From assembly GCA_030147525.1 (NCBI GenBank), contig JASBVF010000016.1, forward strand, positions 248,001-312,000: 64,000 nt of DNA, read 5' to 3'. Of the stretch, positions 1 through 64,000 are shown piece after piece (within the stretch, counting starts at the first letter, position 1; every line of letters begins with the position of its first letter). The notes beneath the pieces were generated by a model. The model was not told the DNA's origin. It searched no databases and worked only from the letters and a program-made list of their open reading frames with translations. The DNA comes from Bacteroidota bacterium (GTDB taxonomy: Bacteria; Bacteroidota; Bacteroidia; Chitinophagales; Saprospiraceae). The position numbers were made by a program, and so were the translations under genes.

Positions 1-367
1 GGTAAATGTCGTAGCCGAAGGAGGCAAACACATTCATCCGGGTAGCGCCGTCTTTTTCCACGACCCTGGTGTAGAAGTTCATCTTTTTGTCGGACAAGGC
101 TTCAAAGGTCACTTCTTCAGCGGTCATCAGGTCTTTGTTGGCTAAAAAGCCGATGCCTTTCAGCTTCACGTCGTAGCGGTCTTTGATGAAATCATGCCAG
201 GCGTTTTTCACTTTGTCAGTGCCGGGTTCCAGGCGGATTTCGAGGCTGGGCCGCATGGCATCTTCATGATCTATCTGATTCATCTGGATGGACAACTGGG
301 CTGTCAGCATGAACGGGAACAATAGGAATAAAGCCCATAAGGTGGGTAATATCGATTTCTTAAGCAT
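1..367 (-). CDS. Secreted protein of unknown function, cut by the window edge (N-terminal part)
   Basis: The reading frame starts at the ATG at 367 on the minus strand and runs off the left edge, giving about 122 residues. It opens with a typical signal peptide: a lysine pair, a hydrophobic stretch and a cleavage site after LTAQ near residue 23. The mature part begins LSIQMNQIDHEDAMRPSLEI and looks like a soluble mixed alpha/beta domain with many charged residues. I do not recognise a family. The protein is probably exported to the periplasm or envelope. The 246 bases to the next gene hold no other convincing gene. Confidence 0.7.
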   Translation of the reverse strand, partial: MLKKSILPTLWALFLLFPFMLTAQLSIQMNQIDHEDAMRPSLEIRLEPGTDKVKNAWHDFIKDRYDVKLKGIGFLANKDLMTAEEVTFEALSDKKMNFYTRVVEKDGATRMNVFASFGYDIY

Positions 368-589
368 GATTTATTGGATTTGGATTGGTTTAAAAATTGG
401 CAGCTTTGGATAAAACTGGTAGCGTTTGGTACGCTTTAGCTGTTAAAAGTGGAACATGGCTGACTGTGCTATGTTCAAAAAAGCAGGACATGGCAGTGGC
501 GGCGGATGGTTGTTTATTTCACACAGACAACACTGCAAACGGCGGGAGAGTACTTTAAAAACCCACTCACTTTTGTCTTTCGAAAAACT

Positions 590-597
590 TATTTTTG
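590..597 (+). promoter_or_regulatory. Bacteroidetes -7 element upstream of the Uma2 gene
   Basis: TATTTTTG matches the TAnnTTTG consensus exactly and lies 16 bases before the ATG at 614, which would give a leader of only about 12 bases. No well-spaced TTG is present upstream; the nearest is 14 bases away. Confidence 0.45.
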
Positions 598-613
598 TAA
601 AAAATAGCAAGCC

Positions 614-1204
614 ATGTCAACAGCAGCCTTACAAGAAAACCCCGCAAAACGTACTGCCAAAGCCGCCGGCAAGGAGAAGCGTATTCCCTGGGAAAAATTC
701 CAGGAAGAATACCTCACTCGTGAAGACGAATACAAGTACGAGTGGCTGGACGGTGTTGTTGAGAAAACAAAACGAAATATGGACTACTCACAATTAAGCA
801 TTCTGGGAAATTTACTGGACTTTTTCTTCAGATTAAAAAGTGAGGGAAAAGTCGATGGCCAACTCATCGCAGAAGGCGACATGTTTTTTCTTAAAAGGCA
901 TCGCCGGCCGGATATTTCTTACCTGACTCAAGCCCAGATGGAGGAAACCAAAGCGGGAGGCCAGCCCATGCCCGAATTCGTTATTGAAGTCATTTCCAAT
1001 AATGATATGATCAAAAAAGTCCATGAAAAAATGGAAGACTACCGCAATGCCGGCGTTCCCGTCGTCTGGCATATTTTCCCTGATTTGAAGGAAGTCCACA
1101 TTTACCACGGCAAGGAAATGAAGATTTATAAAGGGAAGGAAGTTTGCTCGGCTGCGCCGGTAATGCCGGATTTTGAGATGGAGGTGGGGGAGGTTTTTAA
1201 GTGA
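614..1204 (+). CDS. Uma2 family (DUF820) putative restriction-type nuclease
   Basis: This 196-residue protein has the layout of the Uma2/DUF820 family, a PD-(D/E)XK nuclease fold common in cyanobacteria and some Bacteroidota. Likely active-site residues are E43 in YEWLDG, D100 in RRPDIS, E125 in FVIEVIS and K139 in the helix before YRNAGVPVVW. The latter stretch is the family's usual K...YRxxGVxxVW signature. Length is normal for the family. The first 25 or so residues are a basic, probably disordered leader. Its cellular role is not established: members are multi-copy and often annotated as endonucleases. It stands alone with a short leader and a good -7 element. I am confident of the family, not of the function. 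Confidence 0.85.
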   Translation: MSTAALQENPAKRTAKAAGKEKRIPWEKFQEEYLTREDEYKYEWLDGVVEKTKRNMDYSQLSILGNLLDFFFRLKSEGKVDGQLIAEGDMFFLKRHRRPDISYLTQAQMEETKAGGQPMPEFVIEVISNNDMIKKVHEKMEDYRNAGVPVVWHIFPDLKEVHIYHGKEMKIYKGKEVCSAAPVMPDFEMEVGEVFK

Positions 1205-1260
1205 GTATTTTGGTGTGATTCCGCACAATTCAAAAAGAAAGTGATTTGACCAGATTTACT

Positions 1261-1268
1261 TAAATTTG
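1261..1268 (+). promoter_or_regulatory. Bacteroidetes -7 element upstream of the DUF4240 gene
   Basis: TAAATTTG is an exact TAnnTTTG match 17 bases before the ATG at 1286. It would serve the DUF4240 and GIY-YIG-like genes as one transcript. Confidence 0.4.
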
Positions 1269-1285
1269 TCAAAATCAAAGTCAGT

Positions 1286-1873
1286 ATGTTAAACAAACAA
1301 GGTATGCCTAAAGTAATGACGGTCAACGTGGATGACATGGATGCCGGCTTCGTAGAAGCGCTCAAGCGTGAATATGCCCATGCCGATCTTGAAATCAGAG
1401 TGCAGGATTTGCCAGGCAGCGCTTCGTCTTTTACGGAGGATGATTTCTGGAATGCCATCGCACTACTCGATTGGTCGCAGGAAGGTGATGACGGCAAGGT
1501 CGTTGAACCTTTGTTTAATTATTTAGTCGTACAGCCCATTTCACACATCTACCGCTTTTCAGATATGCTGGCTGAAAAACTTTGGCAGTTGGATACCCGC
1601 CATCATGCACAGGTATTTCTGGATGACCCCGAATCAGACGGTTATCTTTCAGTTGATGACTTTCTGTACGCCCGTTGTGCCGTCGTCGCCAACGGGAAGG
1701 ATTTTTATGAAAAAACATTGCACAATCCCGCCCAAATGCCCATTGACCTGACGTTCGAGCCATTGCTTTACGTCGCCCCGTCAGCCTATCTGCGCCAAAC
1801 GGGTAACCCCTTTCTTACTCCCGGCGCTTTCAGTTACGAAACGTACAGCAACAAAGAAGACTGGGCAAAATAA
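1286..1873 (+). CDS. DUF4240 domain protein
   Basis: A 195-residue soluble protein. From about residue 50 on it follows the DUF4240 pattern: an opening DFWNAIALLDW helix, then FLYARCAVVANGKDFYE, and the family's typical C-terminal ending with YETYSNKEDW. That natural ending argues the TAA at 1871-1873 is a real stop and not a mutation, even though the next gene lies in the same reading frame only three codons later. The function of DUF4240 is unknown; some members sit beside toxins and nucleases. Here it is followed after 9 bases by a small GIY-YIG-like nuclease, so an immunity or partner role is an inference from position only. Confidence 0.7.
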   Translation: MLNKQGMPKVMTVNVDDMDAGFVEALKREYAHADLEIRVQDLPGSASSFTEDDFWNAIALLDWSQEGDDGKVVEPLFNYLVVQPISHIYRFSDMLAEKLWQLDTRHHAQVFLDDPESDGYLSVDDFLYARCAVVANGKDFYEKTLHNPAQMPIDLTFEPLLYVAPSAYLRQTGNPFLTPGAFSYETYSNKEDWAK

Positions 1874-1882
1874 CCTCCCCAG

Positions 1883-2191
1883 ATGGCAGAACACGGCAAC
1901 TCCAACAAAAACGATAAGCCACACCACCTCTACGAAATCAGGGATTCGGTGGACGATGATATTGTCAAATATGGCATCAGTTATGAATCCATCGGCGAGG
2001 ATGGTTACTCCAAGCGCATGCGGCTTCAGGTAGATTTTCTCAGCCTTGGCGTCAAATGGCTCCGCTTCTTTGCCCGAATTCTCCTGCTCGATATACCGGG
2101 ACGCAAGGAGGCAAAACGTATTGAACGGCAATTTATCCGGAAGTATCGGGAAACCCACGGGCGAAATCCTCGTGGGAATAAAGATGGTTGA
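1883..2191 (+). CDS. Small GIY-YIG (URI)-like nuclease domain protein
   Basis: This 102-residue ORF looks like a stand-alone GIY-YIG/URI nuclease domain of the kind seen at the C-termini of polymorphic toxins (Tox-URI types). The GIY-like strand is LYEI (16-19) and the YIG-like strand KYGIS (29-33). R45 and R47 fall where the catalytic arginine is expected, E81 in RIERQFIRKY fits the metal-binding glutamate, and N99 in GRNPRGNKDG fits the conserved terminal Asn. The starting ATG is 9 bases after the DUF4240 stop and in the same frame. No secretion signal or toxin delivery domain is attached. It could be a toxin module cut loose from a larger protein, or a DNA-processing enzyme. Confidence 0.55.
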   Translation: MAEHGNSNKNDKPHHLYEIRDSVDDDIVKYGISYESIGEDGYSKRMRLQVDFLSLGVKWLRFFARILLLDIPGRKEAKRIERQFIRKYRETHGRNPRGNKDG

Positions 2192-2376
2192 CTTAAATGC
2201 GGCGTAAAAACAGGTTAATAGAGTTTTTAAAAAATTAGTACCGTCTAAAAACACACCTAAAATTACCCGGCGTTCTGCTGCCATGTTTGAAGGTGTCGTC
2301 AATACGGCGACCCCGTATTTTGTAGAGGTGGCGTTCAGCATCGTTTTCTTGGGAGTTACCAAGTTTAGCTATGTGT

Positions 2377-2514
2377 TCAGAGTCTGTCTTTTAGCGGAGT
2401 GATGCCAGGCCAGCCTTCCGGGACAACATCAGTTACAAGATGCATTTCCGTATCCCCCGGGTACTTCTCCTGCAAATCCCGTACAATGGCAGGGCTGAGT
2501 GAGCGCAACGGCAT
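2377..2514 (-). CDS. Possible 45-residue small protein
   Basis: ATG at 2514 and TGA at 2377-2379 frame a 45-residue peptide beginning MPLRSLSPAIVRDLQEKYPG. It has an even, protein-like composition (helix, then TEMHLVTDVVPEGWPG). An exact TAnnTTTG element (TATCTTTG) lies at 2548-2555 on the same strand, giving a leader near 30 bases. I recognise no family. Similarity between strain homologues at protein level would be needed to trust it. Confidence 0.3.
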   Translation of the reverse strand: MPLRSLSPAIVRDLQEKYPGDTEMHLVTDVVPEGWPGITPLKDRL

Positions 2515-2547
2515 TTTTGATGGCTGTGGGCATGATGATGTTTTTTA

Positions 2548-2555
2548 CAAAGATA
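2548..2555 (-). promoter_or_regulatory. -7 element for the small minus-strand ORF
   Basis: Read on the minus strand this is TATCTTTG, an exact TAnnTTTG match 33 bases upstream of the ATG at 2514. The nearest TTG is 26 bases further up, longer than the usual 19-21. Confidence 0.3.
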
Positions 2556-2639
2556 CGATTTTGTATGGTGGTGAAAATGGTCAATCAGGCTGGCTTTTTT
2601 GAAAGAATTTAAGCGAAATTTTGATAAATGTATTTCCGT

Positions 2640-3050
2640 TTAACCTGTGACCAACAAACCCATAAACTCATCTTTTCCAATCACTTTTATTTTTGGGAAT
2701 GGAATTTCTTTCAAAACCTTAAAGTCTTTGTCGTCTGTAACTAAAAAGTCTGCGTTAGCAGCGACGTAACAGTCCACAAACTTATTGTCATCGGGGTCTT
2801 TATCGAGCAATTGCCAGAAGTAGTATTTGTTGATTCGTTCAAGATTAGGAAGGCTTTCGATAATTTCCATTGCCTGTTCTGCTGAAGTAAAGCCCATTTG
2901 TTCTTCAATTATTTCAGCATATTCATCCAGTATGTCTGTGGTAACACAAAGTGAATAAGCACCCTGAAGTAAGGCAAGAAAGATAGGGTGCCAAGGCGAA
3001 CGGTGGGAAATGCTAACCAATATCACGTTGGTGTCAATGACTACCTTCAT
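2640..3050 (-). CDS. PIN domain ribonuclease, toxin of a toxin-antitoxin pair
   Basis: A 136-residue protein of the PIN-family putative toxin group (TIGR00305-like). The first acidic residue is D6 in VVIDTNV, the second E43 in DILDEYAEII, then D93 in NKFVDCYVAA and the D106/D107/D109 cluster in VTDDKDF. These would bind the metal ions for RNA cleavage. Length and order of motifs are normal, so the enzyme looks intact. Its ATG lies 17 bases inside the end of the upstream antitoxin-like gene, the usual overlap for a co-translated pair. The RNA target cannot be told from the sequence. Confidence 0.9.
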   Translation of the reverse strand: MKVVIDTNVILVSISHRSPWHPIFLALLQGAYSLCVTTDILDEYAEIIEEQMGFTSAEQAMEIIESLPNLERINKYYFWQLLDKDPDDNKFVDCYVAANADFLVTDDKDFKVLKEIPFPKIKVIGKDEFMGLLVTG

Positions 3051-3303
3051 TGGCTATTTTTGAAAGGTATTCCTGTTGTGATTTGTATGGCTTACGAAAC
3101 TTGGTTTCTCCCCATTTTTCAAAAGTCATCTCCGTCCAGCCTTTTTCATCTGCCACTTTGTCTAGTGTCTTTTGAAGGCGGCGGTACCGGAATTCAAGCA
3201 GCCATTTGCGCAACTCCTCTAATTCCTCGCTGGAGAGTTTCTCCGAGAAGAGCGCCAGGATTTGCAACTGTGCGTCAGTTAGTGGTTGCCGGAGCTTAGT
3301 CAT
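3034..3303 (-). CDS. Putative antitoxin of the PIN toxin
   Basis: An 89-residue, highly charged helical protein starting MTKLRQPLTDAQLQILALFS. A frame extension upstream to 3384 would overlap the polA start and lacks support, so the ATG at 3303 was chosen. The pattern of a short helix with SEEELxELRKWL, then a long basic/acidic helix and a C-terminal segment with KWGETKFRKPYKS, is that of antitoxins found before PIN toxins in Bacteroidota and cyanobacteria. The protein ends inside the PIN gene, so the two are one operon. Autoregulation is expected of such pairs but no operator palindrome is obvious. The gene is divergent from polA with only 67 bases between starts. Confidence 0.75.
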   Translation of the reverse strand: MTKLRQPLTDAQLQILALFSEKLSSEELEELRKWLLEFRYRRLQKTLDKVADEKGWTEMTFEKWGETKFRKPYKSQQEYLSKIANEGSH

Positions 3304-3317
3304 GATTGATTTTTTTC

Positions 3318-3325
3318 CAAAAATA
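3318..3325 (-). promoter_or_regulatory. -7 element of the toxin-antitoxin operon
   Basis: On the minus strand TATTTTTG matches TAnnTTTG exactly, 14 bases before the antitoxin ATG. A second exact match (TATATTTG) lies at 3351-3358, inside the polA leader, so the two divergent transcripts may compete. Confidence 0.4.
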
Positions 3326-3370
3326 GGGGATTTGCCTAACTTTCCCGCCTCAAATATAAAATCACTCGAC

Positions 3371-6187
3371 ATGGCCGAAGACAAACGCTTATTCCTTCTC
3401 GACGGGCACGCCCTCGTTTACCGGGCGCACTACGCATTCATCGCCCGCCCCCTCATCAACTCCAAAGGCTGGAACACCAGCGCCATCACGGGTTTCGTGC
3501 GCACGATCGTGGATTTGATCAAAAATCAAAACCCCACGCACCTCGCTGTCTCCTTCGACCTGCCCGGCGGCACGTTCCGGGACGACTGGTACCCGGAGTA
3601 CAAAGCCAACCGGGATGCCCAGCCGGAAGACATTTCCTTCGCCCTGCCCTGGATTCAAAAAATTCTCAAAGCCTGGAAAATCCCCATCCTCACGCTGGAG
3701 CGCTACGAGGCCGACGACGTGATCGGCACCATCGCCAAAAAGGCGGAACAGGAGGGCTACAAGGTTTACATGGTCACGCCCGACAAGGACTACGGCCAGC
3801 TCGTCAGCCCGAATATTTTTATGTATAAACCCGGCCGCCAGGGCAATGAAGTGGAAATTTGGGGTGAAAAGGAAGTCTGCGAAAACTGGGGCATCCAACG
3901 GGTGGAACAGGTCATCGACATGCTCGGCCTGCAAGGCGATTCGGTTGACAACATCCCCGGAGTGCCCGGCATCGGGCCGAAGACGGCGGCTAAATTGCTG
4001 GAAGAATTCGGCAGCATCGAAAACCTGCTCGAAAACGTGGACAAGGTGAAGGGCAAAAACCAGGAGCGTCTGAAGGAATTTTCAGAGCAGGCATTGCTAT
4101 CCAAACGCCTTGCTACGATCGACATCAATGCGCCGGTCAATTTCGAAGAACACAATTTTGACCTCGAACCCTTCGATAAAGAGGAGTTGGCGGAGCTTTT
4201 TAAAGAGTTGGAATTCAGGACCTTAGGCGCCCAGATTCTCGGCATGAACGATGAACCTTCGGAATCGAAGCCAAAAAATGGCGGCGCCGGTTCGCAAGGA
4301 AATCTTTTTGGCGAAGCCGAGCCTGCGCCTGTAAGACGTGCTGCACCGCCGCTGCCAGCACATGCAGTGGCTGAAAATACCATCGAAAATATTGAGCATG
4401 AGTACCACCTGGCTGACACGCCGGAAAAACGGGCAAAGCTCATCGACCTGCTTGCGAAGCAAACCAGCATTTGTTTTGATACGGAAACCACCAACATCGA
4501 CGCCAACCTGGCCGAGATGGTCGGCATGTCCTTCGCCGTGAAGCCGCACGAGGCCTGGTACGTTCCCGTGCCTGCCGATCAGGACGAGGCGAAGAAGGTC
4601 GTCCACGAATTCAAGGCGGTTTTTGAAAATGAAAAAATCGAGAAGATCGGCCAGAACATCAAGTACGACGCCACCGTGCTCAAGTGGTACGACGTCGAGC
4701 TGAAAGGCCTGTGGTTCGACACCATGGTGGTCCACTACCTCATCGAGCCGGAACTTCGCCACGGCATGGATTACCTGGCGGAAACTTACCTGAAATACAA
4801 ACCCGTTTCCATCGAAACCCTCATCGGCAAAGGCTCCAAGCAACTGAGCATGCGGGACGTGCGGGTGGAGCGGGTCGCCGAGTATGCCGCCGAAGACGCC
4901 GACGTGACGCTGCAACTCTACCGCTTTTTTGCCCCGAAACTCCGGGAAGAGGGTCTGCAGGAATTGTACGATACGTTGGAAGCGCCGCTCATCCGGGTGC
5001 TGGTGGACATGGAGTACGAGGGCATCAACCTGGACAGTGATTTTTTGAACCAATACTCCGTCGAACTGGAAAAGGAAATCGCCGCCGTCGAGCAGAAAAT
5101 TTATGAGGAGGCCGGGGTGCAGTTCAACATCGGGTCGCCGAAGCAGATCGGTGAGGTGCTTTTCGATAAAATGAAAATCCCGTACACCGGTCGCAAAACC
5201 AAGACGGGCCAGTACTCCACCGACGAAGCTAAACTGACTGAACTGGCTGCCGATTACCCATTTGTCGATCAGATATTAAAATACCGGGGATTAACGAAGT
5301 TAAAATCCACCTACGTTGATGCGCTGCCCACCCAGGTCAATCCGAAAACGGGGCGGGTGCACACCTCCTTCAACCAGGCGCTGGCCGCCACTGGCCGCCT
5401 CAGTTCCAACAACCCCAACCTGCAAAACATCCCGATCAAAACGCCGCAGGGCGCCAAAGTGCGGGAGGCTTTCATCCCCCGTGACGAAAACCACGTGCTG
5501 CTCAGCGCCGACTACTCGCAGATCGAATTGCGCCTCATCGCCGAGATCAGCGGCGACGAAGCCATGGTCGAAGCTTTCCAGAAAGGCCAGGACATCCACC
5601 GGGCCACGGCTGCACGGGTATACGGCGTGCCTTATGAGGAAGTGACGAGCGAACACCGCCGCAATGCCAAGACGGTCAACTTTTCCATTATTTATGGTGC
5701 TGGCGCAACGAACGTTTCGCAGCAGCTCGGCATCAAACGCTCCGAAGCGAAGGACCTGATCGATACCTACTTCCAGCAATACCAGGGCCTGAAAGGCTAC
5801 ATGGAAAAAACGGTGGAATTTGCCCGTGAGCATGGTTTTGTAAAAACCCTCCTGGGCCGCCGCCGCTACCTGCGTGACATCGACAGCCGCAACTCGCTCG
5901 CCCGCAGCAATGCTGAACGGGTAGCCATCAATACGCCCATCCAGGGCACAGCAGCAGATTTGATCAAGGTGGCGATGATCAACATTCACAAGGCCTTGAA
6001 AGAAAAGAATTTAGGAACAAAAATGATCCTGCAGGTGCATGACGAACTTGTGTTCGACGTGCCAAAAAACGAGGTTGAAACCGTGAAACCGATCATCGAG
6101 GATTTGATGAAAAATGCCATCCCGAACCTGAAGGTGCCGATTTTGGTGGAGATGGGGACGGGGGGGGATTGGCTGGAGGCGCATTGA
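3371..6187 (+). CDS. polA: DNA polymerase I with active 5' nuclease and proofreading domains
   Basis: A 938-residue replication and repair polymerase. The ATG at 3371 was chosen because MAEDKRLFLLDGHALVYRAH is the normal N-terminus; an in-frame extension back to 3206 would run through the antitoxin gene. The N-terminal 5' nuclease carries the metal-binding YEADDVIG motif near residue 113. The 3'-5' exonuclease motifs are complete: FDTETT near 368, GQNIKYDATV near 438 and YAAEDADVT near 506, so proofreading should work, unlike in Taq-type enzymes. Polymerase motifs A (DYSQIELR, about 714), B (RRNAKTVNFSIIYGA) and C (VHDELVFDV, about 890) are all present. A low-complexity linker (about 300-335) separates the 5' nuclease from the rest. 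Confidence 0.98.
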   Translation: MAEDKRLFLLDGHALVYRAHYAFIARPLINSKGWNTSAITGFVRTIVDLIKNQNPTHLAVSFDLPGGTFRDDWYPEYKANRDAQPEDISFALPWIQKILKAWKIPILTLERYEADDVIGTIAKKAEQEGYKVYMVTPDKDYGQLVSPNIFMYKPGRQGNEVEIWGEKEVCENWGIQRVEQVIDMLGLQGDSVDNIPGVPGIGPKTAAKLLEEFGSIENLLENVDKVKGKNQERLKEFSEQALLSKRLATIDINAPVNFEEHNFDLEPFDKEELAELFKELEFRTLGAQILGMNDEPSESKPKNGGAGSQGNLFGEAEPAPVRRAAPPLPAHAVAENTIENIEHEYHLADTPEKRAKLIDLLAKQTSICFDTETTNIDANLAEMVGMSFAVKPHEAWYVPVPADQDEAKKVVHEFKAVFENEKIEKIGQNIKYDATVLKWYDVELKGLWFDTMVVHYLIEPELRHGMDYLAETYLKYKPVSIETLIGKGSKQLSMRDVRVERVAEYAAEDADVTLQLYRFFAPKLREEGLQELYDTLEAPLIRVLVDMEYEGINLDSDFLNQYSVELEKEIAAVEQKIYEEAGVQFNIGSPKQIGEVLFDKMKIPYTGRKTKTGQYSTDEAKLTELAADYPFVDQILKYRGLTKLKSTYVDALPTQVNPKTGRVHTSFNQALAATGRLSSNNPNLQNIPIKTPQGAKVREAFIPRDENHVLLSADYSQIELRLIAEISGDEAMVEAFQKGQDIHRATAARVYGVPYEEVTSEHRRNAKTVNFSIIYGAGATNVSQQLGIKRSEAKDLIDTYFQQYQGLKGYMEKTVEFAREHGFVKTLLGRRRYLRDIDSRNSLARSNAERVAINTPIQGTAADLIKVAMINIHKALKEKNLGTKMILQVHDELVFDVPKNEVETVKPIIEDLMKNAIPNLKVPILVEMGTGGDWLEAH

Positions 6188-6206
6188 TAAATGCGCTAAA
6201 TTGTTT

Positions 6207-6249
6207 GATGGTTAGATTGCTGGATTGTTTTTTCAGCAATCTAACCATC
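6207..6249. repeat. Hairpin between convergent polA and gldD
   Basis: A 16-bp perfect stem (6207-6222 with 6234-6249) around an 11-base loop containing a run of six T. Outside it, the words CCATCC/CCATTT recur up to about 6270. It probably ends both convergent transcripts. The left arm shares the string GATGGTT, then ATTGCTGGATTG, with the inverted repeat at 49067-49133. Confidence 0.75.
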
Positions 6250-6271
6250 CAACCATTTAGCCATCCAATCA

Positions 6272-6871
6272 TCAATTTTTCCACTCAAACGTCTCTAGCA
6301 TTTTCCCCACATCTTCCAGCATAAAATCATACACCGGCGCCAGGCTGTCCGGCCGTGCCTGCGTGTGGAAGTAGAGCGCCCCCCGGAAAAAATGTTTCTG
6401 TTCCAGCGTATCCGTCATAAAAAACTGGTATTTCGACGCCACCGGCCCGTCCACTTCGAACAGCATTCCCTTCACATTATTCGCCCGGTTGATGAAGGGC
6501 TTCTCCCCGATGTAAGTCGCCTTTTTGTTGTGCCAGTCGGTCATTTTGAAAGCATCCGTTTTCAGCTTGTCCGCCGGATTTTCTTTTGTGATGGGTGCGT
6601 AACTGCAATAAATCTGGCAATCGAACGCCGGCACGACAATGTTGAACCAGCACGGGTGCGCCGGTTTTTCATCAAAAAAAGTCGTGTCCTGCTGGATCTC
6701 AGCGTACTTCGGAAATTCAAAGGTGAAGTCGCAGTAATTTTCCGTGAACGGCTGGTAAGCTTTTTCAGGGTAGATGACTCTAGGATAGCCTCTTGGTTTT
6801 GGTGTGAATAACGGCTCTTCGCAAGCGGTGAAAAACAGAGTGAAAGCAAGCAGAAAAAACAGATTCTTCAT
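6272..6871 (-). CDS. gldD: GldD, gliding-motility / type IX secretion associated lipoprotein
   Basis: A 199-residue lipoprotein; the signal peptide ends at the lipobox FFTAC with Cys17. The mature start PKPRGYPRVIYPEKAYQPF and the CWFNIVVP, KYQFFMTDT and FRGALYFHTQ segments are the GldD pattern known from Flavobacterium johnsoniae, where gldD is needed for gliding and T9SS-linked functions. The protein is expected to be anchored in the envelope facing the periplasm. Start at 6871 is favoured over an upstream ATG because only it gives a lipoprotein signal. It lies downstream of mutY and ssb as in other gliding Bacteroidota, but gldE, normally between ssb and gldD, is absent. Confidence 0.9.
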   Translation of the reverse strand: MKNLFFLLAFTLFFTACEEPLFTPKPRGYPRVIYPEKAYQPFTENYCDFTFEFPKYAEIQQDTTFFDEKPAHPCWFNIVVPAFDCQIYCSYAPITKENPADKLKTDAFKMTDWHNKKATYIGEKPFINRANNVKGMLFEVDGPVASKYQFFMTDTLEQKHFFRGALYFHTQARPDSLAPVYDFMLEDVGKMLETFEWKN

Positions 6872-6893
6872 TATCAGCAACTTAAATAAACAG

Positions 6894-6929
6894 GAACGAG
6901 CCGTTTTTAGATTAAAAAACGGCTCGTTC
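6894..6929. repeat. Hairpin in the ssb-gldD spacer
   Basis: Arms 6894-6908 and 6915-6929 form a 15-bp perfect stem with a 6-base loop; the inner end of each arm is a run of five T or A. It begins 23 bases upstream of the gldD ATG. It could attenuate read-through from ssb into gldD or shape the gldD leader. Confidence 0.6.
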
Positions 6930-6961
6930 GAAAAGTTTGGTATTTTAAATTTCACGAAAAA

Positions 6962-7420
6962 TCAGAACGGCAGATCGTCGGCAGGGGCGTCGCCTGCGTC
7001 TTCCATGACCGGAGCCGGCTGGTCGTTGCGGGCTGATGTTACATTAGATGGTTCATCAGAAGCGCCGGGGAAATAACCGCTGCCTCCTCCGCTATTCCGG
7101 CTTTCGAGCATTTTGAAAGTGTTGGCCACCACTTCCGTGAAATATTTTTTCTGGTTGTCTTTGTCGGTGTATTCTCTGGTGGTGAGTTTACCCTCAACAT
7201 AGATAAGCATACCTTTTTTAAGGTACTTTTCCGCAATTTCAGCTTGAGAGCGCCAAACGACAATATTGTGCCACTCTGTCTGTTCGACTTTGTTTCCATC
7301 TTTGTCTTTGTAGCTTTCGTCAGTAGCTATCGAAAACTTGGCGACGGCAGCGCCGCTTTCCAAACGTCTTACTTCGGGGTCCTTCCCGAGGCGACCAATG
7401 AGCATGACTCGGTTTAACAT
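6962..7420 (-). CDS. ssb: Single-stranded DNA-binding protein
   Basis: A 152-residue SSB with the N-terminal OB fold (MLNRVMLIGRLGKDPEVRR, then WHNIVVW, then YVEGKLTTREY) and a glycine-rich linker. It ends in the acidic tip DDLPF, which recruits repair and replication proteins. Length and motifs are normal. It binds single strands during replication, recombination and repair. It follows mutY by 65 bases and precedes gldD, a conserved neighbourhood in this phylum. Confidence 0.97.
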   Translation of the reverse strand: MLNRVMLIGRLGKDPEVRRLESGAAVAKFSIATDESYKDKDGNKVEQTEWHNIVVWRSQAEIAEKYLKKGMLIYVEGKLTTREYTDKDNQKKYFTEVVANTFKMLESRNSGGGSGYFPGASDEPSNVTSARNDQPAPVMEDAGDAPADDLPF

Positions 7421-7485
7421 AGAATTGTAATTTATGAATTAAAGAGTGGTTTTCCCATACGCTCAAGTAACCGTGAGCTGTATGT

Positions 7486-8586
7486 TTAAAAGAGTTCTAA
7501 AGGTAAAAACTTTTGTTTGAAATACAAATCCACTACTTTGGGAAATGCAAAATTTTTCAGATTCCTTCGCTCCGTTTTTAACCAGGATGTTTCATCCGGC
7601 TGAAAAGCCCCATCTACTTCGATTTCCCAGAACCGGGCGATGATCTGCTGGTGCGTCAATTCCTGTTTGAACGGCGCCGAAACCCGCAACAGCCGGTACT
7701 CCGTTTTTTCCAGCCAAAGCTTCCAAATTTTATTTTTTAAAACAAAATTCCGCTCTTCCGGCAAAGACTCGGTTTCAATCAGCGGGAAGTCGTAGAGGTT
7801 TCGCCAGATGTCCTTCTCCGTGCGTTTTTTAATAAAAACACTTTCCTGTTGGTTGAAAATCAGGTAGTTGAAAAATCGTTGCCGCCGTTCCAGCTTTTTC
7901 GACTTCACCGGAAGTTGGGCAATTTTATTTTGTTTGAATGCTTCGCAATGCGGCTGCATTGGGCAGTCCGGGCAACTCGGCGACGCCGGTGTGCAGTGCC
8001 CCGCACCAAAATCCATGATCGCCTGGTTGTACTTTCCGGGTTGTGTTTCATCCAGAAGCTCCTGCGCCAATTTGGCAAATAGTTTTTTCCCCGCCGTCGT
8101 ATCCACCGGTTCTTCGATGCCGAAGTAGCGGCTCAGCACCCGGTACACATTCCCGTCCACTACGGCGTGGGGCAGGTCAAAAGCGAAGGAGGCGATGGCT
8201 GCCGCTGTGTAGTCGCCCACGCCTTTCAAGGCCCGGATGTCTTCGTATTTGTTTGGAAAAATGCCGCCCAGTTCGTTGGCTATAAATTTTGCGGCAGCAT
8301 GCAAATTTCTCGCACGAGAGTAGTAGCCGAGGCCCTCCCACATTTTCATCACCTCGTCCTCCGGCGCACGGGCGAGGTCGTGGACGGCGGGGTATTTTTC
8401 TTTGAATTTTTCGAAATAGGGGAGGCCCTGCTCCACCCTCGTTTGCTGCAAAATGATCTCGGATAGCCAGACGAGGTAGGGATTTTTTTCGCCCTTCCAG
8501 GGCAGGGGGCGGTGGTGGCTGGCATGCCAGCGGAGGAGGTTTTGGGTGAAAAAATGGTTTTTATCTTTATCAAAATGAAATGTCAT
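7486..8586 (-). CDS. mutY: A/G-specific adenine DNA glycosylase
   Basis: A 366-residue base-excision enzyme that removes adenine paired with 8-oxoguanine. Catalytic E43 sits in WLSEIILQQTRV and the catalytic Asp in VVDGNVYRVLSR. The helix-hairpin-helix is LKGVGDYTAAAIASFA. The four cysteines of the 4Fe-4S cluster show the exact C-x6-C-x2-C-x5-C spacing near residues 200-217. The C-terminal third is the NUDIX-like domain that recognises 8-oxoguanine. The start overlaps the end of the DUF4926 gene by 4 bases, suggesting translational coupling. Confidence 0.97.
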   Translation of the reverse strand: MTFHFDKDKNHFFTQNLLRWHASHHRPLPWKGEKNPYLVWLSEIILQQTRVEQGLPYFEKFKEKYPAVHDLARAPEDEVMKMWEGLGYYSRARNLHAAAKFIANELGGIFPNKYEDIRALKGVGDYTAAAIASFAFDLPHAVVDGNVYRVLSRYFGIEEPVDTTAGKKLFAKLAQELLDETQPGKYNQAIMDFGAGHCTPASPSCPDCPMQPHCEAFKQNKIAQLPVKSKKLERRQRFFNYLIFNQQESVFIKKRTEKDIWRNLYDFPLIETESLPEERNFVLKNKIWKLWLEKTEYRLLRVSAPFKQELTHQQIIARFWEIEVDGAFQPDETSWLKTERRNLKNFAFPKVVDLYFKQKFLPLELF

Positions 8587-8831
8587 GCAGCAACAGGCAT
8601 TCGCATGGAAGGGATCGCATTGGGTACCAAAGTTTGTAATTGGTTCTCGCGCAAGGTAAGTACACAGACTGTATTGCCGAGCACGTCGGTTACTTCCGCT
8701 ACATACCCTTCCCGGTGAAGTTCGTTGGCAGGCAAGTGTTCGACGATGGTAACCAAATCGCCTTTTTTCAATTTTTTCTCTGGCAGGTCTTCTGCAAGGG
8801 CAGCACTGGAATATAATTCGAATTTCATCAT
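8583..8831 (-). CDS. DUF4926 domain protein
   Basis: An 82-residue protein with the DUF4926 pattern: LAEDLPEKKLKKGDLVTIVE, then HREGYVAEVTDVLGNTV and a closing strand with VLTLRENQLQTL. It is a small beta-barrel-like domain resembling SH3-type folds. Start may be the first or second ATG (8831 or 8828). It follows the DUF6883 gene by 8 bases and overlaps mutY by 4. DUF4926 and DUF6883 genes often occur as neighbours, so a toxin-antitoxin-like or partner relation is possible, but nothing in the sequence proves activity. Confidence 0.75.
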   Translation of the reverse strand: MMKFELYSSAALAEDLPEKKLKKGDLVTIVEHLPANELHREGYVAEVTDVLGNTVCVLTLRENQLQTLVPNAIPSMRMPVAA

Positions 8832-8839
8832 CTTAAATT

Positions 8840-9145
8840 TTAATCAGCGGGGACGAGCGTTACAAACCGTGGTAATTCCGTCCCTTTTTCCCAAATCCAC
8901 ACTGTTTTTACTCGCAAATTACGCAAATTTCCAGTGATGGAATACAGTGTTCCAAATTCGGTTACTTCTTCTTCAAATGCCTCATTTTTTAGAAGTGAAC
9001 GAATATCCTCCTCCAAAGTTTTCCAATTTTCAAGCGTGTATCCTCCCATGCTCAGAAATTTCGATTTATCTGCTCTCGCACGAGGCAGCAAAAGGTATTT
9101 CGTGAGCTTGTCTTCTGCGATCTGGCTTTGGTGAGGAAGTTTCAT
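8840..9145 (-). CDS. DUF6883 domain protein
   Basis: A 101-residue protein starting MKLPHQSQIAEDKLTKYLLL, chosen because an in-frame extension to 9289 would overlap the permease gene and reads as its shadow. It follows the DUF6883 layout: a short helix ending KLTKYLL, then DKSKFLSMGGYTLENW, helices, and a final strand pair with VKTVWIWEKGTELPRFVTL. Related domains are found fused to phage head and polymorphic-toxin proteins, which suggests a role in conflict or nucleic-acid processing, but the function is unknown. It sits 17 bases after the permease and 8 before DUF4926. Confidence 0.65.
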   Translation of the reverse strand: MKLPHQSQIAEDKLTKYLLLPRARADKSKFLSMGGYTLENWKTLEEDIRSLLKNEAFEEEVTEFGTLYSITGNLRNLRVKTVWIWEKGTELPRFVTLVPAD

Positions 9146-9162
9146 GGATGTCAATTTTCTTT

Positions 9163-10512
9163 TTATCCCTTCGCCAGCGTCTCCGAAATATCCGTCCGCC
9201 TCGCCTGCAAAGCCGGGATCAGCGCTGCCAGGATGCCGACAGCGATAGCCCCGATCAACAGCCCCGCTTCCGCCGGTAAAAATGTCCACCCGGAAAACGA
9301 GTAGCGAAAAGCGCTTTTCATGAAACCCGCCAGAAACGTCAAACCCACGTGGCTCATCACAATGCCAATCACATAGCCCAGCACTGCCAGCAGCAACCCT
9401 TCCAGCAGGATCAGGTTGAACAGCGTGCCCGGCGAACCGCCCATCACCCGCATGAGTGCCAGTTCGTATTTGCGGTCTTTCAGCGATGAAAAAAGTGAGA
9501 TAAAAATACTCAATCCCGACACCACGACGATTACCCAGGCCAGCACTTTCAGCGCATCGGTGCCGATGCCGAGGTTGGTCTGCAGGCGGGCGATTTCGTT
9601 GGGTGGACTGGCAGCCATCAGGTCCGTGTTTTCGTTGATGCTACGGCCCATGTTCAGCGCCTGGATGTTGGTGCGGGAACGGAAGCGGATCAAAATGGAA
9701 GTGATGTCCTTGTCCGTCTGCTCCATCAGGTGCAGGCGGTCCTCTTCGGCTAATTTCCTCAATGTCAGCGAGTCGTAGTCGGCCGGTGGCTCCGTCCGGT
9801 GAACGTGGCCTTCATGGTCGTGATCATGCTCCGCCCCTGACTCCTGAAGAGGAACCGTTTCGGACGAATCCTGCGGACTGTCCGCTGAGGCCTGATGTTC
9901 GTGCGATTCCCAGATACTTTCCGTTGGCGTCAAAATCAGTTGGTCGATGACTGACCCGTTGGGCTTTAAAATGCCCACCACTTTGAAATCGTGCTCGTGC
10001 TCTTCGATGCCTTCGACAAGGCCGTGAGAGCTGCGGAACGTGTCGCCAATGTGCAGGTGCAGGTTATCCGCCACGGCGGCGCCTACGGTCACCTCCATCG
10101 TTTGCGCCCAGAGTTTTCCTTCGTCCAGTTCGGCTTTGTAGAGTTCCAGAATGTCGTAGGTCGTACCGGCGATGCGGTAGCCCCGGTAGCTGTCGCCGAG
10201 TGAGAGCGGCACGGCGAGGCTGATGAGCGGGTGTTTCGGATTTAAAAACGCCCGTGATTTTTCCAGTGGAATATTGCCCGTCGGGTTGTCCACGTGGTAC
10301 ATGTTGCAGAGGATCATTTGCAGCGGACTACCCTTCGCCCCGATGACGAGATCCACACCAGCCAGGTTTTTATTGAAATTCTCCTCGATCTGGTGGTTCA
10401 GGTTCAGCAGCAGGGAAATGAGGCCGACGCCCAGGGCAAAGAGTATGAGGCTCAGCGCCATGTTGAGCGGCTTGTTGATAAGGTTTTTCCAGCTTAATTG
10501 CAGCAAATTCAT
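9163..10512 (-). CDS. FtsX/MacB-like ABC transporter permease with a His-rich loop
   Basis: A 449-residue inner-membrane permease. The ATG at 10512 (MNLLQLSWKNLINKPLNMAL) was chosen; the longer frame would begin inside the inverted repeat. One membrane helix near residues 17-38 precedes a large periplasmic domain. This carries the family string DLVIGAKGSPLQMILCNMYH and an acidic, histidine-rich insert EHDHDHEGHVH near residue 240. Three more helices follow in the FtsX domain (about 325-445). With the ATPase encoded just upstream it should form a MacB/LolCE-type machine that extracts or exports an envelope substrate. The His cluster suggests metal binding; the substrate is unknown. Confidence 0.88.
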   Translation of the reverse strand: MNLLQLSWKNLINKPLNMALSLILFALGVGLISLLLNLNHQIEENFNKNLAGVDLVIGAKGSPLQMILCNMYHVDNPTGNIPLEKSRAFLNPKHPLISLAVPLSLGDSYRGYRIAGTTYDILELYKAELDEGKLWAQTMEVTVGAAVADNLHLHIGDTFRSSHGLVEGIEEHEHDFKVVGILKPNGSVIDQLILTPTESIWESHEHQASADSPQDSSETVPLQESGAEHDHDHEGHVHRTEPPADYDSLTLRKLAEEDRLHLMEQTDKDITSILIRFRSRTNIQALNMGRSINENTDLMAASPPNEIARLQTNLGIGTDALKVLAWVIVVVSGLSIFISLFSSLKDRKYELALMRVMGGSPGTLFNLILLEGLLLAVLGYVIGIVMSHVGLTFLAGFMKSAFRYSFSGWTFLPAEAGLLIGAIAVGILAALIPALQARRTDISETLAKG

Positions 10513-10520
10513 CTGTGGGT

Positions 10521-10597
10521 GATTGTTTGATTGTCCGATTGTTTGATTGTTGTTTGCCACTCAACCATCAAACAATCAAACCATTCAACCATTCAAA
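10521..10597. repeat. Inverted repeat of 8-nt tandem words between ABC ATPase and permease
   Basis: The left half is four tandem octamers of the type GATTGTTT (10521-10552). The right half is four tandem octamers of the type AACCATTC/AACAATCA (10563-10594), roughly the reverse complement. The centre (10553-10562) is unpaired. It fills nearly the whole 72-base spacer and ends 8 bases before the permease ATG. Confidence 0.8.
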
Positions 10598-11217
10598 TTT
10601 ATTTGTTTTGAAAATTTTTCTTTCAAACGCCCGTCGTGCGTCACCACCAGCAGCGTGGCGTTCACTTCGCTGGCCGTTTCTTCCAGCAGGCGGATCACTT
10701 CCTCTGTGTTCACGTCGTCGAGGGCCGAGGTCGGCTCGTCGGCGAGGATGACCTCGGGCTTGTTCACGAGCGCCCTTGCGATGGCGGCTCGTTGGCGCTC
10801 GCCCTGGCTGAGGTCACTCGTCTTTGCATTGATTTTGTGGCCGATAGCCAGACGGTCGAGCAGGTGGACGATGCGGTTTTTATCGGCGGGCACCCCGGCA
10901 AGTTGTTGCGCCAGCGCCAGGTTTTCACCTACCGTCAAAGAGCGAACGAAATGCGGGTTTTGAAAAATGATCCCGATATTTTTACCCCGGAATTTATCCA
11001 ACTGACTGGAAGACAAGGCGTTGAGCGTTGTTTGACCTAAAATAACCTTGCCCTGCCGGGGCGTCAGCAGCCCGCCGAGCAGGTGCAGCAGCGTCGTTTT
11101 ACCGCAACCCGACTGGCCGAGCAGTAGCCAATGTTCGCCCGTTTCACAATGAATATCGGGGAAGCGCAGCGCCGGGCCGCTGTTGTAGGAATATTGAAGA
11201 TTTTCTGTTTTGAGCAT
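10585..11217 (-). CDS. ABC transporter ATP-binding protein (MacB/LolD-like)
   Basis: A 210-residue ATPase with Walker A GQSGCGKTT (34-42), Q-loop in FQNPHF, signature LSQGERQRAAIARAL, Walker B VILADEPTSALD (155-166) and H-loop THD. All catalytic residues are present. It closely resembles LolD/MacB-type ATPases and pairs with the FtsX-like permease encoded 72 bases downstream. The two are separated by an inverted repeat whose right edge touches this gene's stop. It would power envelope transport from the cytoplasmic face. Confidence 0.95.
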   Translation of the reverse strand: MLKTENLQYSYNSGPALRFPDIHCETGEHWLLLGQSGCGKTTLLHLLGGLLTPRQGKVILGQTTLNALSSSQLDKFRGKNIGIIFQNPHFVRSLTVGENLALAQQLAGVPADKNRIVHLLDRLAIGHKINAKTSDLSQGERQRAAIARALVNKPEVILADEPTSALDDVNTEEVIRLLEETASEVNATLLVVTHDGRLKEKFSKQINLNG

Positions 11218-11221
11218 GGTT

Positions 11222-11315
11222 GAAATTTGGGGTTGAGAAGGGTTGAGAAGAGTTGATGCAGGTTGATTTTCTCAACCATCTCAACTCTTCTCAACTCTTC
11301 TCAACCATTTCAAAT
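11222..11315. repeat. Inverted repeat of 10-nt tandem words upstream of the ABC ATPase
   Basis: The left arm has four decamers of the type GGTTGAGAAG (11231-11270). The right arm has four of the type TCAACTCTTC (11272-11311). The reverse complement of the right arm reproduces the left with a few substitutions. It sits between the methyltransferase stop (11315) and the ATPase start (11217). Confidence 0.8.
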
Positions 11316-12034
11316 CACTTTTCCGCCATCACCACCCACTGATAATCCAGCGAGCAATCATCCGATTCGAAATTGGAAAAACCGGCTTCTTCCAGTTCGT
11401 TTTCCACTTCGTAAAGTTCCAGCCGGACGTTTACGGGCGGATAGTTAATCGGCATGCGTTTTTTCTTGAAATCCACGATGATGATCTTGCCGCCTTCCGG
11501 TAAAACATTCAGCAGGTGTTTCAGGTAAGCGATGCGATCCTGGATGTAGATGTAGGTGTTGACGATCAGCACGATGTCGGCTTCGCCGGGCTTGAGTTTA
11601 GAATCGGTCGGAGTGGCCAGGCGGGTTTCGAATCGGCTTTGGTATTCCGGTTTCAACTCCACCAGCTTGATGCTGTCCATGAAATGGATGAAGCGCTCGT
11701 CGAGCTCGACGGCGATGACTTTTTTGGCTTGCTGCGCAAGTCGGCGGGAAAAAAAGCCGGAGCCTGCGCCAATGTCTGCTACCACTTTTTTATCCAGTTC
11801 GCCCATCATGCCGATGACGACTTCCGGTTTTTGCCAAACTACACGGCCGGGCGGGTCGTATTGTTTCAGCAGGTTTTGGATGCTGGCGGTGTCTTCCTCG
11901 TCAGCGGAAAGCCCGCCGTTGGTTGTGTCGGCAGTGGTTGAATCATGTTCGGGTTCCATGGGGGCGTCGTTCTTGCAGGTGGTGAACAGCAAAGCAAGTG
12001 AGACGGAAAAAACTGCCAGATAGATTTTTTTCAT
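11315..12034 (-). CDS. Lipoprotein with a class I SAM methyltransferase domain
   Basis: A 239-residue protein with a clear lipoprotein signal (MKKIYLAVFSVSLALLFTTC, Cys20), an acidic low-complexity linker to about residue 55 and then a Rossmann methyltransferase. Motif I is VADIGAGSGFFSRRLA (about 84-99). The acidic loop VIAVELDERF and the later ADIVLIVNTYIYI and GGKIIIVDFKKKRMP strands are all in place. The fold should bind S-adenosylmethionine, yet the signal sends it to the periplasmic side where this cofactor is not expected. Similar exported methyltransferases occur in other Bacteroidota. The substrate is unknown. Confidence 0.85.
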   Translation of the reverse strand: MKKIYLAVFSVSLALLFTTCKNDAPMEPEHDSTTADTTNGGLSADEEDTASIQNLLKQYDPPGRVVWQKPEVVIGMMGELDKKVVADIGAGSGFFSRRLAQQAKKVIAVELDERFIHFMDSIKLVELKPEYQSRFETRLATPTDSKLKPGEADIVLIVNTYIYIQDRIAYLKHLLNVLPEGGKIIIVDFKKKRMPINYPPVNVRLELYEVENELEEAGFSNFESDDCSLDYQWVVMAEK

Positions 12035-12057
12035 TTTGAAAATTCGTAACAGTGAGC

Positions 12058-12093
12058 ACCGGCGAGGGCAATTTCACAGCTCGCCACCGGTGA
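12058..12093. terminator. Hairpin downstream of fumarylacetoacetase
   Basis: CACCGGCGAG (12058-12067) pairs, with a small bulge, with 12081-12093. It lies 25 bases after the fumarylacetoacetase stop. No T-run follows directly, so termination is likely but not certain. Confidence 0.4.
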
Positions 12094-12117
12094 TTTTGCA
12101 AAAATAAGCCAGCCGGG

Positions 12118-13377
12118 CTACAGTGGCGGCAGTACTTTTCCTGCTGCCTCGCCGAAACCGATGCGCACCCCATTTTTTTCGCCCCAACCCCGCAGAATGA
12201 CCGTGTCGCCGTCGTTGATGAACTTGCGCTCCGTACCGTCGGGCATTTTGACCGGCTTGGTGCCCCGCCAGGTAATTTCCAGCATAGAGCCATAGCTGCC
12301 GGGTTCCGGGCCGCTGATGGTGCCGCTGGCGCACATGTCGCCGGGGTTCACGTTGCAGCCGCCAACCGTGTGGTGGGCCAGTTGCTGGCACATGTTCCAG
12401 TACATGTGTTTGAAATTCGAGCGGCAAACAGTGGCTTCCGCTCCGGCTTCGGTGCGGATGGCAACTTCCAGACTTATGTCGTAGGTTTTTTTACCGTCAA
12501 ATTTCAGGTAGTCGAGCGGCTCGGGGTCCTGCTTCGGGTTGTCGGTGCGGAAAGGATCGATCGCATCCAGCGTAATGATCCAGGGTGAAATGGTGGATGC
12601 GAAATTTTTAGCGAGGAACGGCCCCAGCGGCACGTATTCCCACTTTTGAATATCTCTCGCTGACCAGTCGTTGAACAGCACGACGCCAAAAATGTAATCC
12701 TCTGCCTCTGCCGTGGTGATCCGCTGCCCCATTTTTGTGGGTTGGCCGATGACGAAACCCATTTCCAGCTCAAAGTCCAGCAACCGGGATGGGCCGAACA
12801 CAGGACGCTCTGCTCCGTCGGGCATGGTCTGTCCCATCGGGCGGTGAATCGGTGTGCCGGAGACGACGATGCTCGACGCCCGCCCGTGATAGCCAACGGG
12901 GATGTGCTTCCAGTTGGGCAGCAGCGGGTTGTCGGGCCGGAACATGGAACCGACGTTGGTGGCGTGGTCAAGGCTGGAATAAAAATCGGTGTAGTCACCA
13001 ACCTGCACGGGCATCAGCATTTCCACTTTGTCCATCGGGTGCAGGAAATGCCAGGCGAGGTCCTTTGCCTCGTCGTTGCGCTCGTCGAGGAGGTCGGCGA
13101 TGCGGTCACGCAGGGCACGGGTTTTCGTTTTACCTAAAGCCATCAACTGGTTGAGGTATGGGTTATTAAAAACTTCGTTATCGATTTCGAGTTCCTCGAA
13201 CAAATCCAGGTAGTTCATCACTGCAAGATCCACCACGTTGTCGCCGATGGCAGTACAAACCCGAGGCGACGGGTTGCTCGCTGTTCTGAATACTCCGAAG
13301 GGTAAATTCTGAATCGGGAAATCGCTGTCTTTTGCTACTTCCACCCAGGATTTGCGGGTAGGGTCGTTGGCTTTCAT
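12118..13377 (-). CDS. fahA: Fumarylacetoacetase
   Basis: A 419-residue enzyme that cleaves 4-fumarylacetoacetate to fumarate and acetoacetate, the last step of tyrosine degradation, in the cytoplasm. It has the N-terminal SH3-like FAH domain and the C-terminal catalytic domain. Key strings are DHATNVGSMFRPDNPL with the catalytic His, YHGRASSIVVSG, LDFELEMGFV with metal-binding acids, FNDWSARDIQKWEYVPLGPF, and SGTISGPEPGSYGSML. Length is typical. No other tyrosine-catabolism gene is nearby. Confidence 0.97.
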   Translation of the reverse strand: MKANDPTRKSWVEVAKDSDFPIQNLPFGVFRTASNPSPRVCTAIGDNVVDLAVMNYLDLFEELEIDNEVFNNPYLNQLMALGKTKTRALRDRIADLLDERNDEAKDLAWHFLHPMDKVEMLMPVQVGDYTDFYSSLDHATNVGSMFRPDNPLLPNWKHIPVGYHGRASSIVVSGTPIHRPMGQTMPDGAERPVFGPSRLLDFELEMGFVIGQPTKMGQRITTAEAEDYIFGVVLFNDWSARDIQKWEYVPLGPFLAKNFASTISPWIITLDAIDPFRTDNPKQDPEPLDYLKFDGKKTYDISLEVAIRTEAGAEATVCRSNFKHMYWNMCQQLAHHTVGGCNVNPGDMCASGTISGPEPGSYGSMLEITWRGTKPVKMPDGTERKFINDGDTVILRGWGEKNGVRIGFGEAAGKVLPPL

Positions 13378-13390
13378 TTTGTTTGATTTG

Positions 13391-13478
13391 ATGGTTTTGG
13401 GGTTTTGGGGTTTTGAAGTTTCAGGAGGGAGTATCGCCCACTACCTGAAACCTCAAAACCATAAAACCTCAGAACCAT
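13391..13478. repeat. Inverted repeat between fumarylacetoacetase and the T9SS protease
   Basis: Arms 13391-13425 and 13444-13478 (35 nt each) match with about five differences, mostly transitions. The left arm contains the octamer GGTTTTGG in tandem. It ends 3 bases before the protease stop and begins 14 bases before the fumarylacetoacetase ATG. Confidence 0.8.
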
Positions 13479-13480
13479 TT

Positions 13481-16400
13481 TCACTTTTCTAAAATAATTT
13501 TCTCCGTCAAAACAGCCTTGGCGGCTTTAAGTTTTACCCAGTAAACTCCGGCGGGATATTCGGAAAGATCGAATGTAGCCGAAGTGCTGCCCTGGGCAAT
13601 CCGCTGATTCTGCAGGCGGATTCCGTTGGCGGCGAAGATAATGACTTCCATCGCTTCGGGCGAAGGAGCGGAAAACTTTAAGAAAACCAGGCCGCTCGTC
13701 GGGTTTGGTTGAAGGCTCACCGTCAGGCCCTGCATTTCAAAAACAGCCACTTCGGTTTCAGTGGTAAAACTGAAGGCTGCCGGTGTCGTACCACCGCAGT
13801 TGTTGAAGGCCGTTACCCGCCAGTAGTAGGTCGTCAGGCCAGCCAGCTGGATGGGCAGATTGTACGTCGTTTGCGTAAGCGAAATATCATGGATAATGTT
13901 GGTGAAATTGTCATCCGTAGCCAGTTCGAACTTGTAATTGCTGGCGCCTGAAACAGTTTGCCACTCAAAAACGGTATTTTGAAACGCCACCCCGGCAGCG
14001 CTGTTGGCCGGTTGGGTCAGCGTGGGAGCGTTAGGCGGGCCCTGTACCTGAACGGTAATCGTTTCCGAGACAGAATTGACGCCGTCCGTGCCGTTGATCT
14101 CGATTGGGTAGTTGCCGGGAGCAATGTTGCCAACGGCGACTTCAACCACTACCTCGCTACCCGGCGCTGTGGGATTGACCGGGAAGTTGAACGTAAAACC
14201 GCCGGCTGGGGAAGTTCCTGTCAGCGTGACGCCGGTTGTTTCAAAACAATCACCCAGCGAAAGCGTGGTCGATGTCATGCTGGAAACGCAGGTGGTTACC
14301 GTCGCAGGGCTGGCATCGAATGCAAGGTCAAGGATCGTCGTGAAAGTGAAAACTTCGGATGGACCAGAGTCGCCGCAGTCGGTGGTGGCGGTCACCGTCC
14401 AGAAATATTCCGTGCAGTAGTCAAGTCCGGTCACGTTCAGTGACGAATTGGTGGTGACGCCTGAGAAAATCACATCGTTCATGCCTGCGTCGGTGGCAAT
14501 TTCCAGCAGGTAGGTCGATCCCACAATGTTTGACCAACTGAAAACTTTGTTCAGGGTCACGTCTGTGGCGTTTTGTGCGGGTGAAACAGGCGTGGGGGCA
14601 TTCGGCGGGCCGATGACCGTCCAGTCAATTTGGGTGCTGCCGGTGTTGGTTCCGTCGTTACCGACGATGTCGAAGATGAAATTGCCGGACTCCGTGGCAC
14701 CGGTTACGGTCACGGAGACTTCGGTTCCCGGCGCTGCCGGATTGGGTTCAAAGGTGGCAGTGGCTCCGGCGGGCAGGTTTTCTGCTGTTAGCGTTACGCC
14801 GGTGGTGTCGTTGTAGGCGGTGCCGAGTAGTACGGTGAAATTGATTTCATCTTCGAGGCAACTTTCAAAAATGTTTGCCGAAGGCGAAACAGAAAAATCG
14901 TTGGGGATAATGGTGCAAACTTCCAGTCCCCAGGCTGTGAGGGTGCCGCCATCTTCGTTGGCATCGTCGTAAACGGTCAGCGTCCAGGTGCCGGCTGCCG
15001 GTTCGCCGTCGAAAGCGGAGAGCGCTTCGAGCGGTTGAAAACTGCCGGAAACTGCGAGTGGCCCCGGGTTGCACATGCCATCCAGCATGAGGTAGTCGTT
15101 GGTGGATTCGTCGTCAAAAAATACCTGGATGTTGTCGTTGGAGCATTCTCCGTTGCCGGGGTTGGCCATCAATGTGACCATCGTTCCGGAAGGTGAAGTC
15201 AGGTCAATCCGGAGGTCGCCTACCCAGGTGTGGTTAATGCTCAGGTTGGTGACGTTGATGTCGTCAAGGATCCCTGGACTGTTGACCTGAAGGGTGGAAG
15301 TGACAGTTGGCGTGCCGCTTGCGCTGATGGGCTTAGGAATGTCGGTGGACACTCTCGGAGCGCAAAAAACTGCACCGGTTGTAAAACTGTAGGCTTCCGA
15401 CCAGTCCCCTGTGCCGCAGATGTTTTTGGCTTTCACACGCCAGAAATAGGTGGTTAAAACCTGAAGTGGAGCGCCGAGTTGATAGCTGCCACTGGTCAGG
15501 TTGGCAGCCGATTCGATTACGATGGAGAAACTTTCATCTTCCGCCACTTCGATAGTGTAAGTAGTGGCGGGGTTGGTTGTCCAGCTGAACAGGGTAGTAA
15601 GGTTGACACCGAAGGCGCCGTTTGCTGGTTCGTTAAGCAGCACACTGTCGGGCGCCTGCACCGTGATGAGGAGAGAGAGATCCGAGGAGCTTGTTTCGAT
15701 GCTGTCCGTTCCTTCGATTTGAAAAACGTAATTGCCAGCCGTCAGGGCGCCCGTGTTGCTGATGGTGAGCGTGGTGTTGCCACCCGGAGGTACGGGGTTG
15801 GTTCCCCAAACTGCCGTCAGGCTGTCGGGCAGGCCGGTAAGGCTGAGGCTGACGCTGTCAGTAAAACTTTCGCTGACGCTGATGGTGAAAACCGCAGTGT
15901 CCGGCGCACAAAGTGAAATATTGGCAGGGGTTCCCTCCACAAAAAAACTGCATTGCAGCTGCGAGCGGCCATCCAAAACGATGATGCCCGTGTTGTCGGG
16001 GTCAAGCCAGTCACGCAGGCGGGTACTGGGAGTGCCACCTCCCTCCCAGGAGGAATAAAGCCAGCCGTAGGAGTCGTAAGAATTGTTGCCGCAGGAGGCA
16101 AGCCCTCCATGCAGTTGGCCGACTACCCTTTTTTGTTGGTTAAAAAGCGGCGAACCGGAAGATCCGCCCTCCGTTGTACCCAAGTCCCAATCAGGAACGA
16201 TGATGTGGTTACCGTTAGGTGCAGGTGCGCTGCCGCTGCCCCAGGCGCCGAGGTAGGTTGAGTCAAATTCAAAGCTGATGCGTTTCTCATCAGTGCTTGG
16301 ATGATGGACGCAAATGACAGTATCCTTGGGCGCAAAATCCTCCACGCTCCAGCCTGCGAGAAAGGCATTAGCAGTTTCGGAAATCGGGTCGTCGAGTTCT

Positions 16401-17311
16401 ACGAGGGTGAAATCGGAAGGCTGCCAGCCTGACCGGAAAATGGAGCCGGTGTTGAAGTCGTTGAGTTGGCCGTTACCGTTGCCGCCGCTGGCCGGCGAGC
16501 CCGGCTGGCGGCAGGTGCTGTTTTGAAAATTCCAGTAAGCTACCAGCGAGGGTGCATTCCCGGCATTGATGCCGCAGTGGAAAGCAGTCATGAAAAACGG
16601 TGTGCAGTCCTGTCTGGCATTGTTGATCAGAAAACCGGTGCAGAAAGTACCGCCGCCGGTGCCAATCACCGCTACCGACTGGATGATGTCACGGTAAGCG
16701 TCCACGATGGCCCAGCCGTCGGCTGCGCCGCAAACGACATCGAGGTTGCAGGAGCCCGACAACATCTCGGAGAAGCCGAGAAAATCATGGTTGACGTATT
16801 TCAACTCCAACTGAAGCTGCTGCCGGTAACGTTTCGGAATCTGAACTTCAACGACCAGTTCATCGCCGGGTAACACGGGCGTCCAGAGCTGTTCGTGTTC
16901 CTCATTGTCGGCAGGGGTGAAGGGGCCCATGACGTGTTGATAATCAGGTGAGTATAAAATCAGTGTGCCACCGGCGGGCATTAAATACCGGGTAAAACCA
17001 AGGTTGATCGATTTGGCTCCTTCGGAGAGGATGCGGAGACGCCAGACAGCGTTGCCGTTGGAGAGGTAGTCCCAGTGGCCGTGGGTGGCGGGTGAAATAT
17101 TTACCTCGATATTTTCGGCGAATCTTGGGGCGGTGCCGGGGCCACGCCGCTCCATTTCGGCGGCGAGCAGCGTTTCATTGTTGAGGTGAGGCATGATGAC
17201 TTGTTCTACTTGGGAGAGCGGTGTTTTTGTGCGGGCAATGCGACTGTCAATTTGCGAAAAAAGGAAGGAGCCACTGAAAAACAGCAGCAGAAAGGGTAGT
17301 ATTTTTTTCAT
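13481..17311 (-). CDS. Secreted lysyl-endopeptidase-like serine protease with P-domain and T9SS sorting domain
   Basis: A 1276-residue secreted protein; the ATG at 17311 gives the signal peptide MKKILPFLLLFFSGSFLFSQ. A propeptide is followed by a chymotrypsin-fold domain (about 170-440) resembling Achromobacter-type lysyl endopeptidases. The triad is His in TAFHCG (about 242), Asp in PSDFTLVELD (about 302) and Ser in TTEGGSSGSPLF (about 384). Then come an Ig-like segment, an Fn3-like module, a proprotein-convertase P-domain (about 655-800) and further Ig/Fn3-like repeats. The last 75 residues (LQPNPTSGLVFLKF to the terminal KIILEK) are a type A T9SS sorting domain. It is expected at the cell surface or in the medium, digesting proteins. 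Confidence 0.93.
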   Translation of the reverse strand: MKKILPFLLLFFSGSFLFSQIDSRIARTKTPLSQVEQVIMPHLNNETLLAAEMERRGPGTAPRFAENIEVNISPATHGHWDYLSNGNAVWRLRILSEGAKSINLGFTRYLMPAGGTLILYSPDYQHVMGPFTPADNEEHEQLWTPVLPGDELVVEVQIPKRYRQQLQLELKYVNHDFLGFSEMLSGSCNLDVVCGAADGWAIVDAYRDIIQSVAVIGTGGGTFCTGFLINNARQDCTPFFMTAFHCGINAGNAPSLVAYWNFQNSTCRQPGSPASGGNGNGQLNDFNTGSIFRSGWQPSDFTLVELDDPISETANAFLAGWSVEDFAPKDTVICVHHPSTDEKRISFEFDSTYLGAWGSGSAPAPNGNHIIVPDWDLGTTEGGSSGSPLFNQQKRVVGQLHGGLASCGNNSYDSYGWLYSSWEGGGTPSTRLRDWLDPDNTGIIVLDGRSQLQCSFFVEGTPANISLCAPDTAVFTISVSESFTDSVSLSLTGLPDSLTAVWGTNPVPPGGNTTLTISNTGALTAGNYVFQIEGTDSIETSSSDLSLLITVQAPDSVLLNEPANGAFGVNLTTLFSWTTNPATTYTIEVAEDESFSIVIESAANLTSGSYQLGAPLQVLTTYFWRVKAKNICGTGDWSEAYSFTTGAVFCAPRVSTDIPKPISASGTPTVTSTLQVNSPGILDDINVTNLSINHTWVGDLRIDLTSPSGTMVTLMANPGNGECSNDNIQVFFDDESTNDYLMLDGMCNPGPLAVSGSFQPLEALSAFDGEPAAGTWTLTVYDDANEDGGTLTAWGLEVCTIIPNDFSVSPSANIFESCLEDEINFTVLLGTAYNDTTGVTLTAENLPAGATATFEPNPAAPGTEVSVTVTGATESGNFIFDIVGNDGTNTGSTQIDWTVIGPPNAPTPVSPAQNATDVTLNKVFSWSNIVGSTYLLEIATDAGMNDVIFSGVTTNSSLNVTGLDYCTEYFWTVTATTDCGDSGPSEVFTFTTILDLAFDASPATVTTCVSSMTSTTLSLGDCFETTGVTLTGTSPAGGFTFNFPVNPTAPGSEVVVEVAVGNIAPGNYPIEINGTDGVNSVSETITVQVQGPPNAPTLTQPANSAAGVAFQNTVFEWQTVSGASNYKFELATDDNFTNIIHDISLTQTTYNLPIQLAGLTTYYWRVTAFNNCGGTTPAAFSFTTETEVAVFEMQGLTVSLQPNPTSGLVFLKFSAPSPEAMEVIIFAANGIRLQNQRIAQGSTSATFDLSEYPAGVYWVKLKAAKAVLTEKIILEK

Positions 17312-17346
17312 GTCAGGAAGGATTTTTAGCGAAACATGGATTTTGG

Positions 17347-17354
17347 CAAATGTA
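17347..17354 (-). promoter_or_regulatory. -7 element upstream of the T9SS protease
   Basis: Minus-strand TACATTTG matches TAnnTTTG and lies 36 bases before the ATG at 17311. No TTG is found at the expected distance. Confidence 0.35.
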
Positions 17355-17412
17355 AAATTTTGACCGGTAACGATGCTGTCGAACTGCTGTTTGGACGGCA
17401 GTTTAACAAAGA

Positions 17413-18366
17413 TCAGTAAAGTTTGAGCTCCACTGTGATGCCCTGTTTTTTCAACCATAAAAAAGCATCCGTATTCACCTCAACGCTCATGGCGGTGGCC
17501 CATGCGTCGGCTTCCATGCAGGTAGGGGCAACGACGATGACGAGCTGGCGGGTGGTGACACCCAGGCCTGTTCGGGGATCAAGAATGTGGGAATAGACTT
17601 TGCCGCCGTGCTCCAGAAACTTGTAGGTGGCTCCGGAGGTGGCAATGGCCGCATTTTTTATAGGCGTTTTTACGTTGGTTAACCCATCTTTTCCAAGTGT
17701 TGGTTTTTCAATGAGCCAACCCATGGCCCCAGGCGGTGCATCGCCGGCGAGGATGTCGCCTCCACCATCAACCAGCGCTATGGTGATGCCGTGCGACCGT
17801 ATGACTGCCATGGCTTCGTCAACGGCGTAGCCTTTAGCCAGTCCGCCGAGGTCGAGTTGCATGCCTGCTTTTTTGAGCTTAACAGTCTGTTTTTTGCTGA
17901 GTTCCAAATCTTTAAAACCCACTGTTTTTCTGGCAGCGTCCAGGTCTTCCGTAGCGGGAAATTCTTTTTGCCTGATGGCCCTGCGCCATAGTTTTGTCAA
18001 TGCACCGGCAGTCACATCGAAAGCCCCTTCTGTGCGTTTGGCTACGTCCTGAGCGTAAGTCAGCACTTTCCAGAGGTCATCGCTGATGGGAGTGGGGGCT
18101 TTTGTTTCGCCAGCTTTTTGAGCCAGGCTGTTCACCTCGCTGTCTTCCTGGTAGTCACTCATTATTTTTTCGAGGGAGGCGATTTTGTCAAATGCCTGCC
18201 GGGATGCGATTCTGGCTTTCGCACTGTCGGCAGCATAGAAAAGAATGCGGAATTCGGTGCCCATGTGAGGTTCGGAATATTCAAACCTGCTGAGGGTGCT
18301 TTGATCCTGTGCAAAAAGATGTTGACAAAAGGACAGGAGGAGTATTTGGCAGTAAAAATATTTCAT
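17413..18366 (-). CDS. apbE: FAD:protein FMN transferase (ApbE family)
   Basis: A 317-residue exported enzyme that attaches FMN covalently to threonine in target flavoproteins. Start 18366 was chosen for its signal peptide (MKYFYCQILLLSFCQHLFAQ); an upstream ATG at 18411 would put extra basic residues before it. Family strings are complete: HMGTEFRI, GAFDVTAGAL, LDLGGLAKGYAVD, VDGGGDILA, SHILDPRTG and DAWATAMSV with metal-binding residues. It probably acts in the periplasm. Its usual clients (Nqr/Rnf subunits, flavin reductases) are not encoded in this window. Confidence 0.95.
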   Translation of the reverse strand: MKYFYCQILLLSFCQHLFAQDQSTLSRFEYSEPHMGTEFRILFYAADSAKARIASRQAFDKIASLEKIMSDYQEDSEVNSLAQKAGETKAPTPISDDLWKVLTYAQDVAKRTEGAFDVTAGALTKLWRRAIRQKEFPATEDLDAARKTVGFKDLELSKKQTVKLKKAGMQLDLGGLAKGYAVDEAMAVIRSHGITIALVDGGGDILAGDAPPGAMGWLIEKPTLGKDGLTNVKTPIKNAAIATSGATYKFLEHGGKVYSHILDPRTGLGVTTRQLVIVVAPTCMEADAWATAMSVEVNTDAFLWLKKQGITVELKLY

Positions 18367-18380
18367 GGCCGGACACAAGC

Positions 18381-18416
18381 GTAGAATGCGGCAGGTAAAT
18401 CCTTTCCGCATTCTAC
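18381..18416. terminator. Hairpin between the Gfo/Idh/MocA gene and apbE
   Basis: GTAGAATGCGG (18381-18391) pairs perfectly with 18406-18416 around a 14-base loop. It lies 35 bases after the oxidoreductase stop and 15 before the apbE ATG. With no T-run on the coding strand it may be an attenuator as well as a terminator. Confidence 0.5.
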
Positions 18417-18450
18417 ATTGGTTACACAGTATTTTCTTTGAATAAAAACT

Positions 18451-19827
18451 TTACAAAACAGTCGTCTTCCCCGGTATGGCACAAGGGTACATGCCATCCT
18501 CGCCGGGAAGTACGGGTGGTGTTGCATCCCAGTCGAAGCGTTGAGGCATAAGGCTTAGGTTGGAGTTGATAGCCTCACTCCATTCGATCGTCTTGCCGGA
18601 GTAGGTTGCCATGCGTCCGAGGATGGAGGTCATGGTGGCCTTGGCTCCGTTTTCGGCATCGGCGTAGCGGTATTCCCCTTTGGCCACTGCGCTGAAAAGT
18701 TCGTCGTGTTCAACCTGGTAAGGATTTGGGTCGTTGCGGTCATCGTGTTTGATCAACTCAAACCCCCTGCGGGTAAGGAGTACGCCCGGCCGGGGTGCTG
18801 ATCCGTTGGTTCCCTGAAAAACTTCGGTCACCCGGCTCATCGTGCCCGGCTGATGACGACATTGACTGAACATTCGGCTACCGTCGTCGTATTCGAACTC
18901 AACGAAGTGGTGGTCAAAAATCTCACCGAAATCTGGCCCGACTCTCACCTGGCGGCCACCCATGCCCTGTGCTCGTACAGGGTAGGCATTTTTCACCCAG
19001 TTGCCTACGTCGAGGTTGTGGATGTGCTGTTCGCAAATGTGATCGCCGCAGAGCCAGTTGAAGTAGTACCAGTTGCGCATTTGGTACTCCATTTCGGTGA
19101 GCGGCCGGCCAGCTTTTTGGGCCAGGTCTTCACGTTTGTTTACCCAGACGCCGTCGTTGTTCCAGTAAACATGCGACGTGATGATGTCGCCTATTGCGCC
19201 GGCTTGTAGCATTTCCACCCATCTGCGGTACACCGTCTGGTAGTGGCGTTGTAAACCGACAATGACGTTAAGTTTTTTCTTTTTTGCTTCCTCCGCAGCA
19301 GCTAAAACCCGGCGAACACCCGGCGCATCGGTTGCCACGGGTTTTTCCATGAAAATGTGTTTACCCTGTTTGACGGCCTCCTCGAAGTGGATGGGCCGGA
19401 AACCGGGCGGTGTGGTGAGGATGACTACATCGGCCAATGATATGGCTTTTTTGTAACCGTCAAATCCGGTGAATTTGTGCTCTTCAGGTACCTGCACCCG
19501 GTCTTTGATGTTTCCTTCGGCGCCTGACCAGTCTGAAATATCGTCGGAAGTCAGCGTAGCATAGGCGCTGTCGATCCGGTCCCGGAAAGCATCGGCCATA
19601 GCGACTAGTTTTACGTTTTCTTTCGTCAGGAGCGCTTGCATGGCAGCGCCGGTGCCTCGTCCTCCGCAGCCAACCAGTGCTACTTTGATGGAATCATCGC
19701 CGTCGATGTGTGCTTTGGCAGAGAGCATGGAGGGCATCAGGATTATACCGCCTGCTGCCAATGCTGAAGTTTTGACGAAGTCCCGACGGCCGGTGTTGCT
19801 TTTTTTTGAGTGTGATGTTTTACGCAT
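18451..19827 (-). CDS. Tat-exported Gfo/Idh/MocA family oxidoreductase (GH109-like)
   Basis: A 458-residue NAD(P)-dependent oxidoreductase-like protein. The N-terminus holds a Tat signal (GRRDFVKTSALAAG), so it is exported folded with its cofactor. The nucleotide-binding motif is VALVGCGGRGTG, followed by the MEKPVATD motif of the family. The strings QRHYQT and WLCGDHICEQHIHNLDVGNW resemble the periplasmic glycosidase-like GH109 relatives. It may act on a sugar or glycoside. It sits alone with no sugar-uptake genes around it, so the substrate cannot be inferred. Confidence 0.9.
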   Translation of the reverse strand: MRKTSHSKKSNTGRRDFVKTSALAAGGIILMPSMLSAKAHIDGDDSIKVALVGCGGRGTGAAMQALLTKENVKLVAMADAFRDRIDSAYATLTSDDISDWSGAEGNIKDRVQVPEEHKFTGFDGYKKAISLADVVILTTPPGFRPIHFEEAVKQGKHIFMEKPVATDAPGVRRVLAAAEEAKKKKLNVIVGLQRHYQTVYRRWVEMLQAGAIGDIITSHVYWNNDGVWVNKREDLAQKAGRPLTEMEYQMRNWYYFNWLCGDHICEQHIHNLDVGNWVKNAYPVRAQGMGGRQVRVGPDFGEIFDHHFVEFEYDDGSRMFSQCRHQPGTMSRVTEVFQGTNGSAPRPGVLLTRRGFELIKHDDRNDPNPYQVEHDELFSAVAKGEYRYADAENGAKATMTSILGRMATYSGKTIEWSEAINSNLSLMPQRFDWDATPPVLPGEDGMYPCAIPGKTTVL

Positions 19828-20129
19828 GTTGAAATATTTTTAACGGGAAGGATTTTTTAAGAAACCAATGTTCGTGATTCCTGTCAGCAAATCCAAGACC
19901 GGAAAGAGGAAAGTGTAAAATTTTGAATGGCAATTCCAGGCAGGAGTATAATTTTATAGGTGGTTCAGGCTTGTTGGATATGTTTCGTTCTGAGGAGGTG
20001 AAGGGGTAACCCATTCGTTTTCAGCGTGCTGCGTCAGCGGGTGAAAGTGTTTTTGAGAAAAAAATAAGGGGCGGCCGCATCGTAGCGGCCGCCCCTTATT
20101 TTTTTCAATACAATTTCCTGAAACCCTGA
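19828..20129. other. Intergenic stretch of 302 bases
   Basis: It contains the strong terminator at 20058-20105 for the transglycosylase gene. The remaining 230 bases are the presumed leader and promoter region of the Gfo/Idh/MocA gene. I see no exact TAnnTTTG element there and no ORF worth calling. Confidence 0.6.
20058..20105. terminator. Strong bidirectional-looking terminator after the transglycosylase
   Basis: A perfect 21-bp stem (20058-20078 with 20085-20105) with a GC-rich core (GGGGCGGCCGC) and runs of seven A and seven T at its base, around a six-base loop. It lies 25 bases after the stop on the minus strand. It is a textbook factor-independent terminator in either direction. Confidence 0.92.
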
Positions 20130-21605
20130 TTATCTGGTTTTGATGACCAGTTTTGTTCCCGGAGCAGGCACGCTGTTTTTGGTGAAACCGTTCCATTCCA
20201 TCAGATCCTTCAGCGTTACACCTTTGAATTTTTGAGCAACGTCAATCAGGTTTTCATTTTGCTGCAGTTGGTAAAATTGAAAACCGGGACTTGCTTTTTC
20301 TTCCATAATGAAACCCGGGATGGCAGAAGCCTGCTGGCTGACGGGCACTACTTCCGTTTTCAAAACCGGTATTTTCCTGGGAGGTGCCAGTTTCTTCATT
20401 GGCTGGATGGGTGTGGACCTTTCAGCTGCCGGGTCGATCTCAATCTTTTCCGGCTGTTGCAGGAAATGATGTAACTCATTGGGAAACCAAACGGCTAACT
20501 CTTGGCCCTTTGTGAGGCGAAGGGAGGTCAGCTTGTTCCAGAATTTCAGATTGTAGACCGAGCAATTGAAAATTGTGGCGAGTTCCTCGATGTTGTCTCC
20601 TTCCGCAACGGTGTACAGTGAGCGGAAATAATAAGTTTCCGGAAAATATTCGCTGGAGTCCGGCATGGCTGGCAGTTCCGGTATTTCCATCGGTTCGCCA
20701 TTGTCGGGGCGCAGCAGGCTGAGATACTCTTTCAGGCCAGCGGCTACCCGCTTGGGCAGCACAACATGATAGCCCTGCGTGTTTTCAGGAATGTAGCCCT
20801 TTTTGAAAGCCTGGTTTAACTCCGTAACAACCTCGACAGGGAGGCCGGAAACAGCGGCAATGGTTTCAAAATCAATTTGGTCGTAAACCGTAATACCCTC
20901 GGTCAACTGCATGTCGAGGTTTGGGATGTTGGGTTCGATATCGTGGAGGTGGAAATAGTTGGCGATGTAGGCAGCACCGATAAAAGCCGGTACAAAGTTT
21001 CTCGTTTCTCTGGGCAGGTATTGCGAAAGCTTCCAATAATCATCTGTTCTGGCACGTTTGATGGCCCGGTTGATGTTACCAGCCCCGCAGTTGTATGCGG
21101 CGAGTGCAAGCTCCCAGCTGCCGTAGCGTTCGAACTGCCGTTCCAGGTATTTCATGGCAGCCTGGGTGGAGCTGTGAGCGCAGGAGCGTTCGTCTACCTC
21201 ACGGTTGATAGTAAGTCCGTAGCCCCGGCCTGTTTCGGCCATAAATTGCCAGAGGCCGCCGGCGCCAACAGGTGAAACAGCCTTGGGAACCAACGCTGAC
21301 TCGACGATGGCCAGGTACTTGAGGTCCTGAGGCATCTTGTGTTCTTTGAGATATTTGTCAAAAATCGGGAAGTAAACAGCCGACCGTCCCATGACACGCT
21401 TGGTAAGGCCTCCGTCGTAAGCGAGGTACTTTTTGATGTATCCTTCGACGGCAGTTGTGTAATGAGGATGGACGATGAGATCCATCGTTTCTACCCGTTT
21501 CCGGATTTCTTCGCTGTTAAAATTTGGGTTATTGGCTTTCGTTTGGGTGAAAAGAAAAAGGCATAACAGGGTTGCGAATAGGCTACGCACCGATGATGGT
21601 TCCAT
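20130..21605 (-). CDS. MltD-like membrane-bound lytic transglycosylase with two LysM domains
   Basis: A 491-residue cell-wall enzyme. A signal peptide (to about residue 24, FTQTKA) is followed by a goose-lysozyme-like SLT domain. The catalytic glutamate lies in YLAIVESALVPKA, then SPVGAGGLWQFM and ALAAYNCGAGNINRAI follow. Two LysM repeats bind peptidoglycan: about 345-390 (YTVAEGDNIEELA onward) and about 445-490 (YQLQQNENLIDVA onward). It cuts the glycan strands to allow growth or insertion of envelope machines. Order and length are those of MltD relatives in Bacteroidota. Confidence 0.93.
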   Translation of the reverse strand: MEPSSVRSLFATLLCLFLFTQTKANNPNFNSEEIRKRVETMDLIVHPHYTTAVEGYIKKYLAYDGGLTKRVMGRSAVYFPIFDKYLKEHKMPQDLKYLAIVESALVPKAVSPVGAGGLWQFMAETGRGYGLTINREVDERSCAHSSTQAAMKYLERQFERYGSWELALAAYNCGAGNINRAIKRARTDDYWKLSQYLPRETRNFVPAFIGAAYIANYFHLHDIEPNIPNLDMQLTEGITVYDQIDFETIAAVSGLPVEVVTELNQAFKKGYIPENTQGYHVVLPKRVAAGLKEYLSLLRPDNGEPMEIPELPAMPDSSEYFPETYYFRSLYTVAEGDNIEELATIFNCSVYNLKFWNKLTSLRLTKGQELAVWFPNELHHFLQQPEKIEIDPAAERSTPIQPMKKLAPPRKIPVLKTEVVPVSQQASAIPGFIMEEKASPGFQFYQLQQNENLIDVAQKFKGVTLKDLMEWNGFTKNSVPAPGTKLVIKTR

Positions 21606-21772
21606 GTTGTGTTTTTGTCGTTAGTAATTATCAGATCGCGGCGGCAGGGTATAAAAAGCGTTACATTTTCAGTGAAAACCTGAAGCCGGATCTAACCTTA
21701 ATAGTTGAGTTTTCTCAATGATATTTTGATTATGGCATGGGTAAGCCTCACTAATCAATTCGGCATGGAGGG

Positions 21773-21802
21773 CAAAAATAGCAATTAATTTCAAGGCGGC
21801 AA
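21773..21802 (-). promoter_or_regulatory. Consensus Bacteroidetes promoter for the lytic transglycosylase
   Basis: On the minus strand TTG (21800-21802), 19 bases and TATTTTTG (21773-21780) match the consensus in sequence and spacing. The leader to the ATG at 21605 would be about 160 bases and shows no recognised riboswitch. Confidence 0.65.
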
Positions 21803-21839
21803 GCTCTGTGGTTGCAAGAACCGTTCCACCGCAGGGCGG

Positions 21840-23267
21840 CTATTCAGGGCGTTTAGTCAGGCTTTTGGTAAATGCAAGTAACTTTCCCTCCTCGTGTTTA
21901 TCAGCCATGAATTGTACTCCTAACGGCAAACCGCTCAAATGGTTACCTATCGGGAATGCAATCGCCGGAACACCTGCCATATTACTTTGGACGGTAAAAA
22001 TGTCCGCAAGGTACATCGCTACCGGATCGTCGGCCATTTCACCGATATTCCAGGCAGGGGTCGGAGAGGCAGGCATGAGGATGAAATCGTAGTCTTTCAG
22101 AATCTCTCTCGTACGGTCGTGAATCAGCCTGCGTACCTGTTGAGCTTTGGCGTAGTAAGCATCGTAGTATCCGGCGCTGAGTACAAAAGTGCCGAGCATG
22201 ATGCGGCGTTTCACTTCTGTCCCGAAGCCTTCCGTACGTGATTTTTTATAAACTTCGTGAATGTCCTTCGCTCCTTCTGTCCGATGTCCGAAGCGAATGC
22301 CGTCGTAGCGGCTGAGGTTGGAAGAGGCTTCCGCCGTCGTCAGCACGTAGTAGGCGGGGATGATGAAATCGAGGTATTCGAATTTGACGGGTTCTACGGT
22401 GTGGCCTTCGGACTTCAGTTTTTCAATAAAATCGAGGGTTTTATTTTTCACATCCTTGTCCATGCCGGGATGATGGATGGCGGTGTCGAAGTAGGCGATT
22501 TTTGCCGAACCGGCATTTTCAAGATCCAAATTCTTGAGTGGTTCCTGGCTGCAGGTTGCGTCAAAATCATCCGGCCCGGCCACCACTTCCAGTACCGCCG
22601 CCACGTCTTCCACGCTGTTGGCCAGGATGCCGATTTGATCAAAACTGGAAGCATACGCCAGCAGCCCGTGCCGGGAAATACGGCCGTAAGTTGGTTTGAA
22701 ACCTACTACGCCGCAAAATGCTGCCGGCTGTCGCACCGAGCCACCCGTGTCGCTACCCAGCGAGATCAGGCAGGTGTCCGCCTGCACTGCCACCGCCGAA
22801 CCTCCGCTGGAGCCGCCGGGCACTTTCGTGGAATCGGCCGCATTGCGGGTGGGGCCGTAAGTGGAAGTTTCGTTGGTGCTGCCCATCGCAAACTCGTCGC
22901 AGTTCACCCGGCCGATGATGATGGCGTCTTCCGCCAGCAAGCGTTCGACGGCTGTGGCGGAGAACAGCGATTTGAATCCTTTTAAAATTTTGGAACCCGC
23001 CGTCACTTCGTGCCCGGCGTAGCAGATTACGTCTTTGATGGAAATAACAGCGCCAAACAGTTTTCCCACCGAGGCGGGGTTTTCTTGAAATTTTTCATCC
23101 AAATCACTGGCTCGCTGCCGGGCTTCTTCGGTGAAAACTTCGACGTAGGCGTTGAGGTGCCGGGTCGCTTCAATTTGCCGGAGGTAGTATTCGACCAATT
23201 CTTTGCAGGTCGTTTCACCTGAGTGGATGGATTTTTTAACCTGGGAGAGGGAAGTGAATTTGGGCAT
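21840..23267 (-). CDS. gatA: Asp-tRNA(Asn)/Glu-tRNA(Gln) amidotransferase subunit A
   Basis: A 475-residue amidase-signature enzyme that releases ammonia from glutamine for transamidation of mischarged tRNA. The Ser-cisSer-Lys triad is complete: Lys in ISIKDVICYAGHEV (about 77), Ser in PGGSSGGSAVAV (about 152) and Ser in GSDTGGSVRQPAAFCG (about 176). FKPTYGRISRHGLLAYASSFD is the usual GatA string. gatB and gatC are not in the window, as is common when the subunits are scattered. It follows pheS on the same strand with an inverted repeat between. Confidence 0.96.
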   Translation of the reverse strand: MPKFTSLSQVKKSIHSGETTCKELVEYYLRQIEATRHLNAYVEVFTEEARQRASDLDEKFQENPASVGKLFGAVISIKDVICYAGHEVTAGSKILKGFKSLFSATAVERLLAEDAIIIGRVNCDEFAMGSTNETSTYGPTRNAADSTKVPGGSSGGSAVAVQADTCLISLGSDTGGSVRQPAAFCGVVGFKPTYGRISRHGLLAYASSFDQIGILANSVEDVAAVLEVVAGPDDFDATCSQEPLKNLDLENAGSAKIAYFDTAIHHPGMDKDVKNKTLDFIEKLKSEGHTVEPVKFEYLDFIIPAYYVLTTAEASSNLSRYDGIRFGHRTEGAKDIHEVYKKSRTEGFGTEVKRRIMLGTFVLSAGYYDAYYAKAQQVRRLIHDRTREILKDYDFILMPASPTPAWNIGEMADDPVAMYLADIFTVQSNMAGVPAIAFPIGNHLSGLPLGVQFMADKHEEGKLLAFTKSLTKRPE

Positions 23268-23285
23268 TTTATCTGAATGGGATGG

Positions 23286-23369
23286 GATGAACGCTGAGGC
23301 GCAGAGACGCTGAGTTTTAAAAAATCAAACTTCGTTAAAACTCTGCGTCCCTGCGTCTCAGCGTTCATC
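23286..23369. repeat. Inverted repeat between pheS and gatA
   Basis: Arms 23286-23320 and 23335-23369 (35 nt) match with three differences around a 14-base loop. The core word is of the CTGCGTCTCAGCGTT type. It fills most of the 107-base spacer and ends 5 bases before the pheS stop. Confidence 0.85.
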
Positions 23370-23374
23370 ATAAA

Positions 23375-24397
23375 TCAAATCACAGCGCTGAACTGCTTCA
23401 AAAACCGCACGTCGTTTTCAAAAAACAATCTGATATCGTGGATGTCGTAAAGCCGCATCGCCTGCCGCTCGATCCCCATACCGAAGGCGAAGCCGGAATA
23501 TTTTTCCGGATCAATGCCGCAATTTTCAAGCACTTTCGGATCCACCATGCCGCAGCCGAGGATCTCCAGCCAGCCGGTGCCTTTCGACAGGCGGTAATTT
23601 TTTTCATTGTCCATACCGATCCACACGTCCATCTCGGCGCTCGGCTCCGTGAACGGGAAGTAGCTCGGCCGCAGCCGGATTTTCGGGGTGCCGAACATCT
23701 CCTGGGCGAAGTACATCAGCGTCTGCTTCATGTCGGCAAAGCTCACGCCCTCGTCTACGTACAGCCCCTCCACCTGGTGAAACTGCGCATGTGAACGGGC
23801 GCTGATCGTCTCGTTGCGATAGACCCGGCCCGGTGCGATGATGCGGATGGGCGGTTGCTGCGAAGTCATCACCCGTGCCTGCACGGGCGAGGTATGCGTA
23901 CGCAGCAGCATTTCCGTGCTGTTTTGCAGGTAAAATGTGTCCTGCATGTCCCGTGCGGGGTGGTCTTCCGGCGTGTTCATGGCCGTGAAGTTGTGCCAGT
24001 CGTCCTCGATGTCCGGGCCTTCTGCGACGGTGAACCCCATGCGTTGGAAGATGCTCACGATGCGGTTAAGCGTGGTGGCGATGGGGTGACGGCTGCCAAG
24101 TTCGAGCGGCTCGCCGGGGCGGGTGAGGTCGAGCAGGTCGGCATCGGCGTCGCCGGCGGCAGCTTCGAGGGCTTCCTGCAATTCTGCGAACTTGCGCTCG
24201 GCGGTTTCTTTGGCCTGATTGACAAACTGGCCGTATTCTTTTTTCTGTTCGTTCGGAACGTTTTTAATTTCGCCGAACAATGGCTTGATCACGTTCTTCG
24301 AGCCAAGGTATTGAATGCGGAACTGTTCGAGTTCGTCTTTCGTCTTCGGACTGGCCGCTTCGATTTCTTCGATGAGCTGTTTTACTTTTGCGAACAT
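23375..24397 (-). CDS. pheS: Phenylalanyl-tRNA synthetase alpha subunit
   Basis: A 340-residue class II synthetase subunit. It has the N-terminal coiled-coil that binds tRNA (about 1-90), motif 1 around HPIATTLNRIVSIFQRMGF, motif 2 with RVYRNETISARSHAQFHQ and motif 3 with FAFGMGIERQAMRLYDI. It forms the alpha2-beta2 enzyme with PheT, which is not in this window. The gene is divergent from the O-antigen-ligase-like gene, and both start codons are preceded by the same pyrimidine-rich tandem word. Confidence 0.97.
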   Translation of the reverse strand: MFAKVKQLIEEIEAASPKTKDELEQFRIQYLGSKNVIKPLFGEIKNVPNEQKKEYGQFVNQAKETAERKFAELQEALEAAAGDADADLLDLTRPGEPLELGSRHPIATTLNRIVSIFQRMGFTVAEGPDIEDDWHNFTAMNTPEDHPARDMQDTFYLQNSTEMLLRTHTSPVQARVMTSQQPPIRIIAPGRVYRNETISARSHAQFHQVEGLYVDEGVSFADMKQTLMYFAQEMFGTPKIRLRPSYFPFTEPSAEMDVWIGMDNEKNYRLSKGTGWLEILGCGMVDPKVLENCGIDPEKYSGFAFGMGIERQAMRLYDIHDIRLFFENDVRFLKQFSAVI

Positions 24398-24407
24398 TGA
24401 AAAAGGA

Positions 24408-24573
24408 TTGAGGGAGAGAAGGATTGAAGGATTGAAGGACGGTAATTGTTAAATGCCGCCTTTCAAGGCTTGAATCTTTCTCAAAACAAGTCGCAAAAGT
24501 AAGGATTGGTTCCTAAAAACTTCCAATCTTCCCAGTTCTTCAATCCTTCAGTCCCTCAATCCATCAATCCTTT
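24408..24573. repeat. Widely spaced inverted repeat between pheS and the O-antigen ligase gene
   Basis: The word AAGGATTGA recurs in tandem at about 24408-24441. Its complement TTCAATCC recurs at about 24538-24573, with roughly 96 bases between. Each arm directly precedes the ATG of one of the two divergent genes, so both mRNAs start translation just after the same TTCAATCC word series. Confidence 0.75.
24494..24526 (-). promoter_or_regulatory. Promoter for pheS
   Basis: Minus-strand TACTTTTG (24494-24501), followed by CG, is an exact -7 element. A TTG (24524-24526) lies 22 bases upstream, slightly long. The predicted pheS leader is about 90 bases. Confidence 0.5.
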
Positions 24574-24575
24574 TT

Positions 24576-25898
24576 ATGCAAACCCTGCTACAATCATACA
24601 AGGCGCAAAGCATCATTTTTCTTTTCATCTGGCTGGTAAGCATGGTGCTGTCAGCGGAATTCGTGCTGTCGGTTTCGATGATTGCGCTGGTGCTGCTGGC
24701 TGTTTTTCAATTAAAAATCGACGGCCCGAAAGTCAGTCTTACCCTGCGGGATGCATTGCGTGAAAACTTCAAAAAATACTGGAAATACAAGGCCTGGCTG
24801 GCGGTGTCTGTGCCGTTTCTCATCGTACTGGTGTCCTGGCTTTGGGCCGGTGACCTGACCTACACGCTGGAGCGTTTGCGGATCAAGCTGCCTTTCCTGG
24901 TGCTTCCGTTCGCCTTTGCCAGCATGCCGGCATTGCGCAAGCGGGAAATTTTCACCGTTCTCTATTTTTTATTGGTGATGATGTCGGTCATCAGCGTGTA
25001 CGTGCTCATCAATTTTGCGGTGAATTTTGACGCTGTCATGGCCGATCTGGGCCGGGGCGGCCACCTGCCAACGCCCTCCAACCACATCCGTTTCAGCCTG
25101 ACGCTGGCGTTGACGATCATCGGCGGCATGGCGCTTTGGGTGGAAAAATTTCATTTTAAAAATCCATCGGAACGTTGGTTCATCGGCGGACTGACGCTGT
25201 TTTTGTTCATTTTTATTCACGTACTGTCCGTGCGGAGTGGGGTCATTTCGCTGTACCTGGCGCTGTTCGTGCTGGGTGTTTTTTATGTTTTTATAAAAAA
25301 GAAGTACCTACCTGGGCTGGGCGGCATCGTGGCTGTTTTAGTGCTGCCGGTGGTCGCCTACCTTGCCGTGCCGAGTTTTAAAATAAAAGTGGACTACGCC
25401 CGCTGGGACTACCTTCAATTCGTACAGGGCATTGGCGAAAACTACCCCGACTCGGAGCGTTTTACCTCCATGCAGGTTGGGTTAGAAATTGCAAAATCAA
25501 ACCCGCTGCTTGGCGTCGGAGCCGGTGACTTGCGGCAGGAAGTCAGGCGGAAATACGAGATGGACTACGCCGGAAAATACAATTTTAAAATGCCACACAA
25601 CCAGCTCATTTCCGTTCTTGCCGGCACGGGACTGATTGGGCTGGCGCTGTTTCTCACCGGATTTTTCTTTCCGCTTTTTTATCGAAAAAACTTCCGTAAC
25701 CCATTGTTCCTGGCGTTGCACGCCGTGGTGTTCATGTCTTTTTTTGTAGAAAATACGATTGAAAATAACTTCGGGGTGTCGCTTTTCCTGTTTTTCCTGC
25801 TGATCGGGCTGAATTACCTGTCGAATAATGCAGCGGCGAACGGGCTGGAAGATGAAGCGGTTGAGGTGCCGTTTTTGAAACCAAAAAAAATCGGGTAG
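24576..25898 (+). CDS. O-antigen ligase / polymerase-like membrane protein
   Basis: A 440-residue polytopic membrane protein with roughly ten to twelve helices. A large loop at about 265-345 holds ERFTSMQVGLEIAKSNPLLG and GAGDLRQEVRRKY, and GKYNFKMPHNQLISVLAGTG follows. The N-P-L-L-G-V-G and H-N-Q strings are the hallmark of the Wzy_C/O-antigen ligase (WaaL) superfamily. It would join or polymerise surface glycans at the periplasmic face of the inner membrane. No other glycan-synthesis genes are nearby, so a housekeeping ligase role is an inference. Confidence 0.88.
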   Translation: MQTLLQSYKAQSIIFLFIWLVSMVLSAEFVLSVSMIALVLLAVFQLKIDGPKVSLTLRDALRENFKKYWKYKAWLAVSVPFLIVLVSWLWAGDLTYTLERLRIKLPFLVLPFAFASMPALRKREIFTVLYFLLVMMSVISVYVLINFAVNFDAVMADLGRGGHLPTPSNHIRFSLTLALTIIGGMALWVEKFHFKNPSERWFIGGLTLFLFIFIHVLSVRSGVISLYLALFVLGVFYVFIKKKYLPGLGGIVAVLVLPVVAYLAVPSFKIKVDYARWDYLQFVQGIGENYPDSERFTSMQVGLEIAKSNPLLGVGAGDLRQEVRRKYEMDYAGKYNFKMPHNQLISVLAGTGLIGLALFLTGFFFPLFYRKNFRNPLFLALHAVVFMSFFVENTIENNFGVSLFLFFLLIGLNYLSNNAAANGLEDEAVEVPFLKPKKIG

Positions 25899-25936
25899 CG
25901 GGGCGACCCTTGCGTCCGCCAATTCTCACCTGATCC

Positions 25937-28174
25937 TCAGGTATTCAGCCAGTAAGTCAGTTTTGCAACGATCGCCCTGTTTTTCACTTTAAAATCGTTG
26001 GGTAAATAGTTGTCGGTGTACACCAGGAAGAAATCCGACACCGGCTTGAATCGCCACTGGAAGCGGGCGTTCACGTTCAGGTTGTCGATCTGGTTATTGT
26101 ACTGGATGAAGGTCGTCAGGAACAGCGTTTTGGTAAACGTCAGGTCGATCCTCGGCCCGACCAGGTGCAGATTGACCGGATCGAAAGGGTCGGCCAGGGC
26201 GATACGGTTGAAGTTATAATCCAGCGTGACAGTGCCGAACGGCTGGAAGCGATAGGTGACTGAGCTGCGAAGCCCTACCCGGTTGCCATTGAAAAACTGT
26301 CCGATCCTGGGCTCCACCCGGAACGACAGCGGTTTACTGTTGTCGGAATTGTATTCCAGGTTGACGCTGGAGTAAGAGTAACCGGTTTCGCCCGGAAGAA
26401 AATAGACATTCTGCCGGCTCGGGTCAAAAGCTTCGAAAAGGTAGGTGTATTCGTTCCTTGCTTCGAGTTCCAGACGTGAGTTGTCCCGGAAGCTGAATTC
26501 CCAGCGGAGCCGGAATTCGTGGTCGGAGCGGCCATGGTCTGGTGTGTAGAGAATCTGGGATTGCAGGATGGGACCGTGCTGCACGATCTTGCCCCGTTTT
26601 GGGTAAAAGAACAGCTGGAACCTCGGCTGAATTTGAAAAAAATCTTTCCGGGGCACGAATCCTGTCTCGGCGTTGTAGCCTTCCCCTACCCACTGGTGTT
26701 CCCAGCGTGCTGCGAAGCTTCGTTCCCGGTAACTCAGCGTCAGGCCGTGAGCGAAATTTTGACTGAGTGTGTCGGCTGCCTCCGGCGTGAAGGAGCGGTG
26801 GTAAAAAGTTTTACCCGCCCAGGCGTTGTCGGCCGTGGCGAGATTGTAATCTACGCCCATCACCCGGTTGAAGGCGTTGTAGGTTTGGCTTTCGTTGTCG
26901 CCGAAGGCCTGCTTGTTTACGAAGATAAAACCCACGTTGGAGCGGGAAAAAACCTTGCGCTGCACGGCGGCGACGGTGTAGTTAAAGCTGGGTAGGTCGT
27001 TTTTGTCATCTCCGGCGGATTGCATGTTGAGAAAGCCGGCACGCCAGTCTTCGTTCAATTTTCCGCTGAGGCGGGCACCGTAGTAGATGGGATTTTGAAT
27101 GGTCAGACCCTGGGCGGTATCGGTCGCCACGCCGATGCGGCGGGAGAAGAACGGGTTGATGCGGTTGTCGCCGAAGGTACCGAAGAGGTCGGCATTTTCG
27201 AGGAAAAACTGCCTCCGTTCAGGAAAAAACACTTCGAAACGTTGGAGATTGGTCACCTGCTGGTCCACTTCTACCTGCGAAAAATCGGGGTTGACGGTGA
27301 GGTCGAGGTTCATGCCGGGGGTGACAGCGATTTTGCCATCGCCGCCGATGCTGCGGTTGAAGTTGAATTGATCATCTGCTGCCTCGAAGTCCCAGCCTGC
27401 ATCTGCTGAAACGAAAGGAATGAGCGAAATGCTCGTGCCGGTTTTTTTCAGCGGCTCGTCCCAGGACAGGTCGCCCATAAAGGCCAGATCGGTGATGAAC
27501 TGGTTGCGGGGGATTTGGAACCAGGTCGAGCGTTCGTTTTTTTGCGTTTCGAAGCGGTAGCAGTTGAAACGCCACTTGGTGCTACCCTCCTGATAGCGGA
27601 TGGTTTTGAAAGGGATGGCCAGTTCTGCCGACCAGTAGCCATCGTGTTTTTTTACTTCCCCATGCCACTTGTTGTCCCAGGATTCCGAAAAATCTTCCCT
27701 GCCAGAGCCGCCGTTGGCAATCAGGCCCTCCCGCAGTACACCCTCCGGATTGGTGCCAAAAAAGAAAGCGTTAGTCTTGTCGTTGAACGTATCAAAAACG
27801 AAGGTCAGATTATCGCTGCCGCCTGCCCGGAAGTCCCGGCGCAGGGAGGGCACCACGTATTTATCGCTGAGGGAGTAGCATTTGGCGGCTACGTACAAAT
27901 TTTCATCGTCGTAGGTGAAATAAATCTCCGTCTGCAATTCCGCCAGCATGCTGTCGGTAGGAAACCATTGCCAGAAATTACCGGCGGGGACACCATTGAA
28001 CCAGTCGGGTTCTTCAATATTGCCATCAATGGTGATGGCGCCGACGGCCCGTGTGATTGTGGCAAACGGGATTTTCCCCTTGCCCGGATTTGCTGCCGGC
28101 ATTGCCATTTGGGCCATGAAATGCGACGGAGCGAATACAAAACCGGCAAATATTATAAGTGGTAAAAATTTCAT
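25937..28174 (-). CDS. DUF5916 protein with N-terminal carbohydrate-binding-like domain
   Basis: A 745-residue secreted protein with a signal peptide (cleavage after PSHFMAQ). Residues about 35-215 form a CBM9-like beta-sandwich (YFTYDDENLYVAAKCY is the typical string). The remainder is the DUF5916 region, rich in alternating strands ending in aromatic residues (for example VNARFQWRFKPVSDFFLVYT), probably an outer-membrane beta-barrel. The function is unknown. The predicted transcription start falls almost on the ATG. Confidence 0.9.
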   Translation of the reverse strand: MKFLPLIIFAGFVFAPSHFMAQMAMPAANPGKGKIPFATITRAVGAITIDGNIEEPDWFNGVPAGNFWQWFPTDSMLAELQTEIYFTYDDENLYVAAKCYSLSDKYVVPSLRRDFRAGGSDNLTFVFDTFNDKTNAFFFGTNPEGVLREGLIANGGSGREDFSESWDNKWHGEVKKHDGYWSAELAIPFKTIRYQEGSTKWRFNCYRFETQKNERSTWFQIPRNQFITDLAFMGDLSWDEPLKKTGTSISLIPFVSADAGWDFEAADDQFNFNRSIGGDGKIAVTPGMNLDLTVNPDFSQVEVDQQVTNLQRFEVFFPERRQFFLENADLFGTFGDNRINPFFSRRIGVATDTAQGLTIQNPIYYGARLSGKLNEDWRAGFLNMQSAGDDKNDLPSFNYTVAAVQRKVFSRSNVGFIFVNKQAFGDNESQTYNAFNRVMGVDYNLATADNAWAGKTFYHRSFTPEAADTLSQNFAHGLTLSYRERSFAARWEHQWVGEGYNAETGFVPRKDFFQIQPRFQLFFYPKRGKIVQHGPILQSQILYTPDHGRSDHEFRLRWEFSFRDNSRLELEARNEYTYLFEAFDPSRQNVYFLPGETGYSYSSVNLEYNSDNSKPLSFRVEPRIGQFFNGNRVGLRSSVTYRFQPFGTVTLDYNFNRIALADPFDPVNLHLVGPRIDLTFTKTLFLTTFIQYNNQIDNLNVNARFQWRFKPVSDFFLVYTDNYLPNDFKVKNRAIVAKLTYWLNT

Positions 28175-28178
28175 GCGG

Positions 28179-28207
28179 CAAAATTAACGAACCATTCACT
28201 TTGGCAA
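28179..28207 (-). promoter_or_regulatory. Promoter for the DUF5916 gene, giving a near-leaderless mRNA
   Basis: Minus-strand TTG (28205-28207), 18 bases and TAATTTTG (28179-28186) match the consensus. The element ends 4 bases before the A of the ATG at 28174, so transcription would begin at or next to the start codon. Confidence 0.55.
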
Positions 28208-28232
28208 GGAGAACGCAAAACTCAATAAATTG

Positions 28233-28907
28233 TTAAAGTTCGGCAGTTTGAGACTTCCAGCGCCTGCGCCAGTGCAGGTATCCGAAGATGCTGATTACGG
28301 TGTAGACTGCCATCACGAACGCAACCAGCACAGCATCCCGGGCAGCGAACAAAAACACGGCAAGGGCATCCATCACGATCCAGTAGAGCCAGTTCTCCAG
28401 GATTTTGCGTACCGTGAGCACGGTTGCCACGATGGAAAATGCCGTGATAAATGAATCCGGGTAGGGTAGTGCAGTGGGGGTGAATTTTTCAAAAATATAC
28501 CCTAAAACCAGCGTTAACACACTTCCTGCGACAAAAATGAGCAGGTGGTATTTTAAGGGTAAGGTACTGATTGTCAGTGTATTTTGCTCTGAAATGGCTG
28601 ACTCGTTGTTAGTGTGTTTATTTGCCTTTCTCCCGCCGCCGAGTGTCCACGAGTAAATACCCCAGGCACTCATTACCACATAAAAAAGCTGAAGAATGCC
28701 ATCCGCCCAGAGGTTGTAGCGGGCAAAATCGGCGTAGGCCCAAAGTGAGCAACTAACCATGCCCCACACCCAGCACCAGACGTTTTCCCGGGCGGCGAGG
28801 TACACATAAATCAATGCAGTGACCGTGATGGACCAGTCCAGTATTGTCTGGGCTTCGAGTTGCGTGATCAACTGTGAAAGGATTTCCTGAAATTCCAAAA
28901 CCTTCAA
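28233..28907 (-). CDS. pnuC: Nicotinamide riboside transporter PnuC
   Basis: A 224-residue inner-membrane protein with seven likely helices. The family signature WCWVWGMVSCSLWAYADF and the later YNLWADGILQLFYVVMSAWGIYSW, then ENWLYWIVMDALAVFLF, match PnuC, which imports nicotinamide riboside (or, in relatives, thiamine) by facilitated diffusion. Length is normal. The usual partner kinase NadR or TnrK and a thiamine riboswitch are not seen, so nicotinamide riboside is the default guess. Confidence 0.93.
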   Translation of the reverse strand: MKVLEFQEILSQLITQLEAQTILDWSITVTALIYVYLAARENVWCWVWGMVSCSLWAYADFARYNLWADGILQLFYVVMSAWGIYSWTLGGGRKANKHTNNESAISEQNTLTISTLPLKYHLLIFVAGSVLTLVLGYIFEKFTPTALPYPDSFITAFSIVATVLTVRKILENWLYWIVMDALAVFLFAARDAVLVAFVMAVYTVISIFGYLHWRRRWKSQTAEL

Positions 28908-29141
28908 ATTTTAAAAATTTATAAAAACAGAAGCACCGCTTTTTTGGGAAGGCGAAATTCTCAATTCCTCGTTAATTTTCACTTCTCCGGCCTTTTTCCG
29001 GTGTTTTTGTGAAACACTTTCCCTTTACACTCAATTTTGGCGTGCATCCTGTGAAACAAAATCCTCCCGATCGGGTATAGGTCTAATATTTGTACAGATA
29101 AAAGGAAATAATTATTTCTAACATCCTGAAAACAAGACACC

Positions 29142-31757
29142 ATGAGGCATTCCATACTCATTCTTACACTCATCGCAGGCTTTTCGAAAATGGTGTTCGC
29201 ACAATGCGGCGACCTCTCATCACTCCAGGTAATCAACATGGGGAATCAAGTGCTTTTCGCTGATACGGAATGCACGGACAACGATGGCTGGACGCATTAC
29301 TACAACAGTGCGAACAACCGGATTTTACTTTCCATCAAAAAAAATGGGCAGGATATCGGCTCCATCGACGCTGGTATGTCCGTTCAGGCGGGTACCCTGA
29401 CGGGTTATTCGACGGGGGCATTTAACCTCTCCGACGCCGACTACATCAATGACGATCTTTGGGTTGTTGCCAATCGCTTCTGGAAAGTTACCGGCGCTAA
29501 TACCATCAGTCAGCCGGTCAGCGTACGGTTTTATTTCACCAGTACCGATGTATTTGATATTGCGGGCACCGTGGATGATTTCGGATTTTTTGTGGACGAG
29601 CCGGACGACCTGCTGATGTTTACCCTTGGAAATGCCAATAGCCTTGATCCGCTGGCAACAGTTACACAGCCGTTCAACGCCGTTTTTACCCTCTACGACA
29701 TGGTGCCCGGCCCGGCGCCGGACTGGACCAGCGGAGAGTTCAACGGTTTTCCGTACGGTGAGTTTGAAGTTTCGACTCTCGACATCGGAGGCGGTGCCGG
29801 TTTTCTCATTTTTCAGACGGGCGATTTGCTGGCGATTTCAGGAAATATTAAAAAAACTACGGGCCCACCGGTCGAAGATGTGACAGTCGTTGCAGCTTCA
29901 ATATCCTCTGATATTTCAGATGCCGATGGCGATTACACCTGTTCGGGCCTCATCTCCGGAGCTAACTATGAAGTGGTTCCAACAAAGGATATCAATCACT
30001 CGGAGTACATCTCGGTAGCGGATTTGGTTGCTATCACCCGGCATTTGATCGGGGTGGAACTGCTCAGTTCTCCCTACCAGATCATCGCCGCTGATGCGAA
30101 TGATGACCAGATTCTTTCCTTCATCGACGTTGCTCAGATCCGGGCCGTGCTCCTGGGTGATGCTCCGGACTTTCCCAACAACACTTCCTGGCGATTTGTA
30201 CCTGAAAGTCATGTCTTCCCGAACCCGGCGGATCCGTTCACAGGCGGTTTTCCTGAAAGCATCACAGTCAATAATTTGCAGGACTCACTTTTCGATCAAA
30301 ATTTTATCGGAATCAAAATTGGCGACGTCGTGGATGACGGGACAGCTACACCGCCGGCATTGAATACCACTTTTTCCCTCCCTGATCTCAGCACCTGCAA
30401 CCCCGGGGATACGGTGTCATTTCCGTTGCAAGTAACTGATTTTCAGAATATCCGGGCATTCCAGTTTTCGATGGAGTGGGATGAGAACGTTATGGAGTTT
30501 CTGGCTGTAAAAAATTTTGGCCTTGCGAATTTTACTGCTGCCAGCGTGGGCACATCCGGAGCAGCTGATGGCAGGCTAAGTTTTGCCTGGATCGGTCTAA
30601 CACCCAATGGAAGCATCCTGCCTGACGGGACGACCATTTGCCAGGTGCAATTTGTGGTGAACGGCGATATCGGCGATGCAACATCCCTCGGTTTTACAGA
30701 TGCTCCTACTGACATGATCTTGATTCACCAGAATTTCAGCCAGGTGTTGCCGGGTACAAATTCCGGTGGTCTGACGGTGGACAATTCCTCCGGAATTTCG
30801 GCAAATGCCAGTCTGACCCTGCCCGGCTGCGAAGGAGAACCCATCGGAGGCATCAATCTGACGGTTACGGCAGGAGTGGCGCCTTTCACCTATCTCTGGA
30901 GCAATGGCGCAACTACTCAGGATCTCTCCGGTATCGCAGGAGGAAATTACGCCGTGACGGTAACGGATGCCTCCGGCGGATGTCCAATGGTTTTCTTTTT
31001 TGAGTTGCCCCTCACTTCAGCCTTCGAACTGGACGGCGTTTCGTTCGACATGACCTGCCCTTACCAGATTGATGGTGAAATTGATCTCTCCGTAGACGGC
31101 GGGGTGCCGCCTTACACCTACCTCTGGAGCAACGGGAGCACCAAGCAGGACCCGAGGAATCTTTTTGAAGGTACCTACACCGTAACGGTGACCGATGCCG
31201 CCGGGTGTACCGGTACGACGAGTTTCACCATCGGCAATCCTAACAAAATATCGCCGGTGATAATGGTGAAAAACGCCTCCAACGGCACAACTTCGAATGG
31301 CGCAGTAAACATCCTGCAAATCAACGGCGGGGTGCCACCGTTTCAGTTTTTGTGGAGTACCGGCGCTACGACACAATCGCTCCAAAATGTGCCGGCCGGC
31401 GATTATTTCGTGACGATCACGGACGGGCTGGGATGCAATCACGTTTTCGGGTATGAAGTTTTTGGTCTTTTCACATCGGCTTTCGAAGCGGATGGGGCGC
31501 TGGCCGCTGCCACGCTTTACCCGAACCCGGTACAGGCAGGGCAAATGTTAAGTCTGTCGCTGGAAATGCTGACGGCGGGAGAGGTCACCGTCATTATTTT
31601 TTCACCTGAAGGAAAAATCGTTGGCCGGGAAGTGTTTCAAATTTCACAGGGTCAACATTTGAGGGAACTCAAAGCACCTGACGTGAGCGGTTTTTATTTT
31701 TTACAAATTCAAATGGATGGCGAGTTGGCGGGCTGGCTAAAGCTGGTCGTGCGATAG
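29142..31757 (+). CDS. T9SS-secreted protein with dockerin-like, cohesin-like and SprB-type repeats
   Basis: An 871-residue secreted protein. A signal peptide ends at VFAQ (about residue 21). A beta-rich N-terminal region follows (about 22-245). A dockerin-like pair of Ca-binding motifs lies at about 283-335 (DINHSEYISVADLVAITRHL and AADANDDQILSFIDVAQIRA). A cohesin-like sandwich (about 405-545) begins CNPGDTVSFPLQVTDFQNIR. Three SprB-type repeats (about 565-780) each carry PPYTYLWSNGST-like strings and end with VTVTDA. The last 75 residues (TLYPNPVQAGQMLSLSLEM onward) are a type A T9SS sorting domain. It is probably a surface adhesin. Confidence 0.9.
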   Translation: MRHSILILTLIAGFSKMVFAQCGDLSSLQVINMGNQVLFADTECTDNDGWTHYYNSANNRILLSIKKNGQDIGSIDAGMSVQAGTLTGYSTGAFNLSDADYINDDLWVVANRFWKVTGANTISQPVSVRFYFTSTDVFDIAGTVDDFGFFVDEPDDLLMFTLGNANSLDPLATVTQPFNAVFTLYDMVPGPAPDWTSGEFNGFPYGEFEVSTLDIGGGAGFLIFQTGDLLAISGNIKKTTGPPVEDVTVVAASISSDISDADGDYTCSGLISGANYEVVPTKDINHSEYISVADLVAITRHLIGVELLSSPYQIIAADANDDQILSFIDVAQIRAVLLGDAPDFPNNTSWRFVPESHVFPNPADPFTGGFPESITVNNLQDSLFDQNFIGIKIGDVVDDGTATPPALNTTFSLPDLSTCNPGDTVSFPLQVTDFQNIRAFQFSMEWDENVMEFLAVKNFGLANFTAASVGTSGAADGRLSFAWIGLTPNGSILPDGTTICQVQFVVNGDIGDATSLGFTDAPTDMILIHQNFSQVLPGTNSGGLTVDNSSGISANASLTLPGCEGEPIGGINLTVTAGVAPFTYLWSNGATTQDLSGIAGGNYAVTVTDASGGCPMVFFFELPLTSAFELDGVSFDMTCPYQIDGEIDLSVDGGVPPYTYLWSNGSTKQDPRNLFEGTYTVTVTDAAGCTGTTSFTIGNPNKISPVIMVKNASNGTTSNGAVNILQINGGVPPFQFLWSTGATTQSLQNVPAGDYFVTITDGLGCNHVFGYEVFGLFTSAFEADGALAAATLYPNPVQAGQMLSLSLEMLTAGEVTVIIFSPEGKIVGREVFQISQGQHLRELKAPDVSGFYFLQIQMDGELAGWLKLVVR

Positions 31758-31773
31758 GTTTTTCAGAAAAAAG

Positions 31774-31815
31774 AAAAAATGGAGGATTGCGTTCGGCGGC
31801 AATCCTCCATTTTTT
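31774..31815. terminator. Terminator after the cohesin-dockerin gene
   Basis: A perfect 17-bp stem (31774-31790 with 31799-31815), A-run before and T-run after, with an 8-base loop, starts 16 bases after the stop. This is a clear factor-independent terminator. Confidence 0.9.
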
Positions 31816-31867
31816 TTGGTGAAAACTTCTCTTCCCTGTGGCCACACATTTGTTTTAATTTCGCCGC

Positions 31868-34201
31868 ATGATCCATCTTTACGGCATTCGTCACCACGGC
31901 CCCGGCTCCGCTCGGGCCGTCCTCTCAGCACTCGAAGCCAATCCGCCCGACTGCCTGCTTGTCGAAATTCCCGCCGATGCGGAGGATTTGATAAAATTGA
32001 TGACCGGAAGTGCGGCGGAAGCAATCGTGGGCGAGGCTCCAATCATCCCTCATCCCTCATTCCTCATCCCTCCCGTCGCCATGCTCATCTATGATCCGAA
32101 AGACCTGAGCCGGGCCAGCTACCTGCCCTTCGCCAGCTTTTCACCTGAATGGGTCGCTATCAATTTTGCACTCGAACACAACATCCCCGTGCGGTTCATG
32201 GACCTCCCGATGGAGCTGAATTTTGCGTTGGATGAAATGGAGAAACAAAATGTCCAGCTCACGTTCAATTTGCCGGCAGGCGATGAAAATTCACCCCCGC
32301 CAGGCGAGGATTGGGCGGAAGTACGCCGTGACCCAATGGCTTTTTTTGCCAACCTCGCAGGCTACGCCGACAGCGAGCGCTGGTGGGAGGTTACCTTCGA
32401 AAGCCCTGACAATGATACCGATGTTTTCACCGCCATTCTCGACATGATGACGGCACTGCGGGAAGGCTCCGAAGAGTCGGACCGAACGCTTCAGCGGGAG
32501 GCCCACATGCGTCAGACCATTCGCCGGGCGGTGAAGGATAGTTTTGAAAATATCGCCGTCGTTTGCGGAGCATGGCATGTGCCGGCGCTGGATGGTTTTG
32601 AAAAAATAAAAGTCAGCCACGACTCGGCCTTGCTGAAGGGCATCAAAAAAGTGAAAACCGCTGCGACCTGGATTCCCTGGAGCTACGACCGGCTCACTTT
32701 CCGGAGCGGCTACCGTTCGGGTGTGATTTCCCCGGCCTGGTACGAGTTGCTTTTTCATCAAAAAAAAGAAGCTGCCACCCGCTGGATGGTCAACGTGGCG
32801 AGGCTCTTCCGGGAGCAGGATTTGGACGCCTCTTCAGCCCACGTCATCGAGGCTATCAGGCTGGCGGAGACGCTGGCAACGATGCGGCGGCTGGCTGTGC
32901 CAGGCATCGAAGAATTGAAAGAGGCGGCCGTCACCACCATCTGCGAGGGTGATGCGGAGAAGCTGGAACTCATTGAAAGTAAGTTGGTTACAGGCCGTAA
33001 AGTCGGCAGCGTGCCCGATAAAATCCCCACCGTACCCCTCCAGAAAGACATCGAACAATGTGTAAAATCCGCACGCCTGTCGAAATATTGGGAAAATACG
33101 GACGAGGAGTGGCTCGGCGCCACCGCTGCCAATCCGCAGGGCGGCATCGACCTGCGGGAAGATTCCGGCAGGCTGAAAAGCTACCTGCTGCACAGGCTCA
33201 ACCTGCTCGACATTCCCTGGGGGAAGCTCATGGAACTCAGCCGGCATCAGTCGGCGGGCGGTTTTAAAGAGTTTTGGAAGCTGAAATGGACGCCCGAATT
33301 TGCCATTCGCATCATCGAAATGGGCGCCTGGGGCAACACGGTGGAGGAGGCTTGCGTGAATTTTTTAAGAAAAAAAACGGAGGAAACTACGGCCCTGCCT
33401 GCCCTCACCGGATTGGTGCAGCAAACTTTGAACGCTGATCTTCCGGGCGCTTTTGGTCTTTTGCTTCGCAAACTGGAAAACCTCGCCGCCCTCGCCACCG
33501 ACGTTTACCACCTGATGGATGCGCTGCCCCCGCTGGTGCAGGTCGTGCGTTACGGCAACACCCGTGGCACCGACGTGGGCGCTGTGGAGCAAGTGGTGCA
33601 ACACCTCGTGCCGAGGATTTGCATCGGCCTGCCAGCCGCTGTCGCCAACCTCGACGAGGATGCTTCGAAGGAGGCTTTTGAAAAATTGCTCAGCGTGAAT
33701 CGTGCATTGGGCATGCTCAACGATCCCGGGTTTCACGAGCCTTGGTTCGGCACCGTGCAAAACATTGCCGGAAGCGGGCAGGTGAACGGCGTCCTCACCG
33801 GCGCCTGTACGAGGATTTTGTTTGATAAAAAAATATACAGCGAAACGGAAGTAGCTACCCGGATGCGCTATGCCCTCTCCCGTGCCACACCGCCGCTGGC
33901 TGCTGCGCAATGGCTGGAGGGTTTTCTGCAAGGCAGCGGCCTGTTGCTGCTGCACAATCACTCGCTCTGGAATTTGCTCGACGAATGGGTGGATGAATTG
34001 GGTGAAGATAATTTCAGCGACGTGCTCCCGCTGCTGCGTCGTACGTTTTCCCGCTTTCCGCAACCGGAGCGGGAGCGGATGCTCAATCTTGCGAAGCAGG
34101 GGCAAGTGGAGGTAAAAATTGTGGAACCCGCTGATTTTGAGGAAGAAAGAGCAGCGGCGGTGGCGCCAGTGGTGCGGCTGTTGCTGGGAATTGAGAATTG
34201 A
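31868..34201 (+). CDS. DUF5682 family protein (EreA/ChaN-like N-terminal domain), orphan
   Basis: A 777-residue cytoplasmic protein. It opens with YGIRHHGPGSARAVLSALE and DCLLVEIPADAEDL, the His-His and Glu motifs that define DUF5682 and recall the EreA/TIKI/ChaN fold. Further conserved pieces are AVVCGAWHVPAL and TAATWIPWSYDRLTFRSGYR. The C-terminal two-thirds are helical. DUF5682 proteins normally stand in operons with a MoxR-type AAA ATPase, a VWA protein and DUF5691/SWIM proteins, described as conflict-like ternary systems. None of these is adjacent here. The ATG follows a TAATTTCG element (one mismatch to consensus) by only a few bases. Confidence 0.85.
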   Translation: MIHLYGIRHHGPGSARAVLSALEANPPDCLLVEIPADAEDLIKLMTGSAAEAIVGEAPIIPHPSFLIPPVAMLIYDPKDLSRASYLPFASFSPEWVAINFALEHNIPVRFMDLPMELNFALDEMEKQNVQLTFNLPAGDENSPPPGEDWAEVRRDPMAFFANLAGYADSERWWEVTFESPDNDTDVFTAILDMMTALREGSEESDRTLQREAHMRQTIRRAVKDSFENIAVVCGAWHVPALDGFEKIKVSHDSALLKGIKKVKTAATWIPWSYDRLTFRSGYRSGVISPAWYELLFHQKKEAATRWMVNVARLFREQDLDASSAHVIEAIRLAETLATMRRLAVPGIEELKEAAVTTICEGDAEKLELIESKLVTGRKVGSVPDKIPTVPLQKDIEQCVKSARLSKYWENTDEEWLGATAANPQGGIDLREDSGRLKSYLLHRLNLLDIPWGKLMELSRHQSAGGFKEFWKLKWTPEFAIRIIEMGAWGNTVEEACVNFLRKKTEETTALPALTGLVQQTLNADLPGAFGLLLRKLENLAALATDVYHLMDALPPLVQVVRYGNTRGTDVGAVEQVVQHLVPRICIGLPAAVANLDEDASKEAFEKLLSVNRALGMLNDPGFHEPWFGTVQNIAGSGQVNGVLTGACTRILFDKKIYSETEVATRMRYALSRATPPLAAAQWLEGFLQGSGLLLLHNHSLWNLLDEWVDELGEDNFSDVLPLLRRTFSRFPQPERERMLNLAKQGQVEVKIVEPADFEEERAAAVAPVVRLLLGIEN

Positions 34202-34255
34202 AATTGGGAAATTGCCGGGGCACCCCCAATTTCCCAATTTCTTAATTTCCCAATT
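34185..34255. repeat. Inverted repeat overlapping the end of the DUF5682 gene
   Basis: Arms of about 35 nt (34185-34219 and 34221-34255) built from words of the AATTGGGAA type. The left arm encodes the last residues and stop of the DUF5682 protein; the right arm ends at the stop of the convergent gene. Related words recur at 54012-54080. Confidence 0.7.
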
Positions 34256-34819
34256 TCACAAAAACCGCAACGCCAGGTACCTCGTATCCAGTGCCTCGTT
34301 AGCTGGATCGTCGAAGAGGTAAAAAATGAAGGCGGTGCCCTGTCCTTCCTTGCACAACGCAACCATCCGGCAACTTGGTTTATCTGAAAAGCCGGGTTTG
34401 GGTTGAAAAAAATAGATCATGCCCCAATCGGCGTTGAAATCTTTCAGCAGGGTTTCTTTCGTGGGTTGGATAGCTGAAATGACGGCCTCGTCCTCGTTGA
34501 TGGCGATGCTGGTAATGGCCCGGAAGGTGACCAGGTGTGGGTTGGTGGTAGTGGGGTCGTCGTCGTTCCAGGGGAGGATGAAGTAGCGGATTTGCAGCCC
34601 TTCCTTACGGGAGCGGATGGCAAACTGGCAATGCTGAAAATCGTTTTTGAGAGGTTCAATGTCCCGGTAACCTGCTTCGAGCGGTTCAAAAAATTCAAGG
34701 CCGGCCTGCGTGAGCAGTTGCTGAAACTGCGACGGGTAGCTGATTTTCTGGGCGCCGAGGTCTGACGGCCAAAAAGAAAAGGCGAGGGCAATAAATGCGA
34801 CCAGATGTGGCGTTTTCAT
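34256..34819 (-). CDS. Secreted protein of unknown function
   Basis: A 187-residue protein with a signal peptide (cleavage near SDLGAQ, residue 24). The mature part is a compact alpha/beta domain with an amphipathic N-terminal helix (YPSQFQQLLTQAGLEFF) and a stretch RYFILPWNDDDPTTTNPHLV. I do not recognise a family. It is convergent with the DUF5682 gene, with an inverted repeat filling the gap, and divergent from the PBP1A gene. Confidence 0.75.
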   Translation of the reverse strand: MKTPHLVAFIALAFSFWPSDLGAQKISYPSQFQQLLTQAGLEFFEPLEAGYRDIEPLKNDFQHCQFAIRSRKEGLQIRYFILPWNDDDPTTTNPHLVTFRAITSIAINEDEAVISAIQPTKETLLKDFNADWGMIYFFQPKPGFSDKPSCRMVALCKEGQGTAFIFYLFDDPANEALDTRYLALRFL

Positions 34820-34885
34820 GCTTGTAAAATTTGAAACTAAATTACTTCACTCTGTTCAAAAGGCCAAACTCCCAACTTCCTTTCT

Positions 34886-34893
34886 TACTTTTG
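34886..34893 (+). promoter_or_regulatory. -7 element for the PBP1A gene
   Basis: TACTTTTG, followed by CTGCCC, is an exact TAnnTTTG match 84 bases upstream of the ATG at 34978. No well-spaced TTG is seen. Confidence 0.45.
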
Positions 34894-34977
34894 CTGCCCA
34901 TTGGTTTTTAACATTTTATCAAACGGGCAACTGCTGACAGCTAAGGCCAGGAGCCATTTTAACTTACTCAAAAAGCG

Positions 34978-37545
34978 ATGTCCTACAAGTCCCCGCAACA
35001 ACTTCGAGAGCAAAGGATGCCGGCTTACCGGAACATCATACGCTGGATGTGGCGTTTGTTGATTATTGGCATCGTGGGGGCATTCCTCACGTTTTTTCTG
35101 CTAACCTTCTCTGATCTTCCCGATACCGCCGAACTGGAAAACCCAAAAAGTGAACTGGCCTCTGAGGTACTCTTTGCCGACGGTACGGTGATGGGCCGTT
35201 TTTTTATTGAAAACCGGGTGCCGGTGGACTTCGACGAGTTGTCGCCGTATGTGGAGCAGGCGCTGGTGGCTACGGAGGATGAGCGCTACTACGAGCACAG
35301 CGGCATTGACTTTCAGGCATTGGGCAGGGTGTTTTTTAAAACAATCCTGCTGGCAGACAAAAGCTCTGGCGGGGCGAGTACGATCACACAACAGCTGGCA
35401 AAGCTGTTGTTTACAGGCAGGCCGGGCTCTGGTCTGGAGCGGGTTATTCAAAAGTTGAAAGAATGGATCATCGCCCTTGAACTTGAGCAGAAGTATACCA
35501 AGGAGGAGATCATGACGATGTACCTCAACAAGTTCGACTTCCTCTACGACAGTCACGGCATCAAGGCGGCCTCAGAAACTTATTTCGGCAAAACCCAAGA
35601 TTCCCTGAAAATTGAGGAAGCCGCCATGCTGGTAGGGATGTTGAAAAATCCGTCGCTTTTTAACCCGAAAAGAAAAATGAAAGTGGCTGAGCAGCGCCGC
35701 ATGGTTGTGCTCAAGCAGATGGAAAAAAACGGCATCCTTACACGTGAAGAATACGATTCGCTGAAAGTGTTGCCGGTTGATATCTCAAAATTTACCCGAA
35801 AGACTCACACGCAGGGGTTGGCGACGTACTTCCGCACGGAGCTGGTGAAAGAGCTGGTGTATAAAATTCTGCCCGGCGACGAGGCCCGGAAAAAGCAGGA
35901 TGGTACCAACTACAACCCCTACAAGGATGGCCTGAGAATTTACACGACCATTGATCCGGCCATTCAGAAACATGCGGAGGAAGCGATGGTAATGCACATG
36001 ACCAATGTGCAAAAGCGCTTCTGGAACCTCTGGAACCGGCGCATGAAAATGTCACCCTGGGATTATAAAAACAAGGACACATCGGAGGGTGAACTTCGCT
36101 ACCGCAAGCGCAAACTCTCGCAGATGGTGCGAACTTCCGATCGCTACAACCTGATGCGGGACGATTTTATCGGAACGCTGGAAGCCGACCTTGAAAAAGA
36201 GGTGGATGACCTCACATTGAACGACGCCGTCATCGAAAAAATGATCAGCGGGAAAGACCTGAAGGGACCGGAAAGAAAAGCCATGCAAAATGAAAAATGG
36301 AATGAGCTGAAAAAACAATGGCTGGCTTTTCAGAAGGAAGTGGAGCGGGTTTTCAACCAAAAAACAAAAATGAAGGTGTTCGACTGGAACGACCAGTTTG
36401 AAAAGGACACCCTGATGACGCCGCTTGATTCCCTGAAGTATCATCACATGTTCATGCAGATTGGTTCGCTGGCCATTGATCCGAAAAACGGTCATGTGAA
36501 AGCCTGGGTCGGCGGTATCAACTCCAAATATTTTGCCTTCGATCACACGAGGGCCAACCGGCAGGTGGGTTCTACTTTCAAACCTTTCATTTACGCAACG
36601 GCTATTGCGCAGCAAGGCATTTCACCCTGCACGGAAGTGACGGATATGCCCAGGACAATTTTCGCCGGAGAAGGAAATTTCAACCTGCTCAAAGACTGGA
36701 CGCCCCGAAACTCGACTGATAAATACACTTTCCAGTCGATGCGCCTGCGCACGGCTTTGAAAAAATCGGTGAATACCGTTTCCGTTTTTCTGATGCAGCA
36801 GTTGGGGAGTGTGCAGCCCGTTATCGAATTGCTCGACAACATGGGAGTGGATACTAAAAAAATCCCGGCTCAGCCCTCCATTTGCCTTGGCGCTGCTGAC
36901 ATGACTGTGATGGACATGACGGGAGCTTACACCACTTTTGCGAACAATGGCTACTACAGCAAGCCGGTTTACATTACCCGGATCGAAGACAAAAACGGCC
37001 GCACCATCTACTCGCAGGAGGAGCAGGAGCGGCAGGCTCTGCAGGAGGAGCCGAACTACGTCATGGTCGAAATGCTGAAATACGCCTCCGGCGGCATGGG
37101 GCTGAAAAGTGAAATCGGGGGCAAAACCGGAACCACAAACGACTACGTGGATGGCTGGTTTATGGGTATTACACCCGATCTCGTCGTGGGCACCTGGGTG
37201 GGCGGTGAAGACCGCTGGATTCGCTTCCTTTCTCTGGACGAGGGGCAAGGCAGCCGGATGGCAAAGCCGTTTTGTCAGGACTTTCTTAAGCGCCTTGAGT
37301 CGGATGAAACTGCTGACTACAGCTGGAAGACACGATTTATCAGGCCTAAGGGAGACCTCAGCATTGGCCTTGACTGCAACGACTTCAGCACCCGTGGCGA
37401 TGATGATGAAGCCTCCGGCATCGAGGACAGCGGAGGTGATGATGAAAGCATTTTCGAAGACCCCTTCGGCTCGGGCGGCAGGGTGAAAAAAGATACCACA
37501 AACAAGAAAAAAGTTATTCGTGGCGACGAGGATTTTGGAGGGTAG
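34978..37545 (+). CDS. Bifunctional penicillin-binding protein 1A
   Basis: An 855-residue class A PBP that polymerises and crosslinks peptidoglycan. One membrane helix (about 24-45) anchors it. The GT51 glycosyltransferase has VATEDERYYEHSGIDFQAL with the catalytic Glu and GGASTITQQLAKLL. The transpeptidase has the SxxK Ser in VGSTFKPFIYA (about 531), SVN in KKSVNTVSVF (about 597) and KTGTTNDYVDGWF (about 715). A charged, helix-rich insertion lies between the domains (about 345-485). The C-terminal 60 residues are strongly acidic and glycine-rich, probably disordered. Confidence 0.95.
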   Translation: MSYKSPQQLREQRMPAYRNIIRWMWRLLIIGIVGAFLTFFLLTFSDLPDTAELENPKSELASEVLFADGTVMGRFFIENRVPVDFDELSPYVEQALVATEDERYYEHSGIDFQALGRVFFKTILLADKSSGGASTITQQLAKLLFTGRPGSGLERVIQKLKEWIIALELEQKYTKEEIMTMYLNKFDFLYDSHGIKAASETYFGKTQDSLKIEEAAMLVGMLKNPSLFNPKRKMKVAEQRRMVVLKQMEKNGILTREEYDSLKVLPVDISKFTRKTHTQGLATYFRTELVKELVYKILPGDEARKKQDGTNYNPYKDGLRIYTTIDPAIQKHAEEAMVMHMTNVQKRFWNLWNRRMKMSPWDYKNKDTSEGELRYRKRKLSQMVRTSDRYNLMRDDFIGTLEADLEKEVDDLTLNDAVIEKMISGKDLKGPERKAMQNEKWNELKKQWLAFQKEVERVFNQKTKMKVFDWNDQFEKDTLMTPLDSLKYHHMFMQIGSLAIDPKNGHVKAWVGGINSKYFAFDHTRANRQVGSTFKPFIYATAIAQQGISPCTEVTDMPRTIFAGEGNFNLLKDWTPRNSTDKYTFQSMRLRTALKKSVNTVSVFLMQQLGSVQPVIELLDNMGVDTKKIPAQPSICLGAADMTVMDMTGAYTTFANNGYYSKPVYITRIEDKNGRTIYSQEEQERQALQEEPNYVMVEMLKYASGGMGLKSEIGGKTGTTNDYVDGWFMGITPDLVVGTWVGGEDRWIRFLSLDEGQGSRMAKPFCQDFLKRLESDETADYSWKTRFIRPKGDLSIGLDCNDFSTRGDDDEASGIEDSGGDDESIFEDPFGSGGRVKKDTTNKKKVIRGDEDFGG

Positions 37546-37644
37546 GGCTTTGGAGAATTTCTCTTGCCGTGGCCTCTCTGCGTTTTAATCCTTTTTAAAA
37601 TTAGTCGTCCAAATAGATTTTTCAGGCCAACAATCGAGGATTAC

Positions 37645-39657
37645 ATGAGCAAACTTCTATTTCCGTTTTTTATACTTGCTACCTTCATCTTTACCCAATG
37701 CGTGCCGCCGTCGGATGAAATAATGACGGATGTGCATGTTGATTTTACGAATCCTTTCCTTCAAAACCTGTACACGCTTCAGGACAAGGGATTGAGCGAC
37801 AGTCTCTATCGCTACTTCCGCCATGAGGACCCGACTTTTCGGTACCAGTCCGTTCTGGCATTTGCGTCTCTGAAAGATTCGGCGGCCGTCGACAGCATTG
37901 TGAAAGTACTGCAGGATCCGGTGGATGAAGTGCGTGTTGCAGCGGCTTATGCTTTGGGGCAAATTGGCAGTGCAAGAGCGGAACAACCACTCATCGATGC
38001 CTTCGACCGTTACGATACTTCCGGTGTTTCCCGGTATTTTAATGCGGCTATTCTTGAAGCCATCGGAAAGTGCGGCACACAGACCATGCTGGAAAATCTT
38101 GCTTCCATCTCCACCTACCGGCCCACGGATACCCTGCTGATGGAAGGGCAGGCCTGGGGCATTTACCGGTTTGCGCTGCGGGATTTGACCTCGCCGGCCG
38201 GAACGTCAGTGATGTTGAATTTTGCGACGAGCCTGAAATATCCGGTGAACGTGCGCATGATCGGGGCCAATTACCTTTCCCGTGCTAAAAATATCGACCT
38301 GGTGAACGGCGACAGTCTCATTTCGCCGGCATTGGCCAAGGAAGATGACCCCCGGGTCCGGATGGCGCTGGCCATTGCTTTGGGGAAAACAAAATCTGAG
38401 CGGGCCGTCAACGTGCTGCTTTACCAATACAACCTTGAGCGGGATTACCGGGTGAAGTGTAATATTTTGCGTGCGCTGACCAACTTTGAATATGAGAAAG
38501 TGAAAGCCACTGTTTTTCAGGCCTTGAACGACCCGTACACTGCTGTAGGCATTACCGCTGCGCAGTTTTTTGTGGACAAAGGTGTTGCGGAAGATGCATC
38601 TACCTACTGGCAGCTGGCAAAGCAGCCCGGCCGTAAGTGGGAAGTGGCTTTGAAACTGTATGCCGCTGCATCCAGGCACTTGCCTTACAGTTTTGAAGAA
38701 TCCAGGAAATACCTGAACTGGGAGTTGAAGCGGCGATTCGAAAATGCTCCGAGCGCCTACGAAAAAGCCGAAGCGCTGAAAGCGCTTGCTCAGTATGGCT
38801 GGAACTACCGCTACATTCGTGATGCGGCTTACCCGTCTGATTTAATACCGGTGCGTACGGCTGCCGTGGAGGCGCTGGCCAATATTGCCCGAATGCCCAA
38901 TTTCAACGGTTTTTTTGGCGGGGGAAACCGGGTGCGCCAGGAGTTGAGCGACTGCTTCCGGGATGCGATTGAGAACGGAGATGTCGGCATGATGGCTGTG
39001 GCTTCGGAGGCGCTGAGAGATCCGGAGCTGGGTTTCAAAGCTACTTTCGACAGCCTTGTTATTTTGGAAAATGCGTTGAAAAAATTGCGCCTGCCCCAGG
39101 AGATTGAAACCTACAACGAAGTCAAAAAAACGCTGGATTATTTTAAAAATATTGAAAACGGCGAGTTGGCGAAGCCAAAATACAGTCATAAAATTGACTG
39201 GAAACTCATTACTGATTTTAAGCCTGAGAGCAAGGTCATTTTAAAAACATCGAAGGGCGACATCACGCTGCGGCTGATGCCAAATTATGCTCCGGGCACG
39301 GTGGCTAATTTCCTCGAGCTTATCCGGGATAAATTTTACGATGGTAAAAACTTCCACCGGGTCGTCCCCAACTTCGTCATTCAGGGCGGGTGCCCCCGGG
39401 GCGATGGCTACGGTAGCCTGGCCTACACCATACGCTCAGAGTTACCCTACCTGCATTACGATCGGGAGGGCTACGTGGGTATGGCCTCTGCAGGGAATCA
39501 TACCGAGGGCACACAGTTTTTTATTACCCATTCGCCCACGCCGCATCTGGACGGGAACTACACCATCTTCGCCAGGGTGATCGACGGCATGGACACGGTG
39601 CACCGAATTGAAATCGGCGACGTCATCCGGGAAGTGGTTATCGAAGTGCCAAAATAA
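37645..39657 (+). CDS. HEAT-repeat lipoprotein fused to a cyclophilin-type prolyl isomerase
   Basis: A 670-residue lipoprotein; start 37645 gives the signal MSKLLFPFFILATFIFTQC with Cys19. Residues about 45-480 are HEAT-like helical repeats (for example VDEVRVAAAYALGQIGSARA). The C-terminal 140 residues are a cyclophilin: VILKTSKGDITLRLMPNYAP, FHRVVPNFVIQGGCPRGDG with the catalytic Arg, GMASAGNHTEGTQFFITHS and LDGNYTIFARVIDGMD. It would fold proline-containing envelope or outer-membrane proteins at the periplasmic membrane face, with the HEAT solenoid as client or partner platform. It lies about 100 bases after PBP1A on the same strand. Confidence 0.92.
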   Translation: MSKLLFPFFILATFIFTQCVPPSDEIMTDVHVDFTNPFLQNLYTLQDKGLSDSLYRYFRHEDPTFRYQSVLAFASLKDSAAVDSIVKVLQDPVDEVRVAAAYALGQIGSARAEQPLIDAFDRYDTSGVSRYFNAAILEAIGKCGTQTMLENLASISTYRPTDTLLMEGQAWGIYRFALRDLTSPAGTSVMLNFATSLKYPVNVRMIGANYLSRAKNIDLVNGDSLISPALAKEDDPRVRMALAIALGKTKSERAVNVLLYQYNLERDYRVKCNILRALTNFEYEKVKATVFQALNDPYTAVGITAAQFFVDKGVAEDASTYWQLAKQPGRKWEVALKLYAAASRHLPYSFEESRKYLNWELKRRFENAPSAYEKAEALKALAQYGWNYRYIRDAAYPSDLIPVRTAAVEALANIARMPNFNGFFGGGNRVRQELSDCFRDAIENGDVGMMAVASEALRDPELGFKATFDSLVILENALKKLRLPQEIETYNEVKKTLDYFKNIENGELAKPKYSHKIDWKLITDFKPESKVILKTSKGDITLRLMPNYAPGTVANFLELIRDKFYDGKNFHRVVPNFVIQGGCPRGDGYGSLAYTIRSELPYLHYDREGYVGMASAGNHTEGTQFFITHSPTPHLDGNYTIFARVIDGMDTVHRIEIGDVIREVVIEVPK

Positions 39658-39729
39658 TTGTATCAATCGCCATCGGAGCTGCGGGTCAATTGTCAAAAGA
39701 CAGCCTGCAGCTCTAATGCCCAGCGGCCA

Positions 39730-40992
39730 ATGACCACCACCCACCACATCATCACCGGCGATAGCCGTCAAATGAACCTCCTGCCCGACAGGTCAGTGGA
39801 TCTCGTAATTACCTCGCCGCCCTACTGGCAACTCAAAGATTACGGCTCCGAATTGCAAACCGGATACCACGACAGCTACGAAGATTACATCAATCACCTC
39901 AACCTCGTCTGGAAAGAATGCCACCGGGTGCTGCACCCCGGCTGCAGGCTTTGCGTCAACATCGGCGACCAGTTTGCCCGCTCAGTGTACTACGGCCGAT
40001 ACAAAGTCATTCCCATCCGCACGGAGATTATCAAGTTTTGTGAAACGATCGGCTTCGACTACATGGGCGCCATCATTTGGCAAAAAGTGACCACGACCAA
40101 CACGACCGGTGGAGCCACGATCATGGGCAGCTTCCCGCACCCCCGCAACGGCATACTGAAAATTGACTACGAATTTATTTTACTTTTTAAAAAACCGGGC
40201 AAAGCGCCCAAGCCAACGCCTGAGCAAAAAGCACAATCCGCCATGACGACGGAGGAGTGGAACACCTACTTTTCTGGCCACTGGAATTTTCCCGGCGTGA
40301 GGCAGGACGGGCACATCGCCATGTTCCCCGAAGAATTGCCGGCGCGTTTGATCAAAATGTTTTCTTTTCCCGGTGAAACGGTACTCGATCCCTTTCTCGG
40401 CAGCGGCACCACTTCGCTGGCCGCCAAAAATCTTGGCCGCAACTCGGTAGGCTACGAGATCAACCCGGAGTTTTTACCCATCATCAAAGAAAAATTGGGA
40501 AAAGCTGAGCTTATTTTTTCAAATGACAGCGTGCAGGGAAATTTTGAAGATGAAATAGCCCGGCTACCCTACGTTTTTAAAGACCCGCTCAAGCTGGATA
40601 AAAAAATCGACCTCAAAAAACGGCAGTTCGGCTCCAACATCGACGGGAAGCCGGTGGAGCGGGAGGAATATTTTACGGTAAAAGAAATCATCAGCCCCAG
40701 TTTGGTGAAATTGACCGACGGGCGGGAAGTGCGGCTTTTGGGCATCAAAGAAAAAAAAGCGGCGAATGGCGAGGCTACCGAATTTTTAACCCAAAAAACA
40801 AAAGGCCGCAAAGTTTACCTCCGCTTCGACGAGCAGAAATTGGACGATCAAAAACGTCCGCTTTGTTACCTTTACCTCAAGAACCGGACGTTCCTGAATG
40901 CGCATTTGATCAAAAACGGACTGGCGGAAGTGGACACATCAGTGGAGTTCAGGCACAAGGAGAAATTTTTAAAATTGAAACAAAACACTTGA
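39730..40992 (+). CDS. Site-specific DNA methyltransferase (beta-type) with a degenerate thermonuclease-like C-terminal domain
   Basis: A 420-residue protein; the ATG at 39730 was chosen as the first good start after the previous gene. Motif IV TSPPYWQLKDYG (about 27) precedes motif I DPFLGSGTTSLAA (about 219), the order of beta-class N4-cytosine or N6-adenine methyltransferases; SPPY favours N4-cytosine. Residues about 315-410 resemble a staphylococcal-nuclease OB fold: KLTDGREVRLLGIKEKK, then DQKRPLCYLYLKN, then NAHLIKNGLAEV. The arginine equivalents of R35 and R87 seem kept, but the Asp40 and Glu43 equivalents are Lys, so nuclease activity is doubtful. No restriction enzyme gene is adjacent. 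Confidence 0.85.
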   Translation: MTTTHHIITGDSRQMNLLPDRSVDLVITSPPYWQLKDYGSELQTGYHDSYEDYINHLNLVWKECHRVLHPGCRLCVNIGDQFARSVYYGRYKVIPIRTEIIKFCETIGFDYMGAIIWQKVTTTNTTGGATIMGSFPHPRNGILKIDYEFILLFKKPGKAPKPTPEQKAQSAMTTEEWNTYFSGHWNFPGVRQDGHIAMFPEELPARLIKMFSFPGETVLDPFLGSGTTSLAAKNLGRNSVGYEINPEFLPIIKEKLGKAELIFSNDSVQGNFEDEIARLPYVFKDPLKLDKKIDLKKRQFGSNIDGKPVEREEYFTVKEIISPSLVKLTDGREVRLLGIKEKKAANGEATEFLTQKTKGRKVYLRFDEQKLDDQKRPLCYLYLKNRTFLNAHLIKNGLAEVDTSVEFRHKEKFLKLKQNT

Positions 40993-41001
40993 GATGATCT
41001 G

Positions 41002-41095
41002 AAATTAGAAATTAAGAAATTGGAACTTTTGCAAGTGCTGAAAACCAGGCAGGCTGCAGTTTTCTAATTTCAAATTTCGATTAAAGTCTGCTTAA
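41002..41095. repeat. Loose inverted repeat between methyltransferase and gcvT
   Basis: The words GAAATTAGAAATTAAGAAATT (about 41001-41021) are complementary, with gaps, to 41061-41091. They belong to the same AT-rich word family as the repeats at 34185 and 54012. The match is weaker than at the other sites. Confidence 0.45.
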
Positions 41096-41114
41096 CCATA
41101 CATCACCGAATTTC

Positions 41115-42221
41115 ATGAAAAACACACCGCTAACTGAAAAACATATTGCCCTCGGTGCAAAAATGGCCGAGTTCGCAGGTTACAACATGCCCATTTCCTA
41201 TTCCGGAATCCGGGAAGAACACGAGACGGTGCGCAAGGCCGTCGGTGTTTTCGACGTGTCGCACATGGGCGAGTTCATCGTTCGGGGCAAGGAGGCCCTG
41301 GCATTGATTCAAAAAGTTACCTCCAACGATGCGTCGAAGCTGGAAATCGGCGATGCGCAATACTCCTGCCTGCCCAATCACGAAGGTGGCATCGTGGACG
41401 ACCTGCTCGTGTACCGGCTGCCGGAGGACATGTGTGCCGAGGGGGAGCAGGCTTTCATGCTCGTCGTCAATGCTTCCAATATTGAAAAAGACTGGGAGTG
41501 GATTGCCCGGCACAACGCTTTGGACACGAAAATGATCAATATTTCTGATGAAACCGGCCTGCTGGCTGTGCAGGGCCCGAAGGCTGCCGAAGCACTACAG
41601 TCGCTGACGGACATCGATCTGAAAAACATGAAATATTACTCCTTTGCCAAAGGCACTTTTGCAGGAATCGAAAACGTACTGGTGTCGGCAACAGGTTACA
41701 CCGGTTCGGGTGGCTTCGAGATTTATGCCCGCAATGAGGATATTGAAAAACTGTGGGACGCAGTTTTTGAGGCAGGCAAAGATTTTGGCATCAAGCCCAT
41801 CGGCCTTGGCGCACGGGATACGCTTCGTCTGGAAATGGGCTTTGCGCTCTACGGCAACGACATCGACGACACAACTTCGCCGCTCGAAGCCGGCCTCGGC
41901 TGGATTACCAAGCTGAACAAGGGCGAGTTCAGCTCTTCTGAAATTTTTAAGAAGCAAAAAGCAGAAGGGCTCACCCGCAAACTCGTAGCTTTCGAAGTGC
42001 TCGACCGCCGGGTGCCCCGCCACGACTATCCCATCGAAGACATGGCTGGCAACGTCATTGGAAAAGTGACCTCCGGCACGCAGTCTCCTTCGTTGGACAA
42101 GCCGATCGGTATGGGCTACGTGACGACGGAATTGGCGAAGGAAGGTGCTGAAATTCAGGTGGTTGCAGGTAGCAAGCGCCTGGCGGCCAAGGTGGTGAAA
42201 TTGCCGTTTTACAAAGCTTGA
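41115..42221 (+). CDS. gcvT: Aminomethyltransferase (glycine cleavage T protein)
   Basis: A 368-residue enzyme that moves the aminomethyl group from lipoyl-H protein to tetrahydrofolate, releasing ammonia. The N-terminal strings [26 protein letters not shown] and [11 protein letters not shown] are typical. The catalytic Asp lies in the DVSHMGE region, and [20 protein letters not shown] and [18 protein letters not shown] complete the family pattern. Length is normal. gcvH and gcvP are not in the window. Confidence 0.97.
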
Positions 42222-42223
42222 TT

Positions 42224-42303
42224 TTTCTCCCGCTGATCCCGCAAATTTCCGCAGATTTCCCCAAAAGTTTATCTGCTAAAATCTGTGGGATCAGCGGGAG
42301 AAA
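42224..42303. repeat. Inverted repeat between convergent gcvT and Rieske oxygenase genes
   Basis: An outer perfect 17-bp stem (42224-42240 with 42287-42303) continues inward with mismatches to about 35 nt per arm. The left arm holds two tandem decamers of the form GCARATTTCC (42241-42260). It probably terminates both convergent transcripts. Confidence 0.85.
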
Positions 42304-42307
42304 TAAA

Positions 42308-43381
42308 TCATTTTTTCAAAAACTCCCCCACCAGCCGGTGAAAATGATGGACGCCCTTTTCCATCGAAGGTGAGAACCGGCCCTGCGTGTAAAACCTCGA
42401 CTGGATGCCCTTCTGCACACTTTCCACGACGGCTTCGTCTTCCATTTCTGTTTTTTCAAGGGTGTTCACCGTGCGGTTGAAAGGCACATTTTTGAAACGG
42501 TAGGTCCGGAACCGGACCCTCGTCAGATGGTGGCTGAGCGGTTCAACGACGTTGAGCGACAGGCCCCAGGGGTAAAAGTTTAACATCAAATTCGGGAAGA
42601 GCCAGAAGTACCAGGCGTAGATTTTTTTACCAAAATCCCGTTCGCCGGGAGGAATGTCGAAATGAGGCTCACCTTCCCCGGCAATGCCGGTTTGCAGATT
42701 GCAATAGGGAAAAAGTTCGTAGTCGTACTGCTGGAAATCCAGCGCCTGATTGAGTGCCGGGTGCACAAACGGAATGTGAAAGCCTTCGAGGTAATTGTCG
42801 CAGTAAAGCGCCCAATGTGCTTTCACGATGTAATCTTTGGTTCCTTCTTCATGAAATTCCAGCGTATCGAGTGGGAGGAAGTGGATCCTTTCACGGATGG
42901 GCTGTGTAGCTGTTTCAAAATCGAAAGCGGGTGAAATAGAGACGAAAATCATCCCAAGCCACTCACGTACAGGTAGTTGAGTGAGGTTGTCGGCCTCGGT
43001 GGGAAAGTTTTCCGTTTCGGTGAATTCGGGCATGCTTTTGAACGAACCGTCGAGGCGAAAACAACGGCCGTGGTAGCTGCAGCTGAGCATGCGTTTGTTG
43101 CCGGGTTCTTCCACCACGATTTTTCCACGGTGTGTGCAGACATTGGAGAGGCAATGCAGGTTGCCTTCCAGGTCACGGGTGAGAATGAGCGGCTCGTCGA
43201 GAACGCCTTCCAGCAATGTGAAAGGGTACACGCTTCCGGGACTTTTTACCACTTCCGCATCGGCAACGTAGAGCCAGGAGGCGGCGAATATTTTTTCTTT
43301 GGCCTCTTCAAAAGTTGATTTTTTACGGTAAAAACTGGCCGGCAGCGTGTGTGCCCTGTGGATATTTTCTTCAATGTGCAT
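42308..43381 (-). CDS. Rieske non-heme iron oxygenase, alpha-subunit type
   Basis: A 357-residue oxygenase with a Rieske 2Fe-2S domain (C82-x-H84 and C101-x2-H104 in VCTHRGK and CSYHGR). A catalytic domain has the mononuclear iron motif DNYLEGFHIPFVH, with two His and the bridging acid nearby. The order and length fit ring-hydroxylating dioxygenase alpha subunits and choline or carnitine monooxygenases. The closest look is to the choline-monooxygenase-like group, but no reductase or substrate pathway genes are adjacent, so the substrate is open. Confidence 0.93.
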   Translation of the reverse strand: MHIEENIHRAHTLPASFYRKKSTFEEAKEKIFAASWLYVADAEVVKSPGSVYPFTLLEGVLDEPLILTRDLEGNLHCLSNVCTHRGKIVVEEPGNKRMLSCSYHGRCFRLDGSFKSMPEFTETENFPTEADNLTQLPVREWLGMIFVSISPAFDFETATQPIRERIHFLPLDTLEFHEEGTKDYIVKAHWALYCDNYLEGFHIPFVHPALNQALDFQQYDYELFPYCNLQTGIAGEGEPHFDIPPGERDFGKKIYAWYFWLFPNLMLNFYPWGLSLNVVEPLSHHLTRVRFRTYRFKNVPFNRTVNTLEKTEMEDEAVVESVQKGIQSRFYTQGRFSPSMEKGVHHFHRLVGEFLKK

Positions 43382-43407
43382 AACCGGAAATTTTAAGGTC
43401 TGACGCT

Positions 43408-43869
43408 TTAAACTTCATGTCTCATGCTTCTCAACGCATCCTCTTCTTTTTTTCTCATCTGCCTTATTTCTTTCTCGGTTTTGTCACCATATCCACAGAG
43501 GTGCAGTACACCGTGCGCCATTACCCGGTGGAGTTCCTGTTCGAATGAAACCTTAAAAAGCTGGGCATTTTCCCGAATGCGGTCAATGCTGATAAAAATA
43601 TCTCCTTCGATAAAGGGAGGGTCTGCGTAAGGGAAGGTGATAATGTCAGTAAGCGTATCATGGTCGAGGTACTCGAGGTTGATACGCAGGAGGTAGTCGT
43701 CGGAGCAGAAAATAAAATTGAGCAAGCGGAGCGATTTGTCCTCTTGCTCAATTAATTTTTGCAGCCACTGAATGACTTCCTCTTCGTTGTTTAATTCAAA
43801 ATCGATTTCTTCTGAATTGAAATAGATTCCGGTTTCCTCCATCGGAGGGAAATCAGGCTGAACAATCAT
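43408..43869 (-). CDS. ybeY: Endoribonuclease YbeY, rRNA maturation
   Basis: A 153-residue metal-dependent RNase for 16S rRNA 3' end processing and ribosome quality control. The zinc motif is HRVMAHGVLHLCGYGDKTEKE. Most bacteria have a third His (GYDH), replaced by the GYxDK form normal for Bacteroidota. The N-terminal part is acidic. It lies 35 bases downstream of the RsbW-like gene on the same strand and is probably co-transcribed with it. Confidence 0.95.
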   Translation of the reverse strand: MIVQPDFPPMEETGIYFNSEEIDFELNNEEEVIQWLQKLIEQEDKSLRLLNFIFCSDDYLLRINLEYLDHDTLTDIITFPYADPPFIEGDIFISIDRIRENAQLFKVSFEQELHRVMAHGVLHLCGYGDKTEKEIRQMRKKEEDALRSMRHEV

Positions 43870-43904
43870 TTGAAGTTGGTAAGTCGAATTATTTCAATAG
43901 AAAA

Positions 43905-44291
43905 TTAAATTTTAAAACGCATTTCCACGGTGCTGCCGTTGTTATAAAATCTGAGATTGTCAGATAGCTGGCGCATCAGGAAAACGCCACGGCCGCCGCA
44001 TTTGCATAAATTTTCTGGTGTAGTAGGATCGGGGAGGCTGTTAAAGTCAAACCCGCTTCCTTCATCGGTTACCCGAACGGCGATGCAATCCCGGTCTTTT
44101 CTTGACCTTACCTGAACGGTTTTTTCCTCTGCTTTACAGTTGCCATGTACGATTGCGTTTGTAACGGCTTCTGTCAGGCTGATCAGGATGTTGCATTGTT
44201 TGTCTGGGCTTAGATTGTAGCGTGACACCAGTTTTTCAACAAATGGCTCTACTTTAGAGACATTTCCAGGCTTAGATGTAAGTTTTAACAT
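43905..44291 (-). CDS. RsbW-like anti-sigma / serine kinase ATP-binding protein
   Basis: A 128-residue HATPase_c domain protein. The N box is SLTEAVTNAIVHGN, the G1 box VTDEGSGFDF and the G2 box CGGRGVFLMRQLSDN, all intact. Proteins of this size act as anti-sigma or anti-anti-sigma kinases in partner-switching or two-component-derived pathways. No anti-anti-sigma (STAS) or phosphatase gene is adjacent, so the partner is unknown. A consensus promoter lies about 170 bases upstream. Confidence 0.92.
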   Translation of the reverse strand: MLKLTSKPGNVSKVEPFVEKLVSRYNLSPDKQCNILISLTEAVTNAIVHGNCKAEEKTVQVRSRKDRDCIAVRVTDEGSGFDFNSLPDPTTPENLCKCGGRGVFLMRQLSDNLRFYNNGSTVEMRFKI

Positions 44292-44465
44292 GCTTTTATC
44301 CTCTGTTTAAGAATAGAAAGAGTTCCCTCATGTATGTTGCGAAAACTTCAAAGGTTTAAATCGGCTCGTTTTGGATTGTCCGCGGGATGGATAGTTTTTA
44401 ATGCAGGTAAGGTCAGTTGGGGGGGTAATTTTCTCTTGATGGGACGTTGTGTGCGCAAACGACCA

Positions 44466-44496
44466 CAAAAATAAGGGTAAAAGGGACGCTTGTCAA
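44466..44496 (-). promoter_or_regulatory. Consensus promoter for the RsbW-like/ybeY operon
   Basis: Minus-strand TTG (44494-44496), 20 bases and TATTTTTG (44466-44473) fit the Bacteroidetes consensus. The leader of about 170 bases has no recognised regulatory RNA. Confidence 0.6.
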
Positions 44497-44565
44497 TAGG
44501 TGACCCCAAGAATCTTAAATAAAAGTTAACCTATTTAATTTTTGTTAAAATGAAAATTCCCGCTT

Positions 44566-45102
44566 TTACCAACGCTTGTCAATCTGCGAATTCTTGATCC
44601 ACTGGCTCCATTTTTCATTGTAGGTATGCAGTGTTTTCGTGGGTTTTCCGGTTTTGTTTTCAAGTGGAAAACCTCTGTTTGCCCATTCGAAAATGCTGCC
44701 GTAGAGATTGTAAACTTGTGTGAAGCCCATCTTTTGTAATTTGTTTCCGGTTTTTTCGCTTCGGTACCCTACGGAGCAGTAGAGCAGAATAGGCGTATCT
44801 TTGGGAAGGTCGGAAAGCAGGTCAGCGTTAAAGTCATTGTAACCCAGGTTTTTGGCTCCGGGGATATGGCTGACATCAAACTCAACAGGTTCACGGGTGT
44901 CGAATATGGCGTATTTTTCCTTGTTTTTCAGCAACTCTTCTGCGCTGATTACCGGAATTGAAAACTTCAACAGCCGGGCCAGTTCCTGGTCGAACTCCGG
45001 ATTGTCAGTGCGGGGAACGCCTGCCGGCAACTGCGCCTTGCAGCCTGCAAGTGTTGTGAATAAAACAAACATGGAGAAAATTATTTTTTTCAAAAAGTGC
45101 AT
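44566..45102 (-). CDS. Rhodanese-domain lipoprotein
   Basis: A 178-residue lipoprotein (MHFLKKIIFSMFVLFTTLAGC, Cys21) with one rhodanese domain. The strings AIFDTREPVEFDVSHIPGA and ILLYCSVGYRSEKTGN carry the active-site cysteine in the CSVGYRS loop. The domain would handle sulfane sulfur or act as a redox or phosphatase-like binding module in the periplasm. It lies 61 bases after batB on the same strand. Confidence 0.92.
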   Translation of the reverse strand: MHFLKKIIFSMFVLFTTLAGCKAQLPAGVPRTDNPEFDQELARLLKFSIPVISAEELLKNKEKYAIFDTREPVEFDVSHIPGAKNLGYNDFNADLLSDLPKDTPILLYCSVGYRSEKTGNKLQKMGFTQVYNLYGSIFEWANRGFPLENKTGKPTKTLHTYNEKWSQWIKNSQIDKRW

Positions 45103-45163
45103 TTCATTCTGGGTTGACGTGCGAATAACCTTTTTTATGCCGGTCTGGTTGAGTGCGGGAGGC

Positions 45164-46189
45164 TCAACTGAATAAATCTTTTCCTTCCAGCCATTTCCCC
45201 TTTCGGTAAGAAATCAGGAATTCAATGAGCAGTAAAACGAGTCCTGCTCCCAGAAAATATTGAAAGTAGCTCTCAAACGAGGTGAAAGACCTGACTTCAA
45301 ACTCCCGTTTTTCCATTTGATTGATGCGGTTTTCCAATGCTGTCGCAACTTCGTCGCCCCGGCTGATCGGAAAGTAAGTGCCGCCGCCGGTGCTGGCCAG
45401 CTCTTTGAGCATTTCTTCATTCAGCCGGGAACGGACCGGCTGGCCGGATTGGTCTCGCTTGTAATCTTCCCTTCCGCCCACATTGATGGGGATGAAACTT
45501 CCTTCCTGCGTACCAACGCCGACTGTGAACTGGATAACGTTTTCAGCATGGGCTTGTGATGCGGCAGTTAACGCTTCGCCGTCGTGGTCTTCGCCATCGG
45601 TGATGAGGATGAGGGCTTTATGGGCTTTATTTTCTTCCTGAAATGATCGCCGGGCCAGCTCGATAGCCTCTCCGATGGCTGTGCCTTGCGTGCCGGCCAG
45701 GTCGGGGCTGGCGCTCCGGATGAATAATTGCGCAGCAGCATAATCAGTTGTGATGGGCATCTGAAGGTAAGCTCCGCCTGCGAAAAGGATGAGGCCGATG
45801 CGTTCGCCTTTTAGCTTTTGAACCAGATTTTCAGCGAACTTTTTTGCCCTTTCCAGCCGGCTGGGGGCGATGTCGTCAGCGTACATGCTGGTCGAAATGT
45901 CAAGTGCGATGAAAACATCCACACTTTTCCGGTTTACTTTTTCACGTTTGCTACCCCATTGCGGATTGGCCCAGCCAACGATGAGGAGAGCCATGGCGAG
46001 CAGCAACAGGCCAAATTTCACCGGATGCTTGTATTTTGAAGTGCCGGGCATGAGCTGTTCCACCAGCGATCGGTCGCCGAAGCGGGTGATGGCATGTTTT
46101 CGCCATTGCCAGTAAGCCACGAAGAGTACCACCAACACGGGTAGCAGAATCAAGGCATATAAATAGGTAGGATGCTCGAATCGGAACAT
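45164..46189 (-). CDS. batB: BatB-like VWA membrane protein
   Basis: A 341-residue protein with two N-terminal helices (about 8-27 and 57-74), a von Willebrand A domain and a C-terminal helix (about 310-328). The MIDAS motif is DISTSM with D97, S99 and S101. The string TGDYAAAQLF-like ITTDYAAAQLFIRSASPDLA and QGTAIGEAIELARRSF fits BatB of the Bacteroides aerotolerance (Bat) group rather than BatA. Bat proteins normally come as an operon with a MoxR ATPase and TPR proteins; only this one is present here. It is followed by a rhodanese lipoprotein. Confidence 0.88.
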   Translation of the reverse strand: MFRFEHPTYLYALILLPVLVVLFVAYWQWRKHAITRFGDRSLVEQLMPGTSKYKHPVKFGLLLLAMALLIVGWANPQWGSKREKVNRKSVDVFIALDISTSMYADDIAPSRLERAKKFAENLVQKLKGERIGLILFAGGAYLQMPITTDYAAAQLFIRSASPDLAGTQGTAIGEAIELARRSFQEENKAHKALILITDGEDHDGEALTAASQAHAENVIQFTVGVGTQEGSFIPINVGGREDYKRDQSGQPVRSRLNEEMLKELASTGGGTYFPISRGDEVATALENRINQMEKREFEVRSFTSFESYFQYFLGAGLVLLLIEFLISYRKGKWLEGKDLFS

Positions 46190-46219
46190 GGTATTTTTGC
46201 TGTATGCCGCAAAAATAGG

Positions 46220-47134
46220 TCAAATCTTTCGACGCAATAAATCTTTCAGGGCGGGTATCAACTCAGGGTATTCATATTTGAACCCTGTCTTCTCTATTTT
46301 TTCTGATGAAACCCTCGTGCTTTCGAAGACTACGTCAGCCATTTCGCCCATGGCAACCCGAAGCGCAAACTCCGGCGCAGGCACAATGATGGCAGGCTTT
46401 CCCAGTGCTTCTTTCACTTTGTAAACAAAATCCTTGTTGCGCACAGGGTTAGGTGAAACGCCATTGTAGAAACCGGACATATTTTTATTTTCAATAGCTT
46501 CGATAAAAATGCGGCACAGGTCGTCTATGTGTATCCACGACATCCACTGTTGGCCGTCACCAAAGTAGGCGCCGTTGAAAAATTTAAAGGGAAGCAGGAT
46601 TTTTTCGAGCGCACCGCCTTGCGTGGATAAAACAATCCCGATTCGAATGGCAGCAAGCCGCACGCCTGCCTCTTCCACTTTTTGAATGGCTTCTTCCCAA
46701 ATCCGGACAGATTCGGCCAGAAAGCCCTCGCTGCCGGCGGGGTCGTTTTCTGTCAGTAATTGGTCGCCACGACTGCCGTAAAACCCGACAGCGGAGGCTG
46801 CGATGTAGGCTTTTAGCGGTGTCTTTTTGCGTTCGATGTAAGTTTTGAGTAGCAGCGTACTATCCACCCTGCTATCGATGATGAGTTTTTTTCGGGCTTT
46901 CGTCCAGGGCTTGTCTGCGATTCCGGTGCCGGCCAGATTGATAATGAAATCTGCTTTTTCGATAGCTTCCTGGTCGATGAAGCCCTTTTTGAGATCCCAT
47001 TGATAGGCCGGGAATTCAGCATTCAGGTTTTTGGTGCGGCTGAGGTGCAGAACCGTATAATTTTTTGCTTTCAATAATTGGCTTAGCCGTTGGCCTACGA
47101 GGCCGGTTCCGCCTGCGATGAGTATGGTTGGCAT
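46220..47134 (-). CDS. TIGR01777 family NAD-dependent epimerase/dehydratase-like protein
   Basis: A 304-residue extended short-chain dehydrogenase relative. The Rossmann motif is ILIAGGTGLVGQRLSQLL. Family strings FIINLAGTGIADKPW, ASAVGFYGSRGDQLLTE and QQWMSWIHIDDLCRIFIEAI are present. Proteins of this group (E. coli YfcH-like) have no assigned reaction; a link to cell division or nucleotide-sugar chemistry is speculative. It is divergent from the peptide-binding lipoprotein gene. Confidence 0.93.
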   Translation of the reverse strand: MPTILIAGGTGLVGQRLSQLLKAKNYTVLHLSRTKNLNAEFPAYQWDLKKGFIDQEAIEKADFIINLAGTGIADKPWTKARKKLIIDSRVDSTLLLKTYIERKKTPLKAYIAASAVGFYGSRGDQLLTENDPAGSEGFLAESVRIWEEAIQKVEEAGVRLAAIRIGIVLSTQGGALEKILLPFKFFNGAYFGDGQQWMSWIHIDDLCRIFIEAIENKNMSGFYNGVSPNPVRNKDFVYKVKEALGKPAIIVPAPEFALRVAMGEMADVVFESTRVSSEKIEKTGFKYEYPELIPALKDLLRRKI

Positions 47135-47307
47135 TGTGAAAATGATTGAGAAGGTGAAGCGGTTGAAAGGTTTAAATATACCCGTTTTTTAATATTTTAT
47201 GATCATCTGATTTAATGCTGTTTAATCATTTCAACCAATTCAAGTACCTTCGGGCTTCAATTCACCGGAACAGGAAAATCAGCTTCCGGTTTAAAAAATA
47301 TTTCACC

Positions 47308-49068
47308 ATGAATAAAATGCGAGTCAATCTTTCATTGGCCTTATTGGCCGTTGTTCTGCTTTTTTCCTGCAAAACTGACCAAAATGTCACCTGGAAACAC
47401 AACGATAACACTGTCCGGGTCCGGCTCAGTGCAGGCATTCAGGCGCTGAATCCCTACCTCGCCCGCAGTGCCTGGGTTCGGGTGGTTGCGGATCTCATGT
47501 TTCAATACCCGATGGATTTTGATCCTGAAACGTTGGAGATGGCTCCACAACTGGTCAAGGCAGCTCCGGTCGTCAGCGATATTACGGATGGAGAATTTGC
47601 CGGCGGGCAGTCATTTGTTTTTGAAATATTGGATGAAGCTGTCTGGGAAGACGGGCAGCCGGTAACCGGTTACGACTACGAGTTTTCGGTGAAAACCCTT
47701 TTTAATCCAAAACTGCCGCTACAGGCTTACGCCAATTATTTTGAATTTGTCAAGGATATTCAGGTTGACGAAGCCAATCCGAAGAAATTTACCGTCATCG
47801 TCGACCGCAAATACATTTTGAATTATGGAGTGGTCAGTAACGTCACGATGTTGCCGCAGCATATTTACGACCCGGAGGGTTTGATGAAAAATTTCACCTT
47901 CCGTGAGCTTTCCGACCCAGCTAAATCAGCCGGTTTTGCTGACGACGAGCGGCTCCAGAAATTCGCAGATGCTTTCCTGTCTCCGAAATATGGCCGGGAG
48001 GTTGTCTCGGGTTCCGGGCCCTACAAAATTGTGGACTGGGTGGATGACCAGCGTATCGTTTTAGCCAAAAAAGAAAACTGGTGGGGTAACGGCCTGTCCG
48101 GAAAATATACCATGCTTGCAGCCTACCCTGACACGATTATTTTCCTGCCAATTCCTGATCAGACAGCAGCTATGACAGCGCTGAAAAGCGAAGATTATGA
48201 CGTAGGATTCGAGCTGGAAACTAACCAGTTCATGGAACTGAAGCAGGATTCTTTCCTGCAGGATGTGTATAATTTTTACACGCCGCCCCGCTTTGCTTTT
48301 TTCTACACGGCCATGCAAAACCGCAATCCGAAACTGGCTGACAAGCAGGTAAGGCAGGCACTTGCCCGCATCATCGACATGGACGCCATCATCAGGGATT
48401 TTTACAATGGCTTGGGAGAGCGGGTTATCGGGCCGTTTTTACCGGATAAAAAATACTACCACAAAGGCTTGAAACCGATCCAGATGAACCTCGACGAAGC
48501 CCGCCAGCTTCTCGCTGCCGCCGGCTGGAATGACAGCAACGGCAACGGCATTCTTGACAAAACGATTGACGGCCAGCTTACGGAGTTGAAACTTGAATTT
48601 CTTTACACGCCCGGTGTTGTTTATCAGGAAAATTTCACTGAAGTTTTCAAAAACAATGCAAAAAAAGTAGGCATTGAAATCGAGCGGGTGCCGGTAGAGT
48701 CCAACGTTATGGGCCAACGCATGCGCAACGGAGAATATGAACTGGCGGGCCGTGGCGCCGGTGCTTACCCGCTTCCCGACGATCCGAAACAGTTTTTTCA
48801 CACGGACAGCGCCCAGCCTGGCGGCTCCAATTACACCCGTTTCGGAAATGCGGAAACGGATGCGCTGATTGACGAAATCCGACAGACCACGGACGAGGCC
48901 AAACGCAACGAACTCTACCTGAAACTTCAGGAAGTCCTCTACGACGAACAACCCATGATTTTTCAGTTTGCTCCGCTCGATCGTATCGTTGTTCACAAAC
49001 GTTTCGATGCCATCGTGACACGCAAGTCGCCGGGTGTGTCATTGCAGCATTTGAAATTGAAGAATTGA
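47308..49068 (+). CDS. Peptide ABC transporter substrate-binding lipoprotein (SBP family 5)
   Basis: A 586-residue lipoprotein; start 47308 gives the lipobox VVLLFSC with Cys21. It has the SBP_bac_5 layout: VRVRLSAGIQALNPYLARSA, VWEDGQPVTGYDYEFSVK, VSGSGPYKIVDWVDDQRIVL and KQVRQALARIIDMDAIIRDF. It captures peptides or related solutes in the periplasm. It is followed by two permease genes, and the set forms an importer. The start of the inverted repeat coincides with its stop codon. Confidence 0.94.
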   Translation: MNKMRVNLSLALLAVVLLFSCKTDQNVTWKHNDNTVRVRLSAGIQALNPYLARSAWVRVVADLMFQYPMDFDPETLEMAPQLVKAAPVVSDITDGEFAGGQSFVFEILDEAVWEDGQPVTGYDYEFSVKTLFNPKLPLQAYANYFEFVKDIQVDEANPKKFTVIVDRKYILNYGVVSNVTMLPQHIYDPEGLMKNFTFRELSDPAKSAGFADDERLQKFADAFLSPKYGREVVSGSGPYKIVDWVDDQRIVLAKKENWWGNGLSGKYTMLAAYPDTIIFLPIPDQTAAMTALKSEDYDVGFELETNQFMELKQDSFLQDVYNFYTPPRFAFFYTAMQNRNPKLADKQVRQALARIIDMDAIIRDFYNGLGERVIGPFLPDKKYYHKGLKPIQMNLDEARQLLAAAGWNDSNGNGILDKTIDGQLTELKLEFLYTPGVVYQENFTEVFKNNAKKVGIEIERVPVESNVMGQRMRNGEYELAGRGAGAYPLPDDPKQFFHTDSAQPGGSNYTRFGNAETDALIDEIRQTTDEAKRNELYLKLQEVLYDEQPMIFQFAPLDRIVVHKRFDAIVTRKSPGVSLQHLKLKN

Positions 49069-49133
49069 TGGTTGAATTGCTGGATTGTTTGATCGTTGGA
49101 ATGTTGATCAAACAATCCGGCAATCTAACAATC
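49067..49133. repeat. Inverted repeat overlapping the stop of the binding-protein gene
   Basis: Arms 49067-49094 and 49106-49133 (28 nt) match with four differences around an 11-base loop. The left arm begins in the TGA stop; the right arm ends 11 bases before the permease ATG. The left arm shares words with the hairpin at 6207-6249. A stem this strong within the operon may reduce permease expression relative to the binding protein. Confidence 0.85.
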
Positions 49134-49143
49134 ACGAAAACCC

Positions 49144-50568
49144 ATGCTCCGGTATCTCACAAAACGCATCCTGCTTTTTATCCCGACGCTGCTGGCTGTT
49201 AGCTTGCTGGCGTTTGGGTTGAGCCGATTGGCGCCGGGCGATATCGTTCTCAATTACCTGATTAACAATCCTTTTGAAACGGCCATCTCCTCGCCGTCCG
49301 ACCTGTTGAATGCAGAGAGAAACTACCGGCAGGCAGCCAATGTGCTCAACCGGGACAAACCCGCCTTCTACTTTTCCGTTTCGCCGAAAGCCTACCCTGA
49401 TACGCTTTTTAAAATCGTGATCAAAGACCGCCGGGAAACAATGGAAAAGCTCATCGCCCGGTACGGAAACTGGCCACAGATCGAGTCCTACTACCAACAA
49501 GTCCGTGCGCTGGATTTGAAAATTTTGGCGCAGCCCGACAGCCTTTCCAGAATTTTTGTTCCCTTCAAAGTTCCGCTGCGTGAGCTCTACGCAGCCTGGC
49601 AGGAGCATGCAATTGACGCCCGTTTGGGTGAAATGGAAACGGCGCTGGCCAACGACTCTCTGCTGATGGCGGCAGTGGGTAACGACTTTTTTATTTTAAA
49701 AAACAAATTTCAGACGGTGAAAACGGAGGCCACGCCGGGCCAGTTGAACATCCCGGCCTTTCGATGGCATGGCCTCGACAACCAGTACCATCACTGGATC
49801 AGTGGTTTTGTTCGGGGTGATTTTGGGATGTCTGTATTTGACCGCCGGCCTGCAAGCGATAAAATCAAACCTGCGCTATTCTGGACACTGGTGCTTAACC
49901 TGGCTGGGATTCTGCTGGCTTTTCTGTTGGCTGTTCCGCTGGGCGTCTGGTCGGCGGTAAAGCGGGGGAAAACTTTTGACAAAATCACCTCGCTCGGCCT
50001 GTTCATGCTCTACTCGCTGCCGGCATTCTGGATCGGGACGATGCTGCTCGTTTTTTTTACCACGAGAGAATACGGCATGAATATTTTTCCGGGTCCGGGC
50101 CTCGGCAATGTGCCCTCCGATGCGTCGTGGTGGGAGAAAATCCTGCTGGCGGCGCCGCACCTGTTTCTGCCGGTTGTGTGCATTGCCTATCCGGCGCTGG
50201 CATTCATTTCCCGGCAGGCGAGGGGCGGCATGGTCGACGTGTTGGGGCAGGATTTTATCAGAACTGCCAGGGCGAAAGGCCTGCCGGAGGGCGCTGTTAT
50301 TTGGCGGCATGGCTTCCGCAATGCGCTGTTTCCGGTCATCACGCTCATCGCTTCGGTATTTCCGGCAGCGATTGCGGGGTCTGTGACCATCGAATTTATT
50401 TTCAACATTCCCGGCATGGGCTGGCTGACTTACAATGCTATTTTGATGAAAGACTGGCCCATCGTATTTGCCATTTTAATGCTTGGGGCTGTGCTGACGA
50501 TTCTTGGAATGCTCGTGGCGGATGTGCTGTATGCGTTGACGGACCCAAGGGTGAGGTTTAAGGAATGA
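49144..50568 (+). CDS. Peptide ABC transporter permease (DppB/OppB family) with a large periplasmic insertion
   Basis: A 474-residue permease starting MLRYLTKRILLFIPTLLAV. The first membrane helix is followed by about 200 residues outside the membrane, roughly 130 more than in E. coli DppB, before the usual five-helix core. That core begins at SGFVRGDFGMSVFDRRPAS. The ATPase-coupling EAA loop is RTARAKGLPEGAVIWRHGFR and the terminal helix IPGMGWLTYNAIL is typical. The insertion is helical, polar and of unknown role. It would pair with the downstream permease. Confidence 0.93.
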   Translation: MLRYLTKRILLFIPTLLAVSLLAFGLSRLAPGDIVLNYLINNPFETAISSPSDLLNAERNYRQAANVLNRDKPAFYFSVSPKAYPDTLFKIVIKDRRETMEKLIARYGNWPQIESYYQQVRALDLKILAQPDSLSRIFVPFKVPLRELYAAWQEHAIDARLGEMETALANDSLLMAAVGNDFFILKNKFQTVKTEATPGQLNIPAFRWHGLDNQYHHWISGFVRGDFGMSVFDRRPASDKIKPALFWTLVLNLAGILLAFLLAVPLGVWSAVKRGKTFDKITSLGLFMLYSLPAFWIGTMLLVFFTTREYGMNIFPGPGLGNVPSDASWWEKILLAAPHLFLPVVCIAYPALAFISRQARGGMVDVLGQDFIRTARAKGLPEGAVIWRHGFRNALFPVITLIASVFPAAIAGSVTIEFIFNIPGMGWLTYNAILMKDWPIVFAILMLGAVLTILGMLVADVLYALTDPRVRFKE

Positions 50569-50592
50569 TGGAATGACAGAATTTGTTTAGCT

Positions 50593-51882
50593 GTGTTTAA
50601 AAAAGAAAAACAACACATCGAAAAGGCAGAGAGGGGCAAGCTGGCGCAAACTCCTTTTGCATTACTGCGCCGCCGTTTCGGCCGCAAGCGGCGGGCGGTG
50701 TGGTCGCTGCGTGTTTTGTACGTGTTGATTTTCATTGCGGTATTTGCTGACTTCATTGCGAACGAAAAGCCTGTCTATTGTAAAATTGACGGAGAAACTT
50801 ATTTTCCGGTGCTCCGGCAGTATGCCGTGGACCTGGGGCTGGCGCAATGGGACGCCCGGTTTTTTCAAAAAGAATGGAGTGAGCATGAATATGAAGCGTC
50901 AGTTTTTCCCCTCATCCCGTATTCCGCAAAAACGATTGACTCAAAAAATTCCGGCTACAAAAGTCCTTTCGCTTCGCAACGCATCGAATCCAACCGCTAC
51001 CGCCACTGGCTTGGTACCGACAAAGTCGGACACGACATTGCTGCCGGGATGGTTGCCGGGACGAGGGTGGCGTTACTGGTCGGCGTGATTGCCATGTCGA
51101 TTGCGACCGTTATCGGCGTACTGCTGGGGGCGCTGGCCGGGTACTTTGGCGACCAGGGCTTTCGAATGACGCACACCCGGCTTTGGGTGAACCTGGCGGC
51201 CTTGTTTTTTGCATGGTTTTACGGTTTTCAGGCCAGAGGGCTCGCTTTGCAGGAAGACGGGGGATTGCTGGAAGGGCTTGGGATTGCAATCGGAATTTTA
51301 CTGCTGGCGAACGGGCTGGTTTTTTTGACCAAAAAAATTCCGGTTAAAATATTTAGAAAAAAAATCACCCTGCCACTCGATTTGCTGGTCATGCGGACGA
51401 TCGAGGTGTTCAACTCCATTCCCGGGCTGTTGTTGTTGCTGGCTTTTGTGGCTGTACTTCAGAAAAGTTCGGTTTTTTATGTGATGGCCATCATCGGATT
51501 TATTCGCTGGACCGGCATCGCCCGTTTTCTGAGGGCAGAGTTACTCAGGGTGCGCAACCTTTCTTACATCGAAGCGGCGAAAGCGATGGGGTTCTCTCAC
51601 GCCCGGATTTTATTCCGTCATGCCTTGCCGAATGCCATTACGCCGGTGCTCATCACCATTGCATTTGGCATAGCTTCGGCTATTTTGCTGGAGTCGGCGC
51701 TCTCATTTTTGGGTTTTGGTATTGCAGCGGAAGGAGTGACCTGGGGCCAATTGCTTTCGGAAGCAAGGCGATACCCGGGCGCCTGGTGGCTGGCAGTTTT
51801 TCCCGGAGGGGCAATTTTTGTGACGGTAACGATTTTTAACCTGCTGGGGGAAGGATTGTCGGAAGCGATGACAAGTGAGTGA
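50593..51882 (+). CDS. Peptide ABC transporter permease (DppC/OppC family) with insertions
   Basis: A 429-residue permease that begins with GTG at 50593 (MFKKEKQHIEKAERGKLAQT), 24 bases after its partner. It has a helix at about 35-55, the signature HRYRHWLGTDKVGHDIAAGM-like segment near 135-155 and the EAA loop EAAKAMGFSHARILFRHALP near 330. An extra hydrophobic stretch at about 195-250 and a longer extracytoplasmic loop after the first helix make it about 130 residues longer than E. coli DppC. No ATPase gene follows; the required OppD/OppF-like subunits must be encoded elsewhere. Confidence 0.93.
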   Translation: MFKKEKQHIEKAERGKLAQTPFALLRRRFGRKRRAVWSLRVLYVLIFIAVFADFIANEKPVYCKIDGETYFPVLRQYAVDLGLAQWDARFFQKEWSEHEYEASVFPLIPYSAKTIDSKNSGYKSPFASQRIESNRYRHWLGTDKVGHDIAAGMVAGTRVALLVGVIAMSIATVIGVLLGALAGYFGDQGFRMTHTRLWVNLAALFFAWFYGFQARGLALQEDGGLLEGLGIAIGILLLANGLVFLTKKIPVKIFRKKITLPLDLLVMRTIEVFNSIPGLLLLLAFVAVLQKSSVFYVMAIIGFIRWTGIARFLRAELLRVRNLSYIEAAKAMGFSHARILFRHALPNAITPVLITIAFGIASAILLESALSFLGFGIAAEGVTWGQLLSEARRYPGAWWLAVFPGGAIFVTVTIFNLLGEGLSEAMTSE

Positions 51883-51935
51883 AAGATAAATTTATTGTCG
51901 TCCGCAACCTGGCAGACTCAGCCACGTTATTTGAA

Positions 51936-52130
51936 CTAGTGGCGTTTATTCATGCCTTTTGGGAAAAGTCCTGAACGGGTTTTAGTCTTGGGATATTGAC
52001 CTTTTTTGTTGGGTTGCACGTGAGCGTTCTCATTCATTGGGCAGCCGGTACCCCGGTTGCAGGAAGTCGTGGAGAGCGAAAAAAATGCGGCGAGCGAGAA
52101 AATCAGCAGCAATGCGGGTAATTTTTTCAT
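51936..52130 (-). CDS. Small lipoprotein with a C-terminal SGLFPK motif
   Basis: A 64-residue lipoprotein starting MKKLPALLLIFSLAAFFSLS with lipobox TTSC (Cys24). The mature part is only about 40 residues: CNRGTGCPMNENAHVQPNKK, then QYPKTKTRSGLFPKGMNKRH. It is basic and has a second Cys six residues after the lipid-bearing one. The SGLFPK ending looks like a recurring motif in tiny Bacteroidota lipoproteins, but I cannot name a function. It was given the ATG at 52130 because the longer frame has no sensible signal. Confidence 0.7.
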   Translation of the reverse strand: MKKLPALLLIFSLAAFFSLSTTSCNRGTGCPMNENAHVQPNKKGQYPKTKTRSGLFPKGMNKRH

Positions 52131-52255
52131 GATTATTTTGAAAGCTTTTTTTGATAAAAAGTTAAACACAGATACAAAATTGAGCAATATCCTGCCAATT
52201 TGGTAGGAGCTCAATGGAAATACCAATAAATTAAGGCATTTTTCTTCCTAAAACG

Positions 52256-52285
52256 TTTGGAAAACTCAATGCTTGTATAAATTTG
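52256..52285 (+). promoter_or_regulatory. Promoter for the HU gene
   Basis: TTTG at 52256-52259, 18 bases and TAAATTTG at 52278-52285 followed by CGCCGC match the strong Bacteroidetes promoter form. The leader to the ATG at 52328 is about 36 bases. Confidence 0.7.
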
Positions 52286-52327
52286 CGCCGCTTTATTAAA
52301 TCCTTAATTTTTTAAAAACTACCAAGA

Positions 52328-52600
52328 ATGAATAAAGGAGATTTGATCAACAAGGTTGCAGAAAGCGCAGGCCTCACCAAGGCACAAGCTTCTGCTGCGG
52401 TTAACACCGTTTTCGATTCAATCGGAGAAAGCTTGACAAGTGGTGACAAAGTTACCCTCATCGGCTTCGGTACTTTCTCTGTTTCCAGCAGAGACGCACG
52501 TCAGGGTCGTAACCCACAGACTGGCGAAACTATTACCATCCCAGCTAAAAGCTCAGTCAAATTCAAGGCTGGCAAAGAACTGACCGAGTCAGTAAACTAA
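52328..52600 (+). CDS. hup: DNA-binding protein HU
   Basis: A 90-residue HU/IHF-type nucleoid protein. MNKGDLINKVAESAGLTKAQ is the N-terminal helical part; GDKVTLIGFGTFSVSSRDAR and QGRNPQTGETITIPA form the beta arm with the conserved RNPxTGE tip and proline that intercalates DNA. It is flanked by a strong promoter and a strong terminator, as expected for an abundant monocistronic message. Confidence 0.97.
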   Translation: MNKGDLINKVAESAGLTKAQASAAVNTVFDSIGESLTSGDKVTLIGFGTFSVSSRDARQGRNPQTGETITIPAKSSVKFKAGKELTESVN

Positions 52601-52627
52601 TCAGAAACCTCAAGAATTAGACTTTCT

Positions 52628-52677
52628 GAAAGGAAAGGGCAATCAGGACATGCGTCCCGGTTGCCCTTTTCCTTTTT
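52628..52677. terminator. Terminator after HU
   Basis: GAAAGGAAAGGGCAA (from 52628) pairs with GTTGCCCTTTTCC, ending in a T-run at about 52677; one small bulge. It lies about 28 bases after the stop. Confidence 0.85.
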
Positions 52678-52735
52678 TAGCGTATGAGAAAATGAGCATG
52701 TGAGAGACTGTCGCTTAGAGATGCGGGAGAATATT

Positions 52736-52743
52736 TACTTTTG
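52736..52743 (+). promoter_or_regulatory. -7 element for the cystathionine gamma-synthase/lyase gene
   Basis: TACTTTTG followed by CGCCGCT is an exact -7 match with the same downstream box as the HU promoter. The predicted start near 52750 would put the whole inverted repeat in the mRNA leader. Confidence 0.5.
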
Positions 52744-52758
52744 CGCCGCTTTTTGAGA

Positions 52759-52834
52759 GTAGGTAAGCAGGCGAGCAGGCAGGTAGGCAAGTATTGCCGG
52801 TGCTTACTCGCCTGCTTACCTGCTCGCCTACTAC
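52759..52834. repeat. Inverted repeat of 8-nt tandem words in the leader of the PLP enzyme gene
   Basis: The left arm is four tandem octamers of the form AGGYRRGY (52761-52792). The right arm is four of the form CGCCTGCT/TGCTTACT (52801-52832). It ends 14 bases before the ATG at 52849. In the mRNA it would form a long GC-containing stem that hides or regulates the start region. Confidence 0.8.
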
Positions 52835-52848
52835 TTAAAACATACTTC

Positions 52849-53994
52849 ATGAAATTTGCAACTAAAGCCATACACGCCGGCGTCGAGCCGGATCCATCCA
52901 CAGGGGCGGTGATGACGCCCATTTATCAAACTTCTACCTACGCCCAGGCATCGCCCGGCGACCACAAAGGCTACGAGTACGCTCGTACCCAGAACCCCAC
53001 CCGCCACGCACTCGAAGCCAACCTCGCCGCACTTGAAAACGGGGCCGGGGCTATTTGCTTTGGCAGCGGTTTGGCAGCGATGGATGCCGTGCTGAAACTG
53101 CTCAACGCCGGCGACGAAGTAGTAGCCACGAACGATCTCTACGGCGGCTCCTACCGCATCATCACGAAAATTTACGAGCGCTTCGGGCTGAAGGGGCATT
53201 TCGTGCCGATGTACGATGCCTCCAAGTTTGAACAATATTTGACCCCCAAAACAAAACTCATCTGGATCGAAACGCCGACCAACCCGATGCTCAACATCGT
53301 GGACATCGAGGCGATTTGTAAAATAGCCCGTGCGAAGGGCATCCTCACCTGCGTGGACAATACCTTCGCTTCGCCCTACTTGCAAAATCCGTTGGATTTG
53401 GGCGCCGACCTCGTTGTTCACTCAGCCACCAAATATCTCGGCGGCCACTCCGATACCGTACTCGGTGCCGTCGTTGCGAAGGAGCAGAGCCTGGCGGACC
53501 AACTGCATTTCATCCAAAATGCCAGCGGCGCAGTGCCCGGCCCGATGGACTGCTTCCTCGTGCTGCGGGGCATCAAAACGCTGCACCTGCGGGTGGAGCG
53601 TGCCTGTCAGAATGCTGAAAAAATCGCCACCTACCTGCAAGGCCACCCGAAGGCGAACAACGTGTACTACCCGGGTTTCAAAGACCACCCCGGCCATGAA
53701 ATTGCCAAAAAACAAATGCGCAACTTCGGGGCAATGGTCTCCTTCGACCTGAAACGTGACAAGTTCGAGGATGCGAAAAAAGTGCTCAGCCGCACCGAAG
53801 TGTTCACGCTGGCCGAGTCGCTCGGCGGCGTGGAATCGCTCATCGGCCATCCGGCTTCGATGACGCATGCCTCCATTCCTAAGGAAGAACGGGCGAAGGT
53901 GGGATTGACGGATTCGCTCATCCGCCTGAGCGTCGGCGTGGAAGATGTGGACGACCTGATCCAGGATTTGGAGCGGGCGTTTACGTTTTTGTAA
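52849..53994 (+). CDS. Cystathionine gamma-synthase / gamma-lyase family PLP enzyme
   Basis: A 381-residue PLP enzyme of the Cys/Met metabolism family. Start 52849 (MKFATKAIHAGVEPDPSTGA) was chosen; the longer frame runs through the inverted repeat. Key strings are YEYARTQNPTRHALE, GSGLAAMDAVLKLL, the PLP-binding Asp in TCVDNTFASPYLQNP, the Lys in HSATKYLGGHSDTVLG and the C-terminal ESLGGVESLIGHPASMTH. It makes or cleaves cystathionine in the transsulfuration pathway; sequence alone does not separate synthase from lyase. Confidence 0.93.
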   Translation: MKFATKAIHAGVEPDPSTGAVMTPIYQTSTYAQASPGDHKGYEYARTQNPTRHALEANLAALENGAGAICFGSGLAAMDAVLKLLNAGDEVVATNDLYGGSYRIITKIYERFGLKGHFVPMYDASKFEQYLTPKTKLIWIETPTNPMLNIVDIEAICKIARAKGILTCVDNTFASPYLQNPLDLGADLVVHSATKYLGGHSDTVLGAVVAKEQSLADQLHFIQNASGAVPGPMDCFLVLRGIKTLHLRVERACQNAEKIATYLQGHPKANNVYYPGFKDHPGHEIAKKQMRNFGAMVSFDLKRDKFEDAKKVLSRTEVFTLAESLGGVESLIGHPASMTHASIPKEERAKVGLTDSLIRLSVGVEDVDDLIQDLERAFTFL

Positions 53995-54011
53995 ATTGCA
54001 GCCCTCAGTTT

Positions 54012-54080
54012 TTTTGAAATTGGGAAATTGGAAATTCGTGAAATTTCTCAATTTCCCAATTTCCAATTTCCAATTTCAAA
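54012..54080. repeat. Inverted repeat between the PLP enzyme and sigma factor genes
   Basis: Arms of about 33 nt built from 7-8 nt words of the type GGAAATTG (left, from 54013) and CAATTTCC (right, to 54080). The sigma factor's presumed GTG start follows 11 bases later. The words match those at 34185-34255. Confidence 0.8.
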
Positions 54081-54090
54081 CCGCCCTCAC

Positions 54091-54654
54091 GTGGCAACGC
54101 ACCAAAACATCGAACTCTTCGAGCAGCTCTTCCGGCGCTACCAGCCGGGATTGGTGGCGTTTGCCAACACCTTCACCCGCTCGCCGGAGGATGCACGGGA
54201 GGTCGTGCAGGAGGTGTTCATCAGCGTCTGGCAAAACGTGGAAAACCTGCGGGCGGACGACAACCTGAAGTCCTATCTCTTCACCGCTACCCGCAACAAA
54301 TCCCTTAATTTTTTAGCTAAAAAAAAGCTGCAAACCGTTGATGCAGAGCCGGTTGTCGTCGAACGGCACCACTCTACGCACAATGAAGGCGCTTCGGATG
54401 CGGGCGAGTTGGAGTCCATCATTTTCGACGAGGTACAGCGCCTGCCGGAGAAGTGCCGGGAGATTTTCATCCTCAGTCGGCAGGAGGGGTTGTCGTACAA
54501 AGAAATTGCGGAGCGCCTCGATGTTTCACCCAAAACCGTGGAAAACCAGATCGGCATCGCCCTCAGCCGCCTGAAAAAAGCGGTGGACGACTACCGCCAG
54601 GACCGTGGGAAGTTTTCCGTGCGGCAGATGATGTGGTTGTTAACATTTTTTTAA
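54091..54654 (+). CDS. ECF-type RNA polymerase sigma factor (FecI-like, Bacteroidetes family)
   Basis: A 187-residue extracytoplasmic-function sigma factor. A GTG at 54091 (VATHQNIELFEQLFRRYQPG) is the likely start, as the ATG at 54028 lies inside the inverted repeat. Region 2 spans about 10-85 (SPEDAREVVQEVFISVWQNV, LKSYLFTATRNKSLNFL). Region 4 is about 115-170 (LPEKCREIFILSRQEGLSYK, IAERLDVSPKTVENQIGIAL). It is followed by a FecR anti-sigma gene and a TonB receptor with a signalling domain, so it should respond to ligand at the outer membrane. Confidence 0.93.
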   Translation: MATHQNIELFEQLFRRYQPGLVAFANTFTRSPEDAREVVQEVFISVWQNVENLRADDNLKSYLFTATRNKSLNFLAKKKLQTVDAEPVVVERHHSTHNEGASDAGELESIIFDEVQRLPEKCREIFILSRQEGLSYKEIAERLDVSPKTVENQIGIALSRLKKAVDDYRQDRGKFSVRQMMWLLTFF

Positions 54655-54762
54655 AAAAGTTTGAAAACGCTTGGGGGTACGCTCCCCCAATCCGGTAATA
54701 TCAGCAAGTAGCCATTTAAAAAATCTGCGGACAACTGCGATATCTGCGGGAGAATCAAAAAA

Positions 54763-55755
54763 ATGACCGAGCAGGAACTCAACATATTGATCCACAAACA
54801 ACTCACCGGGCAGGCCAGCCCGGCGGAGAACGAGCAGTTCGAGGCGTGGCTGACCAGCGACGGCGCCAACCCCGGTTATTTTCAAAAAATGGCCGAAATC
54901 TGGGCCACCGCCGAAAACCTGGACCTGACCGTGCAGCCGGAAACAGATGCTGAATGGGAAAAACTCCACCAAAAAGTCAGCACCATCCAACCAGCTTCGA
55001 AGCCTTCCGCCAAAATTATCCGCATGGGCACAGCCTGGCGTTTGGCTGCCGCTGCCGCCGTTGTGCTGGGCGTGGCGCTTTGGTGGCTGCTCGGCCGTGG
55101 CGATGCCGGCCTGATAGAGCCGATGAATTTCGCCGCTGCCTCCGGCAAAATCGAAAACATCACCCTGCCCGACGGCACGCTCGTGGCGCTCAACGCTGGT
55201 TCCACCCTCGAAGCGCTGCAAGGCTTCGGCGGAGATGACCGCCGGGTGAAACTAAGCGGCGAGGCCTATTTTCAGGTGAAATCCAATCGCAGCAAGCCGT
55301 TCCTCGTGGATGCCAACGGAGCGACGGTGCGGGTCGTCGGCACGGAATTCAACGTGCGGGCCTACCCCGGCAGCCAGTCGGTGACGGCCTCGGTGGCGGA
55401 GGGCAAAGTCGAGTTTTTCACCAGCGAACAAAACAAGGTGCAACTCACCCCTGGGATGGAGGGTATTTTTGAAAAAACTTCCGGCAAAATCACCGCCCGG
55501 CAGGTGGACGCCAACGCTGTCGCTGCCTGGCGGCAAGGCAAACTCGTGTTCGATAACGTGCCCCTCGTCGAAGCTTTGGATATTCTTGGACGGCACTACG
55601 GCATTTCGGTCAAAATTGAGGGAAACATCGCAGGGAAGCAGCTATTTTCGACCTTCGAAAATGAAACCCTTGAGGAAATTTTAAAAACCCTCGAGCTGAC
55701 CTATGATCTCAATCTTACAGTTAAAAACGACACCCTGCTGGTGCGGAATAAGTGA
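54763..55755 (+). CDS. FecR family anti-sigma factor
   Basis: A 330-residue single-pass membrane regulator. The cytoplasmic N-terminus (about 1-85) binds the sigma factor. One membrane helix lies at about 93-110 (LAAAAAVVLGVALWWLL). The periplasmic FecR domain has ENITLPDGTLVALNAGSTL, RRVKLSGEAYFQV and VRVVGTEFNVRAYPGSQSV. The C-terminal DUF4974 part (FDNVPLVEALDILGRHYGIS) should contact the receptor's STN domain. It is the middle element of a classic FecI-FecR-FecA-like relay. Confidence 0.95.
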   Translation: MTEQELNILIHKQLTGQASPAENEQFEAWLTSDGANPGYFQKMAEIWATAENLDLTVQPETDAEWEKLHQKVSTIQPASKPSAKIIRMGTAWRLAAAAAVVLGVALWWLLGRGDAGLIEPMNFAAASGKIENITLPDGTLVALNAGSTLEALQGFGGDDRRVKLSGEAYFQVKSNRSKPFLVDANGATVRVVGTEFNVRAYPGSQSVTASVAEGKVEFFTSEQNKVQLTPGMEGIFEKTSGKITARQVDANAVAAWRQGKLVFDNVPLVEALDILGRHYGISVKIEGNIAGKQLFSTFENETLEEILKTLELTYDLNLTVKNDTLLVRNK

Positions 55756-55764
55756 TTTGTTGGC

Positions 55765-55874
55765 GCCGCCCCGGCCCCAGCCCCTGACCCCTAAAGGGGA
55801 ACCACTTCGGGAAGCGACTGCGAACTTCCCCGTGTGGTTCCCCTTTAGGGGTCAGGGGCTGGGGCTGGGGCCGC
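55765..55874. repeat. Long GC-rich inverted repeat spanning the apparent start of the TonB receptor gene
   Basis: Arms 55765-55805 and 55834-55874 (41 nt) match with two or three differences; the inner 27 bp are perfect. The 28-base loop holds a further small stem. The core word CCCCTGACCCCTAAAGGGGA resembles dispersed repeats seen in many Bacteroidota. The right arm is read into the receptor protein. Confidence 0.9.
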
Positions 55875-58396
55875 TGTTTCTTTTCCTTTTTTTTTCAAAC
55901 CTCCTCCTCGCCCAGCAGGAAACCCCGCTCACCCTTCGCTTCGAGAATAACTCCCTGCCCGAAGCATTTCAAAAAATCAGCGCCGCCGCCGGGGTGGAAT
56001 TTTCCTACGACCCCTCCGTTTTACCGAAGGAAAAAAAAGTCACAGCCACTTTCGAACGGGCGTCGTTGCGGCAAATCCTCGATTTTTTACTCAAAGACAC
56101 CGGCCTGGGCTACGTGACCCTGGGCAACCGGATCATCGTGAAACCCCGCTCGGAACTGGAGCCGGAACGCCCGGCGCTGTTCACCTTCAGCGGGTTCATC
56201 CGGGATTCGCTGAGCGGCGAGGAACTCATCGGCGCCAACGTCTGGGAGACCGGCGAGGGCCGGGGCTGCTCATCGAACGAGTACGGTTTTTACTCGCTGA
56301 CCTTGCCGCAGGGCGATCATTTTTTGAAAATCAGTTACTTAGGATATCAGGATAAAATTTTTAAAGTCAGCTTCGACCGCAGCCGCCGCTTCGATTTTCA
56401 CTTGAAACCTGCCTCCGGCGAACTGGCCCTCGTCGTCGTCACCGATTCGCTACAGGCGCAGACGGGGCGCAATCTTGGCGAAGCCAGCATCCCGTTGGCT
56501 GCTTCGGGTTTGCTGCCCACGGTGTTGGGCGAGAAGGATATTTTGAAAACCCTGCAACTCATCCCCGGCGTCAGTTCGGGGGCCGACGGGCTGAGCAGCT
56601 TCGGCGTACGGGGCGGCTCGCCTGACCAGACATTGGTGCTGCTGGACGAGGCGCCGTTGTACAATCCCACTCACCTGGCCGGATTTTTTTCCGTTTTCAA
56701 CACGGAAGCGCTCAAGGAAATGCGGTTTTTGAAAGGCGCATTCCCGGCGCAGTACGGCGGGCGGCTGTCCTCCGTGCTGGAAGTTTTTATGAAAGAGGGC
56801 AACGCCAACCGCTTCACCACGAGCGGCGGCATCGGCCTGACGTCGAGCCGCCTGCAACTCGAAGCGCCGCTTTTTGATAAAAAAGGTTCGGTCATGGCCG
56901 CCGGGCGGCGCACCTACCTCGACTGGTTTTTCAAAGGCAAGGACGGCTTCCATTTCTTCGACGGCAATCTGAAAGGCAACGTGCGGTTGGGTGAAAAAGA
57001 CCGGCTGTTCGTGGCGGGCTATTTTGGCCGGGACGTGCTGCGGGCGGGCGACGATCTCAGCCTCAACTGGGGCAACGCCACCGGTACCCTGCGCTGGAAC
57101 CGCCTGCTCGACGAGAAAAGTTTTATGAACACTTCGCTGATTTTCAGCGACTACCGCTTCCGGGTGAAGACTGAGAAGACGAACGGCGGGGAAAACAACT
57201 CCGGCATCCTTAACGCTCACCTGAAACAAACTTACCGCCGCTACTTCAACCCTCGAAGTACGTTGACCGTGGGCTGGAGCGCCATCCTGCACCGCTTCAA
57301 GCCCGGCGAATACCGCAACAATTTTGATGAACTGCTCCGCATTCCCGACCGCAATGCGCTGGAGGCGGCTGTTTTTGCCTCGCACGAGTGGCAACCTGTG
57401 CCGTGGCTGGAAATTCAGACCGGCATTCGCATTTCGAATATGACGCTGCTGGGCACGGGCGAGCCGTTCTTTTTTTACGATGAAACAGGCGCCCAGACCG
57501 ACTCGGTTTTTTTCAAAAAAGGCGAACGCATTGTGAACTATGAGGGCATGGAGCCGAGGGCGCTGCTGAAATTTCACGCCGGGCGGACGACCGGTTTTCA
57601 GCTGGGCTATGGCCGTAGCTACCAGTACGTTCAGTTGGCTGGCAATTCCGTGCTCAACAACCCGATCGACGTCTGGCTGCCTGCCAGCCCGAACATTCGC
57701 CCGCAGATCGCTGATCAACTGGACGCCGGGTTTTTTCAGCAATTATTTGAAAACCGGTGGGATCTGTCGGTGGAGGCGTTTTATAAAATTTTACAAAACC
57801 AGATCGAGCACCGTTTCCCCGAAGTACTGCTGCCCTCGGTGGACATCGAGTCGAAGCTGGCCTTCGGCACGGGGCGGGGCTACGGCGTGGAGGTGATGCT
57901 GCGCAAAAACAAGGGCCGCCTGCAGGGCTGGCTCGGCTACGCCTGGGCGAAGCACCGGCGGCAGTTCGACCAACTAAACGATGGCCGGGAATTTCCCGCC
58001 CGCTTCGATTTCACCCACTCGATTTCTGCCGTGGGGGCTTACGAGTTGGGTAAAAAATGGACGTTCGCCGCCGTCTGGACCTATCGAACCGGCAATCCGG
58101 TGACGGTGCCGGTTGGGAAATACCAGTTTGACAATCAGGAAGTTGTGCTGTTCGGGCCGATCAACGGTTACCGCTTCCCGGCTTACCACCGGCTGGATTT
58201 TTCTTTTACTTCGCAAGTGCAACGGGGCAAGTACTGGGAGTCGAACTGGGTGCTGGGGCTGTACAACGTTTACGCCCGGCGCAACCCGGTTTTTGCGCAA
58301 ATCGAGCAGGATTTTGACCGCCCGGAGCGGGTGAAGATCAACCTGATTGCGCCGCTGCTGGTCATCCCGGCGATCAGTTGGGAGTTTAAATTTTGA
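55832..58396 (+). CDS. TonB-dependent receptor with STN signalling domain
   Basis: An outer-membrane receptor of about 854 residues from the proposed GTG at 55832. An in-frame ATG at 55703 would overlap fecR and place the signal far inside. The signal FLFLFFSNLLLAQQ is intact but its upstream part is encoded by the inverted repeat, so the true start is uncertain. The order is an STN domain (LTLRFENNSLPEAFQKISAA onward), a carboxypeptidase-like domain (FSGFIRDSLSGEELIGANVW), a plug (FGVRGGSPDQTLVLLDEAPL) and a 22-strand barrel. STN implies signalling to FecR. No SusD partner is present. The ligand is unknown. Confidence 0.92.
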   Translation: MWFPFRGQGLGLGPLFLFLFFSNLLLAQQETPLTLRFENNSLPEAFQKISAAAGVEFSYDPSVLPKEKKVTATFERASLRQILDFLLKDTGLGYVTLGNRIIVKPRSELEPERPALFTFSGFIRDSLSGEELIGANVWETGEGRGCSSNEYGFYSLTLPQGDHFLKISYLGYQDKIFKVSFDRSRRFDFHLKPASGELALVVVTDSLQAQTGRNLGEASIPLAASGLLPTVLGEKDILKTLQLIPGVSSGADGLSSFGVRGGSPDQTLVLLDEAPLYNPTHLAGFFSVFNTEALKEMRFLKGAFPAQYGGRLSSVLEVFMKEGNANRFTTSGGIGLTSSRLQLEAPLFDKKGSVMAAGRRTYLDWFFKGKDGFHFFDGNLKGNVRLGEKDRLFVAGYFGRDVLRAGDDLSLNWGNATGTLRWNRLLDEKSFMNTSLIFSDYRFRVKTEKTNGGENNSGILNAHLKQTYRRYFNPRSTLTVGWSAILHRFKPGEYRNNFDELLRIPDRNALEAAVFASHEWQPVPWLEIQTGIRISNMTLLGTGEPFFFYDETGAQTDSVFFKKGERIVNYEGMEPRALLKFHAGRTTGFQLGYGRSYQYVQLAGNSVLNNPIDVWLPASPNIRPQIADQLDAGFFQQLFENRWDLSVEAFYKILQNQIEHRFPEVLLPSVDIESKLAFGTGRGYGVEVMLRKNKGRLQGWLGYAWAKHRRQFDQLNDGREFPARFDFTHSISAVGAYELGKKWTFAAVWTYRTGNPVTVPVGKYQFDNQEVVLFGPINGYRFPAYHRLDFSFTSQVQRGKYWESNWVLGLYNVYARRNPVFAQIEQDFDRPERVKINLIAPLLVIPAISWEFKF

Positions 58397-58401
58397 TAAA
58401 A

Positions 58402-59178
58402 ATGCATTTTAAAAAACTGATATTCAGCGGTTTGGCTGCTTCGCTTTTTTTCGCTGCCTGCAAAAAAATAGCAATCGAAGGCCAGGAACTCGAAGTTTAT
58501 CCCATCGTCGTCGAGGCGGTAATGGGCAACCTGGCGCCGGTGGAAGTGACGCTCAGCCGGGCCGTGCCGTTCAGCCAGGGAGATTCGATCGCTCCCGTTT
58601 TTGAAAATGCAACGGCGGTCGTCGTGGATGGAAATGGAAATTCTGAAGCGCTTTACCAGTGGGAATCGGGCCGTTTTTCCGGTGAAATGACCACCCAACC
58701 CGGCCAAACCTACATGCTCCGCATTCAAACGGAGGAAGGCAATTTCGAGGCGATGGCCGCTGCCCCGTCCGGCCTGCTCGCCATCGACACCGTGACGTTC
58801 GAACGCCACAACGACACGACGGTGACGTTGCGTTGCCACCTCGTGTTGCCACCCAGCCGCCCGGTGTACGCCCGTGTGAAAGTTTTCATCGATGGCTTCC
58901 TTTGGGAGAATTTTTTTATCGAAAAAACGCTGGAGCAGCAGGCCGGTTTTACCCAGGAAATTGAGTTAAACTACATCCTCCCCGGCGCTGAGGCGACCGT
59001 GGAGGTGGTCACGATGACGAAGCCCGCCTTCGAATTTTACCGGGCCATCGGGGTGAATACACTGGGCAATAATTTCAATCCTTCCAACGCCAAAAATCCG
59101 CCCACCAACCTGAAGGGTGGAGCGATCGGTTTTTTCAGTGCATCGCTGGCGGATACTACTTCTTTGATTATCTGGTAG
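58402..59178 (+). CDS. DUF4249 lipoprotein
   Basis: A 258-residue lipoprotein (MHFKKLIFSGLAASLFFAAC, Cys20) of the DUF4249 family, a common companion of TonB receptors in Bacteroidota. It starts 5 bases after the receptor's stop. Typical pieces are ELEVYPIVVEAVMGNLAPVE, VTLSRAVPF and AEATVEVVTMTKPAFEFYRA. It is predicted to be surface-exposed or periplasmic and to help the receptor bind or pass its ligand, but no biochemical role is known. Confidence 0.92.
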   Translation: MHFKKLIFSGLAASLFFAACKKIAIEGQELEVYPIVVEAVMGNLAPVEVTLSRAVPFSQGDSIAPVFENATAVVVDGNGNSEALYQWESGRFSGEMTTQPGQTYMLRIQTEEGNFEAMAAAPSGLLAIDTVTFERHNDTTVTLRCHLVLPPSRPVYARVKVFIDGFLWENFFIEKTLEQQAGFTQEIELNYILPGAEATVEVVTMTKPAFEFYRAIGVNTLGNNFNPSNAKNPPTNLKGGAIGFFSASLADTTSLIIW

Positions 59179-59340
59179 TTATCCATTTTTTGGATTTTAT
59201 TTCAAAAAAAAATCTCACCGCTTTGGGGGTGCCTGCCGCCCTGCCTGTATTACTTACCAAAGACAGGATGCAAGACGCATCGCAATTAAAACGGTAAACC
59301 TCTACCCAAACTTCCTGATAATTTTTCATCAACATCTGAG

Positions 59341-59378
59341 ACACAGGACCGGCCCGTGCTGTGACCGGTCCGTGTTTT
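59341..59378. terminator. Hairpin with T-run between the TonB cassette and the next gene
   Basis: ACACAGGACCGG (59341-59352) pairs with 59365-59375, one mismatch, then TTTT. It lies 163 bases after DUF4249 and 21 before the next ATG, so it may end the receptor transcript or act as an attenuator. The preceding 160 bases hold no gene. Confidence 0.6.
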
Positions 59379-59398
59379 CATCAAAACAATCTACAGTT

Positions 59399-60055
59399 AT
59401 GAAAACTAAAATTTTTTTGATCGCCATCATGCTTGGCAGTATGTTCAGCCATGCCACTGCCCAGGAAAAACACGAACCTTCGCTTGTTTTCAAAGTAAAT
59501 CCGCTGGTGCTTTTCGGTAAAAAACAATTTTATGTCGAAATGCCGGTGAACCGCTACAGTTCGGTTGAATTGAGCGTCGCATCGTTCGGTAGCTGGGCAA
59601 GTTTAGACTTGAATTACGACAATGTTTTTTCCGAAGAAAAAGACCTGACGAACTGGCTGTTCATTCCGTCTTACCGGTTTTACATCAATGGGAAAGCGCC
59701 CCACGGCGCCTATTTCGGACTGTATGGGCGCACTAAACTCAGCTCCGGCCCGGTCAAAGTTGCAGTTGATAAGCCTGGCTTCGAAGGGGATTACGACCAC
59801 TACCGCACGGTGGCCGAACTGGGCGGCGGCTTCGTCTTCGGTAAGCAGTGGGTGACCCGTGCAAATGCGGTTTTTGACCTCTTCGTTGGTTCCGGCACCA
59901 GCTACCGCTGGGTGGACAACGACTATGACGACCCCACAATGACGGATAAAATTTACGAACAGGACGTACTCGGCGGAAGGGAGAGCCTCGACCGCTGGCT
60001 GCACCAGCTTCGGGTCGGGTTCACAGTTGGTTTCCAACTGGGCGGCGACCGCTAA
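59399..60055 (+). CDS. Outer-membrane-type beta-barrel protein of unknown function (DUF3575-like)
   Basis: A 218-residue secreted protein with signal MKTKIFLIAIMLGSMFSHAT (cleavage after TAQ). The mature part alternates strands such as FYVEMPVNRYSSVELSVASF and TVAELGGGFVFGKQWVTRAN, ending with FTVGFQLGGDR, as in small outer-membrane barrels. It resembles the DUF3575-like group. It precedes a second barrel-like gene by about 110 bases; the two may belong together. Confidence 0.75.
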   Translation: MKTKIFLIAIMLGSMFSHATAQEKHEPSLVFKVNPLVLFGKKQFYVEMPVNRYSSVELSVASFGSWASLDLNYDNVFSEEKDLTNWLFIPSYRFYINGKAPHGAYFGLYGRTKLSSGPVKVAVDKPGFEGDYDHYRTVAELGGGFVFGKQWVTRANAVFDLFVGSGTSYRWVDNDYDDPTMTDKIYEQDVLGGRESLDRWLHQLRVGFTVGFQLGGDR

Positions 60056-60168
60056 AGCAATTTTCAAACACCTTTTTTCAATAATTTTTAGTGAAAACAA
60101 TCTGCGTTTGGATGCCCGGGCTGGGAAGTTCAGTCCGGGTCGTCCAGGCACCCAATTTCAAAACGATC

Positions 60169-60753
60169 ATGAAAAATTTAATTCTCTTTACCCTGACCCT
60201 CATTTTATCAAATGGCCTCCACGCTCAACAGTACAGCCAGCCAAAACGGATTTTCAAGAAAAACCAAATGGACGTTCAGGCCGGCGTAGGACTGCTACCA
60301 ATGGCCCGCATCCTAGACGGCGCCACCATGAAAATGTTGCCCGTCAGCATCGAAGTTAACCGGATGCTGGGCGATCGCTTCAGCCTTGGCCTTTCCCACG
60401 GGCGGTCCGTCGCCGAGAGCCGCCCCATCATCATTTCCGACGGCGTCAGCCAACGGGTGACCAACCACACCAACCAGACGGCTCTGAAGGCTGCCTTCCA
60501 TCTTACCCGCCTCGACAATGCGGACTTTTACGGCGGTTTCATGCTGACTGTGAACGACTCGAAATTTTCCGTGGATAAGGGCGACATGGATTTTTTGAAA
60601 ACGCACCACGGCATCGTTTCACGGAAAACAAAACTGACTTACACGGGCTTCGTCGGCAGCAGGTATGCGATTTCTTCGAAATGGAATTTGTTTGGCGAGC
60701 TTGGTTTCGGCGAGTCGGTGCTGACGGTGGGAGTGGGGTACCGGATCAGGTAG
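60169..60753 (+). CDS. Small outer-membrane beta-barrel protein of unknown function
   Basis: A 194-residue secreted protein; start 60169 gives signal MKNLILFTLTLILSNGLHAQ. The mature protein has paired strands: MDVQAGVGLLPMARI, RFSLGLSHGRSVAE, FYGGFMLTVNDSKF, and a final ELGFGESVLTVGVGYRIR, a typical barrel end. No family is recognised. It may share function with the gene before it. Confidence 0.75.
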   Translation: MKNLILFTLTLILSNGLHAQQYSQPKRIFKKNQMDVQAGVGLLPMARILDGATMKMLPVSIEVNRMLGDRFSLGLSHGRSVAESRPIIISDGVSQRVTNHTNQTALKAAFHLTRLDNADFYGGFMLTVNDSKFSVDKGDMDFLKTHHGIVSRKTKLTYTGFVGSRYAISSKWNLFGELGFGESVLTVGVGYRIR

Positions 60754-60766
60754 ATCGTGGCAGCTA

Positions 60767-60853
60767 AAATCAAAAATCAACAATCATGTAATCTGTAATC
60801 TTAAACCGATTTGATTTAAGATTGCAGATTACATGATTGTTGATTGTTGATTT
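60767..60853. repeat. Near-perfect 39-bp inverted repeat between convergent genes
   Basis: Arms 60767-60805 and 60815-60853 differ at two positions around a 9-base loop. The words AATCAACAATCAACAATC repeat within the arms. The right arm reaches into the stop codon of the E1 dehydrogenase gene (60852-60854). It probably terminates both convergent transcripts. Confidence 0.9.
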
Positions 60854-62924
60854 AAAACTTCAGCACTCCCTCGATAGCCGCCTCCACCTTCTCAATCGAC
60901 GGGATCATCGTCTTCTCAAGCGTCTCGTTCAGCGGAATGGCGGGCATATTTTCCGAGCCGATCGTGCGCACCGGCGCATCGAGCCACTGGAAGCAATTTT
61001 CCTGGATGCGGGCGGCGAGGCTCTGGGCGAACGTATTATTTACCGGTTCCTCGGTGACCACGAGGCAGCGGCCGTGGCGTTTCGTCGCTTCGTACATGGC
61101 TTCTTCGTCAAGCGGGTAAAGGGTGCGCAGGTCGAGCACTTCCACCCGGCCGTCAAACTTTTTCGCAGCATTCAGCGCCCAGTGGACGCCCATGCCGTAG
61201 GTCACGACGACCATCGATTCGCCTTTTTTCACCCGCTCATCATCGGCCTGTACCACTCTGCGGGCAATGCCGAACGGCAGCACGTAATCCTCGGAGGGCA
61301 TCACGCAGCGAGCCGTTTCCGTGCCCCTGACTTTTGACCAGTACAAACCTTTGTGTTCCAAAATGACAACCGGATTGGGGTCGAGGTAGGCGGCTTTGAT
61401 CAAACCCTTCAGGTCGGCTCCGTTGCTGGGGTAGGCGATTTTGATGCCCCGGATGTTGGTCAGCACCGACTCAACGCTGCTGGAATGGTAAGGCCCGCCG
61501 CTACCGTATGCCCCGATGGGTACCCGCAGGATCATGCTCACGGGCCACTTGCCGTTGGAGAGGTAACAAGAGCGGCTGACTTCTGTGAAAAGCTGGTTCA
61601 GGCCCGGCCAGATGTAGTCAGCGAACTGCACCTCGACGATGGGTTTCAGCCCAACGGCGCTCATGCCCACCGTGCTGCCGACGATGAATGCCTCCTGGAT
61701 GGGCGTGTTGAACACCCGGTCGTCGCCGAATTTTTGCGCCAGCGTGGCTGCTTCCCGGAACACGCCGCCGAGCCGCCCGCCGACATCCTGCCCGTAGAGC
61801 AGGCACTCGGGGTGCTTGCGCATCAGTTCCTCGACGGCGAAGAGGGCGCAGTCCACCATCACTTTCACCTCGCCGCCTTTGGGTTCCCGTTCGCCCGATT
61901 CTTCGGTGACGGGCGTGGGGGCGAAGTCGTGGGTGAAGAGGTCCTCCGGGCGTGGGTCTTCGGCTTTTTTTGCTTTCGCAAAATCTTCCTCCACCTTCTG
62001 GCGGGCTTCTTTTTCTATTTTTTTCAAAACACTTTCCGAAAACCCCTCTTCCAGGAGTTGATTTCTGAAAATGGGATACGGGTCACGGGCAGCATGCTCG
62101 TCGAGGTCGTCCCGGTACCACTCCTTCCGCACGCCGGAAGTGTGGTGGTTGAGCAGCGGCACACTCGCATGAACGAGGAACGGCCTGCGCTCCCGGCGGA
62201 TGTTTTCAAGTACCTCCTGCAAAACGGTGTAGCATTCAAAGAAATCATTCCCCTCGATGCGCCGGACTTCAATGCCGTGAAAGCCCTTGGCGTATTCAGC
62301 GGCGTCCTGCGCACGAGTTTCTTCGGCGTTGGCGGAGATGTCCCAGCCGTTGTCCTGCACGAAGTAGAGGATGGGGAACTGCCTGAGCGCCGCCATTTGC
62401 AGGGCTTCGGCGACCTCGCCTTCCGTGACAGAGGCGTCGCCGAGGGAGCAGACAACCACAGGCCCACCTGAATTTCCTGATTTTTTAATTTCCAATTTCT
62501 CCTGATACTGCACCCCCATCGCCACGCCCGTCGTCGGGATGGCCTGCATGCCGGTGGCCGAGGACTGATGCGGGATTTTCGGCTTGTCCGGGTCGTTGAG
62601 GCTGGGGTGGGAGTAGTAGCTGCGGCCTCCGGAGAACGGGTCGTCCCGTTTTGCCATGAGCTGGAGCATCAGGTCGTAAGGTTCCATGCCAATGGCGAGC
62701 AGCAGCGAGTCGTCACGGTAGTAAGCCGAGAGCCAATCCTGCGGGGTGAGTTGCAGACCGAGGGCGATCTGCACGGCCTCGTGGCCCCGTGAAGTGGCGT
62801 GGACGTACTTGGAGACGAATTTGAAATTTTCCTCGTACACTTCCGTCATGCTCTTGGCGGTGGCCATGAGGCGGAAGGCTTCTTTCAGTATTTTTTTATC
62901 GATGGTTGATTTGGTTTCGAACAT
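60852..62924 (-). CDS. Fused E1 alpha-beta 2-oxoacid dehydrogenase (branched-chain type)
   Basis: A 690-residue thiamine-diphosphate enzyme combining the alpha and beta subunits of 2-oxoisovalerate-type dehydrogenase in one chain. The alpha half has TSRGHEAVQIALGLQL, RDDSLLLAIGMEPYDLML and the TPP motif GDASVTEGEVAEALQMAALR with YFVQDN. A linker rich in charged residues (about 310-350) joins the beta half with LYGQDVGGRLGGVFRE, PIQEAFIVGSTVGMSAVGLK and VTEEPVNNTF. It decarboxylates branched-chain 2-oxoacids in the cytoplasm. Start at 62924 gives a normal N-terminus. The crotonase upstream is likely co-transcribed (22 bases apart). Confidence 0.94.
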   Translation of the reverse strand: MFETKSTIDKKILKEAFRLMATAKSMTEVYEENFKFVSKYVHATSRGHEAVQIALGLQLTPQDWLSAYYRDDSLLLAIGMEPYDLMLQLMAKRDDPFSGGRSYYSHPSLNDPDKPKIPHQSSATGMQAIPTTGVAMGVQYQEKLEIKKSGNSGGPVVVCSLGDASVTEGEVAEALQMAALRQFPILYFVQDNGWDISANAEETRAQDAAEYAKGFHGIEVRRIEGNDFFECYTVLQEVLENIRRERRPFLVHASVPLLNHHTSGVRKEWYRDDLDEHAARDPYPIFRNQLLEEGFSESVLKKIEKEARQKVEEDFAKAKKAEDPRPEDLFTHDFAPTPVTEESGEREPKGGEVKVMVDCALFAVEELMRKHPECLLYGQDVGGRLGGVFREAATLAQKFGDDRVFNTPIQEAFIVGSTVGMSAVGLKPIVEVQFADYIWPGLNQLFTEVSRSCYLSNGKWPVSMILRVPIGAYGSGGPYHSSSVESVLTNIRGIKIAYPSNGADLKGLIKAAYLDPNPVVILEHKGLYWSKVRGTETARCVMPSEDYVLPFGIARRVVQADDERVKKGESMVVVTYGMGVHWALNAAKKFDGRVEVLDLRTLYPLDEEAMYEATKRHGRCLVVTEEPVNNTFAQSLAARIQENCFQWLDAPVRTIGSENMPAIPLNETLEKTMIPSIEKVEAAIEGVLKF

Positions 62925-62946
62925 GGTTTGGTTAGGTTTTGATGTT

Positions 62947-63717
62947 TCAGTCCTTATTTTTAAACGCCTGAATCGCATTCTTCGTAAAATCAGACAGCAC
63001 CAGTTGGCCGCTCATGGCCGCCCGCTCGTCGAGCAGCGAGTCCCAGTTTTCGGTGCCCTGCCAGAAAATTTGCTTCAAGTGTCGCATGGCCTGCGGGTTG
63101 GATTTCACCAGGATCTGGGTGAAATGCTCGATGTAGGCATCCACCTGCTCCACCGTTTCGAAGACCTCGTTGAACAGGCCTTTCGACTTGGCCCAATCGG
63201 CGGTCTGCCATTCGGTGGCGTTGATGGCCATTTGGCTGAAAGCCGAAAGCCCCATCTTCCGCTCACAGGCCGGGCCGACGACGAAGGGGCCGATGCCCAC
63301 CGCCAGTTCGCTCAGCCGCACAGAGGCCCACTTGCTGGCAATGCAGTAATCTGTGGCTGCCGCCAATCCGACGCCGCCGCCGACTGTTTTGCCCTGCACC
63401 CGTCCGATGATGAGTTTTGGGCACTTGCGCATGGCGTTGATCACATTGGCGAAGCCGAGAAAAAACTTTTTACCGGTTTCAAAATCGCTGATTGCGGCCA
63501 GTTCGTCGAAGCTGGCCCCGGCGCAGAAAGTACGATCCCCGCCGCTGCGCAGCACGATAACGTGAGCGTCGCCGCTTTCGCCGGCGGTGTGAATGGCATT
63601 AGCCAGTTCGGCCAACAGCCTTCCGGGCAAAGAGTTTTGGGCAGGGTGGGAAAATTCGATGGTAGCGACCCCGTTTTTAAAAGAAAGCGAGACGGAGCCA
63701 AGTTGTGTTTTATCCAT
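62947..63717 (-). CDS. Enoyl-CoA hydratase/isomerase family protein lacking one usual glutamate
   Basis: A 256-residue crotonase-fold protein. The oxyanion-hole strings are FCAGASFDELAAI and IGRVQGKTVGGGVGLAAATD. The first catalytic Glu of classical hydratases (in GGGCELA) is replaced by Gly in GGGVGLA, while the second, in RLSELAVGIGP, is kept. It may therefore be an isomerase or a methylglutaconyl-type enzyme rather than a standard hydratase. Its place beside the branched-chain E1 gene suggests leucine or valine breakdown. Confidence 0.9.
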   Translation of the reverse strand: MDKTQLGSVSLSFKNGVATIEFSHPAQNSLPGRLLAELANAIHTAGESGDAHVIVLRSGGDRTFCAGASFDELAAISDFETGKKFFLGFANVINAMRKCPKLIIGRVQGKTVGGGVGLAAATDYCIASKWASVRLSELAVGIGPFVVGPACERKMGLSAFSQMAINATEWQTADWAKSKGLFNEVFETVEQVDAYIEHFTQILVKSNPQAMRHLKQIFWQGTENWDSLLDERAAMSGQLVLSDFTKNAIQAFKNKD

Positions 63718-63743
63718 GATGGTTAGGAAAATTTTTTGGACGG

Positions 63744-63751
63744 CAAAGTTA
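63744..63751 (-). promoter_or_regulatory. -7 element for the crotonase/E1 operon
   Basis: Minus-strand TAACTTTG matches TAnnTTTG exactly, 27 bases before the ATG at 63717. No well-spaced TTG is visible. Confidence 0.4.
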
Positions 63752-63786
63752 AGGCAAAGTGGGGGAGAACGGAGGGATTTGGAGAG

Positions 63787-64000
63787 TCATTCTCCTTGCG
63801 TTTCTGGTTTTTTACTTGCTAAAACCTTTGCCAAAAAGCACTGGTCATATGTTGCGAGGCTCTGCAGTTCCCATCTCTCGAAGAGGTATTGGATAATATT
63901 TTTATCACAAACCATGATTGTATCGCCAATAGTCACTTGCTTGGGGTTGATGCTGACTTTGATGTCGTAATCGTATTTTCGATTAAAAAGTCCTGCATAG
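63787..64000 (-). CDS. C-terminal part of a DNA-alkylation-like or unknown protein, cut by the window edge
   Basis: Only the last 70 residues are visible: VSINPKQVTIGDTIMVCDKN, then IQYLFERWELQSLATYDQCF, ending ASKKPETQGE before the TGA at 63787-63789. It is a soluble alpha/beta piece; the label is only a placeholder, since no family can be recognised from so little. It lies on the same strand as the crotonase gene, 69 bases upstream of it. Confidence 0.5.
   Translation of the reverse strand, partial: YAGLFNRKYDYDIKVSINPKQVTIGDTIMVCDKNIIQYLFERWELQSLATYDQCFLAKVLASKKPETQGE

Follow-up and report, generated by a model that had tools for sequence, protein, structure and literature searches.

What are the long inverted repeats that recur between genes in this part of a Bacteroidota genome, and how did they come to be there? 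A first-pass annotation of the window, the whole 64,000-nucleotide stretch analysed here, had listed 13 sites with long quasi-palindromes. We found that arms made of the same repeated 7-8-nt words on both sides form long DNA hairpins, which are common in the intergenic gaps of this genome. The elements are as follows (window positions; z, RNA fold against shuffled sequence).

6195..6261: word hairpin, GATTGTTT family, between convergent polA and a gldD-like gene; z -11.8
10521..10592: word hairpin of GATTGTTT octamers (period 8), between an ABC ATPase gene and an FtsX permease gene, both minus strand; z -3.3
11231..11306: word hairpin of GGTTGAGAAG decamers (period 10), between a methyltransferase gene and an ABC ATPase gene, both minus strand; z -10.6
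13391..13478: word hairpin of GGGGTTTT octamers, between two minus-strand genes, the upstream gene ending at 13481; z -8.2
23286..23369: hairpin of GACGCTGAG-type words, period not significant, between a pheS-like gene and an amidase gene, both minus strand; z -12.6
24400..24575: two inverted GGATTGAA arrays 94 nt apart, an atypical copy, between divergent genes
34185..34255: word hairpin, GGAAATTG family, arms differing by an indel, between convergent genes; z -3.9
40995..41110: weak GAAATTAG-type inverted arrays; z -1.41, with 18/200 shuffles folding as well
42224..42303: hairpin of CGCAGAT-type words (period p 0.052), between convergent gcvT-like and Rieske-type oxygenase genes; z -10.6
49066..49134: word hairpin, GATTGTTT family, between the genes of an oligopeptide-type substrate-binding protein and a permease; z -7.2
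52757..52832: word hairpin of AGCAGGCG octamers, between the HU gene and a Cys/Met PLP-enzyme gene; z -7.5
54013..54080: word hairpin of GGAAATTG octamers, between a PLP-enzyme gene and a sigma-factor gene; z -5.3
55765..55874: C-rich dispersed palindrome, a separate kind, of which the genome has at least 8 further copies
60767..60853: word hairpin between convergent genes; z -13.1

RNA folding was performed on 12 of the 13 listed sites (without 24408) and on 41002, with 200 dinucleotide shuffles per site. Each of the 12 beat 200/200 shuffles (z -3.3 to -13.9), and the element at 24408 is an inverted repeat with 41-nt arms, 85% complementarity and 94-nt spacing. An inverted-repeat search of the window recovered 11 of the 13 positions, while 13391 was recovered by a separate inverted-repeat scan and 34185 by RNA folding. 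The quasi-palindromes are thus real at the 13 sites, and treating them as one class holds for the word hairpins but not for 55765, which is a different kind of element. The position 41002, once grouped with 34185 and 54012, drops out, as its fold is no better than that of shuffles. Rfam at the gathering threshold gave no match in the window, and no tRNA was found there.

The hairpins are far in excess of expectation. In an 864-kb sample of the 7.08-Mb genome we identified 59 long inverted repeats, 50 of them mostly intergenic, against none in three order-3 Markov resamples; joined spacers carried 44, against none in order-1 to order-4 resamples (five each), a frequency check that the first-pass annotation had proposed. 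Gene starts came from a simple in-house caller, so that some hairpins were scored as coding (9/59 inverted repeats; 17/40 arrays). The counts on arms, loops, mispairs and flanks given below cover elements with at most 60% of their length inside called genes and a gene on both sides. The per-genome total is estimated at 280-410 hairpins. The class recurs genus-wide as intergenic stem-loops in which a word of 7-8 nt, or sometimes 10 nt, is repeated in tandem on either side of a loop, in opposite orientations. The description of a small intergenic element class that fills the spacer, with words in families, was borne out, and the edges are clear against some homologous spacers.

At several sites the arms had been described as tandem octamers or decamers. 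A significant 7-10-nt period was present at 10 of the 13 sites (p<=0.02 against shuffled arms, uncorrected for 13 tests and with arm limits set by hand) but not at 23286 (0.108), 42224 (0.052) or 55765 (0.070). Seven of these ten had a best period of 8; it was 10 for 11222 and 7 for 34185 and 60767. Among elements of the own genome, 34 of 64 with arms of at least 22 nt were periodic, with period 7 (12), 8 (19), 9 (2) or 10 (1); periodicity was weaker in genus loci (9/27 elements). The word GATTGNNYGATTG had 37 matches in its own genome, while the reversed control had none, and 37 arm pairs scored at least 18, against none with shuffled arms, indicating that word families are common to unlinked loci. 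For example, the 60767 hairpin has an 86-88% like copy at G000:C46:86197, in which the arms match at 35/39 by score and the loops differ. The arm and loop tests used here cover arms of at least 20-22 nt and loops of at least 5-8 nt.

The order of units is mirrored between the two arms (0.87 vs 0.77 with units permuted; higher in 36/40 elements), which fits the earlier proposal that the elements were shaped by template switching. An inverted partner was found for 17 of 23 intergenic arrays in the own-genome sample, the other 6 being one-armed; among genus loci 13/18 arrays were two-armed and 5/18 one-armed, although 6 of the 13 two-armed ones (all from G004) are doubtful, as shuffled units reach the threshold too. 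The first-pass remark that mismatches are often transitions was confirmed: in co-directional elements (own and genus), 168 of 290 mispairs were transition-type, namely 71 G-U on the sense strand and 97 A-C, with 122 other. Convergent elements had 22 G-U, 21 A-C and 32 other mispairs. Since there is no sense-strand G-U bias, no RNA-level selection is visible on single pairs. TGA was 2.1-fold enriched in own 5' arms (TAA 0.75, TAG 0.80), and arms with a stop codon in every frame numbered 46 of 134, compared with 21 after shuffling. Words that contain TGA and recur at period 7-8 would produce such an excess; the arms may conceivably serve as backup stop codons in three frames, a reading that we did not adopt.

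We then considered where the hairpins sit. The median distance from the upstream stop codon was 5 nt (39 co-directional own elements). The 50 mostly intergenic repeats comprised 23 convergent, 25 co-directional and 2 divergent cases, while the spacers of at least 60 nt used for comparison numbered 70, 267 and 107, respectively. Operon joints are among the sites: the ABC ATPase-FtsX joint carries the word hairpin at 10521, and 7 of 11 genus mates have a hairpin built of words at the joint between substrate-binding protein and permease. A Spirosoma plasmid has a hairpin at the joint of annotated efflux genes. By inference, the 52757 hairpin lies in the 5' leader of the Cys/Met PLP-enzyme gene; the HU gene has its own terminator-like stem upstream of this hairpin. 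Position and context fit the proposal that the elements may be mRNA stability structures.

Comparison of homologous spacers in relatives, another check raised by the first-pass annotation, revealed both filled and empty states, with clear edges at some. Hairpins were retained at 21 of 36 orthologous spacers against a base rate of 15/66 (odds ratio 4.8, P=0.0005), counted over spacers of up to 400 nt, at loci whose genome was identified and for gene pairs represented in at least three genomes. This count scores the G000 hairpins 10521, 24400 and 52757 as absent through score or gene limits, and scores as hairpins the ordinary stem at 20057 and the plain stems that G001 and G005 have at 42221|42308. 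The result stood under other spacer margins and thresholds (odds ratio 3.9-4.8, P 0.0005-0.0025), including the widest margin, at which 52757 was scored present and 10521 and 24400 still absent, and without the two sites with ordinary stems (odds ratio 4.1-5.0, P 0.001-0.003). The hairpin was not found in any of four genus mates at gene pair 21840|23375, and at the 23286 spacer G001 and G005 have 30-31-nt spacers without a hairpin. The loop of the 23286 hairpin shares a 15-nt string with that hairpin-less G005 spacer.

Only 5 of 82 orthologous arm pairs were still similar; arm similarity was 0.85 within elements, 0.40 between orthologous and 0.26 between non-orthologous arms. Between G008 and G010 (81-87% DNA identity) the flanks align and the hairpin words differ at two spacers; at 87% this is the nearest species pair among the genus loci, and a second element-bearing genus had one mate. 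In these comparisons the word class has been replaced while the stem was kept across orthologous spacers.

Beyond the genus, GATTGNTNGATTGNTNGATTG matched in 14 of 100 genomes from the family and 14 of 247 from the phylum, with this genome counted in each. Plain GATT repeats make up many of these matches, and an inverted repeat score of at least 15 was present at the match in 1 of 11 loci inspected. Plasmid searches gave five weak partial matches for GATTG (E 0.1), six records for GAATGAG, none for the 23286 query, and four records for the Spirosoma region with no near copy of it. Similar hairpins were seen in Spirosoma plasmids, and one in Pontibacter by eye only.

Altogether, the excess, the position, the word families, the mirrored arms and the persistence of differently worded hairpins at orthologous positions are established. 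The reading we prefer, tentatively and at well under even chances, is that spacers receive copied word arrays, that template switching mirrors these, and that the cell uses or tolerates the products as candidate mRNA-end stem-loops. Short-patch copying and slippage would bring a word array into a spacer or lengthen it there; template switching at the replication fork would write the adjoining reverse complement and later re-match the arms; the RNA stem, just after the upstream stop, would hinder 3'-5' exonucleases where genes end and at operon joints; and words would turn over by replacement of the whole hairpin. If the stem acts as an exonuclease barrier, any word would serve and the stem would be retained. 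Against this reading, much of the position bias would follow if the elements simply avoided promoters and coding sequence, and tolerance of inserts may be all that marks some spacers. The lack of a G-U bias among mispairs, the 52757 copy beyond the HU terminator-like stem, the 24400 copy between divergent genes, the empty 21840|23375 pair, the weaker periodicity in the genus set and the loop excess described below also count against it.

About as likely is a neutral origin, in which the hairpins are functionless by-products of slippage and template switching or of random insertion, surviving only where harmless. Unselected decay would be expected to give what the mispairs show, a transition excess with no G-U preference, and near-complete word turnover, the lack of the hairpin in several genus mates and the existence of one-armed arrays point the same way, as does the order convergent, co-directional, divergent, which follows spacer tolerance. 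Retention at orthologous spacers argues against neutrality, though spacer tolerance could cause it, and so do the tight placement against the stop codon and the high share of own intergenic arrays with an inverted partner.

It is unlikely that the elements are mobile palindromes (REP/REPIN or MITE-like) moved whole, for example by RAYT-type Y1 transposases, with a fast-changing loop. The part of the earlier mobility claim that stood is that similar arms are common to unlinked loci and that orthologous spacers are filled or empty. Loops of close-arm pairs are slightly above chance, and clearly so with a stricter null: a first test gave 4.38 vs 4.23 for the null (32 pairs), and the stricter one 4.76 vs 4.19 (45 pairs, 0/300 shuffles as high). 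This small excess leaves room for whole-hairpin copying, and it made mobility a little more and the preferred reading a little less probable in our view, but it may stem from word copies running into the loop. The 55765 palindrome family of the same genome has a larger one (12.4 vs 5.9 for the stretch between outer stem blocks; 5.7 vs 4.2 for the inner 15-17 nt alone), although its length-normalised loop likeness (0.41) was hardly above that of word hairpins (0.38), in an element set that includes 15 loci fetched for known-word matches. The end tag CGTC occurred at 0 of 134 ends and no flank motif was found; GTAG occurred at 7/134, above a background of about 2, an excess that may be explained by the AGTAGG word family. 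Loop-flank repeats of at least 7 were at chance level (3/78 elements vs 4.1). Four Y1_Tnp matches were identified, three in RAYT-sized frames of 198-211 aa; one gene (L250) has a word-type hairpin about 95 nt away on one side, and the other three have none close by. Loss of the hairpin nuclease SbcCD as the cause of hairpin tolerance was rejected, as 22 of the 40 genomes searched, this one among them, have an SbcD-family match above the cut-off.

A bolder conjecture, to which we give little credence, is that tandem 7-8-nt words, each array with its mirror copy, are written into intergenic gaps by a DNA process wholly or partly dedicated to this, so that stems across the genome would be interchangeable modules with disposable words, selection keeping the hairpin while its sequence is rewritten faster than species diverge. 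Least probable of all is the terminator role that the first-pass annotation had suggested, with intrinsic (rho-independent) terminators that would act two-way between convergent genes: the stems are stable and enriched between convergent genes, and for hairpin clusters a mode of termination that leans less on the U-tract has been proposed (PMC8355165), but 8% of 107 sense-side flanks had at least 5 T in 8 nt, some copies lie inside likely operons, ordinary T-tract stems occur in the same window (20057; 52629), and terminator-like lists for 5000-24900 and 41000-60990 held 0 of the 12 listed hairpins there, a weak point as the scan took loops of 3-8 only.

With a few hundred hairpins per genome and empty, one-armed and re-worded orthologous states within one genus, the system is a natural experiment. 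If the hairpins act on mRNA decay, much gene-end regulation here would be invisible to methods based on sequence conservation and covariation. How RNA stems arise and how their pairing is maintained has puzzled evolutionary biologists; one answer put forward is template switching, which is able both to create such stems and to re-match them (PMC8794818).

Among known systems, REP/REPIN elements are likewise many-copy intergenic palindromes, but have a conserved unit, a tagged end and a transposase (PMC3116915, PMC3733652, PMC2817692), whereas many word families and no common tag are found here. The BrickBuilt MITE of Porphyromonas gingivalis is also intergenic in a Bacteroidota genome, contains tandem repeats and is predicted to fold into long stem-loops; it has one 23-nt unit, a leader and tail with terminal inverted repeats, and 19 copies (PMC4596501), while here many 7-10-nt words form inverted arms and no terminal repeat was found. 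TAACTGA repeats of Beggiatoaceae, Cyanobacteria and some Bacteroidetes are intergenic heptamer arrays scattered across phyla, but are direct repeats, most of which lie close to start codons in the genome chiefly studied (PMC4679880), and occur in 0/67 arms here. The Xanthomonas GGGAATC and Nostoc GGGGA(C/T)T heptamers are also intergenic and tandem, with some GGGAATC inverted pairs as potential stem-loops; that system has one G-rich word kind, studied as a quadruplex former (PMC4692102), and GGGAATC is in 0/67 arms here. Operons of E. coli that are regulated by decay have their upstream portion protected by stable hairpins lacking a uridine tract, and where these were ABC operons it was the substrate-binding gene that was stabilised (PMC5927463). 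The stem at the joint between substrate-binding protein and permease resembles this malE-malF type in lacking a uridine tract and following an ABC substrate-binding gene, although function was measured there and is putative here, and tandem words are not described in the cited portion of that report.

The nearest described precedent is the P6b stem of the trnL intron of Nostoc and Calothrix, a stem of tandem 7-nt words on both sides in which two word classes, TDNGATT and NNTGAGT, were repeatedly swapped while the fold was kept (PMC4476775). These words resemble the words GATTGTT. and GAATGAG. of this genome, but the likeness is not strong: TDNGATT occurs in 6/67 own 5' arms (shuffles 3.9), with two or more copies in 4 (0.1), and NNTGAGT in 6/67 (shuffles 4.0), with two or more copies in 1. 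P6b is a single locus in a self-splicing group I intron (PMC4476775), whereas the elements described here are intergenic rather than located in trnL, at hundreds of loci and in many word families.

The genome that carries the window (7.08 Mb in 59 contigs; hereafter the own genome) was sampled over 864 kb, consisting of the window and 40 further stretches, and was compared with 13 congeneric genomes. In a polA comparison, its nearest named relatives were Bacteroidota, many of them labelled Saprospiraceae, own or very near records being possibly absent. We identified 59 ungapped inverted repeats with a score of at least 18 in the 864 kb and 0 in resamples, an excess over randomised sequence that agrees with the recurring class of intergenic element proposed in the first-pass annotation. 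At least half of the repeat was intergenic in 50 of the 59, and some of the 59 were ordinary terminator-like stems, as judged by eye. Scaling from the 34 periodic elements described below or from the 50 intergenic ones gave genome-wide estimates of ~280 and ~410, respectively. At the 13 sites where the annotation had placed long quasi-palindromes, an inverted repeat was recovered at 11 by repeat search, at 13391 by a second scan and at 34185 by folding, and all 12 foldable sites folded better than all 200 shuffles. Arms of tandem words, also claimed there, were confirmed by a significant 7-10-nt period at 10 of the 13; the fold of a further position, 41002, did not beat all 200 shuffles.

Arm length reached at least 22 nt in 64 own elements, and 34 of these showed significant periodicity (period 7 in 12, 8 in 19, 9 in 2 and 10 in 1), as did 9 of 27 elements at genus loci. 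We refer to such inverted repeats, with two arms of tandem words around a loop, as word hairpins. The 5′ arms are G-rich, with G exceeding C in 63 of 81. Arms are shared across unlinked loci: 37 pairs scored at least 18, compared with 0 for shuffled arms, and 42 of 74 elements belonged to a close pair in a set enriched with loci fetched for their words. In the clearest pair, 60767 and C46:86197 (contig C46), the arms match at 35/39 by score and the loops differ. Units in the right arm follow the mirrored order of those in the left (0.87 versus 0.77 after permutation of the units, with the real value above the permuted one in 36 of 40 elements), in a test whose best-register detection somewhat favours mirrored order. 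Loops were far less alike than arms, with a similarity of 4.38 against a null of 4.23 (32 pairs). A stricter test gave 4.76 against 4.19 (sd 0.13, 45 pairs; reached by 0 of 300 shuffles), and loops trimmed by 3 nt per side gave 4.76 against 3.90 (17 pairs; 1 of 300 as high); this small excess may be caused by word copies extending into the loops. At 23286-23369, 15 nt of the loop are common to the hairpin-less orthologous spacer of genus mate G005, as if two arms enclosed native spacer sequence, which is not a general pattern.

Hairpins tend to be kept in orthologous spacers while their words are replaced. Across 17 gene pairs, each with at least 3 genomes, a mate hairpin was present in 21 of 36 cases when the own genome has one versus 15 of 66 when it has none (P=0.0005, calculated over non-independent cases); varied margins, thresholds and site sets gave odds ratios of 3.9-5.0 and P values of 0.0005-0.003. 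Arm likeness was 0.85 within one element; it fell to 0.40 when orthologous hairpins were compared (82 pairs, of which 5 reached 0.7 or more) and to 0.26 for non-orthologous hairpins (700 pairs). In the spacer of gene pair 49068|49144, the words are of GATTGTTT type in the own genome, GGTGATTGGTGACTGG in G001 and G008, GTTGTTGATTG in G006 and of GATTGTTG type in G005, G007, G009 and G011; no such hairpin was found in G002, G003 or G012, and the 324-nt spacer of G004 holds an unrelated inverted repeat. Word-built hairpins therefore occupy this spacer in 7 of 11 mates. Both filled and short, hairpin-less states, a presence/absence pattern in line with the small element proposed at first pass, were found at 45164|46220, where the spacer is only 30-33 nt in the own genome and G012, hairpins with differing words occur in G005, G006, G010 and G001, and one-armed arrays were seen by eye in G003 and G004. 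Two homologous stretches of G008 and G010 showed alignment identities of 85% and 81% (87% over the longer alignments of these genomes). Even so, at two spacers the flanking sequence agrees as far as the hairpin, or to within some ten nt of it, and the hairpins are built from different words; in a third spacer, both hairpins draw on a single word family and the loop can still be recognised.

The mostly intergenic elements comprise 25 co-directional, 23 convergent and 2 divergent cases, set against 267, 70 and 107 available spacers of at least 60 nt. In 39 co-directional own elements, the element starts a median of 5 nt after the upstream stop and ends a median of 21 nt before the next start. 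U-tracts are uncommon (8% of 107 flanks), and several elements lie at joints of likely operons.
49066: word hairpin at the joint of substrate-binding protein and permease genes, likely operon
10521: word hairpin at the joint of ABC ATPase and FtsX permease genes, likely operon
52629-52674: terminator-like stem that follows the HU gene, ~80 nt before a word hairpin
20057-20106: ordinary two-way terminator-like stem, formed by a perfect 22-nt inverted repeat that has A/T tracts
In contrast to word hairpins, the HU-gene stem sequence is recognisable by eye across the own genome, G006, G007, G009 and G012. The spacer of 20057-20106 holds similar stems in several genus mates.

On the sense strand of co-directional elements, G-U made up 71 and A-C 97 of 290 mispairs; convergent elements had 22 G-U, 21 A-C and 32 others. 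Because G-U is no commoner than A-C, these data speak against strong selection on individual RNA pairs and favour DNA-level rewriting or decay. They are compatible with a whole-stem function, as a ~30-pair stem may tolerate single mispairs. We propose that word arrays would be copied, that template switching would make an inverted copy of the array, and that the hairpins might be retained as mRNA decay barriers. Template switching is known to make and mend stems (PMC8794818), and protective hairpins without uridine tracts are known in E. coli operons (PMC5927463). About as likely as retention as decay barriers is that the hairpins are by-products without function, arising by slippage and template switching and surviving where harmless.

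A separate family was identified at one of the 13 sites.
55765-55874 in the window, L118:2301-2408 and fetched loci L303-L309: C-rich dispersed palindrome of ~80-110 nt (CCCCTGACCCCTAAAGGGGAACCAC...)
Its copies are ~78-91% alike to that of the window, with a partly conserved loop. Similarity between the outer stem blocks was 12.4 versus 5.9, a larger excess than in word-hairpin loops, and 5.7 versus 4.2 for the inner 15-17 nt. The family is REP/MITE-like and distinct from the word hairpins.

Outside the genus, GAATGAG-word hairpins were found on a plasmid of Spirosoma oryzicola, between efflux-system genes (score 22.5), and in Spirosoma sp. KNUC1025, where one precedes a LytTR-family gene (score 17.0); in Pontibacter actiniarum, one between efflux adaptor genes was seen by eye, below the scan threshold of 14. 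One GAATGAG-type element was present in 50 kb of the S. oryzicola plasmid, so the density there is much lower. Among tandem GATTG loci from other genera, 1 of 11 had an inverted repeat at the match. Several further elements were observed. Bacteroidota isolate HyVt-532 carries 88-nt arms of AATGCAG words (L068:13244-13422). G012, a mate with few hairpins, has long one-armed heptamer arrays of AGGGAGT, TCGTGAC and AACCGAC (L244:2956-4648). The own genome encodes three RAYT-sized Y1 transposase genes (L248, L249 and L250), and at L250 a long word-type hairpin lies ~95 nt from the Y1 gene.

Among the matches listed from open-licence PubMed Central full text, no title or abstract start described this class in Bacteroidota. 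The intergenic MITE known from Porphyromonas gingivalis combines 23-nt tandem repeats with predicted stem-loops (PMC4596501), and the nearest described precedent is the P6b stem of Nostoc trnL (PMC4476775).
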